Source of the DNA: Cryobacterium sp. PH29-G1
GTDB taxonomy: Bacteria; Actinomycetota; Actinomycetes; Actinomycetales; Microbacteriaceae
Assembly: GCF_030063365.1 (NCBI RefSeq)
Contig: NZ_JASISY010000006.1
Span: 62,001-126,000, forward strand
Direction of reading: 5' to 3'
Length of the DNA stretch: 64,000 bases
The notes below the pieces were generated by a model, which was not told the origin of the DNA, did not search any database, and was given only the letters and a program-made list of their open reading frames with translations. The translations under genes were made by a program, and so were the position numbers. Below are positions 1-64,000 of the stretch, piece after piece (positions within the stretch are counted from its first letter, which is position 1; each line of letters starts with the position of its first letter).

Positions 1-1
1 C

Positions 2-1096
2 ATGGCCGCCGCTGCAGAGATGCTCGGGTTTGCCCTGCCCGGTTCTACCCTGCAAGCCGCCGGCAGCCCGGCGCGCAATGAATTGGCTCGGGCGGTGGGT
101 CGACAGATCGTGGCCAACGTGAACGCGAACTTACTCCCACGGGACCTGATTACGTCGGCTTCGCTGGAGAACGCCTTTCGAGTCGTTTCGGCCATCGGCG
201 GCAGCACCAACGCAGTCATCCACCTTGAGGCCATCGCCGGTCGCGCCGGGCTCTCTATCGGAACGGACTCGTTCGAGGCGTGGTCGTCGACGACGCCCTA
301 CGTGGCCAATGTTCGCCCCGGCGGAGCGATGCTCCTATCCGATTTGGATGAGGCGGGCGGTATCCCGGCGATCGTGAATCGAATCCGCGAGTTGATCCAC
401 ACCGGTTCTGTGACCGCGACCGGACGGAGTTGGGAGGACGAGCTGAACAACTTCGAGTTCGTGGAACATCCGTCTATTGCTCCCGTTGGCGCCCCACTCT
501 CCGAGCGTGGTGCTTTGGTCATGCTTCGGGGAAATCTGGCTCCGCGCGGCGCGGTCTTCAAAGCCGCGGGTGCACATGATCTGGCCTTGCAGCATCACCG
601 AGGCCGCGCCGTCGTTTTTGATGGCATCGACGACTTGAACACCAGAATCGACGACCCAAACCTCGAGGTCGATAAGGACAGCGTGCTGGTTCTACGCGGC
701 ATGGGAGTTCTGGGAGCACCCGGCATGCCCGAGGTCGGGCACATCCCCATCCCCGCCAAACTCGTCCGAGAAGGGGTCCGAGACATGGTCAGGCTCTCCG
801 ACGCGCGGATGAGCGGAACGTCGACGGGAACCGTGGTCGTGCACATTACGCCCGAAGCCGTCGCTGGGGGACCGCTCGGGTTGCTGCGCACCGGCGATGA
901 GATCGAGCTTGACGTCGACAGCGGAATCATCCGTCACTTCCTCGACGATTCCGAGTTGGCGTCTCGCACACCGCTCGCCAACCCCAGCACCGCCCGACGA
1001 GGTTTTGCCTGGTTGCACCAGCAGCATGTTCTGCAGGCGGATGGGGGCTGCGACTTCGACTTCTTGCGGGAACAAATGAAGGGGGAGCTGGCATGA
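2..1096 (+). CDS. IlvD/Edd family dehydratase, C-terminal part (cut by window edge)
   Basis: This is the last 364 residues of a dihydroxy-acid / sugar-acid dehydratase, a family that removes water from 2,3-dihydroxy acids to give 2-keto acids with an Fe-S cluster. The family core GGSTNAVIHL (about residue 65), DLDEAGGIP and the signature SDARMSGTSTG followed by HITPEA are present. Full family members are about 570 residues, so the N-terminal half with the cluster cysteines lies upstream of the window. The TGA overlaps the next ATG by 4 bases, so it is coupled to the SDR gene. With two SDRs, a hydroxyacid dehydrogenase and an importer nearby, a sugar-acid or hydroxy-acid catabolic role is more likely than branched-chain amino acid synthesis. 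The exact substrate is unknown. Confidence 0.9.
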   Translation: MAAAAEMLGFALPGSTLQAAGSPARNELARAVGRQIVANVNANLLPRDLITSASLENAFRVVSAIGGSTNAVIHLEAIAGRAGLSIGTDSFEAWSSTTPYVANVRPGGAMLLSDLDEAGGIPAIVNRIRELIHTGSVTATGRSWEDELNNFEFVEHPSIAPVGAPLSERGALVMLRGNLAPRGAVFKAAGAHDLALQHHRGRAVVFDGIDDLNTRIDDPNLEVDKDSVLVLRGMGVLGAPGMPEVGHIPIPAKLVREGVRDMVRLSDARMSGTSTGTVVVHITPEAVAGGPLGLLRTGDEIELDVDSGIIRHFLDDSELASRTPLANPSTARRGFAWLHQQHVLQADGGCDFDFLREQMKGELA

Positions 1097-1815
1097 ACGA
1101 TCAGGTCGCAATAGTCACCGGCTCGTCGAGCGGAATCGGCAAGGCGATAGCCACGCGATTGTCCCGCGAAGGCTGGAGGGTTGTCTTGAATGGTTACCAT
1201 TCGCAAACCGAAGGTCAGTTGCTATCCGCTGAGTTGAGTGGATCCGTTTACATCGATGCGGACGTCAGTACTGCCGACGGCGCGAATAGCCTCGTTTCGA
1301 AGACCATCGACGAATTTGGTCGACTGGATGTCTTGATCAACAATGCGGGGATCGCTCGCCAGATACCGCATTCCGATTTGGATGCCGTCGACGATGAATT
1401 CTGGGATCAAGTGATGGCGGTCAATCTGAAGGGTCCGTGGAATATGTCCAAAGCGGCTCGTCCGCACCTCGTCGCGACCCGCGGTCAGATCATCAACACA
1501 GCTTCTTTGGCCGGTCTCAAGGCGGCCGGCAGCTCGATCCCGTATGCCATCAGCAAAGCCGGCGTCATTCATCTGACCCAGTTGCTGGCTAAGGCACTCG
1601 GACCCGATATCCGCGTCAATGCCGTGGCTCCCGGGTATATCGATACGCCGCTAACCCGAGACTGGCATCCGCTACGAGAGTTCATGGAAGAGAACACTCC
1701 GGCCAGACGGCTGGGGGTTCCGGAGGATGTTGCCGAGGTGGTGCACGGCCTGTTATCGATGCGCTACGTGACCGGCACCACGATTCCCATCGATGGAGGG
1801 GCTCACCTACTATGA
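1093..1815 (+). CDS. SDR family NAD(P)-dependent oxidoreductase
   Basis: A 240-residue classical short-chain dehydrogenase. The cofactor motif TGSSSGIG is at residues 9-16, NNAG near 88, the catalytic Ser in NTASLAG and the YAISK catalytic Tyr/Lys near 154. Length and motif order match FabG-like cytosolic enzymes that oxidise or reduce a hydroxyl/keto group. It starts with ATG overlapping the dehydratase stop and ends by overlapping the start of the GntR gene by 4 bases, so the three genes form one translation-coupled block. The substrate is likely a hydroxy or keto acid of the dehydratase pathway (inference from neighbours). Confidence 0.9.
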   Translation: MNDQVAIVTGSSSGIGKAIATRLSREGWRVVLNGYHSQTEGQLLSAELSGSVYIDADVSTADGANSLVSKTIDEFGRLDVLINNAGIARQIPHSDLDAVDDEFWDQVMAVNLKGPWNMSKAARPHLVATRGQIINTASLAGLKAAGSSIPYAISKAGVIHLTQLLAKALGPDIRVNAVAPGYIDTPLTRDWHPLREFMEENTPARRLGVPEDVAEVVHGLLSMRYVTGTTIPIDGGAHLL

Positions 1816-2528
1816 GCGACCGAACCGTAATACCGCTGCCAGAGGCAGATTCCATTAGCTCGCAAACTCGCCAGTCGCAGTCGGAACGTCTACGAAAGCT
1901 GTTTTGGGAACAGATCCTTCGAGGCGAACTGCGACCCGGCGAAATCGTGATCGAGTCTGAATTGGCGCGCAAGCACGATGTGTCCAAAACCCCGGTGCGA
2001 GAGGCGCTGCAAAACCTCGCGATGGAGGGTCTCGTTACGGTGCTGCCGAGGAAGGGCTACTTGATTCGTGGCCTGAGCTTCTCCGATATTCACGAGGTCA
2101 TGGATCTGCGACTCATTTTGGAGCCTCGCCTGCTCCGGGTCGTCGCAGCGAACCCCCCACCCGGGACCGTGGCTGAACTGCGTGACATCCTGACGGAGCA
2201 GTTTCGAGAGGGCGCAACCCTCGACGAGCAGCTCGACGCCGCGAGCAACTTTCATCTCGCCTGTATGCGGGCATCTAGAAGCACCCGCGCGGTGTCGATA
2301 GTGCGCATGCTCACCTATGAAATCGAACGCCTCCACTACTTGTTTCCAGCGGTCGCTCGACACGTCTCGTCGGAAACAGAGTACGACGCACACAGCGGGA
2401 TTATCGCTGCCATCGCGGCCGGAGATCCTGATGAAGCCGAGAAGCAAATGCAAGAGCATCTCCAGGAATCCAACATTGCCATGGTTCGGGCCTTCTCCGA
2501 ACCAGGAGCAACAACAAGTACATTCTGA
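1812..2528 (+). CDS. GntR family regulator, FadR/FCD subfamily
   Basis: A 238-residue regulator with an N-terminal winged helix (about residues 20-85, including [17 protein letters not shown]) and a C-terminal all-helical FCD ligand domain. FCD regulators usually bind small organic acids, sometimes through a metal, and repress the catabolic operon in which they sit. It is embedded in the operon between two SDR genes with a 4-base overlap upstream and an 11-base gap downstream, so autoregulation of the whole cluster is likely (inference). No operator was identified. Confidence 0.9.
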
Positions 2529-2539
2529 GGGAAAGTGCC

Positions 2540-3316
2540 ATGACAAATAGAAACCTTACCGACGGAACACACAGCGCTCCCGTCGCCGTGGTGACCGGAG
2601 CGGGCTCCGGAATTGGCCGTGCGGTGGCGGAAGCCATGTTGAGCGCCGGCTACCGTGTAGCGCTGGCCGGTCGCCGCGAGGCGCCCCTGCGTGAAACGGC
2701 TGGTGCAAACGCCAATGCCCTGGTTGTACCCACCGACGTCACCGTCGCTGACGAGGTCAAACGGTTGTTTGATCGAACCGTCGAAGAATGGGGGCGGGTA
2801 GATGTGTTGTTCAATAACGCCGGCATACCCGGCCCCGCCGTTTCCGTGGACGACCTCAATGAGGCTGATTGGGATGCCGTGGTTGCGGTGAACCTCAGTG
2901 CCGCCATGTTGTGTGCCAGAGAAGCGGTGCGCACGATGAAACGGCAGACTCCGCAGGGCGGACGCATTATCAACAATGGCTCCATCGCCGCGCACTCACC
3001 GCGACCACAATCTGTGGCATACGCGACAACGAAGCACGCGATCACTGGATTGACCAAGTCGATCGAACTCGACGGACGCAAGTTTCAGATCAGTTGCGGT
3101 CAGATTGACATTGGCAATACTGCAACCCAAATAGCCACGGTGCTGGCAACGGGTTCGGGCGCCAAGCAGGCCGATGGGAGCACGATGCGGGAGCCGGTTT
3201 TTCCGGTAGAAGACGCGGCACGGGCCGTTCTGTTCATGGCAGACCTGCCCGCGTCGTCGAATGTGTTGTCCATGGTGATCACTGCTGCCGGCATGCCGTT
3301 CGTTGGGCGTGGCTGA
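2540..3316 (+). CDS. SDR family oxidoreductase
   Basis: A 258-residue short-chain dehydrogenase. TGAGSGIG lies near residues 20-27, NNAG near 93, and the active-site YATTK near 160. It is preceded by GAGGGAAAGTGCC, which supplies a plausible ribosome site for the ATG at 2540. It follows the GntR gene by 11 bases and is the last gene before a 168-base gap that leads to the transporter genes. Its sequence differs clearly from the first SDR, so the two probably act on different steps rather than being a recent duplication. Confidence 0.88.
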
Positions 3317-3484
3317 GCACTCAGGCGGCACTTTCGGGTGGCAAAGAATCATTCCGGTATCGGTCGATTCCTTGCCAAAGGAAGACAGGCACGATAATGT
3401 GAGAACATATTCCTCTCATATATGACATGAATATCTGATTATAAATTGGCAGCGCGGCCAACACGAAGGATGCGGTACTTGACG

Positions 3485-4264
3485 ATGAAAACGCCGAATA
3501 ACGGACCGAGCGAGGTTCTGCTTGCCGCTCAAGGAATTCGCAAGTCCTATGGGCATCTAGAAATACTTCGAGGCATCGACCTCAATTTGGGTACTGGCGA
3601 GCATGTGTCCATCATCGGACCGAGTGGCTCGGGTAAGAGCACACTGATCCGTTGCCTGAACTTTCTCGAAATGCCCGATGGGGGATCGATTGACTTCGGC
3701 GGAAAGCGAATCTGGGATGAAAAGTCTCCCATCAAGGAAGCGGACAGCCGCGCCCACCGCACCAAGGTCGGCATGGTTTTCCAGTCCTTCAATCTTTTTG
3801 CGACTCACACCGCTCTTCAGAATGTGAGCATCGCACAAGTGCACACGCTGGGCCGGTCGCGAAAAGCGGCCGACGACCGCTCACGCGAATTGCTCGATCA
3901 GGTGGGATTGTCCGAACACCTCGACAAGCATCCTGGTCAGCTCTCGGGTGGGCAGCAGCAACGCGTAGCCATCGCGCGCGCTCTGGCGATGGACCCCGAG
4001 ATCATGCTCTTTGACGAACCCACTTCAGCGATCGATCCAGAAATGCGCGTGGAGGTGCTGCGGGTTATGAAGGACCTCGCCAACGGCGGAATGACCATGA
4101 TTTCGGTGACGCACGAATTCAATTTCGCCCGCGATGCCGCGGACCGCGTTCTCTTTTTGGCGGGCGGCCTCATTGTCGAAGAGGGGACGCCAGACGAGAT
4201 CTTCAGCGCACCCAAGCAAGAACGAACTCAGCAGTTCGTCAATGCCGTGAGCGGAATCGTCTAA
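3485..4264 (+). CDS. Polar amino acid-type ABC transporter, ATP-binding protein
   Basis: A 260-residue cytoplasmic ATPase of the GlnQ/HisP type. Walker A GPSGSGKST is at residues 45-53, the signature LSGGQQQR near 150, Walker B MLFDEPTS near 175 and the switch His in VTHE near 207. The frame is open back to a TTG at 3446 and contains another ATG at 3470. I chose 3485 because family homology begins shortly after it, but no start has a good ribosome site. It energises the two permeases that follow, with its TAA overlapping the first permease ATG. Confidence 0.92.
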   Translation: MKTPNNGPSEVLLAAQGIRKSYGHLEILRGIDLNLGTGEHVSIIGPSGSGKSTLIRCLNFLEMPDGGSIDFGGKRIWDEKSPIKEADSRAHRTKVGMVFQSFNLFATHTALQNVSIAQVHTLGRSRKAADDRSRELLDQVGLSEHLDKHPGQLSGGQQQRVAIARALAMDPEIMLFDEPTSAIDPEMRVEVLRVMKDLANGGMTMISVTHEFNFARDAADRVLFLAGGLIVEEGTPDEIFSAPKQERTQQFVNAVSGIV

Positions 4265-4899
4265 TGGATCTCGCGTACCTGATGCAGGGGCTGAAAGGCA
4301 CTCTTCTTATCTGGGTAGGCTCACTCGCTTTGGCGGTTCTGCTCGGTGTGGTCGTCGCCGCTGGGCGCCGATCGCACAGCACGTGGGTGCGTTCGATCGT
4401 TCGGGTGTGGGTCGCCATCGTGCGGGGCATTCCACCCTTGGTCTGGATGCTCCTGCTGTTCTTCGGCCTCGGCTGGGGTCTTCTGGGCGATTCGCCGATT
4501 TTTGCGGCCGTGGTCGCGCTGGGGCTCATCAACTCCGCCTATATCGGTGACAGCATCAACGCCGGACTCAGCGCCGTGCCACGAGGACAGTGGGAAGCCT
4601 GTCAGGCCATGGCGTTGCCCAAGCGGGTGGCGTACCTGCGGGTAATCCTCCCGCAGGCATTCCCCATCATGTTGGCCTCGAGCACCGCCTACGCGATCTC
4701 TCTCTTGAAGAACACCGCAATTGCCTCCATCATCGGGGCCAACGAGATGGTCTTCTACGCCTATAACACCGTGCAGCTCGGCGCCGACGCGCTCACCAGC
4801 TTCTTTGTGATCGGACTCGTCTATCTTGCCTTCAGCGTTCCCATTGGTTTTCTTGCCCGGTGGATTGAAGGCCGTTCAGTGATTGCGCAGGTGCGCTGA
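4264..4899 (+). CDS. Amino acid ABC transporter permease (HisM/GlnP type)
   Basis: A 211-residue inner-membrane protein with about five hydrophobic segments. The cytoplasmic EAA-type loop is visible as SAVPRGQWEACQAMALPK around residues 100-120, followed by the usual conserved PQAFP. Start and stop overlap the neighbouring genes by one base (TAATG and TGATG), so it is translated in step with the ATPase and second permease. It probably pairs with that permease as a heterodimer, as in histidine and glutamine importers. Confidence 0.9.
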   Translation: MDLAYLMQGLKGTLLIWVGSLALAVLLGVVVAAGRRSHSTWVRSIVRVWVAIVRGIPPLVWMLLLFFGLGWGLLGDSPIFAAVVALGLINSAYIGDSINAGLSAVPRGQWEACQAMALPKRVAYLRVILPQAFPIMLASSTAYAISLLKNTAIASIIGANEMVFYAYNTVQLGADALTSFFVIGLVYLAFSVPIGFLARWIEGRSVIAQVR

Positions 4900-5624
4900 T
4901 GGATTACATCGTTGAGTCTCTGACGAGGCTTCTTCCTGGCCTTCTCACCAGCGTTCAAATGACCGTGGTGAGCGTGGCAATCGGCATGGTTCTGGGCTTT
5001 CTCGGTGGTCTACTCCTGAATAACCGTCACCGCGGAGTGCGTTATCCCGTCATTGCACTCGTCGAGGTGCTGCGTGGTTTTCCCGCCCTGCTGACTCTGT
5101 ATTTCGTCTATTTCGGACTGCCCAAACTGGATGTCGTTCTCGATGGTTTCGTCGCGGTCGTCATCGCCTTCGGATTGACCGTCGCGGCCTATACCGCGGA
5201 AATCTTCCGCGCGGCTATCGCCAGTGTTCCGCGGGGTCAACGCGAGGCCGCACTCAGCCTGGGACTTCGTCGAAACAAAACAATCCGACTGATTGTGCTG
5301 CCCCACGTCTTGCGCGTCGCCGTACCGCCACTCCTCGGAATTGTCGTCATCGCGTTTCAAGGAACGTCCTTGGCAATTTCGATCGGCCAACTCGAGCTCA
5401 CCGGAGTGGCGTTGAACTTTGGCATGAGCACCTTTTATCTCCTCCCCGAAATTCTCATGGCCGGAGCGCTCTACCTGATCGTCACGACGCTGCTGACCTG
5501 GGTCGAAATCGTCTCCGAACGCCGTGCGCAGCGACTATCCGGTGGTAGCTACCAGGGGTCCGGACGAAAAAGAAGAAGGGGGGTCCCGAAAATTTCTACC
5601 GAAGCTCTGCGCACCACCGGCTGA
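4899..5624 (+). CDS. Amino acid ABC transporter permease
   Basis: A 241-residue permease, second half of the presumed heterodimeric channel. The EAA loop reads ASVPRGQREAALSLGL near residues 106-121 and is followed by IVLPHVLR. The C-terminal 35 residues are charged and extend beyond the last membrane segment, longer than usual for the family. Sixty bases separate it from the binding-protein gene. Confidence 0.9.
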   Translation: MDYIVESLTRLLPGLLTSVQMTVVSVAIGMVLGFLGGLLLNNRHRGVRYPVIALVEVLRGFPALLTLYFVYFGLPKLDVVLDGFVAVVIAFGLTVAAYTAEIFRAAIASVPRGQREAALSLGLRRNKTIRLIVLPHVLRVAVPPLLGIVVIAFQGTSLAISIGQLELTGVALNFGMSTFYLLPEILMAGALYLIVTTLLTWVEIVSERRAQRLSGGSYQGSGRKRRRGVPKISTEALRTTG

Positions 5625-5684
5625 CCGCCACCATTCTAGAAAATACCTGCCTGCCCTGCACGACATCACAGAACTGGAAAATCA

Positions 5685-6536
5685 ATGAAGATTTCACAAC
5701 TGGCTCTTGGCGCATCCGCCACGATCTTCGCCCTCGCATTGACGGGCTGCTCGAGCGAGAGCGGCAGCACTGCTGCACCGGATGCCGATTGCAAGCCCGT
5801 ATCAGAATTCACCACCGCGAGTGAGGGCGTTATCAAGGCCGCCGGCATGAACGAGATGCCCGGCTTTCTGGGAATTTCGGATCAGGGCCCCTTCGAAGGC
5901 TTCAACGCGACGCTCTTTGAGCAGTTCGCGGCCGAGAACTGCCTCACCGTGGACTGGACTCCGTCGACGGGCGCGGGTGCGACGCTCGCCCTGCAGGAGG
6001 AAAAAGTCGATATCTTCGTCGGCATCGTTGTGAAGAGCGAAGCGCGTGGCGAGATCTTCAATCAGCCGTCAAGCGAATTGTTTTTTGAGGCAGCGGGAAT
6101 CCTGTCCGAAGATGGCTGGAGCAGCGTCGGTGATCTGCAGGGGAAGCAGGTTGGCGCCGTCACCGGTTCGACCTATACCACCCCGCTCATGGAGGCGATC
6201 GGCGAGGCGAACCTCACGCAGTACCAGTCCTCGGATGCCGCGTACAGCGATTTGAAAGCGGGTCGAATCGACGCCGTAGTGACCCCCAGCGTGCCTCAGG
6301 GCTGGTACGTTCACGAAAATCCAGATCTGGGCGTTGTGTCCGAAGTGATTGAAGCCGATGACAACTTTGCCCTGCTGACCCAGCAGTACGAGGTCAACTG
6401 GCCCGTGGTCAAGGGCAACGACGGCCTCAGCGACGCCATCAGCGACTTCTACGATCGAATCCACGAGGATGGAAGCCTCGAGAAGATCCTGGGCGAATAC
6501 GACATCACGGATCCGTTCTACTTCAACGGACGGTAA
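5685..6536 (+). CDS. Extracellular solute-binding lipoprotein of the ABC importer
   Basis: A 283-residue substrate-binding protein of the family-3 (polar amino acid) fold. The signal peptide ends in a lipobox, ALTGC, with Cys22 as the lipidation site, so it is anchored outside the membrane. A two-lobe domain follows, with the typical segment VGAVTGSTYTTPLME. The ATG lies just downstream of GAAAATCA without a strong ribosome site. It is the ligand receptor for the preceding permeases. Ligands of this family are amino acids, opines or small organic acids; the metabolic neighbours favour an acid derivative (inference). Confidence 0.9.
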   Translation: MKISQLALGASATIFALALTGCSSESGSTAAPDADCKPVSEFTTASEGVIKAAGMNEMPGFLGISDQGPFEGFNATLFEQFAAENCLTVDWTPSTGAGATLALQEEKVDIFVGIVVKSEARGEIFNQPSSELFFEAAGILSEDGWSSVGDLQGKQVGAVTGSTYTTPLMEAIGEANLTQYQSSDAAYSDLKAGRIDAVVTPSVPQGWYVHENPDLGVVSEVIEADDNFALLTQQYEVNWPVVKGNDGLSDAISDFYDRIHEDGSLEKILGEYDITDPFYFNGR

Positions 6537-6546
6537 TACGTGCCGG

Positions 6547-6574
6547 CGCTCGCCCCGCAGCTGCGGAGCGAGCG
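6547..6574 (+). promoter_or_regulatory. Intercistronic GC-rich hairpin after the binding-protein gene
   Basis: CGCTCGC (6547-6553) pairs perfectly with GCGAGCG (6568-6574), and the inner CCGCAGCTGCGG is itself palindromic. No T-run follows. Hairpins of this sort after a binding-protein gene often stabilise its mRNA or reduce read-through. It also argues against starting the next gene at 6540. Confidence 0.6.
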
Positions 6575-6656
6575 TTGGCGTGCCCCTGCGCTTTCGACAG
6601 GGACAAATGACCGCCGATCTCAACGCTTAGATATTCTCGACACGTCCGGAGCCATG

Positions 6657-6989
6657 ATGAACCGAACAACACAGTTGCGCCGCTATACGCTCAACCCCGA
6701 GCACGCTGCAGCTTTTTTCACTTGGTGGCAGGACAAAATCCTGCCCGTGCGTCGCGAATACGGATTCACCATCGAGTTTGCATACTTTGAACGCGAGGGG
6801 ATGGACTTTGTTTGGGCGGTCAGTCTGGAGGGGGACACCGAGAAATTCATGCAGGTTGAGCACGACTACACCCGATCGAAGGGCCGAATGCTCGCCCTCG
6901 ATGGTGTGCCCCCGTGGACGACGAACCAGCACATCGCGCTCGTGGATCCAATTGGCTTTCCCGGGCGTGCCGACGACGATGACAACTAG
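6657..6989 (+). CDS. NIPSNAP family-like protein
   Basis: A 110-residue cytosolic protein with the look of a ferredoxin-fold NIPSNAP/Dabb-type domain: RRYTLNPEHAAAFFTWW, then FTIEFAYFEREGMDFVWAVSLEG. The open frame runs back to GTG 6540, but that start would place the coding region across a strong hairpin. GGAG at 6648-6651 sits 5 bases before ATG 6657, which I chose (ATG 6654 is also possible). The role of such small proteins in catabolic operons is poorly known. It lies between the importer and the hydroxyacid dehydrogenase. Confidence 0.7.
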   Translation: MNRTTQLRRYTLNPEHAAAFFTWWQDKILPVRREYGFTIEFAYFEREGMDFVWAVSLEGDTEKFMQVEHDYTRSKGRMLALDGVPPWTTNQHIALVDPIGFPGRADDDDN

Positions 6990-7022
6990 CGTGAGCATGT
7001 CGCAACGACGAGGTAGGACCGA

Positions 7023-7931
7023 ATGAAAATCAGAATTTTGCCCTATGACGCTTCGGCGGCATCCGCTGTTGAACGCTCGGGAGCGGAGGTGGCGAACGAA
7101 AGCGACCGGGCCGACGGTCTCGTGGCACATTTTGCCTGCTCTGTTTCTGACCTTGTCCAGGCACTCGAGGCAGACAGTTCGATTCGCTGGGTGCAGCTTC
7201 CAACGGCGGGCATCGAGAAGTGGACAGACGTCATCGCCGCACACCCCACCCTGCTGTGGACGAGCGCGAAGGGAGCCTACGCCGAACCGGTTGCAGAACA
7301 TGCGCTCGCCCTGGCCCTCGCGCTGTTGCGCAATTTAAAGGAGCGCTCCCGTGCCACCAGCTGGGGTTCGCCATCGGGTACGAGTCTTCACGGGTGCAAT
7401 ATTGTGCTGCTCGGTGCCGGGGGAGTAGCCGAGGAGACGGCACGCCTGCTGGGGGTATTCCGCACGTCCGTAACCGTCGTGCGGCGTCTGCCCGATCCCG
7501 TCGATTGGGCGGCGCGCACGATCTCACTCGATGAGCTCGATGAGGTACTCCCCGAGGCGGACGTGGTGATTGTTGCGGCTGCGCTCACGGGACAGACGCG
7601 CGGACTCTTCGATGCGGCACGGCTCGCTCGCTTGAAACCGAGCGCTGTTCTGGTGAATATTGCCCGGGGAGCGTTGGTCGATTCCGATGCACTCGTCGGC
7701 GCCTTGTCTCGGGGCGAGCTCGCGGGAGCTGCGCTGGATGTGACGGATCCAGAGCCACTCCCCGATGGACACGCGCTGTGGGGGGAGCCGCTCGCGCTGA
7801 TCACCCCGCACACTGCCGACACGATGGAGATGATCGTTCCGTTGCTCGCCGAGCGGATCGCTGACAACGTTGCGCGTTTTGGCGACGGTCGCGATCTCGC
7901 CGGACGGGTCGACCCCGCTGCGGGCTACTGA
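7023..7931 (+). CDS. D-isomer-specific 2-hydroxyacid dehydrogenase
   Basis: A 302-residue NAD(P)-dependent enzyme interconverting a 2-hydroxy acid and a 2-keto acid. The nucleotide motif GAGGVAEETA lies near residue 130. The catalytic triad is visible as Arg in NIARGALVD, Glu in DPEPLPDGH and His in ITPHTAD. Family members are usually 310-330 residues, so the length is normal to slightly short. AGGTAGGACCGA before the ATG gives a weak ribosome site. It ends the + cluster and converges on the CycA-like gene, with only 18 bases between the two stops. Together with the dehydratase it suggests breakdown of a hydroxy or sugar acid. Confidence 0.9.
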   Translation: MKIRILPYDASAASAVERSGAEVANESDRADGLVAHFACSVSDLVQALEADSSIRWVQLPTAGIEKWTDVIAAHPTLLWTSAKGAYAEPVAEHALALALALLRNLKERSRATSWGSPSGTSLHGCNIVLLGAGGVAEETARLLGVFRTSVTVVRRLPDPVDWAARTISLDELDEVLPEADVVIVAAALTGQTRGLFDAARLARLKPSAVLVNIARGALVDSDALVGALSRGELAGAALDVTDPEPLPDGHALWGEPLALITPHTADTMEMIVPLLAERIADNVARFGDGRDLAGRVDPAAGY

Positions 7932-7949
7932 CAGCGGTAGCGGGTCGAG

Positions 7950-9434
7950 TTAGTCGACCGATACCTGCGCGCGTCTGGCGTCCCTGTCGGTCTGAACGTT
8001 GGCGCGGTGCAGCTCGTGGTGAGCGACCTGCTCCGGACGCCGGCGAATGACGGCCCACACAATGCCCAGCCCGATGAACCACACTGGCGTTACAAGCAGG
8101 GCCTGCAAGGTGTCGGTCTTCTGCGTGAGAGCCCAGACCAGGAACGCGAAGAAGGCCAGAACCACGTAACACATGTACACGCCGCCGGGCATTTTGAACT
8201 TGGATGCGGCATGCAGTGCGGGGCGGCGCTTGCGGAACACAATGTAGCTCACGAGGATAATCGTCCACACGAAGATGAAGAGCACCGCCGACATGGTGGT
8301 GACTACCGTGAACACAGCGATGATCGACGGGTTGGCATAGAGCAGCACCGCGGACACGAGCAGGAACGTGCATGAGAACAGCAGCGCGTTGGCGGGGACC
8401 CGGTGTCGCGACAACCGTTGAAAACGGCCGGGCGCTGTGCCCTCCCCGGCAAGGCCGAACATCATTCTCGATGTGGAATATAAGCCGGAGTTAGCGGATG
8501 AGGTGGCGCTGGTGAGCACAACGAAGTTGATCACTCCGGCGGCGATGCCGATTCCGGCCAGGGAAAACATGGCCACGAAGGGGCTCGCCTCGGCCGTGAC
8601 CTCGCGCCAGGGCGTGACGGTCATGATCATGATCAGAGCCACCACGTAGAAGAGCATGATGCGAATGGGGATCGAATTGATGGCCTTGGGCAGGTTCTTC
8701 TCGGGGTCTTTCGCCTCTGCAGCAGTGGTTCCGATGAGTTCGAGCCCGACAAAAGCGAACACGGCAATCTGAAAGCCGGCAATGAAACCCATCGGTCCGG
8801 TGGGAAACATCCCGCCGTCGTTCCACAGATTGCTGAAGCTGGCCGGGGCCCCGCCGGGCGACTTGAAGTGGGTGATGACCATCACGAGGCCGACGACGAT
8901 GAGCGTCACGATGGCGACGATTTTGATGAGCGCGAACCAGAATTCGGTCTCGCCGAAGGCCCTGACACTCGTGAGGTTGAGGCCGAGGAGCAGGCCCACC
9001 GCGGCGAGGGCAGGAATCCACAGTGGAAGGTCGGGCCACCAAAAGCTGGTGTACAAGGCGATCGCGATGAGTTCAGCGATGCCCGTGACGATCCAACACA
9101 GCCAGTAGGTCCAACTGGTGAAGAATCCGGCCCACGGACCGAGCAGGTCGCCGGCAAAATCGCTGAACGTCTTGTATTCCAGATTGGACAGCAGCAGCTC
9201 GCCCATGGCCCGCATGACGAAGAACAGCATGAAGCCGATGATCATATAGACGAAAATCACAGAGGGTCCCGCCAGGGCGATGGTCTTGCCCGAGCCCATG
9301 AAGAGGCCGGTTCCGATGGCGCCGCCGATGGCGATGAGCTGGATGTGCCGGTTCGACAGCGAGCGTGCGAGGTGCGGCTGCTGCCCGGAGGAGGTTCGAG
9401 GGCTAGTGGCGACCGAGGGTGTCTTCATTGACAT
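7950..9434 (-). CDS. cycA: Amino acid permease, CycA-like (D-serine/D-alanine/glycine type)
   Basis: A 494-residue APC-superfamily permease with about 12 membrane segments. The first carries the family motif GGAIGTGLFMGSG, followed by GELLLSN. The frame is open to 9470, but AGGAAGAAG upstream of ATG 9434 and the onset of homology favour 9434. It lies downstream of alanine dehydrogenase on the same strand, with a regulator and alanine racemase nearby. Uptake of D/L-alanine, glycine or serine therefore fits best, though GABA-type permeases are close relatives. The gene symbol is based on family plus context. Confidence 0.82.
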   Translation of the reverse strand: MSMKTPSVATSPRTSSGQQPHLARSLSNRHIQLIAIGGAIGTGLFMGSGKTIALAGPSVIFVYMIIGFMLFFVMRAMGELLLSNLEYKTFSDFAGDLLGPWAGFFTSWTYWLCWIVTGIAELIAIALYTSFWWPDLPLWIPALAAVGLLLGLNLTSVRAFGETEFWFALIKIVAIVTLIVVGLVMVITHFKSPGGAPASFSNLWNDGGMFPTGPMGFIAGFQIAVFAFVGLELIGTTAAEAKDPEKNLPKAINSIPIRIMLFYVVALIMIMTVTPWREVTAEASPFVAMFSLAGIGIAAGVINFVVLTSATSSANSGLYSTSRMMFGLAGEGTAPGRFQRLSRHRVPANALLFSCTFLLVSAVLLYANPSIIAVFTVVTTMSAVLFIFVWTIILVSYIVFRKRRPALHAASKFKMPGGVYMCYVVLAFFAFLVWALTQKTDTLQALLVTPVWFIGLGIVWAVIRRRPEQVAHHELHRANVQTDRDARRAQVSVD

Positions 9435-9470
9435 CGAGGCTTCTTCCTGAGAGAGGGTAATGGAGCGCAC

Positions 9471-9510
9471 GGATGCCGTGGGTCGGCCCAGCTGGTCGAC
9501 CCAGGCATCC
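9471..9510 (-). promoter_or_regulatory. Hairpin between ald and the permease gene
   Basis: GGATGCC-G-TGGGTCG pairs with CGACCCA-GGCATCC, a 14-bp stem with one bulged base and an 11-base loop. It lies in the 104-base gap between ald and the permease. No U-run follows on the minus strand, so it is more likely an mRNA stabiliser or partial attenuator than a full terminator. Confidence 0.5.
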
Positions 9511-9538
9511 GTTCACGCAGGTTGTGATTCGAACGGAT

Positions 9539-10675
9539 CTAGACGAGCGCGAGCTCGACCTCAGCGACGAGGTCTCTCCAGCTCTCGAGCTCAAGTCCGA
9601 GGGCCACGCTCACCGAACGGTTGGCGATCTTTCCTGCCGCAATGTTGAGCCCGCCGGCGAGTGCAGAGTCTCGCTCGAACGCAGCGCGTACGCCGCGGTC
9701 GGCGATGGAAAGGGCGTAGGGAAGGGTGACGTTCGTGAGCGCGTTCGTGGACGTGCGGGGCACGGCGCCGGGCATGTTCGCTACGCAGTAGAAGATGGAA
9801 TCGTGAACGGCGAAAGTCGGGTCTTCGTGGGTGGTGGCGCGTGTGTCGGCGAAACACCCACCCTGGTCAACGGCGATGTCGACCAGGACGCTACCGGGCT
9901 TCATGCGGGAGACGAGCTCGTTGGTCACGAGTTTGGGGGCCTTGGCTCCCGGAATGAGTACGGAGCCGATGACGAGGTCGGCCTCGATGACAGCCCGATC
10001 AATCTCGAACGCGTTCGAGGCAATGGTTTTGAGACGGCCGGCGTACTGGGCATCGAGTTCACGCAGCCGATCGATGTTGATATCGAGGATGGTGACGTCC
10101 GCGCCGAGGCCGATGGCCATGGCTGCGGCGTTCGTTCCGGCCACTCCGGCACCGATCACAGTGACCTTCGCGGCACGCACGCCGGGCACTCCGCCCATCA
10201 AGATTCCGGGGCCGCCGGCCGGGCGGCTCAGCGATTGGGCGCCGACCTGAACGGCGAGACGCCCGGCGACCTCGCTCATCGGGGCGAGCAGCGGCAGCGA
10301 GCGATCGGCCTTCTGCACCGTCTCGTAGGCGATGGCAGTGACGCCGGATGCCAGCAGCGCGGCGGCGAGCTCAGGCTCGGCGGCGAGGTGCAGGTACGTG
10401 AAGAGGATGAGGCCGGTGCGAAAGTGCACGTACTCGGCGGTGATGGGTTCCTTCACCTTGAGTATCATGTCGGCGCTGGCCCACACGTCAACGGCGCTGT
10501 GAACGATCGTGGCGCCAGCCGAAGCGTAGTCGGCGTCAGTGAACCCGGATGCGATACCCGCACCAGCCTGCACGAGCACGGTGTGGCCGTGCAGCTTCGC
10601 CTCATGAACCCCGGCGGCGGTGATGGCCACTCGGAATTCGTTGTTTTTGACTTCTGTGGGAACTCCAATAATCAC
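9539..10675 (-). CDS. ald: Alanine dehydrogenase
   Basis: A 378-residue NAD-dependent enzyme that oxidatively deaminates L-alanine to pyruvate and ammonium. The frame is open far upstream, but GTG 10675 is preceded by GGAG at a 6-base spacing. Counting from it puts the active-site residues where the family has them: Arg15, Lys75 (KVKEP) and His96 (YLHLA), with Asp in AVDQGG. The nucleotide motif GAGVAGTNAA is present. It is divergent from a PucR-type regulator and followed by the CycA-like permease, which makes alanine use as carbon and nitrogen source the clear context. Confidence 0.95.
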   Translation of the reverse strand: MIIGVPTEVKNNEFRVAITAAGVHEAKLHGHTVLVQAGAGIASGFTDADYASAGATIVHSAVDVWASADMILKVKEPITAEYVHFRTGLILFTYLHLAAEPELAAALLASGVTAIAYETVQKADRSLPLLAPMSEVAGRLAVQVGAQSLSRPAGGPGILMGGVPGVRAAKVTVIGAGVAGTNAAAMAIGLGADVTILDINIDRLRELDAQYAGRLKTIASNAFEIDRAVIEADLVIGSVLIPGAKAPKLVTNELVSRMKPGSVLVDIAVDQGGCFADTRATTHEDPTFAVHDSIFYCVANMPGAVPRTSTNALTNVTLPYALSIADRGVRAAFERDSALAGGLNIAAGKIANRSVSVALGLELESWRDLVAEVELALV

Positions 10676-10704
10676 GGGAAACTCCAGCTTGTTGTGACGT
10701 GGCA

Positions 10705-10722
10705 CTGATCGGCTTTGGTCAG
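10705..10722. promoter_or_regulatory. Candidate operator in the ald upstream region
   Basis: CTGATC-N6-GGTCAG is an imperfect palindrome 30 bases upstream of the ald start, in the 304-base region shared with the divergent regulator. It could be the binding site of the PucR/AdeR-like protein. This is a pattern observation only. Confidence 0.3.
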
Positions 10723-10979
10723 CTAAGAAACCATATGTCGGGTTTTTCACGGTAGTTCGATTCCGCGGGGTCGGCCAACGGATGCCGCGGGTCGGAACCC
10801 GGGGATGGCGTGAGCGGAGATTCAGTCGAGATCCCCGTTTTTCCGCAGATGTCGGGCGGGCCCGGTGCAGCCGCGCCCTCGGCGGTACCGACCTCGCGAG
10901 CGGATCAAGCTCGACATGTGTAGCGTCAACCCGCTTCGATTGTCGCCTGACGTTCACAGGTATCCATAGACTGAACGCT

Positions 10980-12185
10980 ATGAAAGCGGCCGATATTGAT
11001 CAGGCGGTGGCGCTTATCGCCGCGCATCTCGGTCGCGCACTTTCTTTGGAAGACCTCGACGGTTTGCTTCTCGCGTATAGCGCGCACCAGGCCACGGCCG
11101 ACCGGGTGCGCACGAACTTTCTGTTGAGCAAGGTTGTTCCGCCCGACGTCAGTACCTGGCAGCTCAGTCACGGTATCGCCACCGCGGTGAAGCCCGTGCC
11201 GGTTCCAGCGAATTCCGATCTGGGAATGTTGGGCCGGGTCTGCGTTCCGCTCCTGGCACGTGGATTTCGTGTGGGGTATCTCTGGGTGCTGCAGCTGGAT
11301 GATGAGCTCGTGCCGGACGCGATCCTGCAGGAGGTGCGCATAATCCAGCCGGAGATGGACGCACTGGCCGAGATGCTCCTCAGCCGCACGAGCGCGTACT
11401 CCGACGGGCGCCGATTGGCGGAAGATCAGCTTCTTGCGGCCTGTCGCGGCGATCGCCACGCTGTGGTGGGTTTGGGCGGCTGGCCGGGAGTGCACGGGCA
11501 TGGGCCGTGGCGACTTGCCGCACTGGTCACGCGCGGAACGAACCCGTCAAACCCAGAGGAAAGCAGCTTGCTGCATCGACTCTCGGCACTACAAGCCACG
11601 CTTGGCATCAACACGGTGCTGTTCTCGGCCGGAACGCAAACGCATGCCGTGCTGCTGTTAGAGGATGCCATTGATGGCATTGACGAAGCGGAGATTCTGC
11701 GTCGTTTTGGGCTCGAGATTTCCCGTCGCGCCGGTCTGCCGTCGTCGTCTGCCCTGATGGGCCTGAGTGAACCGCTCTCCGACCTGCGGCTGCTGCCCGG
11801 CGCGTATATGGAGGCGCGCAGCGCCGTGCAGGCGGCGTGGGTTGACGCGCAACTGGGCGGGCTGGTGTCGTTTCGCGCGACCGGGGTCTACCAATTTCTG
11901 GCCGTGGAAGGCCGAGACATTTCACCCGTCGAGTCCACTCTGTTCTCCCTGTTGCGGGAGCTCGACTGCAACCGGGAGCTGCTGCCGGTACTCGAGCTGC
12001 TCTACGACAAAGACGGCTCTGTGGCTCAGGTCGCTCAACAACTGCATCTGCACCGCACGAGCATCTACAACCGGCTGGGGCGCATCCGCTCTCTTCTTGG
12101 GGTCAATCCACTTGGCGGCCAGGTTCAGCTCGAGCTACACCTCGCGCTCAAGGCTGACCGCTGGGCGGGCCGCCCCCGTCTCTAG
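10980..12185 (+). CDS. PucR family transcriptional regulator, AdeR-like
   Basis: A 401-residue regulator. It ends in the PucR-type helix-turn-helix (about residues 345-400: AQQLHLHRTSIYNRLGRI), preceded by a CdaR/GGDEF-like region. The frame is open to 10782, but the ATG at 10980 follows CATAGACTGAACGCT, where TAGACT could be a -10 box close enough for a leaderless transcript. In Bacillus subtilis the PucR-type protein AdeR activates ald (known). The divergent arrangement with ald here implies the same role, with alanine as likely effector (inference). Confidence 0.85.
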   Translation: MKAADIDQAVALIAAHLGRALSLEDLDGLLLAYSAHQATADRVRTNFLLSKVVPPDVSTWQLSHGIATAVKPVPVPANSDLGMLGRVCVPLLARGFRVGYLWVLQLDDELVPDAILQEVRIIQPEMDALAEMLLSRTSAYSDGRRLAEDQLLAACRGDRHAVVGLGGWPGVHGHGPWRLAALVTRGTNPSNPEESSLLHRLSALQATLGINTVLFSAGTQTHAVLLLEDAIDGIDEAEILRRFGLEISRRAGLPSSSALMGLSEPLSDLRLLPGAYMEARSAVQAAWVDAQLGGLVSFRATGVYQFLAVEGRDISPVESTLFSLLRELDCNRELLPVLELLYDKDGSVAQVAQQLHLHRTSIYNRLGRIRSLLGVNPLGGQVQLELHLALKADRWAGRPRL

Positions 12186-13345
12186 TTCGTGGCGAGGTGC
12201 GCGTGCGATGGTGCAGCGTTGCGGTAGACGCGCGGCACTCGGGGACTGACACGGGTGACCACTTCGTAGTTGATGGTACCGGCAGCGGACGCCCAGTCAT
12301 CAGCAGATGCCTCACCGTCGTCTCCCGGGCCGAACAACACGGCTTCGGCGCCGATCATGCTCGCACCACGGGCCACGAGGTCGGCCTGGCCAAGGTCGAT
12401 GACCATCTGGTCCATGGCGATTCGCCCCACTACGGGATAGTTGACCCCGTTGACTCGTACCGGGCCGCCGGTCGCGACGCGCGGGATACCATCGGCATAG
12501 CCGAGGGGGATGAGCGCGAGTGTCGACGCGGCAGTGGTGTGATACTTCAGCCCGTACGACACGCCACGGTCGGCCGGCACGTCCTTGCACATGGAGATCA
12601 CCGTGCGCAGTGTCATGGCGGGGCGCAGGCCGAGGCTCGCCGAGGTGCGGCCCTCGAAGGGCGAGAGACCGTAGATGGCGAGTCCGGGACGTACGAGGTC
12701 GAAGTGCATATCGGGGCGCGAAAGCACTCCGGCGCTGTTGGCGATGTGGCGGTGGGTGGGGCGGAGACCCGCGGCCTCGGCCTGGGCGACCGCCTCGGTG
12801 AAGTCCGCGAGTTGCTCATCAGTCTCTGGGCGTTCGATCTCATCGGCCACGGCCAGGTGCGAGAAAATACCCACCACGCTGACCGCACCGGCCAGTTCGG
12901 CTGCCCGGGCCCGGGCCACAAACCCCACCCAGTCCTCAGCAGTCGAACCGTTGCGGCCCAGACCGGTGTCGATTTTCAAGTGGATGCGTGCGGTCGTATC
13001 CAACAGGTTTGCAGCCGCCACGATGTGGGGCAGCTCCCACCCGGAGCATCCGAGGTCGATGTCGGCAGCGACGGCCGCGTGAAAATCGCTCTCAATCGTG
13101 TGCAGCCACGCCAGCAGTGGGGCGTCGATGCCCGCAGCTCGCAACGGCAACGCTTCGGAAATGTGTGCCACGCCGAGCCAGCCAGCACCGGCGTCGAGTG
13201 CAGCGCGGGCCACGGGGAGAACGCCGTGGCCATATGCATCGGCCTTTACCACGGCCATAACCGTGGCTGGGGCGGCGAGTCCGATGAGATGACGAACGTT
13301 GTGCCTCACCGCGGCGAGGTCGATGACCGCCGCGCGCTCCGGCAT
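12182..13345 (-). CDS. alr: Alanine racemase
   Basis: A 387-residue PLP enzyme interconverting L- and D-alanine. The PLP lysine is Lys34 in AVVKADAYGHG, and the second catalytic residue is the Tyr in RGVSYGLKY. ADGIPR and GRIAMDQ are family motifs near the C-terminus. ATG 13345 is where homology begins. A GTG at 13381 would add 12 residues, and neither has a strong ribosome site. Its stop overlaps the stop of the PucR-type gene by 4 bases (convergent). Besides supplying D-alanine for peptidoglycan it can feed Ald with L-alanine from imported D-alanine. Confidence 0.95.
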   Translation of the reverse strand: MPERAAVIDLAAVRHNVRHLIGLAAPATVMAVVKADAYGHGVLPVARAALDAGAGWLGVAHISEALPLRAAGIDAPLLAWLHTIESDFHAAVAADIDLGCSGWELPHIVAAANLLDTTARIHLKIDTGLGRNGSTAEDWVGFVARARAAELAGAVSVVGIFSHLAVADEIERPETDEQLADFTEAVAQAEAAGLRPTHRHIANSAGVLSRPDMHFDLVRPGLAIYGLSPFEGRTSASLGLRPAMTLRTVISMCKDVPADRGVSYGLKYHTTAASTLALIPLGYADGIPRVATGGPVRVNGVNYPVVGRIAMDQMVIDLGQADLVARGASMIGAEAVLFGPGDDGEASADDWASAAGTINYEVVTRVSPRVPRVYRNAAPSHAHLATN

Positions 13346-13532
13346 CCGTTCGGTGGACTTGGGACTGGCTGCAGAATTCACACGTTGCAGCCTAGGGGAG
13401 AATCTTGGCCGAGGTTTTCCCGGGCTCAGGAGCTCGGGCGGATGCCCTCCTGAACTCATCCAGATCGCCGAATCGTGCAGCATGGCGGTCACCGGAGGCT
13501 TCAGTATTAGTCTGTTCGTGCCACAACCATCG

Positions 13533-13559
13533 GTAAAGTGCAGTGTGCAGCACATTTAC
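13533..13559. promoter_or_regulatory. Inverted repeat upstream of the LysR gene
   Basis: GTAAAGTGC and GCACATTTAC form a near-perfect inverted repeat separated by 8 bases, ending 19 bases before the LysR start. Position and dyad form suit an autoregulatory LysR-type site; the sequence alone cannot prove binding. Confidence 0.4.
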
Positions 13560-13577
13560 TTCTATCGAGGAGAAGAT

Positions 13578-14495
13578 GTGTCCTTTACCCTGCGCCAACT
13601 GGAACTGTTCGTCACCCTCGCGGACTATCCCACGCTCAGCGCAGCTGCCGCGGCGCTGCACATCTCTGAATCTGCGCTGTCCAATGCCATCAGCCAGCTC
13701 GAACGCGGGCTGGGCGCGCAGTTGTGCGTGCGGAGAAAAGCACGGGGCATGACGCTCACACCCACGGGGCATTTTTTTGCGGCGAAGGCGTCGTCGATCC
13801 TGCGGGATGTTCAAGAGCTCAGCAACGATGTCGCGGCGCGCGACGGAAAAACTGTGGGAGAAGTGAGAATCGGTTGTTTCACCACGTTGACTGCGACGGT
13901 CCTCCCGCCGATCATGCACCACCTGCCCGAAATCCATCCCGGCGTTCGGATTACGGTTTCGGTGGCTACGCAGGAGGAATTGCTCGATCAGCTCGACAAA
14001 GGGCGCTTGGACTTCGCCTTTTTATACGATCAATACCTGCCCGACTATCTGCAGAAGACTCCGATTTATCAGGCAGAGGAGATGGCGCTCCTTTCCGAAG
14101 ACCACCCTCTCGCTGCGCGCGCTTCGATCACTCTGAAAGAGCTTGAAAATGAGCCGATGGTGCTCTTGGACGCCACTCCGAGCGTGCCGAATATGCGCCA
14201 TCTCTACGCCGAGCAGGGTTTGACGCCGAACGTCGTCGCGGCGGTTCCTGAGATTGACCTCGTTCGCGCCTTGGTCGGACGCGGCGTGGGCTACGGGGTA
14301 TTGATGTCACGACCCCAAGGGGTGGAGACGACGATCGATGGGCATCGAATTGTCTTTAAACCGCTACGCCCGCGGCGCCCACGCACCGATGTGGTTGCCG
14401 TGTGGCATCAGGATGCTGCTCCCACCCTGCGAGCTCAGGCTGCCATAACGTTTGCTCAGGAGTGGTTTCGTGACCGATCCGTCGTATCTGAGTAA
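13578..14495 (+). CDS. LysR family transcriptional regulator
   Basis: A 305-residue LysR regulator. The N-terminal helix-turn-helix covers residues 3-60 (LRQLELFVTLADYPTLSAAAAAL, SESALSNAISQLE). The effector domain follows from about residue 90. GAGGAG at 13567-13572 is 5 bases before GTG 13578 and fixes the start; the longer open frame back to 13299 is not needed. It is divergent from alr and lies upstream of the AhpD-like gene, so it may control either. Targets are unknown. Confidence 0.9.
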   Translation: MSFTLRQLELFVTLADYPTLSAAAAALHISESALSNAISQLERGLGAQLCVRRKARGMTLTPTGHFFAAKASSILRDVQELSNDVAARDGKTVGEVRIGCFTTLTATVLPPIMHHLPEIHPGVRITVSVATQEELLDQLDKGRLDFAFLYDQYLPDYLQKTPIYQAEEMALLSEDHPLAARASITLKELENEPMVLLDATPSVPNMRHLYAEQGLTPNVVAAVPEIDLVRALVGRGVGYGVLMSRPQGVETTIDGHRIVFKPLRPRRPRTDVVAVWHQDAAPTLRAQAAITFAQEWFRDRSVVSE

Positions 14496-14597
14496 TTCGA
14501 TTAAACCGAACTTATACATAGATCTTTTTCAATTTACTCTTAGTAGTTTGCGTGTGATGCTGGAGCACAAGTTCTCAACACGAAGGAGAGATCCAAC

Positions 14598-15191
14598 ATG
14601 GCGCACATCAGCCCGCTCACAGACCACGACATTGCGGACACAGAAATTCTCGCGTCGTTCGCGCACTACGAAAAAACCCGAGGCTTCGTTCCGAACAGCA
14701 TCCGAACGATGGCGCGCCGGCCTGCGATAGCCAAAGCATTCATGGCTCTGAATCAAGCGGTGCTCTACGAAGGCACCGTGGCGATCGAGACCAAGATGCT
14801 CGTGAGCCTGGCCAGCAGCATGGCGGCGGGCTGCCAGTATTGCGAATCGCACATGACAAATCTCTCCAGCATCTACGAGGCATCTGATGAGAAGATCGCC
14901 GCGATCTGGGAGTTCGAATCCAGCGACCTGTTCTCGGATGCGGAGCGCGCAGCGATCACCATCGGGCTGAATGCCGGTGGTTCCCCGAACGAGGCTACTG
15001 CCGAGGATTTTACGGAGCTCAAGAAGCACTATTCAGACGAAGAGATCGTTGAAATCATGGCTTCGGCCGCGCTCTTCGGATACCTCAACCGGTGGAATGA
15101 CACGATGGCCACAACCCTGGAAGTACTCGCTGCTGATGTTGCCGAGAGGGTGATCGGAAGCGTCGGGTGGACCCCCGGAAAGCACGCCTGA
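14598..15191 (+). CDS. Carboxymuconolactone decarboxylase / AhpD-like protein
   Basis: A 197-residue all-helical protein. The C-x2-C pair (Cys79 and Cys82 in GCQYCESH), followed three residues later by His85, is the redox centre of AhpD-type peroxidase partners. AAGGAGAG is 9 bases before the ATG. The stop is fused to the start of a thioredoxin gene as TGATG, so a thioredoxin-dependent disulfide or peroxide reductase function is more likely than decarboxylation (inference). Confidence 0.85.
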   Translation: MAHISPLTDHDIADTEILASFAHYEKTRGFVPNSIRTMARRPAIAKAFMALNQAVLYEGTVAIETKMLVSLASSMAAGCQYCESHMTNLSSIYEASDEKIAAIWEFESSDLFSDAERAAITIGLNAGGSPNEATAEDFTELKKHYSDEEIVEIMASAALFGYLNRWNDTMATTLEVLAADVAERVIGSVGWTPGKHA

Positions 15192-15538
15192 TGGCGTCGC
15201 GGCCGGTCACGGACGAAACCTTCGAGGGCGCCCTCCGTGAACTCTCCGGGCCAGTCTTCCTGTATGTGTGGGCACCCTGGTGTGGTCCCTGCAAAATGGT
15301 GAAACCGCACTATCTCGCCATCTCCGAGCAGAAGAGCGGGGAGGCAATATTTCTCGATGCCGACCTACAAGCCTTTTCTGAGGTGGCAGCACGCCTGAGC
15401 GTAAAAACTACTCCAACTCTTGTTGCGTTTCGCGACGGGCGCGAGGTTGCCCGACGCACTGGCGCTCTGATGCGCGGGCAAATTCAAGACTGGGTTGACG
15501 CGCAATTGCGAGCAGAGCGGGGCTTAGGCACGGTGTGA
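15191..15538 (+). CDS. Thioredoxin family protein
   Basis: A 115-residue thioredoxin fold with the active site WCGPC (Cys31, Cys34) and cis-proline TTPT near residue 76. I chose ATG 15191, which overlaps the upstream stop by one base; a start at 15167 would only add eight residues encoded inside the AhpD-like gene. It is cytosolic with no signal peptide. Coupling makes it the probable electron donor to the AhpD-like protein. Confidence 0.9.
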   Translation: MASRPVTDETFEGALRELSGPVFLYVWAPWCGPCKMVKPHYLAISEQKSGEAIFLDADLQAFSEVAARLSVKTTPTLVAFRDGREVARRTGALMRGQIQDWVDAQLRAERGLGTV

Positions 15539-15545
15539 ATACGAT

Positions 15546-15938
15546 TTATCCCAGGCTCGAGCCGAGCGCTCCGACGATATACGGAACGAGCCAGACCACC
15601 CACACGATGACCGAGAACCGGTGGAAGCTGCTCTTCTCGGTGTCGCGATTGCGCAGGAGCACGACGATCGCCCACGCGAGGTGCACAGACATGAGAACGA
15701 TTGCGATTAGCCCGGTCACGCCCATCAGCTGATTTAGGGCGCTCTGCTCGAAACCGGCGGCTCGGTTCTCGTTCGCGATCATATTCATGAGAAAGGTGCC
15801 ACTGGCGTCGGAAGCGAGCCCGAGCCCAAAGAATATGGCGTGCCACGGCTTGAGTACTTTCTGCACGCGTTCGCTCCAAACCCCGATCGTGTAGAAGGCG
15901 AGGGCGAGGGTGATGAGAATAATTGCGGGTAGCAGCAT
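15546..15938 (-). CDS. HsmA family (TIGR03987-like) membrane protein
   Basis: A 130-residue protein with four hydrophobic segments. The residues between them, KPWHAIFFGLGLASDASGT and HLAWA, match my recollection of the HsmA/TIGR03987 family. AAGGAG lies 9 bases before ATG 15938, which is preferred over the ATG at 15959. It converges on the thioredoxin gene with 7 bases between stops. Function is not established. Confidence 0.7.
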   Translation of the reverse strand: MLLPAIILITLALAFYTIGVWSERVQKVLKPWHAIFFGLGLASDASGTFLMNMIANENRAAGFEQSALNQLMGVTGLIAIVLMSVHLAWAIVVLLRNRDTEKSSFHRFSVIVWVVWLVPYIVGALGSSLG

Positions 15939-16049
15939 GCTTCTATTCTCCTTGGTCACTCCGTTGGGGCGGGCTTCGCCGGAAACGGCTCAGCGCTTTC
16001 TGGCCACTGGCGTACCGAAGCAATCAAACCGAATGTGACGTGATCGCCT

Positions 16050-16930
16050 CGAACGGCCGAGCGGCGAGAAGGCCTTCGCAGAGGGGCTTATGAAACGTGG
16101 AGCCGCACAGAACTCGCCCAACGTGTCGCAGTTCTGCGACGTGCTGCAGCCTTGTATGTTGAGCAGTCAGACGTGCTCGCAGCCGCCATGGCCCAGGGCA
16201 TGGGTAAACCCGTTACGCAAGGAAGGGGCGAGGCTGGGAGCTGCGCTCGCATCCTGAACTACTACGCGGACAATGCTTCAGAATTGTTGGCACCCCAGCA
16301 TTTGGGAACGGGCACCGAAGATGCGGCGCACGTCGAACTCGCACCCACGGGGTAATCCTTGGCATCATGCCGTGGAATTATCCCCACTACCAGCTAGTGC
16401 GACTTATCGCGCCGAATCTGCTCCTCGGGAACTCGATTCTCTTCAAGCATGCGCAGATCTGCAGGAGAACCGCAGAACTCGTCGAGGAGCTGTTCGAACG
16501 TGCCGGCGCCCCGCAGCACGTCGTACACCACTCGGGGTTTTCGCACGCGGAGACATCTGCTGCAATCACGCATCCCACAGTCACCGGCGTCTCATTCACT
16601 GGAGGAGAGACGGCAGGCGCTGCAATCGCCAAGACTGCGGGTGGGGCGCTCAAGAAGGCGGTGCTTGAACTTGGAGGAAACGATCCCTTTCTCGTTTTTG
16701 ACGGAGAGCGCGTCAGCGAGCTAGCCGAGCTTGTAGCGTCAGCCCGTTTAGCGAATGCCGGATAAACGTGCGTTGCCCCGAAACGAATCATTGTTAAGCA
16801 GTCGCTGATGCATGAGTTCATGGAGGTCTTCACAGACCGATTTCTTGCCGCCGTTCCAGGTGACCCTCTTATAGATGACACTGTGCTGGGTCCTTTGGCT
16901 ACGGAAGACGCCGCGAATGAACTCCGTGAG
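16050..16930 (+). pseudogene. Aldehyde dehydrogenase pseudogene (succinate-semialdehyde type)
   Basis: A decayed aldehyde dehydrogenase. Recognisable segments in order are ELAQRVAVLRRAA, AAAMAQGMGKP, GIMPWNYPHYQ, GVSFTGGE, LELGGNDPF and the active-site stretch NAG-stop-TCVAPKR. Two single-base lesions explain most of the damage. One base is missing from the G-run at 16349-16352 (a fifth G restores TG-VILGIMPWN). CAA has become TAA at 16753-16755, just before the catalytic Cys. Homology stops near 16930, so the last third of the gene is gone. The N-terminal edge is uncertain. Confidence 0.85.
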
Positions 16931-16931
16931 T

Positions 16932-17060
16932 TTAGTGCTCTTCGTCGTCGAGTTGGAGGTCGGCGGCTACCAGATTCTCTTCGAGCTGCGTGAGTGTTCG
17001 TGCGCCGATGATCGGGACGATGACGCTGAGGTGAGGGTCGGCACGGAGCCGGTCTCCTCG
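16932..17060 (-). pseudogene. Aldo/keto reductase C-terminal remnant
   Basis: On the minus strand the last 40 or so codons read PHLSVIVPIIGARTLTQLEE, then NLVAADLQLDDEEH and a TAA at 16932. This is the C-terminal NADPH-binding end of aldo/keto reductases. The upstream part is absent. It abuts the truncated aldehyde dehydrogenase tail to tail, so a deletion joined the two remnants. Confidence 0.65.
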
Positions 17061-17393
17061 TAAGTCGTTGTCCGTCCCCTCGGTTTTGGCAGTAGATGAT
17101 GGTCAGGTGAGGTGAAGTCCAATCTTTCAGCCGTTTTTGTATCAGGTTTTGAACGACACACGATCTCATCGATCGTTGCGCCAGACCACCAGGACCATGA
17201 CAAGGGCATTCGCAATCTGCGGACAAATTTTGGCATCGACCACGGTCAGGAATCTTCATTCACGGATACCCTTCGCCGCAGACGTGCGTGCGTGCGACTA
17301 ATGCCAATCCAATTGGCCTAGGGCTACGAACTGACGTTATCTCATGTAACCGTCGGGATCGTCCTGAGGGTTGAGGTCACAAAGGAGTGAACC
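17061..17393. other. Intergenic, no gene recognised
   Basis: No supported coding region. It must hold the promoter of the secreted protein gene that follows, but I could not pick a convincing -35/-10 pair. Confidence 0.5.
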
Positions 17394-18089
17394 GTGAAGA
17401 AGAACATCAAATTGGTGCTCGGCGCTAGTGCAGCTGCGCTGATCGCCCTGTCGTTGGGCGCTGCGCCGGCGTCAGCGCACGTCCCGAAATCGGTACGCGG
17501 CAACGTCGTGCTGACCGCCCACCTCACGGAGCTTAACGGCTCAGGAGCGTCGGGTAGCGCCTTCGCCGTCGTTCGCGGCGAGACAATTCGGGCGATCGGA
17601 ATCCGCGCGAGGGGTTTGACGCCCGATGCTCCGCACGCACAGCACATCCACTACGGCGAACAGGCAATGAATGAGTGTCCCACGCTGGCGTTGGACAGCA
17701 ACGGCGACGGACGACTGAACACCGTCGAGGGGGTTCCCGCGTACGGACCCGTTGTGGTGTCCCTGAATACCAGCGGAGACACCACGCCGGCCAGTTTTCT
17801 GGACGTTTCCCGGTTCCCCGTCTCGAAAAACGGCTCCTATAACTACCTCCGGACCAACATCCGCTTCACAGCCGTGGCCGGAACCGGATACCCGGGAGCC
17901 GAAGGGCTCGGCACCGCCGCGCAGATCGCCGAGGCTATCCGCGACGGGGAAGGTGTTGTCGTGATCCACGGAAACGACTACGACGGCAACGGAACGTACA
18001 ACCTCAGCGATCCCGAGGGTGCGAGCGAGCTCAACCCCACCCTCCCGGCCGAGGCAACCGACCCGGTCGCCTGCGGAGTCCTTCACTAG
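17394..18089 (+). CDS. Secreted CHRD-like protein
   Basis: A 231-residue exported protein. The GTG start is set by AAAGGAG with a 6-base gap. The signal peptide has a Lys-rich start, a hydrophobic core and a cleavage site after PASA. The mature part has HIHYG and strand-rich repeats that resemble CHRD (chordin-like) extracellular domains. It also has two acidic loops of EF-hand character, DSNGDGRLNTVE and DYDGNGTYN, which may bind Ca2+. There are two cysteines in the mature region. Function is unknown; metal or surface binding is a guess. Confidence 0.75.
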   Translation: MKKNIKLVLGASAAALIALSLGAAPASAHVPKSVRGNVVLTAHLTELNGSGASGSAFAVVRGETIRAIGIRARGLTPDAPHAQHIHYGEQAMNECPTLALDSNGDGRLNTVEGVPAYGPVVVSLNTSGDTTPASFLDVSRFPVSKNGSYNYLRTNIRFTAVAGTGYPGAEGLGTAAQIAEAIRDGEGVVVIHGNDYDGNGTYNLSDPEGASELNPTLPAEATDPVACGVLH

Positions 18090-18109
18090 CTGCGAGTGTC
18101 CGGTGAAGG

Positions 18110-18168
18110 CTGAGGTCCAGGCGCCGAGCGGGCGCGCACAGTGCCGCACGGTCCTGGGCCTCAGTCTT
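18110..18168 (+). terminator. Probable terminator of the CHRD-like gene
   Basis: CTGAGGTCCAG (18110-18120) pairs with CTGGGCCTCAG (18154-18164) with one mismatch, followed by TCTTT. A second perfect hairpin, GCCCGAG-5-CTCGGGC, follows at 18185-18203. Confidence 0.55.
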
Positions 18169-18485
18169 TGACACAGGGGCAACAGCCCGAGGCCGGCTCG
18201 GGCGCGCTCCAGCAATCACCTTGCTGTGCACGGACGTCCTTGAGCCGTGGCAGCAAATTCTCCATGATGCGGCCTTCAACACCGCATCGAGCATCCAGGC
18301 CGGGAACCGCCGGGGGGTGAACCGGTGCGAGTGTGCCTCACATGAAATCCTCGCGCCCCTGCGGGTCATGCCTCAGTATGAGAGTTGTGACCGACACCGA
18401 GCGCGAAAAACGGATGCGCAACCGCGTCGCGCTCGTCGGCGACCCTGTGCGAGTTCGCCGAGGCATACGCAGAGATTAAGCGGGC
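18169..18485. other. Intergenic, no gene recognised
   Basis: Apart from the small hairpin at 18185-18203, I see no supported gene on either strand. Confidence 0.4.
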
Positions 18486-18940
18486 ATGGGACTACCTCCG
18501 GTACCGGTGGAGAACATCGTCTACGCCCGGGCCGTCGAGATCGTCGCAGGGTGGATGCGTCGAGTCGACCTGCTGACCAGCCGCGACGTCGCGGCGGCTG
18601 TGCGGAGCACGAAGGCTGAGCTTCGGCGGGAAGAGCGGCAGCAGCAGATAAATGAGCTCGTGACGGCCATCGTGGTGCATCTTCACCAAGACAGTGCGCG
18701 GTTGGAAACCGGGCAGAGATCGAGAACCGGGCGCGGGAACATCAGGGCATGCCGCGGGTGCCGGCCAAGTCGTCGGTGGTGCAGTTTGCGCTGCAGGACG
18801 TTATCGAGCGCGTGCCCACGAGCAGGCTGATCCAAGCGGATGCTCGGACCGCCGCCCGCATTGCGGACCTGCACGTTGCGACGTCGCTCGAATCTCGCGA
18901 GGTGGTCGACCAGTCGGTTCATCGACGGGCGCTCTCGTAG
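18486..18940 (+). pseudogene. Unknown protein gene with a frameshift
   Basis: Two frames with gene-like composition meet near 18,710. The first (from ATG 18486) gives a charged helical segment ending VVHLHQDSARLETG. The second continues RAEIENRAREHQGMPRVP and runs to a stop at 18940 (IERVPTSRLIQADARTAARI). Joined by one frame change they would make a protein of about 150 residues. I do not recognise the family; its setting among pseudogenes and IS fragments suggests a decayed mobile-element gene. Confidence 0.5.
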
Positions 18941-19314
18941 TCGCTGGCGACGAAAGGAGCGAGCAAACCGGGCCCTTGCGAATGCCGGTGCTGGACTAGG
19001 CGGGAACCACGCCAGGCGACTCATCGACCTCGTGAGGCGTCCATGCGCTCTGGGCTCCCAAGGACCGACCGCTGAGGCATTGCCCCTCGCGTCCACGGCG
19101 CTCCCCACCGTGAACAGATACGCAATCATGGGTAGGGAGGCAGCGTTACGTGGATCCCTCTACGCACGGACATTTTTTCGTAGCTCGGTCGTTGCCAGTG
19201 AACATCAGCCCGATGCGGAGAATTCTCTTACACGTCCGTGACAAAGTCGGGCAGCGCAATCGAAGCAACTGCTAGCCTGTGGGCGTCAGCATGGACGAGT
19301 ATGGGGGAATTCGC
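18941..19314. other. Intergenic, no gene recognised
   Basis: No supported gene. It ends in the leader of the membrane protein gene at 19315. Confidence 0.4.
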
Positions 19315-20235
19315 ATGGGGCAGGGACCTCGAGATTGGAATCCGCCGGGGTACTGGGACGAACCGGTGGCCAAAGCAAATAGAGGTTCCTCGCGGGCGTT
19401 CAAGTCGAACCCGCCGCGCACACAGGGACGGCAACAGTCACAGCGACGGCAACAGCCTCAGCCACGGCAACAGCCACAGCCACAGCGACGGCAACAGCCA
19501 CGTGTACTGCAACGTGCCAGGGTAGCGCCGAGCAACCTGACCGGCCTTGTCGCTGTTGCCCTAGGACTGTTCGCTACGCTCTTACCCCTTGCTCTGCCTG
19601 ATGCGAGCACAAGCTTCCGAGGGTTTGCTTTCAGTACTGCCGGCATCACAGCAGTCGTTCTCGCTAATAGAGCAAGCCAGCTCCGCCGAGAAGGTCGTGC
19701 GACCAGTCGACTCTTCCCCGTTGTCGGCGGAATTCTCGGTGTGACGGGAACACTGCTATCACTTTGGAGCTTGGCATTCTTCTACGCGCCAAGCTACGTA
19801 CCTCCGATACCGAATTTGGCTTCGTTGACTGGTTCCACCCAGCCCGTCATCGCCCCGGCTGACGCGGCACAACAGCCAAGCCGGCCAGCAGCATTACCGG
19901 AAGTTGTACCCAGCGCCCTCGCCCAAACGCCGCTGGCAGCGGCGCGGACTCCGGAGGAAACTCGTTTAGCCATGGCGCAGGCAGCTGGAACGATGTCATT
20001 CGTGCTCGACAAGTTGAGAAGGCCCGGAGCGCCTTGGCCGGATGCGCTTTTCCTCAGCGCAGATCGCATAGTGTCAACGCCAGAAGGGTACAAGCTGTCT
20101 CGAATTCCTGTCGATACAACAGCAACATACACACGGAGTCCAAGCGGTCAGAACTACCGCCTGACGATCACCGACGACGCTACGGGTCTTGGCGTGAACT
20201 TCGACTCCGTTGCCGGAGTTGTGGCGAACAACTGA
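19315..20235 (+). CDS. Actinobacterial membrane protein with Q/R/P-rich linker
   Basis: A 306-residue protein in three parts. First is a cytoplasmic N-terminus, MGQGPRDWNPPGYW, followed by a low-complexity Gln/Arg/Pro tract (about residues 38-65). Next come three hydrophobic segments (about residues 75-165). Last is a C-terminal extracellular domain of about 140 residues after an Ala/Pro-rich linker. GGGGGA is 6 bases before ATG 19315, which I prefer over ATG 19291. The N-terminus resembles many actinobacterial membrane proteins that open with a Trp/Pro-rich tail. Function is unknown. Confidence 0.75.
   Translation: MGQGPRDWNPPGYWDEPVAKANRGSSRAFKSNPPRTQGRQQSQRRQQPQPRQQPQPQRRQQPRVLQRARVAPSNLTGLVAVALGLFATLLPLALPDASTSFRGFAFSTAGITAVVLANRASQLRREGRATSRLFPVVGGILGVTGTLLSLWSLAFFYAPSYVPPIPNLASLTGSTQPVIAPADAAQQPSRPAALPEVVPSALAQTPLAAARTPEETRLAMAQAAGTMSFVLDKLRRPGAPWPDALFLSADRIVSTPEGYKLSRIPVDTTATYTRSPSGQNYRLTITDDATGLGVNFDSVAGVVANN
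19427..19502 (+). repeat. Imperfect tandem repeat encoding Q/R/P tract
   Basis: Units of CGGCAACAGCC and CACAGC recur about six times in frame, giving RQQPQP-type residues. Such tracts can change length by slippage without breaking the frame when units are multiples of three. Confidence 0.7.
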
Positions 20236-20413
20236 ACGCGGGATGCATGTGTCCTTGACGACTCGGATTGCCCTTCGGTGGCGCTTCCCTTACATCCGTT
20301 GGGCCATCGGCAACGAAATCAACATCAGTTTTGGTGTCCACTGGGCGTTATTCTCGCGCATCGGCTTGGAACTGGCGTGTGACACTCGTTCCAGTCAAAT
20401 TCGACCCACGAGT

Positions 20414-20876
<463 letters not shown>

Positions 20877-21047
20877 CACCACCGCGAAGTACCTAAACGG
20901 CCACGTAGGCCGCCACTACCGCCCGAGAGGGCACGCCTCCCCGCATTCCGAACAATCCGACGCGCCGCAAAACACAAAAAACCACCGGCGACACTGCCCT
21001 GGTCGACGAGTCGCCAACACAACTCCACGAACACCCCGCTTAAACCA

Positions 21048-21086
21048 GAAATCGCTCCTGAGAATCCTCAGGAGCGATTTCTTTTT
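21048..21086 (+). terminator. Rho-independent terminator
   Basis: A perfect 15-bp stem, GAAATCGCTCCTGAG with CTCAGGAGCGATTTC, has a 4-base loop (AATC) and a TTTTT run at 21082-21086. It sits just outside the tRNA-Pro fragment and may be the terminator of a lost or displaced gene. Confidence 0.85.
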
Positions 21087-21130
21087 GTTCCAACCAGACC
21101 GTTTCGCGAACAGTTTCGCGAACGGCCCTT

Positions 21131-21167
21131 TGGTCGGGCTGACAGGATTTGAACCTGCGACCCCTTG
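21131..21167 (-). tRNA. 3' end of a tRNA-Pro gene (partial; probable att site)
   Basis: Read on the minus strand, the segment gives the variable-loop end, a complete T-arm (GCAGG-TTCAAAT-CCTGT), the acceptor 3' strand CAGCCCG, discriminator A and CCA. The acceptor would pair with CGGGCTG, as in bacterial tRNA-Pro. The D- and anticodon arms do not follow, so this is not a functional tRNA. It looks like the core sequence copied by an element that integrates at a tRNA 3' end. Confidence 0.8.
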
Positions 21168-21657
21168 CCAGAATTAGAGCGATTCTGGACGTGACCGAAT
21201 GTCTAGGGAACTCGCGGATTCCCTTGAATTTGCAGGGAACCGGGCGGTTCACTTCCTCCGAGTGTACGCGTCGATTTTCGGATGTTCACGGTTGATTCAG
21301 GTGGGTAAATGATGGTGTGCGAAAGCGAGCGCGTCTGCGATGACGCCGAGGATGACGAGTCAGAGTCCCTCACATCGCAATTGTGAAGGCGGAATGTTTT
21401 TAATCTCCGCCGGGATTACAAACATTCGTACAGTTCGCGATCAAAATGATCACTTCCGATTGAATCTTTTCAGGCAGCATCGCGTCTTGGACCATTGTGC
21501 TCAACCGAGATAATTTCGTCTGGTGGCTGCTGGCGAAACCCGTCATGGCGCGGACCGCGTGTGCCTGCGAATGGCGTTTCCCTCCTCGAAAGTCGAGTCT
21601 TTCCTCCAGGACATGTCAACATCAGGACTGCCCTTTCTCGATAGCGGTCCCCGACTC
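21168..21657. other. No gene recognised, presumed inner end of the integrated element
   Basis: No convincing gene on either strand. The region is less G+C-rich than its surroundings and has a small hairpin, GGGAA-11-TTCCC, near 21,213. Confidence 0.4.
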
Positions 21658-22122
21658 TTAAGTCGGCTCTTCGAAATCCCCGGGATCCGATGCAACCGCG
21701 GCTTCGACCTCATCCGCCACCTCGACTTCCGCCTGTTGCAGTGCCATGTTGTCGGGCCGGGCCACGCCCCATCTTTCCATCGCCCAGCTAGCAAGCTTGT
21801 GCTGACGCTCGATAATGGATACAGGCGTCCATTCCACCCACGAGGCGAGCTCACGCTCTTGAGCGAGACTCGCGGTGTAATAGCACGGCGGTGCGTACTG
21901 GTCGATCACGCCTCGCTTCGCGGCGTAGTCCTTGTTGGAGTATGAGGAGTTGTCATAGGTGAGGACGAGGTTTCCCAGCGTGTGGTGGAGCTGCTTATGC
22001 TCGTCCTGGCTGAATGTATTCCACCAGTCGCTGTCGGGCGCAGGATTTTGGGGAAGTACATGTTCGGTGGTCTTGCGGTTGCCGGTGTCGATGAATTCTG
22101 ACCACGGCATGACGTCAAATTG
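21658..22122 (-). pseudogene. GmrSD-type (DUF262/DUF1524) restriction protein, C-terminal fragment
   Basis: The minus strand encodes the last 154 residues of a DUF1524 HNH nuclease domain: KTTEHVLPQNP, then HTLGNLVLTYDNSSYSNK, as in GmrD-type modification-dependent restriction enzymes. The frame continues upstream (QFDVMPWSEF) directly to the terminal repeat of the IS3 element at 22123, which removes the N-terminal DUF262 part. It is therefore an inactivated defence gene. Confidence 0.75.
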
Positions 22123-22138
22123 TGAACCGTCCCGTGTT

Positions 22139-23161
22139 TCATGCCGCCGTTTTGTTGGCGGCTTCGATTTTTATCGGGCCGTTTGTTTCAGCGTAATAGT
22201 TGAGCTCATATTCGGCCGGCGGCATGTTCCCCAGGGCGCTGTGTAGCCGCCTGTTGTTGTACCAGTCGAGCCAGTCGAAGGTGAGTTTCTCGACGTCGGC
22301 GAGGGTCTTCAAAGGACCGGTGATGAAGGGTGAGTTCTTCGCGACGGCCTCGTTCTTGTAGAGGCCCATTACGGTCTCGGCGGCCGCATTGTCATAGGCG
22401 TCACCGACCGTCCCGATCGATGCGACCAGTCCCTCGAGCGCTACGGTCTCGGTGAATTTGATGGACGTGTACTGCGAGCCGGCGTCGCTGTGATGGATCA
22501 GGCCGGGTTGGACGGTGTGACCGGCGTTGTCTCGGCGCCAGAGCGCCATGTTCAAACACACCTCAACGAACGGGGTGTCCTTCACCGTGGACGCATGCCA
22601 GCCCACGATCGCCCGAGAATACAAGTCGATCGCGAAGGCCACATAGATGAACCCGCCCCACGTCGGCACATACGTGAAGTCCGTCACCCAGCTGTGGTTC
22701 GGGTGGGGCGCGCTGAAATTGCGTTTGAGGAGGTCAGGGGCGCGGGCGGAATCCTTCCCGGTCGAGACTGTGCTGCGCGGCTTACGGCCACGAACGAGGC
22801 CGTTCATGCCTTCGAGACGCATCAGCCGGTCCACGGTGTGTTTGGACACACCGGCGAACTCGCCCCGGCTCAGCCAGGCCGTCATCTTGCGGCGGCCGTA
22901 GAGAATCTCCGGCTGTTGCCGGCCGTGAACGTCCCGCACTGTCAGCGCTTTGAGCCGATCCAGAAGGATAGCGTCGCTGCGGGTCCTAACCGCAGCAGCG
23001 CGGATCTTCCACGCACGATACGACCGTGAAGTGACCGCGACGCCCTGCTCACGCAGGACGCCACACGTCAGCTCGACTCCATGGCCGTTCGCCTTCATCG
23101 AAACGATGAACGCGACTATGGACGGTTGCGAGGGTCGAGCTCCCTCGCGAAGAAAGACGCC
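22139..23161 (-). CDS. IS3 family transposase OrfB (catalytic)
   Basis: About 340 residues of integrase-like transposase. The DDE residues are visible: Asp in SWVTDFTYV, Asp in IHHSDAGSQYTS and Glu in YDNAAAETVMGLYKNE. The frame is minus one relative to OrfA and overlaps it from 23116 to about 23161, as expected if an OrfAB fusion is made by programmed frameshifting. The first ATG inside is at 23098. No stop or frameshift interrupts it, so it may be active. Confidence 0.85.
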   Translation of the reverse strand, partial: GVFLREGARPSQPSIVAFIVSMKANGHGVELTCGVLREQGVAVTSRSYRAWKIRAAAVRTRSDAILLDRLKALTVRDVHGRQQPEILYGRRKMTAWLSRGEFAGVSKHTVDRLMRLEGMNGLVRGRKPRSTVSTGKDSARAPDLLKRNFSAPHPNHSWVTDFTYVPTWGGFIYVAFAIDLYSRAIVGWHASTVKDTPFVEVCLNMALWRRDNAGHTVQPGLIHHSDAGSQYTSIKFTETVALEGLVASIGTVGDAYDNAAAETVMGLYKNEAVAKNSPFITGPLKTLADVEKLTFDWLDWYNNRRLHSALGNMPPAEYELNYYAETNGPIKIEAANKTAA

Positions 23162-23430
23162 GCTGCTTTGAGGATCTCGTTGGTTTCCCGAAGATCGCGG
23201 TTTTCGCGCTTGAGGCGCTTGATTTCCTCGAGCTCTTCGCTCGTGGGGCCGGTCCGTTCTCCAGCGTCGGATTGCGCCTGCCTCACCCACTTCCGGAGCG
23301 TCTCCGGGCCGACGTTGAGCTTGGGCGCCAGTTCGCGGCACGCGGCCCACATCGACGGGTAATCCTTCAAACGGTCAACCGTCATACGAACCGCTCGCTC
23401 ACGAACCTCATCTGGGTATTTCTTGGGCAT
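23116..23430 (-). CDS. IS3 family transposase OrfA (DNA-binding)
   Basis: A 104-residue protein with an N-terminal helix-turn-helix (MPKKYPDEVRERAVRM to ETLRKWVRQAQ) and a C-terminal leucine-zipper-like helix (LKRENRDLRETNEILKAA). It starts 51 bases inside the right terminal repeat, preceded by AAAGGATTCGGTT. Confidence 0.88.
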   Translation of the reverse strand: MPKKYPDEVRERAVRMTVDRLKDYPSMWAACRELAPKLNVGPETLRKWVRQAQSDAGERTGPTSEELEEIKRLKRENRDLRETNEILKAAASFFARELDPRNRP

Positions 23431-23481
23431 AACCGAATCCTTTCACTAGAAAGAAAGCGGCAGGAAATCAGGGACGGTTCA

Positions 23482-23540
23482 GCATCCAGTACTTGGGTGA
23501 ACTTTGATCCAGGGTTTTCGATCTCTGTGTTCTTGGCCAT
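23482..23540 (-). pseudogene. N-terminal stub of an unknown gene cut by the IS
   Basis: An ATG at 23540 opens a frame reading MAKNTEIENPGSKFTQVLDA up to the IS end. It could be the start of the gene interrupted by the IS, but I cannot link it to the DUF1524 fragment on the other side. Low certainty. Confidence 0.3.
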
Positions 23541-23876
23541 AGGTCCAATCTATCGTTGGCTTTCGACGGCCTGAGATCAACCTGAACGTCTTGGTTTCTT
23601 ACCGCCGTTCGTCGGCGGCCTCATCGAGATGCTTTCCTGAGTCTTGTTGCACCTAGAACTCATCCCCGGCTCGAGAGGTGTCCGAGACGAGAATTCGTTT
23701 CAGTCACGCCCGGGGTTGCTCCGGCTATTCGAACCGCTATCACGGCCACAATGACGGATGTCCTTCAGGAGGCGGTCGGCTCCGTGACTACCGAACGAGG
23801 AGCGTCGCCGATAAGGACGGATATGTCGGTGCGTCAGAGCATCATCGTTTCCCCACGCGTCGGCTGAATCCTGAAA
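23541..23876. other. No gene recognised
   Basis: No supported gene. Short frames on both strands lack ribosome sites and recognisable motifs. Confidence 0.4.
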
Positions 23877-24443
23877 TCAGACGGATGCGGCACAGGTATA
23901 GATTTCGGCCTCTGCCGTGCGCCGCCTGGCAACGTCGTCGACGACGAACTGCACGAAGTCCTCGTCACGATCGCCAATGACGACATCCTCGACTCCTCCA
24001 GCGGGCGGTTCGCCAGGCCATGCAGTCTGCCGAGTAGGTCGGTCGCGCTCCAGCCGCGTGCCCGATATAGCGACCCAGTCGCGGAGCCGCTGGCGGGCAT
24101 CCGCGAAGTCTCGGTGCCATCCCAGCGGGGCGGAGCCGTGCTGGTCGGGGTCGTAGGCGCCGAGCCAGTGCAGGTGCAGGGCGGAGAGTTCCCAGACAAG
24201 TTCGGGGTGTCGATGCCAGAACGGCGGCACGACGGATGCCGGCAGCCCGTAGGTGCGTCGCAGCCAGTTCACCCAGCGGTTGAGTTCGATCCATTCGGCC
24301 GCGGCGTCGTCGGCGCTGAGCAGGTTCCAGTTGATCGGATGCGGCGGTTCGGGCAGGGGCGGGCCGTCGAGATCGTCCAACGAGCTGGCTTCAAACGCGT
24401 TGTCGTGATCGTCGGACGCCCACTCGATGAGTGACTCTGACAT
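23877..24443 (-). CDS. DUF4913-like ICE protein
   Basis: A 188-residue acidic protein. The central block LNRWVNWLRRTYGLPASVVP, then FWHRHPELVWELSALHLHW, resembles DUF4913, a domain common beside SSB and conjugation genes of actinobacterial mobile elements. The ATG at 24443 follows the SSB stop by 7 bases, so the two are cotranscribed. The frame is open far upstream, but that part is the shadow of ssb. Biochemical function is unknown. Confidence 0.65.
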   Translation of the reverse strand: MSESLIEWASDDHDNAFEASSLDDLDGPPLPEPPHPINWNLLSADDAAAEWIELNRWVNWLRRTYGLPASVVPPFWHRHPELVWELSALHLHWLGAYDPDQHGSAPLGWHRDFADARQRLRDWVAISGTRLERDRPTRQTAWPGEPPAGGVEDVVIGDRDEDFVQFVVDDVARRRTAEAEIYTCAASV

Positions 24444-24450
24444 GGCCGGT

Positions 24451-24873
24451 TCACCGCCTCGAGCCTGTGTGTACCGCTCCTGCTTCGTGCTCGACCTCGA
24501 TGTTCGTACCTGTTCGATGGGTACGGTCGACGGAATAGTTGGTTCGCGCGAGGTCGTGGCCGATCTTCTTGGCAACAAACTCTTCGCGTTGGATGGTTTC
24601 GCCGTCGCGCTCGATCTGGAAGGTGCGCACATACCCTTCGGCGACAAAGCTGTCGCCCTTGGCCAACCGGGCAAGGGCCCGTTCGGCGGTGGCGCGGTAG
24701 GCGACGAGGTCGTGGAACGTCGGCTCGAGCGCGGTGAAGCTTCCAGTGTATTCATGGCGGAAGTGCGGCTGCCCGACTCGCACGTAGAAGCGGGTGTCGC
24801 CGTTTTCGGTGACCGATTGTTGCGGGTCGGATGCGATGAAACCAGACAGGGACTGCTGGGTGTGAAGTGCCAT
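24451..24873 (-). CDS. ssb: Single-stranded DNA-binding protein
   Basis: A 140-residue OB-fold protein of the SSB family: SGFIASDPQQSVTENGDTRF, then YRATAERALARLAKGDSFV and REEFVAKKIGHDLAR. AGGAGG lies 9 bases before ATG 24873, which is preferred over an upstream start at 24906. It lacks the acidic C-terminal tip of housekeeping SSB, as is common for plasmid and ICE versions. It likely protects the transferred single strand. Confidence 0.85.
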   Translation of the reverse strand: MALHTQQSLSGFIASDPQQSVTENGDTRFYVRVGQPHFRHEYTGSFTALEPTFHDLVAYRATAERALARLAKGDSFVAEGYVRTFQIERDGETIQREEFVAKKIGHDLARTNYSVDRTHRTGTNIEVEHEAGAVHTGSRR

Positions 24874-25061
24874 GGGACTTTGCCTCCTGTAATTCGGGCA
24901 GACCATCGTGGTCCGCGTTCACTAGGAGGTGCACCTGGCGCACCATGGCATTCTCTGCGGTATTCAAGGGAATCCGCGGTCAGCGTGGCAGGACATGCAC
25001 CTGAAGATTGACGTGTGCAGTATCCGGTCCCGAATGTGGCAGGAGTATAGGCTTGGGCGCC

Positions 25062-25795
25062 ATGGCCCTTCGACTGGTTCAGGTGAATTTCAAGGCTCGG
25101 GATGATTCGGCGCTCGGTCAGTTTTGGGCGGATGCGCTGGGTGGGGTGTGTCCAGCGAAGGTCCCGGCGTGACAAACGTCGAGCCTGCCGGCTTGGTCCT
25201 GCCGGATCCGGCCGCCGTCTGCGTCGATGTCGTGACCGTCCTAGACCCCGAAACGGTCAAATACCGCGCACACCTCGACCTCGCCACCTCTTCCTTGGCT
25301 CACCAATCGGAACTGGTAGCGCGATTGAAGGCGCTGGGCGCAACATCGCCTGATATCGGCCAGGGCATCGTGCCGTGGACGGTTCTGGCCAACCCGAAGG
25401 GCAACGTGTTCTGCGTGCTCGAGCCTCGGGCGATCTATGCGGACACCGGCCCGATCGCCGCAGTGGTCGTCAGCTGCGCGGATCCGCGGGCGATGGCCCG
25501 GTTCTGGAACGCGACGATGGATTGGACCTTGCACGAGGTGACCGACGACATGGCGCGGCTGCGATCGACCGCGGGGGTTGGTCCGTATCTGGAGTTCGTT
25601 CGCGTCACCGAAATAACCGTATGGACCCGCGTGCACCTTGACCTACGACCGAACCTTCGTGACGATCAGGTAACTGAAGTCGCTCGGCTGCGAACATTGG
25701 GTGCGACGGATGCTGACATTGGGCAGGGCCACGTGCCTTGGGATCTGCTCACTGATCCCGAGGGAAATGAGTTCTGCGTCCTTCAGTCGAGGTGA
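25062..25795 (+). pseudogene. VOC (glyoxalase-like) protein with an early frameshift
   Basis: ATG 25062 gives MALRLVQVNFKARDDSALGQ, then FWADALG, the start of a VOC protein. That frame stops at 25173. The rest of the protein (VSSEGPGVTNVEP onward, two VOC modules each ending in DPxGNxFCVL) continues in the frame beginning near 25,140. Adding one base in GGGTGGGGTG at 25,138-25,147 would restore about 244 residues. It is either a pseudogene or a sequencing error. It sits opposite to the conjugation genes, as cargo. Confidence 0.75.
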
Positions 25796-26054
25796 TCCGT
25801 CAGGTCGGCCCCTACAAGGTCGTCCCTGTACAGCGGATGTCCGCCACCGGTAGGTATCTCCGCACGTTGAATTCGGCCGGCGCGATCTGGAAAGCGGGGC
25901 GCAATGTCGTTGCTTCTCGTTGCCCCGCTCCGGCATAGGCACGTTCCGAGTCGGGTGGTTCATAGCCGTTGCAGATAAACGCAGGACTTCAGTCACGTCA
26001 GGCATGGTCCAAACTGGGCCAATGGCCCTTGCAATCAACATGGAATTTTCGCTT

Positions 26055-28013
26055 ATGAAGTGTGTGCGGTGCGGCTTTGGTCAGCGCGTCGCGGGACGGC
26101 CGTGCTCCGAATGCGGGCACTTGGGGCGCCTCGATGAGGTCAATTCACTCGTCGTCCGGCGACGGCAAGGTATTCGGGCCGTGCTCGCGCACATCGCCAG
26201 TAGCGAGGCCGCCGAATCCGAAGTGCTGCCGTTCTACCTCACCCGCTCATCGTGGCGCGCCTCGTCAGGACAGGCACTGGACGAGTCGATCGCAGCGCTG
26301 GCCAAGTTTTCTACGATGCCCTTGGATTCCGGCGCGCAGCTGGCGCTGGCCGTCGCGGTGGCGCGGCTGCAGCAGATTGGACGCGACCTGTCCACGTTTT
26401 CCCCAAGGAGGCCCTTCGTTTCGAACCTCAAGGCGATTCGACAAGCCACAGAGTGCCTGGTCCGGATGACTGATTTGTACATCGCGGCACTGGGAGCTGC
26501 CCTTCCTGCCGAAGCGCAGGCTCTCGGGAAGCGCGCACAGGACCAAATTGATGCAGCGACCAAATTCATGAACGACGCGGAACGTCACCAAGAGATAGGC
26601 GACAATCTCGGATCCGCCGATTCGCACGATTTTGTGAGCGCAACGCTCGCCGCGTTCGCCACCCTGTATCCGGAAAAATCGTTTATGGAGGTTGACGCGG
26701 ACAGGCAAACCCGATTAGCCCGACATCTCGGTCGTGAAATTGCCACAGGGCAAGGTGCGGCCTACGAAATTGCTTTGGTCATCGCACGGTCGATTCTTGA
26801 CGTGAATCGGTTCGAATCCGTAGTCGCAGAAGCCTCGCGACTTTTCGACTCAACTGCGCGTCTCCGCGACATCGCAGCTGAACCCGGTGCCCTAATCACC
26901 TTGCGGCGGGCAAGGAACGCGATCGTCGAATCCACAGCGGCTTTCGCAGCAACGTTGACGGCATCGACGAGTGACGAGTCGCGGCTCGCGAGGACCATCA
27001 ATCTCTATCGGGAACTCTTCGAATACGCCGGGTTGCCTTTGTTCGCATGGTTTCTCCGAATCGGTGGCACGAAGTCAGCGCCCATATCAACGCTCATGCA
27101 AAGAGACTCAACCGCCTTGCTGAGCGCGATTGAAAAGCTGCCAGACCTCGCCAGCATCTTCGTCGGGGCAGACAAAAATATCCGCACTGCCGCTAGCCAC
27201 GGTTTCGGCTACGAGCTTGTCGGCGACAACGTCATCTTCACCACCAGATCGTTTAAGGGAACAATGACCGTGGAGGTCGTGATCGACCTTCTCTTGGCTC
27301 TGATCGAGAGTTTTCTCGCGGCGTTCTGGGTGCTGGACAATGAATTAACCGTCGCAGGAATCGAAGGTCACGCTTCGGAGGACTCACTCGTCGGCGCACC
27401 GATGCTCGTCGTTGCGGAGGAGGTACTCAAGCACTTGGGGGCGACAGTTTTATCCGCAACATGTACGGAAACTGGGTGGCGATTCGAAGTCGCGGGAGGT
27501 TCGACTTCCATTCCTCTCGTGTATGCAGAGGGCCTGGCATCCCTCCCTCCGCGTGGCATCGACGAGATTTCCATCGTTTGCGCGAATTTCCCCGAGGGTG
27601 AACTCCGAATTCCGCGAGTTTCAAGCGCTCAGTTCAGACTAGCGAAAGACGCATCGCCGATGACATTGGTTGGTGCGAACCTTGACTTGCTCAGCGAATC
27701 ATCCTTGGACGGGCGAACCGCTATTCGGGTAGAGCATATTCGATGGTCGGCGTGCGTCGCAGCTGTCGAACTGCTGTCAGAAGACAACCGAGAAGCCATC
27801 CGCTCACTCCGTCAATGCATTAGGTTGGCGCGTGTAACGGGCGCGGCAGACGTCGTTCAATTCGCCGAATTGGCGTTCACCCAGTGGCGATCTCCCGATA
27901 ATGGCCGCCTCAAGCAAGTGCGCGAAACGATGATGGCCTGGACGACCCTGCCCACCCCCCAACAACCCTTAGTTCGTACCACCACTATGACGAATCTTCA
28001 CGACAGTCAGTGA
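26055..28013 (+). CDS. Large unknown protein with zinc-ribbon and HEPN-like motif
   Basis: A 652-residue cytosolic protein that I cannot assign to a named family. The N-terminus has C3-x2-C6-x10-C17-x2-C20, a zinc-ribbon pattern. A long, mostly helical region follows. Near the middle lies KNIRTAASHG (Arg377-x4-His382) before a segment rich in hydrophobic helix (VVIDLLLALIESFLAAFWVL), the arrangement of HEPN domains. The last 200 residues are mixed. No membrane anchor is convincing. The frame is open to 25920; ATG 26055 starts just before the cysteines, and ATG 26040 is also possible, with no strong ribosome site for either. It is transcribed against the conjugation genes, so it is cargo and possibly a defence gene (inference). 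Confidence 0.8.
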   Translation: MKCVRCGFGQRVAGRPCSECGHLGRLDEVNSLVVRRRQGIRAVLAHIASSEAAESEVLPFYLTRSSWRASSGQALDESIAALAKFSTMPLDSGAQLALAVAVARLQQIGRDLSTFSPRRPFVSNLKAIRQATECLVRMTDLYIAALGAALPAEAQALGKRAQDQIDAATKFMNDAERHQEIGDNLGSADSHDFVSATLAAFATLYPEKSFMEVDADRQTRLARHLGREIATGQGAAYEIALVIARSILDVNRFESVVAEASRLFDSTARLRDIAAEPGALITLRRARNAIVESTAAFAATLTASTSDESRLARTINLYRELFEYAGLPLFAWFLRIGGTKSAPISTLMQRDSTALLSAIEKLPDLASIFVGADKNIRTAASHGFGYELVGDNVIFTTRSFKGTMTVEVVIDLLLALIESFLAAFWVLDNELTVAGIEGHASEDSLVGAPMLVVAEEVLKHLGATVLSATCTETGWRFEVAGGSTSIPLVYAEGLASLPPRGIDEISIVCANFPEGELRIPRVSSAQFRLAKDASPMTLVGANLDLLSESSLDGRTAIRVEHIRWSACVAAVELLSEDNREAIRSLRQCIRLARVTGAADVVQFAELAFTQWRSPDNGRLKQVRETMMAWTTLPTPQQPLVRTTTMTNLHDSQ

Positions 28014-28411
28014 CGGCTGCTGTGGTTCCTGGCTGACGCCAATTTCGCTGACCTCCGAACTGCTCACCTGGAATATTCGTGGAGCGATGAAGGAGCCCGT
28101 GACCGTTACCCACAATTAGGCGCTGGATCATAATCTGCACGCGCGCAGGCTCAAGACTCAGCTTCCAGAACGTCGCCATTTGGATCGCACATGGGCGGTA
28201 TCAGCAGTTCTGGGACTCGCGAGATTCGACACCCGGTACTGCGAGCATTCGGCTACCATCGCTGTTGGTCGGCGTAGACGACAGACACGGCCTAGACGTT
28301 GCGACTCCCAGCCCGACGCTACGGCCCATCCCCGCCCCGGCACCACAGGTTGATGCGCGAACGGCCCCGAGATCATCTCCGGAGTGCACGATGGTTGGCT
28401 TGGCAACGCCA
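28014..28411. other. Intergenic between cargo and conjugation genes
   Basis: No supported gene. The convergent genes on both sides end here. I saw no hairpin with a T-run. Confidence 0.4.
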
Positions 28412-30217
28412 TCAGTCCACAGGGCCGACAGGCTCTTCCGCGCCCTCAGCCTGAGTCGGCGCGCGCATCAAACCCTCGATTTCCTCGCGGTTGGCGCGGA
28501 GCGTCTTGGCGTCAGACCGGGCGGTCCACATTTGCAGTCTCGCGATGATGGGTGGCGCTGCGCGCAGCATGATCAGGCCGGTGCCGAACGGCAGGGTGCG
28601 GATCGTGTCGGGCGGCATGATCGGCACCCGGCGAATCGAGCGCTGCGATGACCGTGAACCGTGGTCGCCAATGGTCGTCGAGTCGGTCGTCTCGTCGCGA
28701 TCGCCGATCAGGGTCGAGAGGTCGTGCAGATCCCGGGAATTGGATCCGCCGCCGAGCACGATCTTGACGATCGAGGAGTCCCAGATGGTGCCGGCGGCGT
28801 TGTCGCTCCACTTCGTGCGGGCCTGCGCGAGAGACTGCAGGACCGGCATCGTGGTGATGCCCGTGCCGCCGCCTTCGGCCATGAGAGTGGGGAGTGACGG
28901 GAGCGGTGCGAGGTTGCCGATCTCGTCGAGCGCGAGCAGCAAGGGCGGGTCCAGCCGTGCGCCCGCGCTTCGGGCGGCGATACGGCGGGCGGTCTCCACG
29001 AGGTCCTCGACGAACGCCGAGACGAGAGCGGCCGAATTGTTCGATCCCGCGCCGGTCGCCAGCAGATAAAGAGTGCCATTGCTGCGCAGAAACGGTTCGG
29101 GGTCGAACTCCTCGCCTTCGGGCGGTGAGACGGCATCCAGCACTCGCGGGTCAGCCAAGGCGCCGAGCGAAAGTGAAACGCCCTGCCATATGGAGTCACG
29201 CGTGCGCGGGTCGGCCTCGAGCGTGGCCCGGAGGGAGTCGCCCCAGCCTGTGGCCGCGGCCGGGGAAGCCAGCAGGATGGAGACAGCATCGTGGGCGGCG
29301 GCCGGGTCGAGGGTCCAGCGGAAGAGGTCAGCTGGCGTGCAGTGGTCGAGCGCTGCCGCGTGCAACATCGACTGCAGGGCCGTGCGGGTTTTGGCTTCCC
29401 AGAATCCGCCGCCGTCGACGCCACCCGCGGCCAGCCCGGTTCCAGCGGCGAGCCCCGCCGCGCGGATCATCGCCGTGAGCGGATCCTCACACCCACGAAT
29501 CGGTGACCACCGCAGCCCCACAGGTACGCCCGCTGCCAGCTGCTGCGGGTCGAACACCGCCACTGGCCCGAGCCGTTGCCGGGCTCGCAGCGTCGTGGTG
29601 AGATTGTCGGGTCGCGTCGAGGTGGTCACGACCGGGCCGGGCGCATCGAGAATGGCATTGATCACAATGTGCGCCCCCTTGCCGGAGCGCGGCGGCCCGA
29701 TCACCAGGATCGAGTCCTCGACGCTCGCCCATACCGCGGCACCGCGCGATCGCCCGATCCGGTAACCAACATCGCTCGGGCTGGCCTTCGCGAGCGATGG
29801 TCGAAGGTGCGTCGCGCGCTTCATGATCGCCGAATGCGACGCGGCGCGAGCAACCTCGGCACGGGTCGCGATGCCAGCGATGCGGAGGGGGTCGACCTTC
29901 GTTGAGACGCCCCGAAATATGCGCCACAACCCAACCGCCAGAGCGGATGCCAGCCCAACCAGCACGGTCGTCGTCACCCAATAGGTGACCGGGTTCAGAC
30001 CCGGTGCCCGCAGCGCTGCGGCCGGGTTGTCTGGGTCGAGAAGCACGGCGAGCCCGGACTCCGGTCCGTCGTTGGGCTGCGCGATCCCACTTATCCAGGC
30101 GGCGACGGCACCCGAGCAGCGGAGCAGCAGGGCCAACACTGCCGCGCCGATTAGCAGTCCAAGACCGAGGTTGGTCAGTTCGTCGCCGAGGTCGGTCTGC
30201 GGTCTCTGGGTGGTCAT
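28412..30217 (-). CDS. Type IV coupling protein (TraG/VirD4-like)
   Basis: A 601-residue inner-membrane ATPase that brings the relaxase-DNA complex to the conjugation channel. Two N-terminal membrane segments (about residues 16-43 and 78-100) are followed by Walker A GPPRSGKG (174-181) and Walker B LLLALDEIGN (about 430-440), then a TraM-recognition-like region. It is the last of a minus-strand set of conjugation genes and starts 4 bases after a small ORF. Length and domains look intact. Confidence 0.9.
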   Translation of the reverse strand: MTTQRPQTDLGDELTNLGLGLLIGAAVLALLLRCSGAVAAWISGIAQPNDGPESGLAVLLDPDNPAAALRAPGLNPVTYWVTTTVLVGLASALAVGLWRIFRGVSTKVDPLRIAGIATRAEVARAASHSAIMKRATHLRPSLAKASPSDVGYRIGRSRGAAVWASVEDSILVIGPPRSGKGAHIVINAILDAPGPVVTTSTRPDNLTTTLRARQRLGPVAVFDPQQLAAGVPVGLRWSPIRGCEDPLTAMIRAAGLAAGTGLAAGGVDGGGFWEAKTRTALQSMLHAAALDHCTPADLFRWTLDPAAAHDAVSILLASPAAATGWGDSLRATLEADPRTRDSIWQGVSLSLGALADPRVLDAVSPPEGEEFDPEPFLRSNGTLYLLATGAGSNNSAALVSAFVEDLVETARRIAARSAGARLDPPLLLALDEIGNLAPLPSLPTLMAEGGGTGITTMPVLQSLAQARTKWSDNAAGTIWDSSIVKIVLGGGSNSRDLHDLSTLIGDRDETTDSTTIGDHGSRSSQRSIRRVPIMPPDTIRTLPFGTGLIMLRAAPPIIARLQMWTARSDAKTLRANREEIEGLMRAPTQAEGAEEPVGPVD

Positions 30218-30221
30218 CCGC

Positions 30222-30359
30222 TTAGAATTTCAGGTTCGGGCAGGTGCGGCTGAACCGTCTCGTTGAGGAGCGAGCGAAGTGTGGCTCGCCGGAGAAGCAG
30301 GCGGAACCGTCGGGTAGCTCGAGTAGTTCGGCGAGCGTTATTCGGGCTTCTCGTTCCAT
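30222..30359 (-). CDS. Small ORF (45 aa) in the conjugation operon
   Basis: An ATG at 30359 with GAGGAGG 7 bases upstream opens a 45-codon frame, MERERAITL-type start (exactly MEREARITLAELLELPDGSA), ending in TAA 4 bases before the coupling-protein start. It begins 35 bases after the VirB4-type gene. The strong ribosome site and tight packing support translation. No family is recognised, and it may simply couple translation of the next gene. Confidence 0.6.
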   Translation of the reverse strand: MEREARITLAELLELPDGSACFSGEPHFARSSTRRFSRTCPNLKF

Positions 30360-30394
30360 TGCCAGGCCTCCTCAATCAGATACAAGGTGCGCAG

Positions 30395-31882
30395 CTAATG
30401 CCCAGAGGTCATCCGAGCGGTCGTATCGAACGCCGTAAGCTCATCAGGATGCAGCTGGTGCTGCACCACAAAGCTGCGATCCTTCACCCGCCATAGTCCC
30501 TGACCGGCGCCGAGCGCGGGCAGCAGCTTCTGCTCGGTTCGGCTGAGTCCGAGCGCGCTCGCCGTTGAACCGAGCTGGTCCGGTTCCTGCCGATAGACGA
30601 TGCGCGTTTCCGCGTTGGCCAGCAGAGACGACGCCAAAGCGCGCATGGCGGAGCCGGAGTCGCCGACGTTGTCGAGGTCGCTGAGTTTGTGAAAAATCAG
30701 CATGTTGGCGATGCCGAAGTGGCGGGCGAGCCGCCACTGGGCATCCATTCGGCGCAGCAGCGCCGGGTACGCCATGAGCCTCCAGGCTTCGTCGTAGATG
30801 ACCCAGCGCTGGCCGCCGGCCGGGTCGGCCAGGGCGGATTCCATCCACGCCGACGAGCACGTCATCAGCACCGAGATCAGCGTCGAGTTCTCGGCCACCC
30901 GCGACAGGTCGAGCGAGACCATCGGCAGCGACGGGTCGAAGCGCACGGTGGAGGGTCCGTCGAAGAGTCCGGCGAGGTCGCCGGCCACCAGCCGCCGCAG
31001 TGCATGGCCGACCAGGCGTCCGTCTGCGGCGAGGCGGCCCTCGTCGTCCTCGGGGTTGGGGGAGAGGATGCGATCGACCACCATAGGCAGGATGGGCACC
31101 TCGGCGCTGCGCACGGCATCGGCCAGAGCGAGGTCGATGGCCGTGTGCTCGAGCGGGCTGAGCGGGCGGTCGAGCACGGTTTCGGCGAGGGCACCGATCA
31201 GATCACGGCGGCGGGCGGCCAGTTGCGCCGACCACTCAGCGTCCGAAACGGATGCTGCCCGGTGGCCTTCGTCGAGGGGGTTGAGCCGGTTGCGGAGTCC
31301 GTGGCCGAGGATGATCGCCTTGCCGCCGACGGCCTCGGCGACGGCGGTGTGCTCGCCCTTTGGATCGCCGGGCACGTACACGCGCCGACCGAAGGGGAGC
31401 GAGCGGGTGTAGAGAGACTTCGCCAGCGAGGATTTGCCGGAGCCGACGATGCCGGCGAGCACGATGTTCGGAGCGGTGATCAGGCCGCGCTGGTAGAGCA
31501 CCCACGGGTCGTAGACAAAGGAGCCGCCCGAGTAGAGGTCCTGACCGACGAAAACGCCGGCCGAGCCGAGTCCTGCTTCGGCGAGAAACGGGTAGTGACC
31601 GGACAGCGTCGCCGTGGTGTCCTGGTGCTTGGGGAGTTTCAGTCGTCCGGGCGTTCGTAGTTGCGCGGGTCCGGCCTCGCCAGCTTTGGGCAGGTAGGCG
31701 CCTGATCGTGCTTCGTCTCGCTCCGCGTGCCAGCGAGTGCGGGTGGCGAGAGTTGTGGCCTTTTGGGCATCCGCTTCGATCTTGGCGGCTTCTCGCCGGC
31801 GGGCGCGACGGTCGCGGCGCAGCTCGCCGCGCGGTTCGACCAGCGCGGCCGTATGCATCCGCTCGGTTGCGGCGTCTTTCAC
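30395..31882 (-). CDS. VirB4-type conjugation ATPase (C-terminal half of split VirB4)
   Basis: A 495-residue ATPase with Walker A GIVGSGKSS (144-152), Walker B RWVIYDEAW (about 370-378) and the later Arg/Gln-rich motifs of VirB4/TraC proteins (NMLIFHKLSDLDN). In actinobacterial elements VirB4 is often split into an SCO6880-type protein and this ATPase, both present here. The start overlaps the preceding gene by 4 bases. It powers assembly and transport of the type IV channel at the inner membrane. Confidence 0.88.
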   Translation of the reverse strand: MKDAATERMHTAALVEPRGELRRDRRARRREAAKIEADAQKATTLATRTRWHAERDEARSGAYLPKAGEAGPAQLRTPGRLKLPKHQDTTATLSGHYPFLAEAGLGSAGVFVGQDLYSGGSFVYDPWVLYQRGLITAPNIVLAGIVGSGKSSLAKSLYTRSLPFGRRVYVPGDPKGEHTAVAEAVGGKAIILGHGLRNRLNPLDEGHRAASVSDAEWSAQLAARRRDLIGALAETVLDRPLSPLEHTAIDLALADAVRSAEVPILPMVVDRILSPNPEDDEGRLAADGRLVGHALRRLVAGDLAGLFDGPSTVRFDPSLPMVSLDLSRVAENSTLISVLMTCSSAWMESALADPAGGQRWVIYDEAWRLMAYPALLRRMDAQWRLARHFGIANMLIFHKLSDLDNVGDSGSAMRALASSLLANAETRIVYRQEPDQLGSTASALGLSRTEQKLLPALGAGQGLWRVKDRSFVVQHQLHPDELTAFDTTARMTSGH

Positions 31883-32265
31883 AGCGTGACCGTGCGCTCA
31901 GCCTGGCGCGTTGACCGTGGGGCGGCCCAGATGTCGTCTCGATGGGGAGCTTGCCGTGCCGGTGCAACTTCAGATTCAAGCGGTTGCCACCGCAACAGCG
32001 AAACGTATCGGTAAGTCCGGCTGTAGGTCAGCGCGTACGGAGAGCCGTCGTGCTCGATGGTGTGGTCGGTGCGGCCGGCCGGGATGCGGTCGTACACGTA
32101 CCCGTTCTCGAGGGCGGCGTTGGTCGTGGCCTCGCCGTGGTCCCGTGGCTGCAGGTATTCGAACGCAGCGGATGCTCCGCTTCGGTCGATCAGGCCGAGC
32201 ACCGCGTCGGCCTCAATTCCCTGCAGGAAGGTGACACTGATCCATCGACTTTGTTGGTCAGGCAT
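31879..32265 (-). CDS. Hypothetical ICE conjugation-operon protein
   Basis: A 128-residue soluble protein, start MPDQQSRWISVTFLQG. GGAG is 5 bases before ATG 32265, so I rejected the start at 32307. It ends with a 4-base overlap into the VirB4-type gene. There is no membrane segment and I recognise no domain. Its conserved position suggests a part in channel function (inference). Confidence 0.7.
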   Translation of the reverse strand: MPDQQSRWISVTFLQGIEADAVLGLIDRSGASAAFEYLQPRDHGEATTNAALENGYVYDRIPAGRTDHTIEHDGSPYALTYSRTYRYVSLLRWQPLESEVAPARQAPHRDDIWAAPRSTRQAERTVTL

Positions 32266-32685
32266 ATTCGCTCCAATCGATTCACCGAGTAGGAGTGCAT
32301 CGCTCACATGCTGCGGATCAGAGGAGCGCTGCCGCCTTGATCGGCTGCGCTTGCTCGCCCGTGAATCAGCGAGTTGGCGGGTGGAGGCATGGCTGGCGGT
32401 CCGGTCGATCGACGACCCAGAATTCTCGAGTCTTATACGATTTCAGCAAGGGTTATCAGCAGGGTGAGACAACCAATCTTTGGCTCTGCGGGGCTCGGAT
32501 GCGAACAGAACTCGCACGCTTCGAACAGGCGGGAAGCGCGGGGGCGGGCCGTGCAACGCATGAGAGAATTTTCAGCAGCCGCTCAAGAGCGGTACTACCA
32601 GGGGGATAGTTTTGGTGAGTTTAGGTCTGGCCGATCAAGAATTAAAGACAAAAGCTGCGACGCTTAGATTCTGGGACATATCCGT
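32266..32685. other. No gene recognised; break in the conjugation operon
   Basis: No supported gene. The sequence is lower in G+C than the conjugation genes on both sides. With the + strand gene that follows it forms an insertion of about 1 kb in an otherwise tightly packed minus-strand operon. Confidence 0.4.
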
Positions 32686-33210
32686 ATGAGCGGCCCAATG
32701 ACGGTGGATGTAACCGATCTGACCCTGCAAGGCACCGTTGCGCTGGCTGCGCCGTTGTTGTTCTATGTAATCGTGCGCGTTAGACCGCACGACCGCTGGA
32801 TGCGGCGTCTGCGCCGAGATCTCGCAATAGAGAGTGAGTTGCCGGAAAGTGAACTGAAGACTGAATACGAAATTTCGATTCGATACCAACTTGCGAAACT
32901 TACAAAATATCGCAGCATAATGCGGGGCTACACTCGTCTGTTCGTCGGGATCGCGGTGACACTTAGCGGATTTTGGTTGCTCCTGAATTTGTGGTTTGTT
33001 ATTCAAATAGTTTTCACTGATTTGAACCGTACGGGCCTTATGGACTCGATGCCTTCGGGTTTCTGGTTTGGGTATTGGGCGGGTGCCTTCCTGACGGTCC
33101 TATATCTACTCGCGCAATCAGCGGGGCTTCTTTTCGGAATGGTGTTCCGAGCAAGAAGGGCGGTCCGAGCACTCCGTCGGCTTCCTCCCCCTGTCAGAAA
33201 GCAACGATGA
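32686..33210 (+). CDS. Hypothetical membrane protein inserted antisense
   Basis: A 174-residue protein with three hydrophobic segments (about residues 13-28, 90-115 and 133-155) separated by a charged helical stretch rich in Glu, Arg and Lys. It is transcribed opposite to the conjugation genes between SCO6880-type and VirB4-type genes, and its base composition is less G+C-rich than theirs. ATG 32686 or 32698 could start it. No family is recognised. Position suggests an accessory gene such as an exclusion or immunity factor, but that is a guess. Confidence 0.65.
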   Translation: MSGPMTVDVTDLTLQGTVALAAPLLFYVIVRVRPHDRWMRRLRRDLAIESELPESELKTEYEISIRYQLAKLTKYRSIMRGYTRLFVGIAVTLSGFWLLLNLWFVIQIVFTDLNRTGLMDSMPSGFWFGYWAGAFLTVLYLLAQSAGLLFGMVFRARRAVRALRRLPPPVRKQR

Positions 33211-33279
33211 CCCTTCGACTCTTCAAATGTTCGTCCAACGCTCTGGTAATCATCGGGTTACCGGATGGTAATGCACGGA

Positions 33280-34743
33280 TCACACGCTCCGACACAACGG
33301 CAGCGCCGCCGCCGTGAACGCCTGCGCCTGCTGCCCCACGAGCCGTCGAGTCTCGCACGAAGCCTGGATTGCGGCCTGCTCGATCGACGCCACCGCGGCG
33401 TCGAGCTCATCAACCGTCGGCGCGGTCACGCAGATGAGGCCGGTGGTGCGCAGCACGCCGTGGCCGGCGGTGAGGTCGGCTTCCTGGTGCAGCAGGTCGT
33501 CGTACTCGGCGGTGGCACCGGCATCCTCTATTTGGCCGATGCGGGTGCGTTGGTGGGCGTCGCTGATTAGCTCGGTCTTCTTCTTGCGCAGGTCGCGCGC
33601 GGCCTGGTCGGCGCGCACGGGCAGGTAGTGCAGCGACACCGTGCGCAGGATGCCGTTCGTGAAGACCAGGGGCGACAGAAACCCGGGGAACACCTGCGAC
33701 CTGGGCCATTCACTGATCCACAGCACCGCGTGAAACGCACTATCAGTGCGGAGGTGGTCCCAGCTCTCGGCGACCGCGACCGGTCCGGCCGTGGCCAGCG
33801 ACCGCCCGACCAGCGGATGCCGCTCCAGATCGATACCGACAGCGGGGTCGTAGGCGGTTCGCAATACAACGGCGAGCTCGTCCGCGGTGAGCCAGCCGCC
33901 GACGGTGAGGTCCGCTGCGCGCAAAGAACCGGTCAGTGCAGTCATTTCCTGGCGCAGTACCGTCGCCGCGCCGCGCATCCCGCCGCCCTGCGTGCGTACC
34001 TGGCGAGCCGCCGCGCCGAGGTCGAGTGAGAGCGCGATCGTTGTGGCGTGGCGCTCCCCGGCGGGCCCGGCTCGCTCGATCAGATCACGGTAGGTGGTCG
34101 CGGCCCAGCTGTCGTCGTCGATGCCGTGCCCCTCCCACCACTCGGACAGACCGGTGCCCGAGTCGGACAGCGTGCGTTCCGACACCTGCAGCCTCGCGAT
34201 GCGGCCCGACCGGCAGGCGCCGGCCAGCACGCGCCCCCAGCCGACCACGCGGCGATGCTGCTCGTCCGGGTCGAGCAGCGCGAACGCCGGGTGCGACACC
34301 GCGACGACCGCGGTCAGGGTTTGCGCGTGCGGATCGTGGATCATGACCGCCCCCGACTCGGGATCGTTCCACTCGCGCAACGCGGCCGCATCGCCCGGCA
34401 GCGACAAGGTTCCCACCGGGCGCGGGCGGATGATGCGGCGCCGATAGGTCAGCTGCTCATGCCCCGACCGCCACGCCCACCGCGTGACAACCGGCATCCA
34501 CTCGACGATCTTGCGCCCGCCCACGGGGATGCCGGCGATCACCGCCGCGGTGCCCCAGATTGGGCTGGTCCAGGCGACGCCTGTGGCACCGGCTGTGTAC
34601 AGCGCTATGACGATAGTGAGCGTGCCGATCGACAGGGCCACCAGTTGCGGCACCGACAGTCCGAGCAGTACACCGCGCTTGGTCAATCGCGAGAACTGCA
34701 CCGGGGCGAGTCGGTAGTCGGCGCGGTTCGTGTCGGTGTCCAT
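33280..34743 (-). CDS. SCO6880-type conjugation protein (VirB3/N-terminal VirB4-like)
   Basis: A 487-residue protein with two N-terminal membrane segments (about residues 27-70) and a long soluble domain. It matches the SCO6880 type found in actinobacterial conjugation clusters: RGVLLGLSVPQLVAL, then PVGGRKIVEW. A much longer open frame continues upstream to 36096 but is a shadow of the VirB6-like gene. ATG 34743 lies 2 bases after that gene's TAG. With the ATPase at 30395 it supplies the VirB3-VirB4 function. Confidence 0.82.
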   Translation of the reverse strand: MDTDTNRADYRLAPVQFSRLTKRGVLLGLSVPQLVALSIGTLTIVIALYTAGATGVAWTSPIWGTAAVIAGIPVGGRKIVEWMPVVTRWAWRSGHEQLTYRRRIIRPRPVGTLSLPGDAAALREWNDPESGAVMIHDPHAQTLTAVVAVSHPAFALLDPDEQHRRVVGWGRVLAGACRSGRIARLQVSERTLSDSGTGLSEWWEGHGIDDDSWAATTYRDLIERAGPAGERHATTIALSLDLGAAARQVRTQGGGMRGAATVLRQEMTALTGSLRAADLTVGGWLTADELAVVLRTAYDPAVGIDLERHPLVGRSLATAGPVAVAESWDHLRTDSAFHAVLWISEWPRSQVFPGFLSPLVFTNGILRTVSLHYLPVRADQAARDLRKKKTELISDAHQRTRIGQIEDAGATAEYDDLLHQEADLTAGHGVLRTTGLICVTAPTVDELDAAVASIEQAAIQASCETRRLVGQQAQAFTAAALPLCRSV

Positions 34744-34745
34744 GG

Positions 34746-36104
34746 CTACGCGTCTCTGACCTTTCGTCCGGCTGGCAGTTCCTGCGGTGAAGCGGATGCC
34801 GGTGGTCGCCTTGGGATGGAAGTAGGTGTACTCGGGGCGCTGGCGTTGCCGGCGGACTGGGTGTGGGCATCCGCTCTCTGCGCAACCGCGGTGCCGACTT
34901 TGGGGCCGGCCTTGGCTGTCGCGCTGGCAACGGCGGCACCGGCGCCGACTCCCGCGGTGGCCACTCCGGCGCCAGCACCAACTGCTGCGCCGCCCACTCC
35001 GGCGCTTGAGCCGGCACCAGCGTTCGCAGCGCCAGCCCCCGAGACTTCGGCCGACGAAGACATGGGTCCCGGTCCGGCGCTGCTGGACGTTGCCGTCGGT
35101 GCAGTGCCAGCCTGTGTCCCTCGACCGCTGCCGCCCGCACCCAGGACCTTCTGCGCGCTGCTCATCATGGGCGCGCTCGGCACCGGCACGGGCCGGTTCA
35201 GCGCGGACTTCGCCTCCTGCTCGCTGGACATGGCGTGGTACATGTCGAGGCCGACGAAGTTGAGGAACTTGTAGGTGATGTAGGGCGCGAAGGCGGCGAT
35301 GAACATCAACACGATTCCGGCTATGGGGTCGCTGACGGAGGCCAGATCCGCATCGATTGGGGATGCAACCTGAGCGACCGCGACCAGAAAGATGACGACG
35401 AGCACAAGTTTGGAGAGGATGAGCGCGATCACGAACGCGACCCATTTTGAGAACCAGCCTTTGGCGGCATCCCAGGTGGCGCCGACGAGAGCGATCGGCC
35501 CGAAGACGATGGCGACCAGCAGCAGTGCTTTGCGGATGAGGAGGGAGAACCAGACGATGGCCGCGCCGCTGATGGCGAGGCCGGCCAGGAAGATCGTCAG
35601 GATGGCGCCGACGCCGGGTGCGCCGGGGCTGATCGCGGTGAGGCCTACGGCGAGGAGCGCGATGCGGTTGCCCATGCCTTCCATCGTGTTTCCGCTGGCC
35701 TGCACGACGCCGATGGACAGCTGGTCGGTGATTTCGAGGAGCAGGCCGGTGATGGTGATGATGACGAAGGATCCGAGGACCGATTTGGCGACGCCGATCG
35801 CTGCGCGAGAGAGCGCGGTCGGGTCGCGGTGCATGAGGCCGGTGATGAGTTGCAGGCAGAAGAAGATCAGGGTGACGAAGATGGCGAGGCCGAAGAGCAC
35901 GTTGTAGACGTCGATGTAGGTCGGGTCGGTGAGGTCGACGAGGGTGGTCGTGTCGAAGGCGGCCCAGACGGATTCGAAGAGCCAGGCGGCGGTGGAGCCC
36001 ATTGCGCTGGCGAGCCAGTCGAACGGTGCGGCGACGACAGCGGATGCGACGTCGGTGACGCCGGTGCAGACATCCGCCACGACGGGCACATCGCACACGC
36101 TCAT
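34746..36104 (-). CDS. VirB6/TrbL-like conjugation membrane protein
   Basis: A 452-residue protein. There are six or so membrane segments between residues 60 and 300, then a 150-residue C-terminal tail made almost entirely of Ala, Gly, Ser, Pro and Thr. This layout is typical of actinobacterial VirB6/TrbL-like channel proteins. It starts 25 bases after the small DUF6112-like gene. The tail's low complexity makes it prone to length variation. Confidence 0.82.
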   Translation of the reverse strand: MSVCDVPVVADVCTGVTDVASAVVAAPFDWLASAMGSTAAWLFESVWAAFDTTTLVDLTDPTYIDVYNVLFGLAIFVTLIFFCLQLITGLMHRDPTALSRAAIGVAKSVLGSFVIITITGLLLEITDQLSIGVVQASGNTMEGMGNRIALLAVGLTAISPGAPGVGAILTIFLAGLAISGAAIVWFSLLIRKALLLVAIVFGPIALVGATWDAAKGWFSKWVAFVIALILSKLVLVVIFLVAVAQVASPIDADLASVSDPIAGIVLMFIAAFAPYITYKFLNFVGLDMYHAMSSEQEAKSALNRPVPVPSAPMMSSAQKVLGAGGSGRGTQAGTAPTATSSSAGPGPMSSSAEVSGAGAANAGAGSSAGVGGAAVGAGAGVATAGVGAGAAVASATAKAGPKVGTAVAQRADAHTQSAGNASAPSTPTSIPRRPPASASPQELPAGRKVRDA

Positions 36105-36129
36105 CGGTTGCCCCGCTCGGAATCGCTGG

Positions 36130-36399
36130 TCAGACGGACTGGCCGACGTTCCAGAAGAAGTTGACGAGGGTGACGGCGGCGCCGCAGATGATCGCGGCGC
36201 CGCAGGCAGCCATGACGCCGGTCTTGCCGCGGGAGGCGAGGTGCGGGTTGGAGGAGTTGGCGCCGAATCCCCAGACGATCGCCGCGACGATGAGGGCGAG
36301 CACGCTCAGCACGAGGCCGATGGTCATCACCGCGCCGACGATGACGCGCAGCTGCTCGATGCCGGGAAGGCCCGTGCCGTTGGGGTTGATGTCGATCAT
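36130..36399 (-). CDS. DUF6112-like small membrane protein (VirB2-like position)
   Basis: An 89-residue protein with two hydrophobic segments around a short basic loop (SSNPHLASRGKTG), starting MIDINPNGTGLPG. GGAG is 6 bases before ATG 36399. It is a paralog of the proteins at 62291 and the decayed copy at 59579. First gene of the visible left conjugation operon; a pilin-like VirB2 role is likely by position and topology. Confidence 0.7.
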   Translation of the reverse strand: MIDINPNGTGLPGIEQLRVIVGAVMTIGLVLSVLALIVAAIVWGFGANSSNPHLASRGKTGVMAACGAAIICGAAVTLVNFFWNVGQSV

Positions 36400-36556
36400 G
36401 GGTGGCTCCCTGTGTCGTTTGATGCGTACGACAGGGAGGAGCGCACGGCATCCCGTGATCGCGCAGGTGAAACCTTGACGACTTGGAAAACGCGCGTTCG
36501 ACACTCGCACCTTGCGTCGTTACATGTCCGGAACGTTCACCGTCTAGGGTCGAAAC

Positions 36557-38137
36557 ATGATCCCCGGTGAATCCCTCCATACGACCGGCACCGATCTCCG
36601 CGCCTTGTGGCAAACCCAGCCTGCAATAATTGCAATGACCGTGCTCTGGGCACCCGCTCATCGCCTGAAGGCTGCCGTTGCCTGGGTCACCCCTTGGTCA
36701 GCCCACGACAGCGATGACGATCTCGAAGGCCACCTTCTCTTAGTCAAACCAGATACCGCACGGCGGGCGATTGACTACGCGGTTGAGTGCGGTTCCATCG
36801 CAATTGCGATAGTCGGTGCCACCGCAGATTTAGACCCGGACATACTCGCGGCGGCGCGCCTGCGAAACATAGCCGTTGCCACCGTCGTGAGCGCACTAAC
36901 GCCGACAGGATTGGCACGCCAGTGGAATACCCAACTGGTGCGGGCGCGTGATCGCCGGGCTGAAGATGCTCTCGATCTGCATGAGCAACTGGCAAGGGCA
37001 CTCCTCGCGAACGCCGGAATCAGTGGTGCTCTTCGGCTAGCGCTGCGACCGCTGCACGAGGTGGAGGCCGTCGCCTTCAGCTATTTCGGTGAGATCGTCG
37101 GATCGCGGCAACCTTCCGCCCGCATCGTGACCGAGGTGGGGAGCCTGTTCAGTACGGCCAAGCGCCTGCTCAGTGACCGCGATTGGGCGGAAGAAACGCA
37201 GCCGGACGGCACGACCATCACCGCCGCTACCGTGCGAGTCTGGCGTAACCCCGAGGTATTTCTCGCGTTTCGCAGCACGCGGGCGGTTACTGACCGGGAC
37301 CGGCTCGCGTTTCGGCACTGCACGGTCGCGGTGCTTCTCGAACTCGGTCGTCAGCAGACCTTTCGGCGCGCACGCCGCGCTGCAGTGGAACCATTCCTGC
37401 GCGGCCTCGACGAGGGCAGTCTCAGCCTGTCGGACGCGAGAAATCAACTTCAGAATCTCGGCTTCCAAGCGGTCGAGGGGTATCGGGTGCTTTGCCTGAA
37501 TGCCCCGGTCGAACTCAGTACAGGGCAGGTGTGTTCTCTGGCTGAGGATGCGCTCGAAACATCGGGAACTCCCGTCGTCGGTTCGATCGATGAGCACGTT
37601 TACTGCCTCGTCGAGGAGTCGGGTGCGGACCAGGCTCAACGGCTCTTGGAAGCCTGCGTCGGGCGCGGCTGGACCGGGGTCAGAATCGGCGTCAGCAGGG
37701 TGAAGTCTGACGCGATTAATCTACGTGCAGCCATGCGCGAGGCCAACATCGCTGCATCACAACAGAGTCTCACCGAGAACGGAATTCAGCGGGTGGAAGA
37801 CCTCGGCATCCAGTCGATGCTCGCGCCCTTGCTTAGCACTCACGCGACGACATCGTTTCTGTCTGGACTGCTCGGGCCCCTGATCGAACGGGACAGCGCC
37901 GATGACACTCGCCTGCTGGAAACTCTGATCTCCTATTTCAATGCCGGTTGTCATCCTGGCCCTACGGCTCTGGCCCTCAACCTGCATCGGCACAGCCTCG
38001 CAAACCGGCTAGACCGCATTGAGGCATTGCTCGGCATGGACCCGCGCAACCCTGAGTACATGCTGACCTTCTCACTCGCCGTGCAGCTGTGGAAGGAATT
38101 GGGAGAGGCCGGGCAGCGCGTCCTAGCGGCAGAGTGA
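36557..38137 (+). CDS. PucR family transcriptional regulator
   Basis: A 526-residue regulator. It has an N-terminal PucR-like sensory region, a central GGDEF-like CdaR region, and a C-terminal helix-turn-helix (about residues 465-515: ALALNLHRHSLANRLDRIEALLG). It is the first gene of the metabolic island, divergent from the conjugation operon with 157 bases between starts. PucR relatives often control purine, amino acid or ring-nitrogen catabolism, which suits the hydantoinase and amine dehydrogenase genes nearby (inference). Confidence 0.88.
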   Translation: MIPGESLHTTGTDLRALWQTQPAIIAMTVLWAPAHRLKAAVAWVTPWSAHDSDDDLEGHLLLVKPDTARRAIDYAVECGSIAIAIVGATADLDPDILAAARLRNIAVATVVSALTPTGLARQWNTQLVRARDRRAEDALDLHEQLARALLANAGISGALRLALRPLHEVEAVAFSYFGEIVGSRQPSARIVTEVGSLFSTAKRLLSDRDWAEETQPDGTTITAATVRVWRNPEVFLAFRSTRAVTDRDRLAFRHCTVAVLLELGRQQTFRRARRAAVEPFLRGLDEGSLSLSDARNQLQNLGFQAVEGYRVLCLNAPVELSTGQVCSLAEDALETSGTPVVGSIDEHVYCLVEESGADQAQRLLEACVGRGWTGVRIGVSRVKSDAINLRAAMREANIAASQQSLTENGIQRVEDLGIQSMLAPLLSTHATTSFLSGLLGPLIERDSADDTRLLETLISYFNAGCHPGPTALALNLHRHSLANRLDRIEALLGMDPRNPEYMLTFSLAVQLWKELGEAGQRVLAAE

Positions 38138-38149
38138 CGCACGTGTAGA

Positions 38150-38797
38150 TCACACGCCCGAGGAATCGACCATTTGCTGGGCAATGATGCAGTGCAGGCG
38201 AACGTCACTGAGCTTTGACAGTGCACGACTGTACTCGTCGGGATCGGCGTGCAGTCGCACTCGGAGCCGAGTCAGCTCATCACGGTTGAAAACGAGGTCT
38301 CGACGGATGGATTCCCAGAACATCGGTGTGGAGCTATGGAACTCGTGCGCGATCTCACTGGCCAGCGGCGAGTAGAACACGAACAGTGCGTCGGTGAATA
38401 AGGGCACCAGGTGCGGGCGACGCAGATGCAGAATTGCCAGAGCGAGCGGAGCGCCCAACCCGTACCGATACCGAAAGTGCGTATACAGCTCGGTTACCCG
38501 ATCGAGAAGTTCCGGATCAACCGAGGGGTCGGCGTCACTCAACCGCAGTTGCTGCGGTACGCCGCCCCACTTCGCGCTCACCGACGCAACGAGTGCTCGT
38601 GAAACCCGATCGGCGTCAAGTTCCACACCGAGGGCAAGAATTCGACCAAAATCGGCAAGAGTCAGAGTGTCATCCGGTTGCGGATCAAGCGCCGGCAGGT
38701 TGCCGGCAAAATCGAAGTAGATGACCGCGTCCTGCCGATAGACGTGCAGGAGCAGCCACGCCTCGCTCTCATCGAGCCGGGTTCGGCCAATCCGCAT
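38150..38797 (-). CDS. DUF6308-like hypothetical protein
   Basis: A 215-residue soluble protein. The segments LADFGRILALGVELDADRVS and LYTHFRYRYGLGAPLALAIL, then HLRRPHLVPL, remind me of DUF6308. It ends 12 bases from the convergent PucR gene and begins 31 bases after the FAD dehydrogenase stop. It is therefore probably the last gene of the minus-strand catabolic operon. Function is unknown, and its link to the pathway is not evident. Confidence 0.6.
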   Translation of the reverse strand: MRIGRTRLDESEAWLLLHVYRQDAVIYFDFAGNLPALDPQPDDTLTLADFGRILALGVELDADRVSRALVASVSAKWGGVPQQLRLSDADPSVDPELLDRVTELYTHFRYRYGLGAPLALAILHLRRPHLVPLFTDALFVFYSPLASEIAHEFHSSTPMFWESIRRDLVFNRDELTRLRVRLHADPDEYSRALSKLSDVRLHCIIAQQMVDSSGV

Positions 38798-38827
38798 ATC
38801 ACCCTCCGCATGTTTGCTGGTGCAACT

Positions 38828-40165
38828 CTATGCCGACATGACAACCCGACTCCGCCGAGACGTCGGGGTAGGTCCGCGGCTGCCGAAGCGGTTCGCATCG
38901 AACGGGGCGCTCCATCCGGGTAATTTTTTCCCCCCGATGGCGCTGATGGCCAGTTCAGCGGATGCCGGGCCCAGGGTCAGACCGATCATGTTGTGTCCCG
39001 CAGCCACCACGACCCGATCGCTGGAACGCGCAGCGCCGATTAGGGGGAGTCCATCGGGCGTCATCGGCCTGGGACCGACCCACTCGTCGAAACGGGCATC
39101 CCAATCTATTCCCGTTAGGTACGGGGTGGCAGCGCGAATGATTCGCTCGATGCGACTCGGGTTGAACTTGTCCATCGTGCCGTCGAACTCGACTGTGCCG
39201 CCGATACGCAGGCGGTTGCCCATCGGAGTGGCAACCGCGTTGGATTCGGGCATGTTGATGACGTGCTCGGGCATTGTCTCGGGAGAGACGCTAAAGCTGT
39301 AGCCCTTGCCGGACTGGATGGGTGCGCGCACACCCACGGATTTGAGCACCTTGGGTGTCCAGGCCCCTGACGCAATGACGACGGCATCAGCATGCCGATC
39401 GCCCTTATCTGTGTGCACAACAACCGAGTCGCGGTATGGCGTGACGCCGGTCACCTCGGTATGTTCGATAAATTCGACACCGACGGCAAGCAAGGCGGCG
39501 TGCAAATCGCGTACGAGTACCGACGGATCAACGAACCATTGATCGGGCCAGTGGTAGCCGGCGACGACTTTGTTCGATACCACTGGAGCAAGTTCGCGAA
39601 TTTCGTCGCCGGAGATCAATTGGGTCGGTGCAGCGAGACCGAATCGACGAACGTTCTGGGAGACCGCAAACTCACGGTGCGCCCGTGCGCTATCGGCGAA
39701 GCAGCGCAGGTTGCCCGATTTATCCAGCGTGGTGGCGACTCCCAGATCGGGGAGCTGCTCGAATAGTTCGAAGCTGCGCTTTGACAGCGACGACAGTGCC
39801 TCAAAGCCATGCTCGTACGCGCCTGGCCGGCAGTTGCGGGCGAATCCCAGTAGCCAGCGGCTGAGGTTCACACTCGGGGGCAGGTGAATGCGCAGAGCTG
39901 CATCGGGAGCGAGAGAGTTTGAGAGCCCGTTTTTGACCATGCCTGGGGCCGGCATGGGATTAGCCATTGATGGGCAAATCTCGCCGGCGTTTCCCTGCGA
40001 TGCGCCGCTACCGACCACGCTTCGTTCGATCACGCGCACCCTGTAGCCGGCGCGCTGGCCATACAGTGCGGTGAACAGGCCGATAAGCCCGCCTCCGACA
40101 ACGGTGATCTCACTGATTCCGGGGCGCTGCGTGGGCAGGGTGCTCGGCCGGTTATCCGTGCTCAT
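38828..40165 (-). CDS. FAD-dependent oxidoreductase, DadA-like (D-amino acid dehydrogenase)
   Basis: A 445-residue flavoenzyme of the DAO family. The dinucleotide motif VVGGGLIGLFTA is near residue 22, ERSVVGSGASQGNAG follows, and GPRPMTPDGLPLIG is the C-terminal flavin-contact motif. AAGGAAG precedes ATG 40165. Enzymes of this type oxidise the C-N bond of D-amino acids or N-substituted amino acids, passing electrons to the respiratory chain. It follows hyuA, hyuB and a binding protein, so its substrate is probably the product of the hydrolase pair. Confidence 0.85.
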   Translation of the reverse strand: MSTDNRPSTLPTQRPGISEITVVGGGLIGLFTALYGQRAGYRVRVIERSVVGSGASQGNAGEICPSMANPMPAPGMVKNGLSNSLAPDAALRIHLPPSVNLSRWLLGFARNCRPGAYEHGFEALSSLSKRSFELFEQLPDLGVATTLDKSGNLRCFADSARAHREFAVSQNVRRFGLAAPTQLISGDEIRELAPVVSNKVVAGYHWPDQWFVDPSVLVRDLHAALLAVGVEFIEHTEVTGVTPYRDSVVVHTDKGDRHADAVVIASGAWTPKVLKSVGVRAPIQSGKGYSFSVSPETMPEHVINMPESNAVATPMGNRLRIGGTVEFDGTMDKFNPSRIERIIRAATPYLTGIDWDARFDEWVGPRPMTPDGLPLIGAARSSDRVVVAAGHNMIGLTLGPASAELAISAIGGKKLPGWSAPFDANRFGSRGPTPTSRRSRVVMSA

Positions 40166-40203
40166 GATGTGCTTCCTTTTCTGTCGTGCTCGATACGCGG
40201 CGG

Positions 40204-40230
40204 GGTGGGCCGTGCAGCGCCCGGCCCACC
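40204..40230 (-). promoter_or_regulatory. GC-rich hairpin after binding-protein gene
   Basis: GGTGGGCCG and CGGCCCACC form a perfect 9-bp stem with a 9-base loop in the 76-base gap between the binding protein and the FAD dehydrogenase. No U-run follows. It probably adjusts relative expression in the operon. Confidence 0.55.
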
Positions 40231-40241
40231 GAGGGGTGCAG

Positions 40242-41069
40242 TTAGCTGATGTCTTCGCCGAACCATTCCATGCTGATTTTTGTGTACGTGCCATCGTCGT
40301 GAATGGCCTGCAGAGCGGTGTTGATGGCAGCCAGCAGCTCGGTGTTGTCCTTGTTGACCGGGATGGCGGCGATGTCAGGCAGCAGCACGTCACCGACAGA
40401 TCCAACCTTCAGCTCGGCGCTGTTAGCTAGGAATTTTCCGATGAAGCCCTGCGCGATGACAGCATCCACGCGGCCAGCATCCAGGTCGCGGAGTGCGTCG
40501 ACGGTTGCCTGATAGGTCGTGATCTCGCCGACACCGGTGAGGGTGCGCGCGTAGGTTTCAAAAGTGGTGCCGAGTGCTACTCCGAGGTTGGAATCGGCAA
40601 GGTCGGTGACATCCGTGATCGGCGAGCCCTCCTTCACGAAGAGGCTGGCACCCGTGGAGTAGTAGGGCTCGGTGAAGTCGACTTCTTTGAGACGTTCTTC
40701 GGTGCTGGCCATCGATCCGACGATTGCGTCGAAGCGATTGCTCTTCAAACCAGCGATCAGCGTTGTGAAGGCGCCGGTGACGGGTGCCGCTTCCAGATCA
40801 AGTTTGTCGGCGATAGCGTTGCAGATGTCGACGTCGAAGCCAACGAGTGTATTGGTGTCATCGTAGAAGTTGAACGGCCGGTACTCGCCGCTCATGGCGC
40901 AGATGAACTTGCCGTCCTCCACGGTGCTGACAGCCGTTGCGGCCGCAGTGTCGGTCGGTTCGGCCGTGTCAACAGTGGCCGAGCAGGCGGTCGCGCCCAG
41001 GAGCAATCCGGCCGCGATGGTAGTCGCCGCAATACGGCGTAGTGCGGTGAGCGAGTGTTGAGTCTTCAT
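40242..41069 (-). CDS. Amino acid-type solute-binding lipoprotein (copy 1)
   Basis: A 275-residue family-3 binding protein with a lipobox (GATAC) and the core CAMSGEYRPFNFYDDTN, then VGFDVDICNAIADKL. It is the same length as, and strikingly similar to, the protein at 45745, yet no permease or ATPase gene adjoins it. It likely shares the importer at 46642-48060. AAGGA sits about 8 bases before the ATG, which overlaps the hyuB stop by 4 bases. The ligand is likely an amino acid or cyclic derivative. Confidence 0.9.
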   Translation of the reverse strand: MKTQHSLTALRRIAATTIAAGLLLGATACSATVDTAEPTDTAAATAVSTVEDGKFICAMSGEYRPFNFYDDTNTLVGFDVDICNAIADKLDLEAAPVTGAFTTLIAGLKSNRFDAIVGSMASTEERLKEVDFTEPYYSTGASLFVKEGSPITDVTDLADSNLGVALGTTFETYARTLTGVGEITTYQATVDALRDLDAGRVDAVIAQGFIGKFLANSAELKVGSVGDVLLPDIAAIPVNKDNTELLAAINTALQAIHDDGTYTKISMEWFGEDIS

Positions 41070-42919
41070 AGGATTGTCCTTCTTTCATTGTTTGCTGCTG
41101 CGGTGGATGAGGGAAATTTAGGGGGAACGGATGCGGCTGCACGGTTGGAACGCAGAGTCGCGGTCTTCGGCGCATCGACCAGCCCATCAACGGTCAGGAT
41201 GACGCCGTAATCGGCCTCGGCTTGTTCGGCGTTGATATAGCCGAGCTTGCAATCACGCGCGACTCGAGCTGTATCGCGCTCCCACGGTGCGCCGTACCCG
41301 CCGCCGCCAGGGGCGTAAAAGGTGACGGTGTCGCCGTACTCAAGATCGAGGGTTGGTCCCGCCTGATTGGCCAGAACGTGTGCCGCCGGCGTGCCTTCGT
41401 TAATAATCCAGCGGCTTACCCCGCCGCTGCCGCCGCCGAATAGGCCGTGGGGTGGGATCACGGAGCGCTGTGACGTGTGCGAGAATCTCACGTCGTATCC
41501 GAGGGCTTGCCAGGACAGAATGACGCCCAGGCCCCCGCGATATTTGCCGGGACCCGCGGAGCCGGCGCGAAGCTCCTTGCGCAGGTAACGGACGGGGCCC
41601 TCGACCTCCGAACTTTCAATTGATGTGCTCGCGACGTTGGTGATCCAACCGGGCATTCCGGTCAGACCGTCTTTCGTGGCGCGAGCGCCAAGCCCGCCGA
41701 CGCTGGGTCCAGCACCGTTGCCCCAGCCGCGGCGCCCGGAGACGTCGCCTCCATCGGGGTGGCTGTCGCGATTGATGGCCGACGCGACGCAATAGACCAT
41801 TCCGCACGAGTTGGCCACAACAGCGTCCGGGACCGCTGGCGCGAGCGCGTCGAAGACGAGGTCCACGATCTGGTGAGTCACCGCCATACGTTGGTAGACG
41901 GCGGCGGGGAATCGCGGGTTCACCAGCGAGCCCTCTGGCGCGACGATGTGTACTGGGTTTGATGATCCTTCGTTCTTGGGAATGTCCGTCGGAAGGAGCG
42001 ACAATAAACCGAACAAGCTGGCCGATATTGTTGCCGACATGGGGCAATTGATTGGTCCGGCAACGGATGCATCGGTGCCAGCGAAATCGAAGGTGATCTC
42101 ATCACCAGCAACTATCACTGTTAGTGCCAGCTTGACCGGGCCGCACATGCTCCCGTCTTCGAGCAGGGTTGTCTCGGCAGAGTATCGTCCGTCGGCGATT
42201 TGGGCGATGTAGCTGCGGGTACGCCGTTCTGCGTAGTCGATCTGGCTATCGATGGCCTCGTCGATCGCGGAGAGACCGTATTTCTCGACTAGGGCGAGGT
42301 AACCGTTTGCGCCGACCTTCGCCCCTGCTACTTGCCCAAGGATGTCCCCGCGCTGTTCGTACGGCGAGTTTGTATTGGCGAGGATGAGCTTGAACAGCTG
42401 CTCATCCAGAACTCCTTCATTGAAGAGTTTGATCGGCGGAATGCGCAGACCCTCCTCGAAGATGGTCGTGTGCCAGCCTTCAGGATCATTTCCGCCGGAA
42501 CCTGCCAGATGGGCGAAAATCGTCGAGAATCCGATCAATTGGTCGCCGAGGAATATCGGGTGGTAAACGATGAAGTCTGAAGTATGGTGAGCTCCAACAC
42601 TGCCGCCGACGTAGGGGTCGTTGGTCAGGATGATGTCGCCGGGTTTCATATCGCTCGCCGGGATGTGCTCCTGCAGCATGGCGCGCAGGCACGGGCCCAG
42701 GGCGTTGAGATGAACGGGGATATTCGCGCCTTCAGCAACGAGCCGGCCGGAGACGTCGAAGATGGAAGAGGAGCAGTCCTTGCCTTCCTTGAGGAGCAGG
42801 GAGTAGCTGGTGCGTTCCATGGTGTCGGTCATCTGTTCGGCGAGAGATTCCAGCGCGCTGCGGATGACTTCAACCGTGATGACGTCAAGTGTGCTCGTCG
42901 GAACGAGAGAGATGGGCAT
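41066..42919 (-). CDS. hyuB: Hydantoinase B/oxoprolinase family protein
   Basis: A 617-residue partner of HyuA in ATP-dependent hydrolysis of cyclic amides (hydantoins, 5-oxoproline, lactams). Family hallmarks are DVITVEVIRSALESLAEQM at the start, ILTNDPYVGGSVGAHHTSDF near residue 100 and the Gly-rich GGGSGG and PGGGGYGAP near the C-terminus. Its ribosome site AAGGAG lies inside hyuA, whose stop is 3 bases upstream. Overlap with the binding protein indicates a single transcript. Confidence 0.92.
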   Translation of the reverse strand: MPISLVPTSTLDVITVEVIRSALESLAEQMTDTMERTSYSLLLKEGKDCSSSIFDVSGRLVAEGANIPVHLNALGPCLRAMLQEHIPASDMKPGDIILTNDPYVGGSVGAHHTSDFIVYHPIFLGDQLIGFSTIFAHLAGSGGNDPEGWHTTIFEEGLRIPPIKLFNEGVLDEQLFKLILANTNSPYEQRGDILGQVAGAKVGANGYLALVEKYGLSAIDEAIDSQIDYAERRTRSYIAQIADGRYSAETTLLEDGSMCGPVKLALTVIVAGDEITFDFAGTDASVAGPINCPMSATISASLFGLLSLLPTDIPKNEGSSNPVHIVAPEGSLVNPRFPAAVYQRMAVTHQIVDLVFDALAPAVPDAVVANSCGMVYCVASAINRDSHPDGGDVSGRRGWGNGAGPSVGGLGARATKDGLTGMPGWITNVASTSIESSEVEGPVRYLRKELRAGSAGPGKYRGGLGVILSWQALGYDVRFSHTSQRSVIPPHGLFGGGSGGVSRWIINEGTPAAHVLANQAGPTLDLEYGDTVTFYAPGGGGYGAPWERDTARVARDCKLGYINAEQAEADYGVILTVDGLVDAPKTATLRSNRAAASVPPKFPSSTAAANNERRTIL

Positions 42920-42922
42920 GGG

Positions 42923-45007
42923 TCAGACACTCCTTGAGGAATTGGACGAGGCGAGGGCCGGTGCGAGATCGTAGATCACGAGACTGCCGTCGTCGGCGGG
43001 TTCCAGAAGATGGCCCGGCGGCACGACAATGGTGCTTCCGGATTCCTCGATGATTGCTGGGCCCGTGATGGAATCGCCCTGACGGATGGCGGCGCGAGCG
43101 AAAACAGGTACGTCGAGCCAGGTATTGAAATATGCGCTTCGGGTCGTGGTGGGCATCGGCGCGACCCCGTCCTCTGAACGAGCCAGCGCAACCGGACGTG
43201 GGCTATAGGTCTTTCCGATTCCGGTGACGCGGAGGTTTACGAGCTCGATCGGATCGGATTGGGACGAGTGTCCATATCGGCCTTCATGCTGGCGATGGAA
43301 TTCGCGTTCCAGACTGTCGAGCGTTTCGGTCGTGATCGGTCCGGACGGGCACGGCACGATCAACTCGAAGGTTTGGCCAAGATAGCGTAGTTCGACAAAT
43401 CGATGTATCTCGCGGGAATCCTCCTGGACGTTATCCTGCTCCAGTTGGAGCGCGCAGTCACCTTCGAGCTGTTCGAATGCAATATTCAGTGCGGCTACGT
43501 CGCTTCCAGCCAGGAGGGAGAGGAACGAGGCAAGAACGTCGTGGCGCTGGTCAGTGAGCAGGAGCCCAAGGGCGGAACTGTTGCCGGGATTTTGGGGAAT
43601 CACGAGCCGGGGCGTGCCCAACTCGTGGGCCAGCGCGGCGGCGATGAGCCCGCCGGCGCCGCCGAAAGCGATGAGGGCCATGTCGCGGGGATCGTGTCCG
43701 CGCGCGATGGTGAGCCGCCGAATGGCGCGCAGGGATGCGGCTGCCGCGAGCGCCATGATGCCGCTTGCCACGGCAGGCATCGACATGCCCAGGGGTTCGG
43801 CGACTATTTCTATGGCGCGCACGGCGGCATCACGATCGAGGGTACGGCGCCCGCCAAGGAACGCGCTGGTCCCGAGATAGCCGAGTGCAAGCGCGGCGTC
43901 CGTAACTGTAGGACGAATGCCGCCCTCACCGTACGCGGCCGGACCGGGATGCGCGCCGGCGCTTTCCGGGCCCACTCGCAAGGCCCCGCCATCGTCGACC
44001 CACGCGATCGAGCCGCCCCCAGCCCCGATCGGGTCAACTTCGATGGCCGGTTGCTGCACCGGATGGCCCTGCATGGCATCGCTCGGGACCTCAATGGGCG
44101 CGCCGTCCAAAACGAGAGCTACGTCCGTACTCGTGCCGCCCATATCGAGAGTGATCACTGCCGGTAGGTCGAGGTTGCGGGCGATTGCAGCACCAGCGAT
44201 GACGCCGGCGACTGGGCCGGAATTAGTCACACGAATCGGTTGGCGCCGGGCAGCGTCGAAGGACATCGTTCCGCCGTTGCCCTGCATAGTGAGCAATACG
44301 GCATCGATGCCCAACTTCCGAAGCTGGTCCTCAAGATGGGCGAAGTGCTCGGCGAGTCGCGGTTTCACGAAGGCGTCTACGGCGGCCGTGCTGGCACGCT
44401 CGTATTCGCCGATGGTCGGGCTCAGATCCGACGAAATTGAGATGTAGGCCTGGGGAAGGGCTGCGCGAACGAGTGTAGCGATTTGTTGCTCGTGAGCATC
44501 ATTCTTATACGAGTGCAGAAGGCAGATAGCGACCGATTCGACGCCACGGTTCGCGAATGTCGCAATTGCCTGGCGCACATCCGCTTCGTTCAGCGGTTCG
44601 ACAATGCGTCCGCGAAAGTCAATTCGCTCGCGCACGCCGAGGCGCAGCTCTCGGGGAATGAGCGGGACAGGCTGTTCCCATTGAATGTTGTAGATGCTGC
44701 CGGCCCGGTGAGACCGGGCGAGTTCGAGCACGTCTGTGAATCCAGCCGTGGTGATCAGCCCGCTGACTGTCCCGTCACCCTGGATGATGCGGTTGACCAT
44801 CACTGTTGTGCCGTAGACCACCGTCGACACCTGAGAAGGGTTGACGCCAGCCGTGGCAAGAACGCGCTCGATGCCGTTGAGCACCCCGATGACGGGGTCA
44901 CTCGGCGTCGAGGACACTTTGTCCACCCACACGGCTCCGGTTTCCTCGTTGAGCAGCACGAGGTCGGTATGCGTGCCGCCCGTGTCTATGCCCACTCTGA
45001 AAGTCAC
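42923..45007 (-). CDS. hyuA: Hydantoinase A/oxoprolinase family protein
   Basis: A 694-residue ATP-dependent subunit with an actin-like nucleotide site: GIDTGGTHTDLVL at the N-terminus and ITLDMGGTSTDVAL near residue 270. AAAGGA 7 bases before GTG 45007 sets the start; homology also begins here. With HyuB it should open a cyclic imide or amide ring at the cost of ATP. Families in this group include 5-oxoprolinase, N-methylhydantoinase, acetone carboxylase subunits and caprolactamase, so the substrate cannot be named. Confidence 0.92.
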   Translation of the reverse strand: MTFRVGIDTGGTHTDLVLLNEETGAVWVDKVSSTPSDPVIGVLNGIERVLATAGVNPSQVSTVVYGTTVMVNRIIQGDGTVSGLITTAGFTDVLELARSHRAGSIYNIQWEQPVPLIPRELRLGVRERIDFRGRIVEPLNEADVRQAIATFANRGVESVAICLLHSYKNDAHEQQIATLVRAALPQAYISISSDLSPTIGEYERASTAAVDAFVKPRLAEHFAHLEDQLRKLGIDAVLLTMQGNGGTMSFDAARRQPIRVTNSGPVAGVIAGAAIARNLDLPAVITLDMGGTSTDVALVLDGAPIEVPSDAMQGHPVQQPAIEVDPIGAGGGSIAWVDDGGALRVGPESAGAHPGPAAYGEGGIRPTVTDAALALGYLGTSAFLGGRRTLDRDAAVRAIEIVAEPLGMSMPAVASGIMALAAAASLRAIRRLTIARGHDPRDMALIAFGGAGGLIAAALAHELGTPRLVIPQNPGNSSALGLLLTDQRHDVLASFLSLLAGSDVAALNIAFEQLEGDCALQLEQDNVQEDSREIHRFVELRYLGQTFELIVPCPSGPITTETLDSLEREFHRQHEGRYGHSSQSDPIELVNLRVTGIGKTYSPRPVALARSEDGVAPMPTTTRSAYFNTWLDVPVFARAAIRQGDSITGPAIIEESGSTIVVPPGHLLEPADDGSLVIYDLAPALASSNSSRSV

Positions 45008-45157
45008 AATTAAATCCTTTGCTCGGGCTGAAGTGCCGCGGCGTTGACCGCTGAAAACCATCCCACCAGCGAGCGTTCAGTCCTGTCACCTTGCGAACGA
45101 CAGTTTCGAGACGGCCCTCCCTGGACAAATGTCCAGTGTGGCAGCTGGGCGATCGCG

Positions 45158-45574
45158 CTATCTCGAGAGGGATTCCAGCCAGCTACGTTCCTGAACGGTA
45201 AATGGGCGGGATCGACCCGCTTCATCATCTACGGCGACCATGACAACGTTTCCGGCGGCGTAAACGCGATCGTCCGAATCTGCTGATGCATCGTGGATGC
45301 GACAACTCAGGGTGAATGAGGAGGTGCCGACTCGTGTAACTCTGAGGCCAACCAGCACCGGTTCGTGCCTATAACTCAGCGGCATGGCGTAGTCGAGACC
45401 TTGGCTCGCGACGACGATCCCGCTGGCGAGTAGTGAAGCGCCGTCGCCCGTTGTCGGAAACCAACGTGCACGCGCCTCTTCGAGGATTCGAAAGAATTCG
45501 ACGTTATTCACGTGCCGATTGGCGTCCATGTCCGCCCACCTTAAGGCAACTTCGATGTCCTGTTCCGCTGGCAT
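45158..45574 (-). CDS. 4-hydroxybenzoyl-CoA-type acyl-CoA thioesterase
   Basis: A 138-residue hot-dog fold thioesterase with the motif RWADMDANRHVNN at residues 13-25. The frame is open to an ATG at 45610; I chose 45574 because AAAGGACGG precedes it. It is divergent from the second binding-protein gene across the GATCGATC repeat and is upstream of hyuA by 150 bases on the same strand. It would release CoA from pathway intermediates. Confidence 0.8.
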   Translation of the reverse strand: MPAEQDIEVALRWADMDANRHVNNVEFFRILEEARARWFPTTGDGASLLASGIVVASQGLDYAMPLSYRHEPVLVGLRVTRVGTSSFTLSCRIHDASADSDDRVYAAGNVVMVAVDDEAGRSRPFTVQERSWLESLSR

Positions 45575-45661
45575 GGGCGATTCCGTCCTTTGAGGGTCGT
45601 TAAGTGACATTCATGTTTCGTTTGCACCCGAGGCTTGCTTCGCAGCGGGTGCCGCCTCTAT

Positions 45662-45696
45662 TGTAAAACACATGATCGATCGATCGATCGATTACA
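45662..45696. promoter_or_regulatory. GATCGATC-rich candidate TetR operator 1
   Basis: TGTAA and TTACA flank a run of ATCGATCGATCGATCGAT in the divergent promoter region between the thioesterase and binding-protein genes. Similar GATCGATCGAT blocks lie before the CoA ligase gene (49453) and the TetR gene (51175). Confidence 0.5.
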
Positions 45697-45744
45697 CCGA
45701 AGATTCTATGTCGGCCTGCGTTGCACCTGAACAGAAGGACCTCA

Positions 45745-46572
45745 ATGACTCACCGTCAACCTCTCTCACGAATACGTAACAGAGTCGCTGCGGCGGGTGT
45801 GGGGATCGTGCTCCTCGCCGGCATCAGTGCCTGTTCGGCCTCGGTCGACTCCGATAGCGACGCCACCTCAGCAGCATCCGCTTTGAGTACCGTGGCGGAC
45901 GGTAAGTTCACGTGCGCCATGAGCGGTGAGTATCGCCCGTTCAATTTCTATGACGACACGAACGAACTCGTCGGGTTCGATGTAGATATCTGCAATGCCA
46001 TTGCAGACGAACTCAACTTGACCGCAGAGCCAACCACGGGTGCATTCAACTCGCTCATTGCCGGGCTCAAGTCCAATCGTTACGACGCCGTGGTCGGGTC
46101 GATGTCAAGTACCGAAGAGCGCCTCGCCCAGGTCGACTTCACTGAACCCTATTACGCCACCGGTGCGGAACTGTTCGTCGGCGCCGAGTCCAAGGTCAAG
46201 GACGTGGCCGACCTCAACAACTCAACCGTCGGCGTGGCCCTCGGCACGACTTTCGAGGAGTTTGCCCGCACGCTCGACGGTGTGAGTGAGGTCACCACGT
46301 ATCAAGCTGATATCGATGCACTTCGCGACCTCGAGGCCGGACGGGTTGATGCCGTGATCACCCAGGGGTTCATGGGACGCTATCTGGCCAAGAACGCTGA
46401 CCTCAAGGTAGTCGCGGTCGGTGACGTTCTCTTCCCCGACGTTGCAGCGATCCCCGTGAACAAGGACAACCCCGAGCTGTTAGCTGCGATTAACGCGGCC
46501 CTCACGACAATGCACGAAGACGGCACCTACGCCGCCATCAGTATTGATTGGTTCGGCGAAGACATCAGCTAG
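45745..46572 (+). CDS. Amino acid-type solute-binding lipoprotein (copy 2)
   Basis: A 275-residue binding protein, lipobox GISAC. The core CAMSGEYRPFNFYDDTN is identical to copy 1 at 40242, and so are long stretches such as VGSM(A/S)STEERL. AGAAGGA lies 6 bases before ATG 45745, so the frame's earlier TTG at 45721 is not needed. It is followed by a hairpin and then by permease and ATPase genes of the same system. Confidence 0.92.
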   Translation: MTHRQPLSRIRNRVAAAGVGIVLLAGISACSASVDSDSDATSAASALSTVADGKFTCAMSGEYRPFNFYDDTNELVGFDVDICNAIADELNLTAEPTTGAFNSLIAGLKSNRYDAVVGSMSSTEERLAQVDFTEPYYATGAELFVGAESKVKDVADLNNSTVGVALGTTFEEFARTLDGVSEVTTYQADIDALRDLEAGRVDAVITQGFMGRYLAKNADLKVVAVGDVLFPDVAAIPVNKDNPELLAAINAALTTMHEDGTYAAISIDWFGEDIS

Positions 46573-46584
46573 CCACCCGTGGAC

Positions 46585-46604
46585 GGCCGGCTTTACTGCC
46601 GGCC
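46585..46604 (+). promoter_or_regulatory. GC-rich hairpin after binding-protein gene
   Basis: GGCCGGC-TTTACT-GCCGGCC is a perfect 7-bp stem in the 69-base gap before the permease. It lacks a T-run, and the downstream genes need read-through, so it probably sets a higher level of binding protein than of transporter. Confidence 0.6.
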
Positions 46605-46641
46605 GCCCTCTGAATAGTCGCCCCACCACCGGGAGTAATAC

Positions 46642-47292
46642 ATGGAATTTCTGAATGCCCTCATAACCAGCTGGCCCACCTTGGTCAAGGGACTAACGGT
46701 CACGCTCAGCCTCACAGCACTCACGCTCGTATTCTCGGTCATCCTGGGCGGGATCATCGTCGCCCTTAAAATGAGCAAGATACGCGCTCTGTCCGCGTTC
46801 GCCACGGCCTACCTCGCCATTGTGCGTGGCGTGCCGCTCATCGCACTGTTGTTCGTTATCTATTTCGGCATCGTGTCGATCGTCAAGGTCGACGCCTTTG
46901 CTGCGGCCGCTATCGGATTGAGCGTGCACAGTTCGGCCTATGTCGCCGAGATCTTTCGGTCGGGAATTAATTCGGTTCACAATGGCCAGATTGAAGCATC
47001 CCGTTCCCTCGGTATGAGTCGTGTCGCAACGATGAGCAAGGTTGTCGCGCCCCAGGCGTTGCGCGTAGTGGTGCCAGCCTTGGTCAATCAAGCCATCATT
47101 TCGCTCAAGGACAGCGCTGTCGCCTCGTTCATCACCGTCGATGAGCTCTTCATGAGCGCTCAACGCCTTTCCGCGGCTACTTTCCAACCGCTCACCTATT
47201 ACGCAATCGTCAGCCTGTACTACCTGGCGATCGTCGGTGCGATGACCTACTTCTCCGGTCGCGTCGAGCGTTACTTTGAAAAGCGAGGCTAG
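46642..47292 (+). CDS. Amino acid ABC transporter permease
   Basis: A 216-residue membrane protein with five hydrophobic segments and the EAA loop SVHNGQIEASRSLGMSR (about residues 113-129) followed by VVAPQALR. Only one permease gene is present, so the channel is probably a homodimer. It lies 3 bases before the ATPase gene and serves one or both binding proteins of the island. Confidence 0.9.
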   Translation: MEFLNALITSWPTLVKGLTVTLSLTALTLVFSVILGGIIVALKMSKIRALSAFATAYLAIVRGVPLIALLFVIYFGIVSIVKVDAFAAAAIGLSVHSSAYVAEIFRSGINSVHNGQIEASRSLGMSRVATMSKVVAPQALRVVVPALVNQAIISLKDSAVASFITVDELFMSAQRLSAATFQPLTYYAIVSLYYLAIVGAMTYFSGRVERYFEKRG

Positions 47293-47295
47293 AGC

Positions 47296-48060
47296 ATGAT
47301 AAATACAGCGTCCCTCACAACCACCCCCCGCGTCACCATTACCGGGGCGGTGAAAAAATTCGGCGACACCACGGTGCTTGACGGTATCGATCTGCAGGTT
47401 CGGTCGGGCGAAGTCGCGGTGCTGATTGGCCCCTCCGGGGCTGGAAAAAGTACCCTTTTGCGATGCATAAACGGGTTGGAACGTCTCACGGCCGGCACCG
47501 TCGATATTGACGGTGTGCGACTGGAGTATCGCGAAAGCGCTCTCAATCACATGCGCGAGCACGTCGGCATGGTGTTTCAATCCTTCAATCTCTTTCCCCA
47601 CCTCACGGCCCTCGAAAACATCACGATGGCCCAAACCCGCGTCTCGAAACGTTCCAAAGCGGATGCCCGCGATCGCGGAATGGCGCTGCTCGCCCGTGTG
47701 GGGCTCGCCGGAAAAGCCGACAGTTATCCGAGCGCCCTTTCTGGTGGGCAGCAGCAACGGGTGGCCATCGCCCGCGCCCTGGCCATGACGCCAAAGCTCA
47801 TGCTGTTTGACGAACCTACGTCTGCCCTTGACCCCGAGCTGGTTGGTGAAGTGCTTCAGGTTATGCGTGAGCTCGCCGACGAGGGAATGACCATGGTCGT
47901 CGTCACGCATGAGATGCGCTTTGCCCGCCAAGTAGCCGATCACGTGGTGCTCCTGGCCGACGGCGGCATCGTCGAAGAGGGACCACCCGAGAAAGTGCTT
48001 GACGCTCCCGAATCAGAGCGCGCACGGAGCTTTCTGAGCCAAATTCGAGCCGATGACTAA
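47296..48060 (+). CDS. Amino acid ABC transporter ATP-binding protein
   Basis: A 254-residue GlnQ-type ATPase. Walker [10 protein letters not shown] is at 45-53, the signature LSGGQQQR near 150, Walker [15 protein letters not shown] near 172 and VVTHEM near 206. It completes the island's importer with the permease 3 bases upstream. It is clearly distinct from the ATPase at 3485, although the fold and length are alike. Confidence 0.92.
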
Positions 48061-48117
48061 ACTACGGCGCCCCGGTACCGTCGCCCACACCCGCACGACC
48101 GACAAGGAGAACAACCA

Positions 48118-48894
48118 GTGACCGGCACGACCTCTCAATCCGAGTTCGTCATCCTGACCCAAGAGGATGGTATCGCCGTCCTCCGACTCAATCGCCCCGA
48201 CCGCTTGAATGCGGCGTCGCCCGAACTCGTTGCAGATTTCAAGGCAGCGCTCGACCGTGCCATTAACGACAAGGCCTTCGTTGTGATCGTCACCGGAGAG
48301 GGCCGAGCCTTCTGCGCAGGTCACGATCTAAAGTCCAGCACGTTGCTACCGGAATCCGCGGAAGCCCTCGAGCATCTGCACAACGTGCAGGACATCACCC
48401 GGCTGCTTCGCAGCTCCTCGATAATCTCGATCGCTGCCGTTCACGGGTACGCCCTCGGTGCCGGTATCGAGTTTGCCTTGAGCTGCGACCTGGTTGTTGC
48501 CGAGGAGGGCACGACGTTCGGGTTCCCCGAGGTATCAGTGGGATTGTCCGTGACCGGTGGCATCTCCTACCTTCTGCCGCAGGCGATCGGACTGCCGCGG
48601 GCAAAGGAGTTGATTCTTCTCGGTGAGAATTTTGGAGCGGACAAGGCCTACGACCTCGGCCTGGTCAACCGCGTGACGGCATCGGGGGAGCGACTCGTCG
48701 TGGCACAGGAACTGGCCCGCAAAATTGTGAGCCAGCCCCATCACGCTCTGGCGCTCGCCAAGGAATCATTCGAAGTTGCCGTGCGCAGCCAGGTCGAGTC
48801 GGCCATGGCCGTGGAGATTTCCAACGCACTTCTCACCGGAGACTCCGCGGACGCTGACGTGGCGAAGGCGGAATTCGCCGCCAAGAGCCAGTAG
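48118..48894 (+). CDS. Enoyl-CoA hydratase/isomerase family protein
   Basis: A 258-residue crotonase-fold enzyme. The oxyanion-hole segments are GRAFCAGHDLK (near residue 62) and HGYALGAGIEFALSCDL (near 104-120), and the catalytic Glu/Asp region is in FGFPEVSVGL. AAGGAG is 8 bases before GTG 48118. It follows the importer by 57 bases and would hydrate or isomerise an unsaturated acyl-CoA in the pathway. Confidence 0.9.
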   Translation: MTGTTSQSEFVILTQEDGIAVLRLNRPDRLNAASPELVADFKAALDRAINDKAFVVIVTGEGRAFCAGHDLKSSTLLPESAEALEHLHNVQDITRLLRSSSIISIAAVHGYALGAGIEFALSCDLVVAEEGTTFGFPEVSVGLSVTGGISYLLPQAIGLPRAKELILLGENFGADKAYDLGLVNRVTASGERLVVAQELARKIVSQPHHALALAKESFEVAVRSQVESAMAVEISNALLTGDSADADVAKAEFAAKSQ

Positions 48895-48903
48895 TCGGGG
48901 CTG

Positions 48904-48931
48904 GCGCCGGGCGAACGCTATCGCCCGGCGC
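48904..48931. terminator. Bidirectional hairpin between convergent genes
   Basis: GCGCCGGGCGA and TCGCCCGGCGC form a perfect 11-bp stem with a 6-base loop, between the enoyl-CoA hydratase stop (48894) and the acetyltransferase stop (48937). No T-run follows, but the location suits a terminator. Confidence 0.6.
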
Positions 48932-48936
48932 TGGTG

Positions 48937-49386
48937 TCAGCTTGCAGGCAGCCACCGATAGGTGGTCCAGCCGGACTGCGCTACGGCCCCCAACTTGCGG
49001 TAGAAGCGTTCGGCGCCGTCATTGCCGGCCGACACATCCCACTCGATCCGTCCATCGGTGCGGGTGCGCAGATCGCTCATCAATTCCAGACCAAGGCCAG
49101 CGTTTCGATAGCTGTCGTCCACGAAGAGATCCTCGAGCCATATTCCGCTGGCCAAGGACCACGACGAGAAGGTCGGGTACCACATTGCCAAACCTGCGAT
49201 GGTCTCGGGTGCATGTGGCAGTGACACGACGGTCACGAACACGGTCGGTGTAGCCCCGACCAGGGCCTGCTCGAGCCCATCGTCCACGCTGGCAACCGTG
49301 GCAATGCCACTCTCTGTCTTGGCGTGAGTGCGCAACATCGATCGGATGGTGCTGAGATCAGCGGGGGTGGCAAGTCGAACAGACAT
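48937..49386 (-). CDS. GNAT family N-acetyltransferase
   Basis: A 149-residue GNAT protein with the acetyl-CoA loop YRNAGLGLELM near residue 93 and GNDGAERFYRKLGA near the C-terminus. It is monocistronic, divergent from the CoA ligase gene. The acceptor is unknown; it could modify an amine intermediate or be unrelated to the island pathway. Confidence 0.88.
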   Translation of the reverse strand: MSVRLATPADLSTIRSMLRTHAKTESGIATVASVDDGLEQALVGATPTVFVTVVSLPHAPETIAGLAMWYPTFSSWSLASGIWLEDLFVDDSYRNAGLGLELMSDLRTRTDGRIEWDVSAGNDGAERFYRKLGAVAQSGWTTYRWLPAS

Positions 49387-49452
49387 TTTTCCTCTTTTGG
49401 CCTGGGGTGTGCTTGGTGGGAGTGCAATTGCACCGTAGCATGGAGGGGTTAC

Positions 49453-49475
49453 CGATCGATCGATAGATTGTAATT
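49453..49475. promoter_or_regulatory. GATCGATC candidate TetR operator 2
   Basis: CGATCGATCGATAGATTGTAAT lies between the divergent acetyltransferase and CoA ligase genes and shares the GATCGATCGAT block with 45673-45690. Confidence 0.5.
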
Positions 49476-49499
49476 GGACAACATATGAAGGACGTCACG

Positions 49500-51152
49500 A
49501 TGAACCGCGAGCAAACCGAAAGTAGTTCCAGCGCTGCAGCGACCGATGCTCCATTGATCACGCAGAGCGCCGGAATCGACAACCTCGGGCAACTCATCCT
49601 GCGGGCCGCAGAGCGGTGGCCACAGCAATCCGCATGGTGCTTTGATGAGACCGCCGATACGCTCACGTTTAGCCAGGTTGAGGAGGTTACCCGCCACTTG
49701 GCTGGGGAACTGGCCGCTGCCGGCATCCGTTCGGGTGATCATGTCGCCGTGCTCGCCCGAAACACCCTGGATTTTCCGGCGGCCTGGCTGGCACTGGCCC
49801 GCATTGGTGCGGTCATCGTGCCGCTTAATGTGAACTATCGACTCACCGACGCCAGCCACGTTGTGGCCCACGCCCGGGCTACCTTCATTCTCGCCGTTGA
49901 TGAGTTTCGCCTTCTGGCCGCCGCCATTGCCGAGCGCTGTCCCGCTGTCCGCACGGTCCTATCGCTCGATGGGATGCTCAACCGGTGGCGCTCTGGCGGT
50001 GCGGCCAACGTCGTCCTGACGCTGGATCAGGCGTCGCGCGTCCACACCGCGAACATTCAATACACCTCGGGTACGACGGGCAAGCCCAAGGGTTGCGTTC
50101 TGGGCCACGACTATTGGCTGTCGATCGCAAATACCATGTCGAACGATTTTCCGTTCCTCGCTCCCACCGACGTCATGCTCACCGTTCAGCCGTTTCACTA
50201 CATTGACCCGCAGTGGAATGTGGTCAGCGCCCTGCTCTCGGGAGCCGAGCTCGTGGTACTCGACCGGTTCCACCCGAGCACGTTCTGGCAGCAGGTACGT
50301 GCTTACGAGGTCACCTATTTCTATTGCTTGGGCCTCATGCCCACGCTGTTGCTGAAAATGCCCGTTTCGCCCGACGACCGGAACAACCGCGTTCGGGTGA
50401 TCCAGGCCTCAGCGATTCCGGCCGGGTTGCATCGCGCTCTCGAGGAGCGGTGGGGTGTGCCGTGGTACGAGGCCTACGGCATGACCGAGACGGGTGCCGA
50501 CCTGTACGTCGACGAGCGGGAACACGACGAGCTCGTGGGCAGCGGATGCCTGGGGCGACCACGCAGTCACCGCGAAGCACTCGTCGTAAACAGTTCCGAT
50601 CAGCCGTGCGCTCCGGGGGAGGTCGGCGCGCTGCTCCTGCGCGGTGCCGGCTTGATGCACGCCTACTTTGACGACCCCGCAGCCACCGAAACGGCCTTTG
50701 CAGGGGGATGGTTTCATACTGGTGACCTGGCCAGCATCGATTCGGCCGGACGCCTGTACTATCGCGGGCGCACTAAGGACATGATTCGGCGAAGCGGCGA
50801 GAACATCTCCGCGATTGAGGTTGAAGAGGTTCTCGGCTTGCATACGTCGGTCGATCTCGCAGCCGTAGTACCGGTCACCGACGAGCTGCGTGGCGAAGAG
50901 GTGCTCGCCTATATCGTCAGTGCGGAAGCGGCCGGCACCATCCCTGCTCAATCCGATGCTGCTCGTGAGCTCTTTGAGAGCGTGCGGGGGCACTGTGCGG
51001 CCGAGCTGGCCTACTTCAAAGTGCCGCGCTATTGGAAGCTCCTAAATGACCTGCCCCGCACGGTCTCGGAACGCGTCGCCAAGCATGAGCTGGCCCAGTC
51101 CGGCAGCTTGTCTGGTACTTGGGATGCAACGGAAGGCCGATGGAATGACTGA
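49500..51152 (+). CDS. AMP-dependent acyl-CoA ligase, CaiC-like
   Basis: A 550-residue adenylate-forming ligase that activates a carboxylic acid with ATP and CoA. The P-loop is YTSGTTGKPKG (near residue 184). YGMTETG, FHTGDL and the hinge region RGRTKDMIRRSGENIS follow in order. HYIDPQWN and FWQQVRAYEVT resemble the crotonobetaine/carnitine ligase CaiC. AAGGA 7 bases before ATG 49500 favours this start over 49485. It begins a run of CoA-pathway genes that includes tetR, thiolase, SDR and MaoC. Confidence 0.88.
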   Translation: MNREQTESSSSAAATDAPLITQSAGIDNLGQLILRAAERWPQQSAWCFDETADTLTFSQVEEVTRHLAGELAAAGIRSGDHVAVLARNTLDFPAAWLALARIGAVIVPLNVNYRLTDASHVVAHARATFILAVDEFRLLAAAIAERCPAVRTVLSLDGMLNRWRSGGAANVVLTLDQASRVHTANIQYTSGTTGKPKGCVLGHDYWLSIANTMSNDFPFLAPTDVMLTVQPFHYIDPQWNVVSALLSGAELVVLDRFHPSTFWQQVRAYEVTYFYCLGLMPTLLLKMPVSPDDRNNRVRVIQASAIPAGLHRALEERWGVPWYEAYGMTETGADLYVDEREHDELVGSGCLGRPRSHREALVVNSSDQPCAPGEVGALLLRGAGLMHAYFDDPAATETAFAGGWFHTGDLASIDSAGRLYYRGRTKDMIRRSGENISAIEVEEVLGLHTSVDLAAVVPVTDELRGEEVLAYIVSAEAAGTIPAQSDAARELFESVRGHCAAELAYFKVPRYWKLLNDLPRTVSERVAKHELAQSGSLSGTWDATEGRWND

Positions 51153-51174
51153 ATGCCCGAGTTTCACCGAATAC

Positions 51175-51196
51175 AATCGATCGAACGTTCGGACTC
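51175..51196. promoter_or_regulatory. Candidate TetR operator 3 (autoregulatory)
   Basis: AATCGATCGAACGTTCGGAC lies just upstream of the TTG start chosen for the TetR gene. It shares AATCGATCGA with the two other repeats and contains the palindrome CGAACGTTCG. Confidence 0.4.
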
Positions 51197-51221
51197 CGAG
51201 TTCGTGTCTGAAGGAGTTGCC

Positions 51222-51959
51222 TTGCCCAATCCCGGCGTGCCGTCACCGGCCATCAATGAGACGCACCAGCGCATCCTCGAATCCGCCGTGCGCCTATTCG
51301 CCGATCGCGGATTCCACGGCACGGGAATTCGGGACCTCGCAGCGAGTGCAGGCCTCTCCACTGCCAGCCTCTATCACTACATGGGCACGAAAGAGCGGCT
51401 GCTCTTTCAGATCATGCACGACGCGCTGCAACGGCTTGTCCTGGCCGCGTCGATCATTGAAGAGCAATCCGACGATGTGCGGGTGCGGCTGGACCGTCTC
51501 GTGCGCATGCACGTCGTCACGCACGCTCTCAGCCGCGATGCCTCCAATGTCGTCGACAATCAAGTCGGTGCCCTTGACCCGGTCGACCGGCTGGTCATTG
51601 TGGAACAGCGCGACGCTTACGAGCGGTTCTGGGCGCACGCGATCCGCGACGGCGTCGATGCCGGATATTTCCAAGTGCCCGATCAGAGCTCGGCCCGCAT
51701 GGCGATCCTCGAGATGTGTTCCGGCGTTGCTCGGTGGTACTCAGTGGGAGGTAAATACTCCGTCGATCAGATTGCCGACATCCACGTCGATCTCGCTGCG
51801 AACCTCCTGCACGGTGGTGGCACCCGCTTTGACCGGGCACAGACGGAACCCCACTTGGACATCCACGAGCTGGTGGAAAGCATTTGGGCCATTCGATTGC
51901 CCGAGCGGGCCAGTTCCCCCGGCACTAAAGCGGCCAAGACTAGACGCGCCGTCCGCTGA
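51222..51959 (+). CDS. TetR family transcriptional regulator
   Basis: A 245-residue regulator with an N-terminal TetR DNA-binding domain: ETHQRILESAVRLFADRGFH, then LSTASLYHYMGTKERLL, and a helical ligand domain. AAGGAG at 51211-51216 lies 5 bases before TTG 51222. The earlier ATG at 51153 has no ribosome site and would put the repeat at 51175 inside the gene. TetR proteins in such clusters usually bind acyl-CoA or related ligands and repress the pathway genes (inference). Confidence 0.88.
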   Translation: MPNPGVPSPAINETHQRILESAVRLFADRGFHGTGIRDLAASAGLSTASLYHYMGTKERLLFQIMHDALQRLVLAASIIEEQSDDVRVRLDRLVRMHVVTHALSRDASNVVDNQVGALDPVDRLVIVEQRDAYERFWAHAIRDGVDAGYFQVPDQSSARMAILEMCSGVARWYSVGGKYSVDQIADIHVDLAANLLHGGGTRFDRAQTEPHLDIHELVESIWAIRLPERASSPGTKAAKTRRAVR

Positions 51960-51982
51960 CTTTGTCGGGCGGGAGGCCACCC

Positions 51983-53212
51983 ATGTCTGAGCCAGTCATC
52001 GTCGCCACCGCGCGCACGCCGATCGGACGTGCCTTTAAAGGAAGCCTGGCCGCAGAACGTCCCGAAAATCTTGCTGCCGCAGCGATCAGCGCCGCCCTGG
52101 ACCAGATTCCGCAGCTGGATCCGCGCGACATCGACGACCTCATCGTCGGCTGTGGTGTGCCCGGCGGAATTCAGGGTAGTAATCTCGCCCGGGTCATCGC
52201 CGTTCAGATGGGCTGGGACAGCGTGCCGGGCGTGATCGTGTCCAGGTTCTGCGCATCGTCTCTTCAAAGCATCCGCTCGGCCGCCCATGCGATTCGCGCT
52301 GGCGAGGGCGACGTCTTTGTCGCTGCGGGCGTCGAGTCCATTTCGAGCTTCGCCCAAACGGATGTCGACGGCTCACCCCAGGCGCACAGCCCCAATTTTG
52401 CGGCCGCGGCCGAGCGCACCGCCCGTCGGACCGGGCTGAACGTTCAATCAACCGCGCCATGGCGCGACCCGCGCGATGACGGCGCTCTGCCTGACGTTTA
52501 CATTCAGATGGGTCAGACTGCCGAAAACGTAGCCTCGCTGACGGGGATCAGTCGACTCGACCAAGATAATTTCGCCCTGCGCAGTCAGACGCTCACAGCC
52601 GCTGCCGCCGCCAGCGGCTTCTGGGCTGGGGAAATCAGTCCCTATCGCCGCGCCGACGGGTCATTGATACAGACGGATGACAGCCCACGGCCGCAGACCA
52701 CTCTCGAAGCGCTGGCCGGGCTGCAACCGGCCTTCCGAGTCGGCGGATCGGTGACGGCCGGCAACAGCTGTCCGCTCAACGACGGTGCTGCTGCAGTGGT
52801 GATCATGTCGCATGAACGGGCACGGGAGCTGGGTATTGTGCCTCTGGCGCGCATTCTCGGTACCGGAGTGTCGGCCGTGTCGCCGGAGATCATGGGCACC
52901 GGGCCGGTCGGCGCAATTTCGCGGCTACTGGACCGGCTGGGAATGAACTTGAGCCAGATCGATGAATTCGAGATCAACGAGGCATTCGCCGTGCAGGTAC
53001 TGTCCAACATTCGTGCCCTGGGAATTGACCCGGCGCGGGTAAACGTAAACGGTGGAAGTCTCGCTATCGGCCACCCCTACGGTATGACCGGCGCCCGGAT
53101 CGCGACGACCCTCGTGCATTCTTTGCGCGTACACGACCGGCAGTTCGGCATGGAAGCAATGTGCGTTGCCGGTGGGCAGGGCATGGCTCTGGCACTTGAA
53201 CGCCTGAGCTGA
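51983..53212 (+). CDS. Acetyl-CoA C-acyltransferase (thiolase)
   Basis: A 409-residue thiolase that cleaves a 3-ketoacyl-CoA to acetyl-CoA and a shortened acyl-CoA. The nucleophile is Cys90 (SRFCASS). His lies in the GGSLAIGHPYGMTGAR block near the C-terminus, and the acid/base is Cys394 (MCVAGGQG). GGAGG lies 7 bases before ATG 51983. It is the last step of the beta-oxidation-like sequence encoded here. Confidence 0.93.
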   Translation: MSEPVIVATARTPIGRAFKGSLAAERPENLAAAAISAALDQIPQLDPRDIDDLIVGCGVPGGIQGSNLARVIAVQMGWDSVPGVIVSRFCASSLQSIRSAAHAIRAGEGDVFVAAGVESISSFAQTDVDGSPQAHSPNFAAAAERTARRTGLNVQSTAPWRDPRDDGALPDVYIQMGQTAENVASLTGISRLDQDNFALRSQTLTAAAAASGFWAGEISPYRRADGSLIQTDDSPRPQTTLEALAGLQPAFRVGGSVTAGNSCPLNDGAAAVVIMSHERARELGIVPLARILGTGVSAVSPEIMGTGPVGAISRLLDRLGMNLSQIDEFEINEAFAVQVLSNIRALGIDPARVNVNGGSLAIGHPYGMTGARIATTLVHSLRVHDRQFGMEAMCVAGGQGMALALERLS

Positions 53213-53253
53213 TCAACGTGACCAATCGCAACAACGAACGGGTGGGGTATTCC

Positions 53254-54015
53254 ATGACAACAACAACGAAACAGGTCGCGATTGTGACCGGTGGCGCACA
53301 GGGCATCGGCGCGGCGATCGCGCGGCGGCTGGCCGCCGACGGGATTGCGGTCGCGGTCCTCGACAGAAACCTCGTCGCGGCCGAGGACTGCGTGCGAGAC
53401 CTCGTTGCGGGGGGAGCCACGGCGATTGCCGTGCAGGTCGACGTCTCCGATGAGGCCTCGGTGGCCGCCGCTGTGGCACTCGTCGCAGAGCAACTTGGAG
53501 CTCCTCAGATCCTCGTGAACAATGCGGGAGTTCTACGCGACAACATGCTGTTCAAGATGACCGCTGTCGACTGGGATCTCGTGCTGGGAGTCCACCTGCG
53601 AGGGGCCTTTCTTATGTCGAGGGCCGTGCAAAGCCACATGGTGGCGGCGAAGTGGGGCCGCATCGTCAACCTTTCGAGCACTTCCGCGCTCGGTAACCGC
53701 GGTCAGGCCAACTACGCGGCGGCTAAGGCGGGCGTGCAGGGTTTCACGAAGACTTTGGCATGGGAGCTCGGCCCCTACGGGGTGACCGTGAACGCGGTCG
53801 CGCCGGGGTTCATCGCGACCGACATGACCCGCGCTACGGCCGAACGGCTCGGCGTGACCTTTGACGATTTCCAGGCCAGCGCTGCAGCCGCGATTGCCGT
53901 TCGCCGGGTCGGCGCCCCCGAGGACGTCGCGGATGCCGTGTCATTTTTTGTCGGGCTCGGCGCTGGCTTCGTGTCCGGTCAGGTCCTGTATGTGGCTGGC
54001 GGCCCTCATGGCTGA
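53254..54015 (+). CDS. SDR oxidoreductase, FabG/3-hydroxyacyl-CoA dehydrogenase-like
   Basis: A 253-residue SDR with TGGAQGIG at residues 12-19, NNAG near 89, the active-site Ser in NLSSTSALG and YAAAK near 157. GGTGGGG precedes ATG 53254; GTG 53218 lacks a ribosome site. Its position between thiolase and a MaoC hydratase suggests oxidation of a 3-hydroxyacyl-CoA. Its stop overlaps the MaoC start by 8 bases. Confidence 0.88.
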   Translation: MTTTTKQVAIVTGGAQGIGAAIARRLAADGIAVAVLDRNLVAAEDCVRDLVAGGATAIAVQVDVSDEASVAAAVALVAEQLGAPQILVNNAGVLRDNMLFKMTAVDWDLVLGVHLRGAFLMSRAVQSHMVAAKWGRIVNLSSTSALGNRGQANYAAAKAGVQGFTKTLAWELGPYGVTVNAVAPGFIATDMTRATAERLGVTFDDFQASAAAAIAVRRVGAPEDVADAVSFFVGLGAGFVSGQVLYVAGGPHG

Positions 54016-54499
54016 ATCGGCTCTGCCGCGGGTGTTCGCCGGAGTGGAAGCCGTCGCGGCTGCGAACGGCGAGGAACTCGGCCCCACCCCCTGGTTGCTG
54101 ATTAGCCAGAAGGACGTGGATGCCTTCGCTCGTGTCACCAAGGACTGGCAGCCGCTGCACTGCGACCCCACGGCCGCAGCGCACACATTGTGGGGCACGA
54201 CCATCGTGCACGGCTACCTAACGATGTCGCTGCTCAGCTTCTTTGCCGGGCAGCTCTACCGCGTCGATGGCGTTGCTCACGTACTGAACTACGGCATCGA
54301 TAAGCTGCGCTTTCCCGCGTCGGTTCCGGTCGGCTCACGCATTCGTGCCCGCGCCGTTGTCGGATCGTTCGCCATGAAAGGGGAATTGGGCGTGGTCGGT
54401 GTCAGGTACAGCGTCGAGGTTGAGGGTGCCTCGAAACCGTGCCTCGTCGCTGAAACGCTCGTAGGACTTGTTCCAACCGCCGCTCCAGAAAGCAGATAG
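54008..54499 (+). CDS. MaoC family dehydratase/hydratase
   Basis: A 163-residue hot-dog fold protein. The hydratase motif is DWQPLHCDPTAAA (near residue 47), followed by GTTIVHGYLTMS, with Asp and His as the expected catalytic pair. The open frame extends back to 53861 inside the SDR gene, but homology starts at ATG 54008. It probably gives (R)-3-hydroxyacyl-CoA, complementing the crotonase-type hydratase at 48118. Confidence 0.87.
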   Translation: MAESALPRVFAGVEAVAAANGEELGPTPWLLISQKDVDAFARVTKDWQPLHCDPTAAAHTLWGTTIVHGYLTMSLLSFFAGQLYRVDGVAHVLNYGIDKLRFPASVPVGSRIRARAVVGSFAMKGELGVVGVRYSVEVEGASKPCLVAETLVGLVPTAAPESR

Positions 54500-54504
54500 A
54501 ACTT

Positions 54505-56145
54505 ATGGCCATGCCACCGCTCGACCTCATCATTCGAAATGCCACAGTACTCACCATGGACGACCGCCGGCCGGAGGCCGGGGCGATCGGGGTTCAAAAT
54601 GGCCGAATCGTTGCGGTCGGGGCCGAACTCGATGGGTATTCGGCGACGCGGCAGATCGACGGCGGAGGGTTGACCGTGTTGCCCGGATTCAACGACGTGC
54701 ATTGCCACACCACATGGTTCGGTTTGTCCCTCACTGAAGTCGATTGTGCTGCGTTCGGTCGACTGGACGACGTGTATGCGGCCCTCGCCGCGAAGATCGC
54801 TGTGACGCCGGAGGGAAGCTGGGTATTGGCGTCCGGGTTCAACCACCAGGCGTTTGGCGGACAATATCCCGATATTGCAATTTTGGACCGGCTGGCGCCC
54901 CGGCATCCGATCTATATTCGGCATAATTCAGGTCATGCCTGCATCGTCAATTCGGCAGCACTCGAATTGGCCGGGTTTCTGGCCGCAGATCGGGTCGAGG
55001 AGGATGGTGCCCTGGCCGTGCGTGACCGTGGTGGCTGCTTCACTGGATTGCTCGAAGAGCGTGCCCAACAAAAAATTCAGGATCTATTTCTACCGCACTC
55101 CCAACGCACCATCACTGAGGCGATTGACCGGGCTACCTCGGTCTATGCCGCCGAGGGAATCACGAGTTTCACAGAGGCCGGAATTGGCGGGGGCTGGATT
55201 GGTCACAGCCCGCTCGAGCTGGCGGCCTATCAGACGGCTCTCGACAACGGCGCGCTATCGGCGCGGGCCCAGCTCATGGTGGCACTGGATGCGCTGCACC
55301 CCGTTGTCGGCCACGTTGACGACCCGATCAAGCTGGGGCTCGACTTGGGCGTGCGAACCGGATTCGGCAACGAACTCCTGCGAGTCGGGCCGACCAAGGT
55401 ATTTCTCGACGGCTCGCTGTTGGGACTGACTGCTGCAATGAACGATCCGTACTGCGTGGGCGCGGCTCACAACCACGGCTACTTTCAGGGCGATGTCGGA
55501 CAGCTCAAAGAGCGCATTCTTGCCGCCTACCGGTCGGGCTGGTCGATCGCCGCGCACGCCATTGGAGATTCCGCCATAGACCTCGCGATCGAGATCTTCG
55601 AGAAGGCTCGGTCACTGTATGGCAACCGCCCCGTGCCGAATCGCATCGAGCACGGTGGCGTGATAACGGATGCCCAACTCGCCCGAATCCAGGCGGTGGG
55701 CGCAATTGTGGTACCGCAGCCGGGTTTCATCCCGGCCTTTGGTGTTGACATGGCCCGCGCTCTCGGAGCTGACCGGGTGCCGCTGTCCTACCGCGCAGCT
55801 TCTCTGCTCTCGGCCGGTATTCCTCTCCCCGGAAGTTCGGACCGCCCGGTCACGTCGGGCAACGCGCTTCGCAATGTTCAGGCTTTCGTTGAGAGACTCG
55901 ACGCTGCCGGCGAGATCTACGGGCCGGACGAACGCATCACCGTCGCCGAGGCGCTGCGGGCTTATACCCTGGGTTCGGCGCAAACAACGGGCGCCGACAA
56001 CGTAGCCGGGAGCATTACACCCGGCAAGTTCGCCGACTTCGTCCTGCTCGATCGCAACCCGCTGACCACGCCGGTCGAGTCCATCGCCCAGATCGGGGTC
56101 GCGGCAACGATCATGAACGGCGAGTTCACTTACGACCACCGCTAA
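54505..56145 (+). CDS. Amidohydrolase, YtcJ-like
   Basis: A 546-residue metal-dependent amidohydrolase. The N-terminal metal motif is NDVHCHT near residue 68. The Lys or equivalent region is in KVFLDGSL, and further metal ligands are in WSIAAHAIGDSAID and RIEHGGVI. The C-terminal beta-sandwich ends GSITPGKFADFVLLDRNP. It begins 5 bases after the MaoC gene, so it belongs to the same transcript. It would hydrolyse an exocyclic or cyclic amide or carbamate of the substrate. Confidence 0.88.
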   Translation: MAMPPLDLIIRNATVLTMDDRRPEAGAIGVQNGRIVAVGAELDGYSATRQIDGGGLTVLPGFNDVHCHTTWFGLSLTEVDCAAFGRLDDVYAALAAKIAVTPEGSWVLASGFNHQAFGGQYPDIAILDRLAPRHPIYIRHNSGHACIVNSAALELAGFLAADRVEEDGALAVRDRGGCFTGLLEERAQQKIQDLFLPHSQRTITEAIDRATSVYAAEGITSFTEAGIGGGWIGHSPLELAAYQTALDNGALSARAQLMVALDALHPVVGHVDDPIKLGLDLGVRTGFGNELLRVGPTKVFLDGSLLGLTAAMNDPYCVGAAHNHGYFQGDVGQLKERILAAYRSGWSIAAHAIGDSAIDLAIEIFEKARSLYGNRPVPNRIEHGGVITDAQLARIQAVGAIVVPQPGFIPAFGVDMARALGADRVPLSYRAASLLSAGIPLPGSSDRPVTSGNALRNVQAFVERLDAAGEIYGPDERITVAEALRAYTLGSAQTTGADNVAGSITPGKFADFVLLDRNPLTTPVESIAQIGVAATIMNGEFTYDHR

Positions 56146-56200
56146 TGGCCCCGCTTCTATCGAATCTCACTGTCAAGCAATCACAGTAGAAGCGGGGCCA
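56146..56200. terminator. Hairpin terminator between convergent genes
   Basis: TGGCCCCGCTTCTA and TAGAAGCGGGGCCA form a perfect 14-bp stem with a 27-base loop immediately after the amidohydrolase TAA. It serves both the + operon and the convergent monooxygenase gene. There is no T-run. Confidence 0.65.
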
Positions 56201-56235
56201 GTTCCGTCGTATTGGGGCCAACAGATTCCTGGACG

Positions 56236-57651
56236 CTACGCCGCAGTTACCTGCGTCTCCATGCGACTTCTCCGCGGCAACGACGCGTAGAAGTCGTCAT
56301 CATCGAAGCCGGTCGGTACGGCGATGCCAAATTCCGTGCGGGCTGCTTGCGGAATCGTAGCCAGAAGCATCTGAGCGTCGTACTGATTCTCATTTCGTGG
56401 GGTATCGACAAAGGGAAAACCTGCCGTCATGTCGGGGTCATATTCAGTTTTGAACCGGCGCAGCCCCTCTGCGTTCTCCCCGGTCAGAGTCGCATGTGCA
56501 TCGGCCGCGGCGAAGTTGGCGAAGTAGTCGAAGACCGTCCAGCCCGCGCCGACCGCTGCGTGGATGCTGCCGCCAGAGTAGAGACCTTCCGCTCCGGGAA
56601 AGAACAATGCGAGGTGCAAGTGCGGGTGACCGCGCCGGTACTCGACCAGCCCGTCGGGGAGAAAGTCGTAGTGCACCTCGTACCCGGTCGCGAAGACGAT
56701 GACGTCGACGTCCTCGGAAGTTCCATCGTCAAAATACACGGTCGAACCATCGATTCGTTCGAGGTCTGGGCGACGCGTGAGTAATCCGTGCGAGAACGCG
56801 TGCAGCACGGTATTGCTCACGATCGGGTGGGTCTCACCGACCGGCCCTTCCGGCACCGGCAGTCCGTACGTTGACAGATCGCCAACAGTGGAAAGCACGA
56901 CGTCCATGAAATCAGCGGGTTCGAGACCGTCCATCCAGGGCCGGGGCGCGATCTGCGCTCGGCCGTCAAAGAGGTCAGGAAGGGCCACACCAAAAATCTG
57001 CTTCGGAAAGAAGTAGTACGGGCGTCGGGTCGACAGGAACGCAGCATCAGCGTGAAAGGCGGCGTCGGAAGCAATGTCTACGCCGCTGTTTCCAGCGCCG
57101 ACAACGAGAACCCGCTTGCCCTTCAACTCTTCGGTTGAGCGATAGTCTTTCGCGTGGATCGCCCGACCGGTAAACGAGTCGAGACCGGGTATGTTCGGGA
57201 CGAGGGGCTGCCATTGCGACCCGATCGCCGAGTATATTCCGCGGTAGCGACGCCTTTCACCCGTGGACAGCAGCACGTCCCAATAGCGGCCGACCGCGCT
57301 GTCGACCGGAGTGGCCGTGACGACCGACAGGCCAAACTCGCAGAGTTCGTCGAGCTGAAACTCACGGGCGAAGTCCTGAATGTAGGCGTACAGGTCCGAC
57401 CAGCGCGGATACATCGGCAGGTCATCGGACATGGGGAATCCGACGAAGCCACCGGCCACGCGAGATGAGATCATGCTGCAGGATTCATACATTGGGGTTC
57501 CGGGGTTGTCCATGTCCCAGAGCCCGCCGAGTCGGGTATGGCGTTCAATGATGTCGACATCGATACCGTATCGGCGAAATGCCCGAGCGGCGATGAGCCC
57601 GTTGACACCGGCACCGATGATCAAATAGCGGGTGGGAAGTTCGTCATTCAT
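56236..57651 (-). CDS. Flavin-containing monooxygenase family protein
   Basis: A 471-residue FAD/NADPH enzyme. The first dinucleotide motif is GAGVNG (residues 13-18). The FMO fingerprint F-x-G-x3-H-x3-Y is FTGRAIHAKDY (near residue 160), and the second nucleotide motif is VVGAGNSGVDIA. It could oxygenate an amine nitrogen or insert oxygen next to a ketone (Baeyer-Villiger type). It is the second gene of a minus-strand pair with the SDR upstream, separated from it by 57 bases. Confidence 0.85.
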   Translation of the reverse strand: MNDELPTRYLIIGAGVNGLIAARAFRRYGIDVDIIERHTRLGGLWDMDNPGTPMYESCSMISSRVAGGFVGFPMSDDLPMYPRWSDLYAYIQDFAREFQLDELCEFGLSVVTATPVDSAVGRYWDVLLSTGERRRYRGIYSAIGSQWQPLVPNIPGLDSFTGRAIHAKDYRSTEELKGKRVLVVGAGNSGVDIASDAAFHADAAFLSTRRPYYFFPKQIFGVALPDLFDGRAQIAPRPWMDGLEPADFMDVVLSTVGDLSTYGLPVPEGPVGETHPIVSNTVLHAFSHGLLTRRPDLERIDGSTVYFDDGTSEDVDVIVFATGYEVHYDFLPDGLVEYRRGHPHLHLALFFPGAEGLYSGGSIHAAVGAGWTVFDYFANFAAADAHATLTGENAEGLRRFKTEYDPDMTAGFPFVDTPRNENQYDAQMLLATIPQAARTEFGIAVPTGFDDDDFYASLPRRSRMETQVTAA

Positions 57652-57708
57652 AGCTTTTCTCTCCTTCGTCGTAGGTTCACAAATGAAACGTGCGGTGTCA
57701 TTGACGAA

Positions 57709-58488
57709 CTAGGTCAGAACTGTTCCGCCATCAACGGCCAGCGTCTGGCCTGTGATGTTCTTGGCTCGCTCGCTGAGAAAGAAGGCCGTCGCTTCAGCGA
57801 TGTCTTCCGGCTCCTGCGGCCGACCCATGGGCACGTTCTGATCGACGATGCCCGCGAAGATTTGTTCGTCGGTCACGTCGGCCAGGGCAGGATTGTGCTC
57901 GCGCATGAAGGGCACGCTATTGCGCCACATGTCGGTGTAGATGAAGCCGGGCATGATCGCATTCGAGCGGATGCCTTTGCGCCCGTAACCGCGCGCAAAG
58001 CTGTGGCTCAGTTCGATGACCGCAGCTTTCGAGGCGCCGTAGTGCGCCAGCACATCATTGCCCGAGCGTGCACCGATCGACGAGATATTGACAATGGATG
58101 CCGGTGCCGTCGCGACGCGAACAAATGCCTGCGACATCAGGAAAGTTCCCTTGGTATTGATTTCGAAGACACGATCCCACTGTTGCGGCAGAAGTTCCTC
58201 GATGCCGCAGAACCCGCCGATGCCTGCGGCGTTGACCAGGCCGGTCACGGCGCCTACCTGGTTTGCGCGCTCAAACAGTGCCGTGACCTGGTCGGGGTCA
58301 CTCACATCGCAGACGTGAGAAATTACGCGAGCACGTGAACTGGCGCCGATGCGCTCGACGACCGCTTGAAGGGCCTTTTCCTGAATGTCGGTCACAAGCA
58401 CGACGTCGAAGTCGTCGGCGACGCGAGCGGCGATCGCCGACCCAAGTCCGCCTGCTGCCCCGGTAACAATCACAACTGTTGAATTCAC
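57709..58488 (-). CDS. SDR family oxidoreductase
   Basis: A 259-residue SDR with TGAAGGLGSA near residue 10, NAAGIGG near 89 and YGASKAA near 154. The final residues DGGTVLT are typical. It is divergent from a LysR gene and upstream of the monooxygenase, so an alcohol-to-ketone oxidation feeding the monooxygenase is plausible (inference). Confidence 0.88.
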   Translation of the reverse strand: MNSTVVIVTGAAGGLGSAIAARVADDFDVVLVTDIQEKALQAVVERIGASSRARVISHVCDVSDPDQVTALFERANQVGAVTGLVNAAGIGGFCGIEELLPQQWDRVFEINTKGTFLMSQAFVRVATAPASIVNISSIGARSGNDVLAHYGASKAAVIELSHSFARGYGRKGIRSNAIMPGFIYTDMWRNSVPFMREHNPALADVTDEQIFAGIVDQNVPMGRPQEPEDIAEATAFFLSERAKNITGQTLAVDGGTVLT

Positions 58489-58691
58489 TACGACTCCTCA
58501 TTGAGTGGTGGATGGCGAGCGTGCAGGCATCCGTTTGAGTGGAATCTGACGCTCGTTGGTTCGAGATTGAGTCTCGGGGAGGCGGGCCTCGAAGTACATG
58601 TCGCAAACCGTACGTGTGCGCACGAACTTCTTATCGAGCGCCGAGCACGTGGCATCTACACTGTGAACACCTGCCAAGGAGGGCGATGCGC

Positions 58692-59582
58692 GTGAACAAA
58701 GATGTTTCGGGCTTGGATATCAACTTGCGAGCAGTGAGCGCTTTCGTCACCGTCATGGAAGAAGGTCACTTTGGCCGGGCAGCCGCGAGCATGTTTGTGA
58801 CGGCTCCGGCTCTGAGCCAACAGATTCGTCGTCTCGAGCAATCGTTGGGCTTTCGACTGATCAAGCGAGACTCGCACCCACTGACGCTGACAGCAGCCGG
58901 AGTGGCGTTCATGCCACACGCCTGCCGGCTGCTCGATTCCGCTCAGGAAGCAGCCCTCGACCTGACCCGCTTTGCTCGCAGTCGCGATCACACCCTGCGC
59001 GTGGGCTTCATCGCCGGCGGCACCCAACACGCAACGTCATTGTTGCGTCGCTTGAGCAACCGCATCGAGCTCAAACAACTGAACTGGCCCGAGCAGCTGA
59101 CCGCCGTGGCCAACGGAACGGTTGACGCATCGTTCGTGATTCCGCCCATTCCGCTAGTCGACGGCCTGACTCTGGAGCCGATCGGAACGGAGCCGCGTGT
59201 CGTCGCCGTGCATCGTGAGCATCCGCTGATCGGCAGCGCCACCGTGTCGATCAATGACCTCGACGATGATGAGCACGTCGGTGCCGACCACATGACCCCG
59301 GACTGGATGAATTGGTGGGCGGTCGACCCGCGCCCCAGCGGGCGACCGGTACGCTACGGACCAATCATCCACACGATGGATGAAGAGCTGCAGTTGGTCG
59401 CCACCGGACGTGCCATTGCGATCACGACCACCTCGATTGCGTCGTACTACGCGGGAGCGGATGTCGAGTTCATTCCCGTTCGCGACATCGAACCCTGTGT
59501 GATCATGCTGTGCACGCGAACCGGGGACGACCACACCGGGGTTCGGGAACTGCGTAGGGCGAGTTCGGCGCTAATGATCTAA
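58692..59582 (+). CDS. LysR family transcriptional regulator
   Basis: A 296-residue regulator. Its helix-turn-helix covers residues 8-65 (NLRAVSAFVTVMEEGHFGRA, APALSQQIRRLEQSLG). AAGGAGGG lies about 8 bases before GTG 58692; ATG 58686 is too close to it. It is divergent from the SDR-monooxygenase pair and is probably its activator. It is the last intact gene of the metabolic island, and its stop abuts the decayed conjugation-gene copy. Confidence 0.9.
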   Translation: MNKDVSGLDINLRAVSAFVTVMEEGHFGRAAASMFVTAPALSQQIRRLEQSLGFRLIKRDSHPLTLTAAGVAFMPHACRLLDSAQEAALDLTRFARSRDHTLRVGFIAGGTQHATSLLRRLSNRIELKQLNWPEQLTAVANGTVDASFVIPPIPLVDGLTLEPIGTEPRVVAVHREHPLIGSATVSINDLDDDEHVGADHMTPDWMNWWAVDPRPSGRPVRYGPIIHTMDEELQLVATGRAIAITTTSIASYYAGADVEFIPVRDIEPCVIMLCTRTGDDHTGVRELRRASSALMI

Positions 59583-59815
59583 GGCTGCGTTTTTTGGTAT
59601 CGGTATTGGGCCACCGAACCAAATGAACCATCCCAGGCGACACCCACGCCAGAGAGGGCAGCAGCCGCGCAAGCAACCAAATTCCGAGGCGGGCCCGGGT
59701 GGCGGTCTGGTAGTTGCCGTGTGCTGAGGCGAGTGCCCAAGCACAGCAGCGCGCCCACGATTCTCTGCAACACTTCAGAGCCGCCGACGGCGGCGAAGTC
59801 TGGAAAGACGTCCAT
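59579..59815 (-). pseudogene. Decayed DUF6112-like protein copy
   Basis: It starts MDVFPDFAAVGGSEVLQRIV, nearly the same as the intact gene at 62291. It lacks about 16 residues of the first membrane segment and changes frame, after which WALASAHGNYQTATRARL is found in another frame. It is a nonfunctional duplicate. Confidence 0.8.
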
Positions 59816-59816
59816 C

Positions 59817-60085
59817 TCACTCCCTCTTTCCTGCTGGGCATCCGCTGGGTGCGGCCGTTAGATCGGCGGCACCAGGGGCAGTCAGCCACTCCACTGCATT
59901 GGCGGCCGGTTGGCCCGCCCGGTCCGGATGGATCTCGAGATGCAAGTGCGGACCGGTCGACTTGACCGCGGAACCGACGTCGCCGGTGTGCTGGCCATGC
60001 CGTGGGCGATCGCGAGGTCGCTGCCCGCGTGGAACTGCCGCTCGCCCGTGTACGGATCGATGTGTCACCGGAAGCTGTCGCTCGG
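59817..60085 (-). pseudogene. Decayed M23 peptidase copy
   Basis: The C-terminal half matches the intact-looking peptidase at 62557 (GDVGSAVKSTGPHLHLEIHP). Upstream, IDPYTGERQFHAGSDLA is present, but about 58 residues between the two blocks are deleted with a frame change. The Trp codon before RIDPYTGE is now TGA (60065-60067). The order relative to the DUF6112-like copy is the same as in the other set. Confidence 0.8.
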
Positions 60086-60321
60086 CCCAGAGACGATCCC
60101 ACACCTTGAGGAGGTCATCCCTGGGTCGAACGCTGTCGATTAGCGCAGCGACAACTCGATCATGGGGAGCTGCGAACTCGTCGACACAGGTGCCTCTTCG
60201 CAATCGGTGCGAGAGCGGGAAGCGGGTGGTGTTCCCTTAGCGTCGCGTGTTTTATGGCAGCTTGCTATCTCGTTCGATGGTGCGCCGGAACGCTTCACAA
60301 GAGTTTTGATGGCGGTATGGC

Positions 60322-61101
60322 TTAGCCCACCACGTCAGGCATCCACTTTTCGACCTCTGAAGCCGCGGCGGGAAACCAGATGACTTCAATGGCATCGGCA
60401 GAATCGCTTGCTTCGCTGGCGTTGTAGTCAAACCCACCCGTGTATGAGGCGATCCACCCTGTTACTTCATGCTGGGGAATGGTGTTGATTGCGTAGTCCG
60501 AGCCGTGCTCGGCGATGAAGCTTTCGAACGTGGACGGCGACTCTGCGAAGGCAATTTCCTTGTCGGTAACAACTTCGGCAAAGAATTTGTTCGTGCCCTC
60601 GGCATGCGCGATATCAGCGATGATCATTTTTACCTGATCTTTGTACGCCGCGGTGGAATAGTCGAGGGGGCCCGTATAGATCCAATGATGGGTGAGCTTA
60701 GCTGACCTCTGGTTTTCATCAACGGTGACAATTTCGTATTGCGGTCCTTGGTAGCTATAGGCATCCATGTCGGGCTCGGACGATCCCGACTCTGGGGCCG
60801 AGCCGGCAGCGTCATCGCCATCGCACGTGCGGTCTACGGTGAGGCGTGGGGCAGTATCGACCTTTGTACCATTCTCAGGCTCTTGGCTGCAGACGGTCCA
60901 GTTGGACTCGTCGACTACGCCAAACATGCCCCCGCCCAGGACCTCTACATCGTCGCCGAATCCTGCCCGTTCCACGTCGCTGAGTGCAACATCGAGTTGC
61001 TTTCCCACGACGTCTGGCATGGTGACGGTGCCTCCGCCGGAGCATCCAGCGAGGAGTAGCGCAGCGACAAAGGTTGTGAGTGTGGCAGCAAGACGGCGCA
61101 T
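60322..61101 (-). CDS. PASTA-domain lipoprotein
   Basis: A 259-residue lipoprotein; lipobox LLAGC with Cys20. Residues 26-95 form a PASTA domain (VTMPDVVGKQLDVALSDVER). After an Asp/Ser/Gly linker comes a domain of about 140 residues with no family I recognise. GGGGGA is 6 bases before ATG 61101. The protein ends in WMPDVVG, the opening words of another PASTA repeat, so a second repeat may have been lost at the C-terminus. Surface-located, probably envelope-associated. Confidence 0.75.
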   Translation of the reverse strand: MRRLAATLTTFVAALLLAGCSGGGTVTMPDVVGKQLDVALSDVERAGFGDDVEVLGGGMFGVVDESNWTVCSQEPENGTKVDTAPRLTVDRTCDGDDAAGSAPESGSSEPDMDAYSYQGPQYEIVTVDENQRSAKLTHHWIYTGPLDYSTAAYKDQVKMIIADIAHAEGTNKFFAEVVTDKEIAFAESPSTFESFIAEHGSDYAINTIPQHEVTGWIASYTGGFDYNASEASDSADAIEVIWFPAAASEVEKWMPDVVG

Positions 61102-61387
61102 CGGTATTCCCCCGGGACGATGTAACTTCGTCGTGAAGGAGACGCGCCCGATGACCGGCATATGGACGCTGCCTGAAGCTGCGGTTCCCCTTGCCTCATA
61201 CTCTAGTCCGGGAAGACACAGCTGCTGTGTCCAAATGGAGCGTGCGAGGACGGTCGAAGCGGCGAGGGCACGAACCCACGCGGTTTCGTCACCGGCACCT
61301 GACGGACACACATTTTGCCTAATGCAGTGGATTAGCGCGATTAGTTTGACCCGGGGCAAGCAGAGTCGTTCCTTCACTGTGTAAGCT

Positions 61388-61414
61388 TTGGTCAATCACG
61401 GTTACGTGAACCAA
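61388..61414. promoter_or_regulatory. Imperfect inverted repeat upstream of small gene
   Basis: TTGGTCAATCACG-GTTA-CGTGAACCAA is an imperfect dyad between the lipoprotein start and the small gene at 61492. It may be an operator or an intrinsic hairpin. Confidence 0.3.
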
Positions 61415-61491
61415 GGAATGTCTGTATTGGGCGACATTCAAGTGTGGATTTGAGCCACGCGAGCAAACTTCTTATCTAGGAGACAGCCGCG

Positions 61492-61689
61492 ATGGCAAAC
61501 TGCACGAAAGTCAAGTATCCAAATTTCTGGACCGCGGGCTGCGCACTCCGCGCAATTATTTCAAAGAATGCGCATGCCACAGGGAAACAGCCCGTGGCTA
61601 TCCACCACTGTGGGTACTGTCGTGCGTGGCACCTCACCTCGCAAAAACCCGCGGGAAAAAAGTCAAGGCAGTGGAATGCCCTGATCTAG
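61492..61689 (+). CDS. Small Cys/His-rich protein
   Basis: A 65-residue basic protein. The C-terminal IHHCGYCRAWHLTS has the C-x2-C-x3-H pattern of small phage and plasmid zinc-finger-like proteins. AGGAGA is 8 bases before the ATG. Located within the element; function unknown. Confidence 0.65.
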   Translation: MANCTKVKYPNFWTAGCALRAIISKNAHATGKQPVAIHHCGYCRAWHLTSQKPAGKKSRQWNALI

Positions 61690-61838
61690 TCCTTGATCGC
61701 GGCGGGCGAGTGCGTATCCAGTAATCAGACATAGTCACGGAAATGATTCATAATGCCACGGGTTGTCTGGATTGCTTTGCCGGAAGGCCCTTGAGATGGG
61801 GTCTACGGAGTATTCGTCTCGTCTAATACGTTTGAAGC

Positions 61839-62084
61839 ATGGGTGATTTCGAACCGAACTTTGCGGCGGGTGCTGGGATAGCCGTCGTTCTCGTTGTCGT
61901 GTACCTGCTGATGCTCGCGGTGGGGTTCGTGGTCAGCGCCTGGGTCACGAGCCTCTTCATTCGGCTCGTTATTCGGTTCATGCGCAAACCACTGGATCGG
62001 GAGTATCGCTATATGCGGGGCGACTACAGCTCGCCGACGCGACCCGGCGCCCAGCGCCAGACGTTCCGGCCCAATGGCTTTTGA
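61839..62084 (+). CDS. Small membrane protein
   Basis: An 81-residue protein with one long hydrophobic stretch (residues 11-50, possibly two segments) and a basic C-terminal tail (RYMRGDYSSPTRPG). Start ATG 61839 without a strong ribosome site. No family recognised. Confidence 0.5.
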   Translation: MGDFEPNFAAGAGIAVVLVVVYLLMLAVGFVVSAWVTSLFIRLVIRFMRKPLDREYRYMRGDYSSPTRPGAQRQTFRPNGF

Positions 62085-62290
62085 TCGTGCTGAAAGCGTT
62101 CTTTGGTGGGCGGTGAAATGTTATTCCGAATGCGCGGTGCGTGACACAGGCCGGCTGGTTGCGACAGCCTCCGGAAGAAACTGACCGCGACCGACGTAGG
62201 CGGGCTCCTGGACGGGCCGAAGTCAACCGGCACGCTGGCCCGTTGCGGGTGGAACTCCAACCCTCCGCGCGCAGTCGTGGATGCTGCCCA

Positions 62291-62557
62291 TCAAAGCTTG
62301 GAGCCCACGCCGAGCAGAAAGTTCACCCAGGCCACACTGGCGCCCGCAAGCGCCGCCGCGCCGCACGCGACCCAGAGCACCAGTCGAGCCCGCGTAGCCG
62401 TATGAAAGTTGCCGTGCGCAGAGGCCAGCGCCCACGTCACCCCGCTGATGATCATCATGAGCACCGCGATGATGAGCACGAACCTCAACAGCGCGCCGAC
62501 GATGCTTTTAAGCTCTGATGAGCCGCCGACGGCGCCGAAATCGGGAAACACGTCCAT
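62291..62557 (-). CDS. DUF6112-like small membrane protein (VirB2-like)
   Basis: An 88-residue protein with two membrane segments around SAHGNFHTATRARL, start MDVFPDFGAVGG. ATG 62557 overlaps the peptidase stop by one base (TGATG), so it is translated with it. It is paralogous to 36130-36399. Topology and linkage to a channel peptidase suggest a pilin-like part of the conjugation machine. Confidence 0.72.
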   Translation of the reverse strand: MDVFPDFGAVGGSSELKSIVGALLRFVLIIAVLMMIISGVTWALASAHGNFHTATRARLVLWVACGAAALAGASVAWVNFLLGVGSKL

Positions 62558-63120
62558 CACGCCACCGCGCATCCGCTGGGGGCGTCGGTGAGGTCGGAAG
62601 CGCCGCGGGCGGCAAGCCAGTCGACCGCATTGACGGCTGGCTGACTCGATCCGCCCGGATGGATCTCCAGGTGCAAGTGCGGACCGGTCGACTTGCCCGC
62701 GGAACCAACGTCGCCGATGTGCTGGCCAGCGACCACGCTGACGCCGACCGTGACATGCATGCCCTGCTCGTACATGTGCGCGTAGAACGAGGTGACCCGA
62801 TCGCCGCCGACCGTGTGCTCGATGGTGATCAGCCCGCCGTAGGTGCCGCGTGGCCCGGCGAAGCTCACGACTCCGTCGGCGACCGCGAGGATCGGCGTCC
62901 CCAACGGTGCCGCAAGGTCACTGCCGACGTGAAAGCGACGTTCACCGGTGTACGGATCGATGCGCCATCCGAAGCTGTCGGTGTTCGTATACGTGCCCGC
63001 AGTCAGCGGAAACACGACCCGCGATGACTCGGCAACGCTCGAAGCGCGGGTCAGCGCAACCAGAATCGCTTCCGCAACTGGCTCATAGTTCGCGTACCGG
63101 TCCGGATATCGAACCGAGCT
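62557..63120 (-). pseudogene. M23 peptidase, N-terminally truncated
   Basis: About 187 codons of a LytM/M23 endopeptidase that cuts peptidoglycan to let the conjugation channel through. Metal ligands are seen in RRFHVGSDLAAP and GPHLHLEIH. The open frame continues to 63453, but that part is integrase sequence read in the wrong frame, and the junction is near 63,120. After it there is no ATG and no ribosome site, and the usual N-terminal export or membrane segment is missing. The catalytic domain itself looks complete. Confidence 0.75.
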
Positions 63121-63757
63121 GCCCGTCGGGTCGGGGACCGGAGACGTGGCCGACACCGGCCTCCCACTGTGCGATAGCAACGCGGATCTTGTTGACCTCG
63201 ACCGCGGTGAGTGCATCGGGGATGTGGGGCTCGCGGTGCAGCCGGGCCACATGGTCCATCGGGTTGGTCGGGAGGATCTCGTGCCGAACCGCGAGTTCGA
63301 GCGCCAGGCGCAGCACGACGCGCGATTGCTTGGCGCGGCTGTAGGAGAGCTTCGCCATCTGCTTGATGAATTGATCGCAGCGCACCACGCCGATCTCGCG
63401 CAGGGTGAGATATTGAAACACCGGCAGCACGAGCGTGCGCATGTTGCGCTCATACAGGTTGCGGGTGGTCTTGGAGATTCGACCCTCCGCGTCGATGTCG
63501 TCCAGCCAATACTTCACCAGGTCGGTGAAGGGGCTGTCTGGAGTCAGGAAGCCGTTCGTGGGCTGCACTTCGGTTCTCTCAGCCAGCTTGCTCTTCAGCG
63601 CGCGTTCGGCCGCCTTGGCGGTGCTGCCGGTGGCCTGCACTTGGCGCGATTGGCCATCCCAGTCCCGGTAGTGGGTTCGGGCCTCGAACTGGCCCGACGG
63701 CCTGATGCGGGTGATGATGTCGCCGAAGGTGCCGATCGTCTGACGTGGCCGCGACAT
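63083..63757 (-). pseudogene. Tyrosine integrase, truncated before its catalytic domain
   Basis: The first 212 or so residues are those of a tyrosine site-specific recombinase. An N-terminal AP2-like arm-binding part (QFEARTHYRDWDGQSRQVQA) is followed by the core-binding SAM-like domain (LVKYWLDDIDAEGRISKTTR) and the linker ending GPRPDGQLG. The Arg...His-x2-Arg...Tyr catalytic residues are absent because sequence of the M23 peptidase begins here. It ends at an out-of-family stop. The protein cannot recombine DNA by itself. Confidence 0.85.
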
Positions 63758-63761
63758 CAGT

Positions 63762-63953
63762 TCACCGCCGAGCGGGGGTGCCGGGCTGCCCAGACGGTTC
63801 GCGCTGCTGGGCCATCCACGCCTGCACGTCGGAGATTGCGAATTTCAGATGCTTGCCGAACCGGTACGCGGCCGGACCTTTGCCGTGCACGCGCCAGTCG
63901 TAGACAGTGGAGACCGGGATGCCGAGGTAGTTCGCCAGCTCGGCGACATCCAT
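63762..63953 (-). CDS. Excisionase-like helix-turn-helix protein
   Basis: A 63-residue MerR/excisionase-type DNA-binding protein: MDVAELANYLGIPVSTVYDW, then HLKFAISDVQAWM. GGAG lies 6 bases before ATG 63953, so the TTG at 63965 is not needed. It precedes the integrase by 4 bases, the usual xis-int order of actinobacterial ICEs. Confidence 0.85.
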   Translation of the reverse strand: MDVAELANYLGIPVSTVYDWRVHGKGPAAYRFGKHLKFAISDVQAWMAQQREPSGQPGTPARR

Positions 63954-64000
63954 CAGCGGCTCCAACGAGACCGTGGCTGAAGTTGCTTCGTGTGTGTTCA

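Follow-up and report, generated by a model that had tools for sequence, protein, structure and literature searches.

Tandem DUF6112 genes in a Cryobacterium type IV secretion locus flank an intact metabolic island with a predicted role in cyclic amide breakdown

Introduction

The catabolic ICEs ICEclc and SXT/R391 combine tRNA att repeats, type IV secretion system (T4SS) genes, and cargo hotspots. Caprolactam breakdown follows a transaminase route after the ring-opening enzyme, and succinate semialdehyde or sarcosine is the end product of the N-methylpyrrolidone (nmp) and creatinine/N-methylhydantoin pathways. Neither carnitine/crotonobetaine breakdown nor lysine fermentation (KDD-KCE) uses an acyl-CoA dehydrogenase, and both split a β-keto (amino) acid. 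HyuAB-type ring-opening enzymes are useful in the chemistry of lactams and hydantoins, and we know of no natural substrate for many of them.

In this study, we analyzed a 64,000-nucleotide stretch of the Cryobacterium sp. PH29-G1 chromosome (the window), which carries an island with two known kinds behind it, catabolic ICE cargo and a HyuAB pathway. The reading we favor, with somewhat better than even confidence, is that the island is the slot cargo of a chromosomal conjugative element remnant and encodes the uptake, opening, and CoA-chain breakdown of a cyclic amide. The analysis locates the cargo site of one group of actinobacterial conjugative elements, for which many genomes can now be screened, and the island offers a small, testable gene set with a predicted function in the breakdown of a nitrogen ring compound in Cryobacterium.

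Results and discussion

The island is an intact metabolic block inside an actinobacterial T4SS locus (Table 1). All 21 island ORFs scanned against Pfam (matches counted at E ≤ 0.001) are open and match a family, the DUF6308 match falling just under its own cut-off. The earlier note had placed the island between conjugation genes that resume on the right in decayed and intact form, and the DUF6112 gene t1, a decayed copy of t2, and an intact t2 were found accordingly. Its description of the enclosed genes as all metabolic or regulatory holds apart from the DUF6308 and GNAT genes, which are not clearly metabolic.

Table 1 Features of the island, its slot, and the host element (window positions unless stated otherwise)
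Feature	Module	Positions	Strand	Remark
attL		21129-21167		39-bp exact repeat, 3' end of tRNA-Pro(ggg)
Element backbone, left part		23898-25795		85% identity to PH31-L1, 86% to G068
TraG/TraD-type coupling protein		28412-30217	-	Pfam
VirB4-type conjugation ATPase, C-terminal part		30395-31882	-	NCBIfam below cut-offs; plasmid homologues
SCO6880 family conjugation protein		33280-34743	-	NCBIfam 446 bits, cut-off 60
SCO6881-like protein		34746-36104	-	NCBIfam 110 bits, below cut-off 325
DUF6112 gene t1, left slot border		36130-36510	-	Pfam
Left junction interval		36470-36510		G068 backbone homology stops at 36469; PH31-O1 island homology starts at 36510
PucR-type regulator	A	36557-38137	+	
DUF6308-like protein	A	38150-38797	-	In 5/5 module A loci
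FAD amine/amino-acid dehydrogenase (DAO, DadA-like)	A	38828-40108	-	Real start may be upstream of 40108
Family-3 solute-binding protein b (SBPb)	A	40242-41069	-	Arg kept, Asp replaced by Gln
HyuB, metal-site subunit	A	41066-42919	-	D48, H112, D115, H137 kept
HyuA, ATP-binding subunit	A	42923-45061	-	
YbgC/FadM-like acyl-CoA thioesterase (4HBT_2)	B	45158-45610	-	
Family-3 solute-binding protein c (SBPc)	B	45721-46572	+	Arg134 kept, Gln215 replaces Asp
ABC permease, polar amino acid type	B	46642-47292	+	
ABC ATPase	B	47296-48060	+	
Enoyl-CoA hydratase (ECH, crotonase family)	B	48118-48894	+	
GNAT acetyltransferase		48937-49386	-	No match in G026 stretch
Acyl-CoA ligase	B	49485-51152	+	
TetR regulator	B	51153-51959	+	
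Thiolase	B	51962-53212	+	
FabG-like SDR	B	53218-54015	+	
MaoC hydratase	B	53861-54499	+	Real start probably more downstream
Amidohydro_3 hydrolase	B	54505-56145	+	45% identical to p2MP amidohydrolase (Arthrobacter sp. 68b)
Flavin monooxygenase (FMO-like)	C	56236-57651	-	
SDR	C	57709-58488	-	
LysR regulator	C	58539-59582	+	
Decayed copy of t2 and part of adjoining gene		59632-60080	-	Pieces 59,632-59,997 and 60,011-60,080
Second slot content		61379-62099		78.7% identical to G068 slot content
DUF6112 gene t2, right slot border		62291-62572	-	By homology; without NCBIfam match of its own
Integrase fragment		63083-63757	-	Fused at 63,108 to truncated M23 peptidase gene
attR		Contig 126177-126215 (177-215 bases past window end)		In tRNA-Pro; exact match to attL

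The gap between the two DUF6112 genes is a cargo slot, and related elements also collect extra cargo there. In a family sample of 31 DUF6112 pairs, 12 have a gap of more than 600 bp and the other 19 one of 17–399 bp. All but one of the 13 element stretches examined show the order t2-gap-t1-SCO6881-SCO6880-VirB4; in the exception, PH31-O1, t2 is matched over only 43 residues and VirB4 not at all. G068 carries the element backbone (VirB4 98%, TraG 92%) with a different slot content. Our literature search found no mention of 'DUF6112'. The left junction lies within ~41 bp, as bounded by the end of G068 homology and the beginning of PH31-O1 homology, and the right end of the island DNA common with PH31-L1 is at 59,597. 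PH31-L1 has the same t1-island-t2 arrangement at 86–87% DNA identity in an element at another tRNA gene, and this recurrence of order and junction indicates that the placement is not due to chance.

The element spans 43 kb between its 39-bp tRNA-Pro repeats, and read from the sequence, the window's left and right flanks are joined at the 39-bp tRNA-Pro core in an empty site in PH31-O1. It is a defective and probably immobile remnant. The integrase ORF (224 aa) aligns to residues 1–217 of a 395-aa homologue and so falls short of a full-length integrase, and the remainder of the homologue has no match on the contig. Right of the intact t2, a truncated gene, assigned to M23 peptidases from its PH31-L1 homologue, runs up to 63,108. 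The T4SS ATPase (matches below curated cut-offs) and coupling protein are both present, and no relaxase turned up among those element ORFs that were scanned, with general family scans rather than a dedicated relaxase profile. As in ICEclc and SXT/R391, tRNA att repeats and T4SS genes accompany cargo in defined places; the difference is that the slot here is bordered by two tandem DUF6112 genes within an actinobacterial T4SS. No att repeat of at least 14 bp was found in the stretches read from the elements of G068 and G013. The PH31-L1 element adjoins tRNA-Met, and a second identical 75-bp copy located 89 kb away could simply be another tRNA-Met gene.

HyuA occurs at at least 83% identity in 3 of 36 other Cryobacterium, a distribution unlike the fixed chromosomal site in most relatives, free of conjugation genes, that the earlier note had named as evidence against its view. 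Of that view, cargo status in a conjugative element is borne out by the presence of two carriers, by a slot with defined borders, and by att repeats together with an empty site, with the qualifications that the element is defective here and that the setting is not general. The gene-order search it had suggested recovered the same order in the PH31-L1 element; the stretches with clusters or part-clusters in PH31-O1, C. melibiosiphilum, G026, and PHSC20C1 contain no match to the window's conjugation proteins, which is why the conjugative setting cannot be called general. These four stretches would also suit an insertion of conjugation genes around an old chromosomal catabolic locus. However, the island splits genes that lie 17–399 bp apart in most pairs, and PH31-L1 has the same split beside a different tRNA gene, making this already disfavored scenario highly improbable. 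The core gene EngA is 93% identical to its counterparts in both PH31-L1 and PH31-O1, more than the island is (86–87% and 82%, respectively), and therefore no recent transfer is indicated.

Judged by gene content across relatives, the island is modular, its modules A, B, and C having separate distributions. Three further loci (G036, G013, and G003) resemble the window in joining modules A and B, with two SBPs of 65–67% identity to each other and a single permease/ATPase. Module B is present in the G026 stretch without HyuAB, DAO, or PucR. Conversely, PHSC20C1 has module A and is missing most of module B: in the stretch read, close counterparts of its CoA ligase, thiolase, and ECH are missing, and KDD-like and BKACE genes stand in for the CoA route next to the shared HyuAB, DAO, and SBP genes, which points to a β-keto acid split as the shared end. 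Module C (FMO-SDR-LysR) occurs only in the two element-borne copies.

These distributions, and the presence of a regulator and an SBP in each module, also fit two unrelated clusters lying side by side and sharing only a transporter, A serving hydantoin/lactam use with an amino-acid dehydrogenase and B breaking down an amide-linked acid that is unsaturated or hydroxylated. Against this stand the joining of A and B in G036, G013, and G003, where two similar SBPs share a single permease/ATPase, and PHSC20C1, where module A adjoins the same permease and ATPase together with a thioesterase; we regard two unrelated clusters as a lesser, though real, possibility. The occurrence of B without A, and of A without most of B, also counts against a single pathway, as two substrates are possible.

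By their motifs, HyuA and HyuB are members of the HyuAB/oxoprolinase superfamily, and ring opening is predicted. They share with the hydantoinase, 5-oxoprolinase, and caprolactamase (HyuAB/CapAB) enzymes the two-subunit layout, the ATP motifs (in HyuA, DTGGTHTD at 26, DMGGT at 306, and GAHPGP at 369), and the Asp-His-Asp-His metal site, kept in HyuB as aligned to 6yra_B; the site definitions are those in excerpts from PMC8453981. The superfamily includes, according to the same excerpts, ATP-dependent carboxylases (PDB 5l9w and 5m45), and HyuAB could in principle be a carboxylase or other C–C enzyme of the acetone/acetophenone carboxylase branch instead of a cyclic-amide hydrolase. The best PDB matches of HyuA are, however, N-methylhydantoinase (1.5e-148) and 6yra, labelled 5-oxoprolinase (3.7e-129), the carboxylase subunits following at 1.3e-83 and weaker, and HyuB ranks them likewise. 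A carboxylase is thus improbable.

Caprolactamase CapAB (equivalog) was rejected as an identity, HyuA and HyuB scoring 577.1 and 264.8 bits against an NCBIfam cut-off of 1000 each. While caprolactam breakdown uses a transaminase route, the island HyuAB is tied to a CoA ligase, hydratases, a thiolase, and a thioesterase. The island resembles the nmp and creatinine/N-methylhydantoin pathways in pairing a HyuAB-type hydrolase with a subsequent DAO-type amine oxidase and differs from them in having a CoA-dependent chain; at the sequence level, this comparison covered the PDB N-methylhydantoinase only. In excerpts from PMC9477822, a HyuAB pair from a caprolactam degrader gave no caprolactam degradation in resting-cell assays.

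Alignment of the SBPs shows a changed binding pocket. In amino-acid-binding SBPs of family 3, an Arg binds the carboxylate and an Asp the α-ammonium group. The Arg is kept and the Asp is replaced by Gln in all 10 cluster SBPs, and a standard amino-acid SBP of family 3 was therefore rejected; the Asp is present in all five other family-3 SBPs of the same genome (found at E ≤ 1e-10). The SBP of the window's other ABC cluster (5,685-6,536) has Pro at this position, and the Asp is thus not universal.

The catalytic motifs are intact in the enzymes checked, including thiolase and ECH, whose residues are present at positions that we take to be the catalytic sites. No acyl-CoA dehydrogenase was found among the 21 ORFs scanned with Pfam, and classical fatty-acid β-oxidation was rejected on this ground; any such sequence has to begin with an acid that is unsaturated, hydroxylated, or of the β-amino type. 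The β-oxidation-type sequence proposed in the earlier note is retained for its CoA ligase, hydratases, SDR, and thiolase and revised in its entry level. Its general chemistry of cyclic amide opening, nitrogen removal, and chain degradation is supported by these motifs, although the block turned out to be three modules. With carnitine/crotonobetaine breakdown and lysine fermentation, the island shares the missing acyl-CoA dehydrogenase, the predicted β-keto (amino) acid split, and a thioesterase, and PHSC20C1 has KDD-like and KCE/BKACE-like genes as in the latter; neither pathway includes a step for HyuAB or DAO. Two assignments were rejected by NCBIfam scores: carnitine/crotonobetaine CoA ligase for the island ligase (264 bits; PRK08008 cut-off 651) and lysine-fermentation KDD and KCE for the PHSC20C1 locus (163.1 and 278.2 bits; equivalog cut-offs 200 and 382).

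We propose a degradation pathway in line with the favored reading of one cyclic amide route. The SBPs, permease, and ATPase would import a small carboxylated compound with its α-amine blocked or within a ring. HyuA with ATP would activate the cyclic amide and HyuB with its metal would open it, and DAO, perhaps together with the amidohydrolase, may cleave a further C–N bond. The freed acid would be converted to a CoA ester by the CoA ligase and pass through the ECH/MaoC hydratase, FabG 3-hydroxyacyl dehydrogenase, and thiolase steps, entering at the unsaturated, hydroxy, or β-amino level as in carnitine/crotonobetaine breakdown, and the thioesterase would release the remaining acyl or aminoacyl group. 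More tentatively, and with considerable doubt, the DUF6112 gap may serve actinobacterial T4SS elements generally as a previously undescribed cargo slot, with new cargo entering by recombination via the DUF6112 ends and decayed copies remaining behind as scars. In the same tentative reading, the island may encode a previously undescribed pathway in which a carboxylated, amine-blocked ring is opened at the expense of ATP and the product enters a chain cleavage of the aminoacyl-CoA type; this pathway would have two interchangeable endings, one through CoA ligase/thiolase and one through KDD/BKACE.

The identity of the island amidohydrolase to its Amidohydro_3 counterpart on p2MP, a mobilizable plasmid, extends over 99% of its length. 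The p2MP cluster reportedly has a role in pyridine breakdown, and its neighborhood contains LLM flavin oxidoreductases, a flavin reductase, and SSADH, none of which is among the island families. The PH31-O1 cluster is without the amidohydrolase, and the amidohydrolase gene of C. melibiosiphilum carries an in-frame stop.

Position and boundaries of the island

The contig, whose bases 62,001–126,000 form the window, spans 218 kb of a 3.8-Mb genome and is chromosomal, judging from upstream ORFs that resemble CTP synthase, cytidylate kinase and EngA (named by eye from the translation starts). The island (36,557–59,582) is real and well bounded. All 21 of its scanned ORFs are open and in keeping with their stated families in Pfam. 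On the left it is bordered by TraG, part of VirB4, SCO6880, an SCO6881-like gene and a DUF6112 gene (t1). The earlier note had conjugation genes resuming to the right in both decayed and intact form, and this is confirmed by a decayed DUF6112 copy and an intact one, t2.

Features to the right of the island
Feature	Position in window	Remark
Decayed second DUF6112 copy	59,632–60,080	
Stretch common to another element's slot	61,379–62,099	
DUF6112 t2, intact	62,291–62,572	
Truncated M23 peptidase gene	ends 63,108	family taken from the PH31-L1 homologue

Rfam at gathering scores gave no matches over the whole window, and a search for plasmid relatives of the island returned short matches only, in the ABC ATPase gene, from six records. 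Upstream of TraG, a 2.7-kb insertion relative to Cryobacterium sp. PH31-L1 (25,795–28,456) contains a 697-aa ORF with no Pfam or NCBIfam match.

A cargo slot between tandem DUF6112 genes

Two tandem DUF6112 genes enclose the island. At E <= 1e-10, DUF6112 was present in 24 of 150 family genomes, and the 66 hits gave 31 neighbouring t2/t1 pairs, excluding three partnerless t1 hits and a decayed third copy in genome G068. The t2/t1 gap is 17–399 bp in 19 pairs and 666 bp to 25.8 kb in the other 12, the largest being that of the window itself. The order t2-gap-t1-SCO6881-SCO6880-VirB4 was found in 12 of 13 element stretches examined, which were picked mostly for a large gap. The exception is the element of Cryobacterium sp. 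PH31-O1, with a t2 match of 43 residues, a TraG match of 42 residues and no VirB4 match. PH31-L1, which is outside the set of 24 genomes, carries the same island directly inside its gap, with an open t2; at the right edge is a 47-bp piece that resembles a portion of the IS3 transposase region in the window. G068 has the same backbone (VirB4 98%, TraG 92% identity), and its slot is filled with 6.9 kb of different content, including a decayed t1 copy. The presence of decayed t1 or t2 copies within the slot in two genomes suggests that cargo was added stepwise by recombination through the DUF6112 ends.

Catabolic cargo does not appear to be the rule, because the scanned genes of other slots mostly have no assigned function: six of eight ORFs had no Pfam match, one was weakly ORC-CDC6-like and one was an alpha/beta hydrolase. 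PADLOC gave no matches for the five of these eight ORFs submitted. A literature search found no paper mentioning DUF6112. This general slot and the change in the solute-binding protein (SBP) pocket described below are the most useful new points.

In G068, a possible second cargo slot separates TraG from the backbone gene that follows it (130,107–134,382; L107:108-4383). By Pfam this block holds a BKACE gene and a LacI regulator, and by eye also ORFs of SDR and MFS type.

Modules and their distribution

The gene blocks of the island were mapped by tblastn of the window genes against stretches fetched from relatives. The close relatives with the cluster are PH31-L1, PH31-O1, C. melibiosiphilum Hh39 and marine actinobacterium PHSC20C1. 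Module A (PucR, DUF6308, the FAD amine/amino-acid dehydrogenase DAO, SBPb, HyuB and HyuA) is present in PH31-L1, PH31-O1 and PHSC20C1; in C. melibiosiphilum it runs to the contig end and lacks PucR. Module B (thioesterase, SBPc, permease, ATPase, ECH, CoA ligase, TetR, thiolase, SDR, MaoC and amidohydrolase) is present in PH31-L1 and C. melibiosiphilum, in PH31-O1 without the amidohydrolase, and in genome G026 without module A; the GNAT gene had no tblastn match in the G026 stretch. Module C (FMO, SDR and LysR) has close homologues in PH31-L1 only, which also carries an additional phosphotriesterase-family gene. Beside module A, PHSC20C1 has a KDD-like dehydrogenase, a thioesterase, BKACE, TetR and the same permease and ATPase. 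Modules A and B may belong to one pathway or may instead serve different substrates.

HyuA of at least 83% identity occurs in three of 36 other Cryobacterium; a scan of named genomes found four relatives at 78% or higher among 19, and four of 398 in the family sample, counting its own, pass E <= 1e-250. The amidohydrolase is found at 71% identity or more in four of 57 genus genomes, again counting its own. None of the window's conjugation proteins was matched in the sequence read from PH31-O1, C. melibiosiphilum, PHSC20C1 and G026, and flanking ORFs fall into other Pfam families (four at the PH31-O1 cluster, one at the PHSC20C1 cluster). Since C. melibiosiphilum and G026 have some flanking genes in common, part of the distribution may reflect a shared chromosomal region. 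Island DNA is 86–87% identical to PH31-L1 and 82% to PH31-O1, below the 93% of EngA DNA to both, so these values do not point to a recent transfer of the island.

In C. melibiosiphilum one in-frame TAG interrupts the gene for the amidohydrolase (L061; G003:C42:65094-66740), an enzyme that may be dispensable there. All five module-A loci encode the DUF6308-like protein (38,150–38,797), at 65–93% identity; its predicted structure is too poor to use (mean pLDDT 49.8). Both the window (7,950–12,185) and C. melibiosiphilum (54,848–59,151) have, close to the island, a cluster of genes for alanine dehydrogenase, an amino acid permease and PucR, arranged differently in the two.

Transporter, enzymes and a proposed pathway

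In family-3 SBPs, an Arg normally binds the carboxylate of the ligand and an Asp its alpha-amine. Each of the ten cluster SBPs retains the Arg and carries Gln in place of the Asp, suggesting a ligand that has a carboxylate and lacks a free alpha-amine. The Asp is present in the five other family-3 SBPs that a search of the genome at E <= 1e-10 found; in the SBP of a separate ABC cluster, on the left of the window, this position is Pro.

At the expected catalytic positions, the two cysteines and the histidine of the thiolase are present, as are both glutamates of ECH. No acyl-CoA dehydrogenase was found among the scanned island ORFs, so the acid should already bear a double bond, hydroxyl or beta-amino group. 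The KDD and BKACE genes of PHSC20C1 suggest a beta-keto (amino) acid as the common intermediate. As a point against the pathway proposed below, cut-offs were missed for the substrate-specific equivalog models tested; the thiolase passed that of one general acetyl-CoA acetyltransferase model. The island amidohydrolase is 45% identical to one encoded by plasmid p2MP from Arthrobacter sp. 68b, which has a role in pyridine breakdown and neighbours LLM flavin oxidoreductases and SSADH.

HyuA keeps its ATP motifs and HyuB all four metal ligands named in the caprolactamase paper (PMC8453981). Caprolactam was not adopted as the substrate, given caprolactamase equivalog scores that are too low and the results reported in PMC9477822. 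Contig C28 has three separate hyuAB pairs within 115 kb (L004, 34,735–38,611; window 41,066–45,061; L008, 145,459–149,285), and the other two are 28–41% identical to the island pair and have different neighbours.

Based on the SBP pocket, the kept catalytic residues, the absent acyl-CoA dehydrogenase, the KDD/BKACE genes and the amidohydrolase homology, we propose a pathway in which the substrate would be imported, its ring opened, a C–N bond cleaved and the product activated with CoA. Hydration, oxidation, thiolysis and thioester hydrolysis would follow. We found no literature linking hydantoinase with beta-keto acid cleavage.

The element and its attachment sites

At 21,129–21,167 the 3' end of tRNA-Pro is repeated exactly over 39 bp; the partner repeat falls just past the right end of the window, which leaves 43 kb between the two. 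In PH31-O1 the site is empty: matches to the right flank (91%) and left flank (78–82%) join at the 39-bp core. The integrase adjoining the tRNA is truncated after residue 217, and a search for its missing half on the contig gave no match. Among the tRNA-Pro sites read in five other Cryobacterium, four have homology to the window's integrase/excisionase end and that of PH31-O1 has none; in three of the four (PH31-L1, G068 and G029) attL-like sequence recurs 5.8–7.9 kb off, followed in PH31-L1 by the window's left-flank sequence. From this homology and recurrence, the conjugative piece seems to sit within a small island of this kind at tRNA-Pro, and the entire structure seems to be a remnant.

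The island-bearing element of PH31-L1 adjoins tRNA-Met. At a distance of 89 kb lies an identical copy of 75 bp, which could be the other att or just another tRNA-Met gene. Also within the element region (G036 186,830–195,774; L074:1830-10774) are HmaC/DUF499-like, MzaB-like and MzaC/Z1 genes that together look like an anti-phage defence set.
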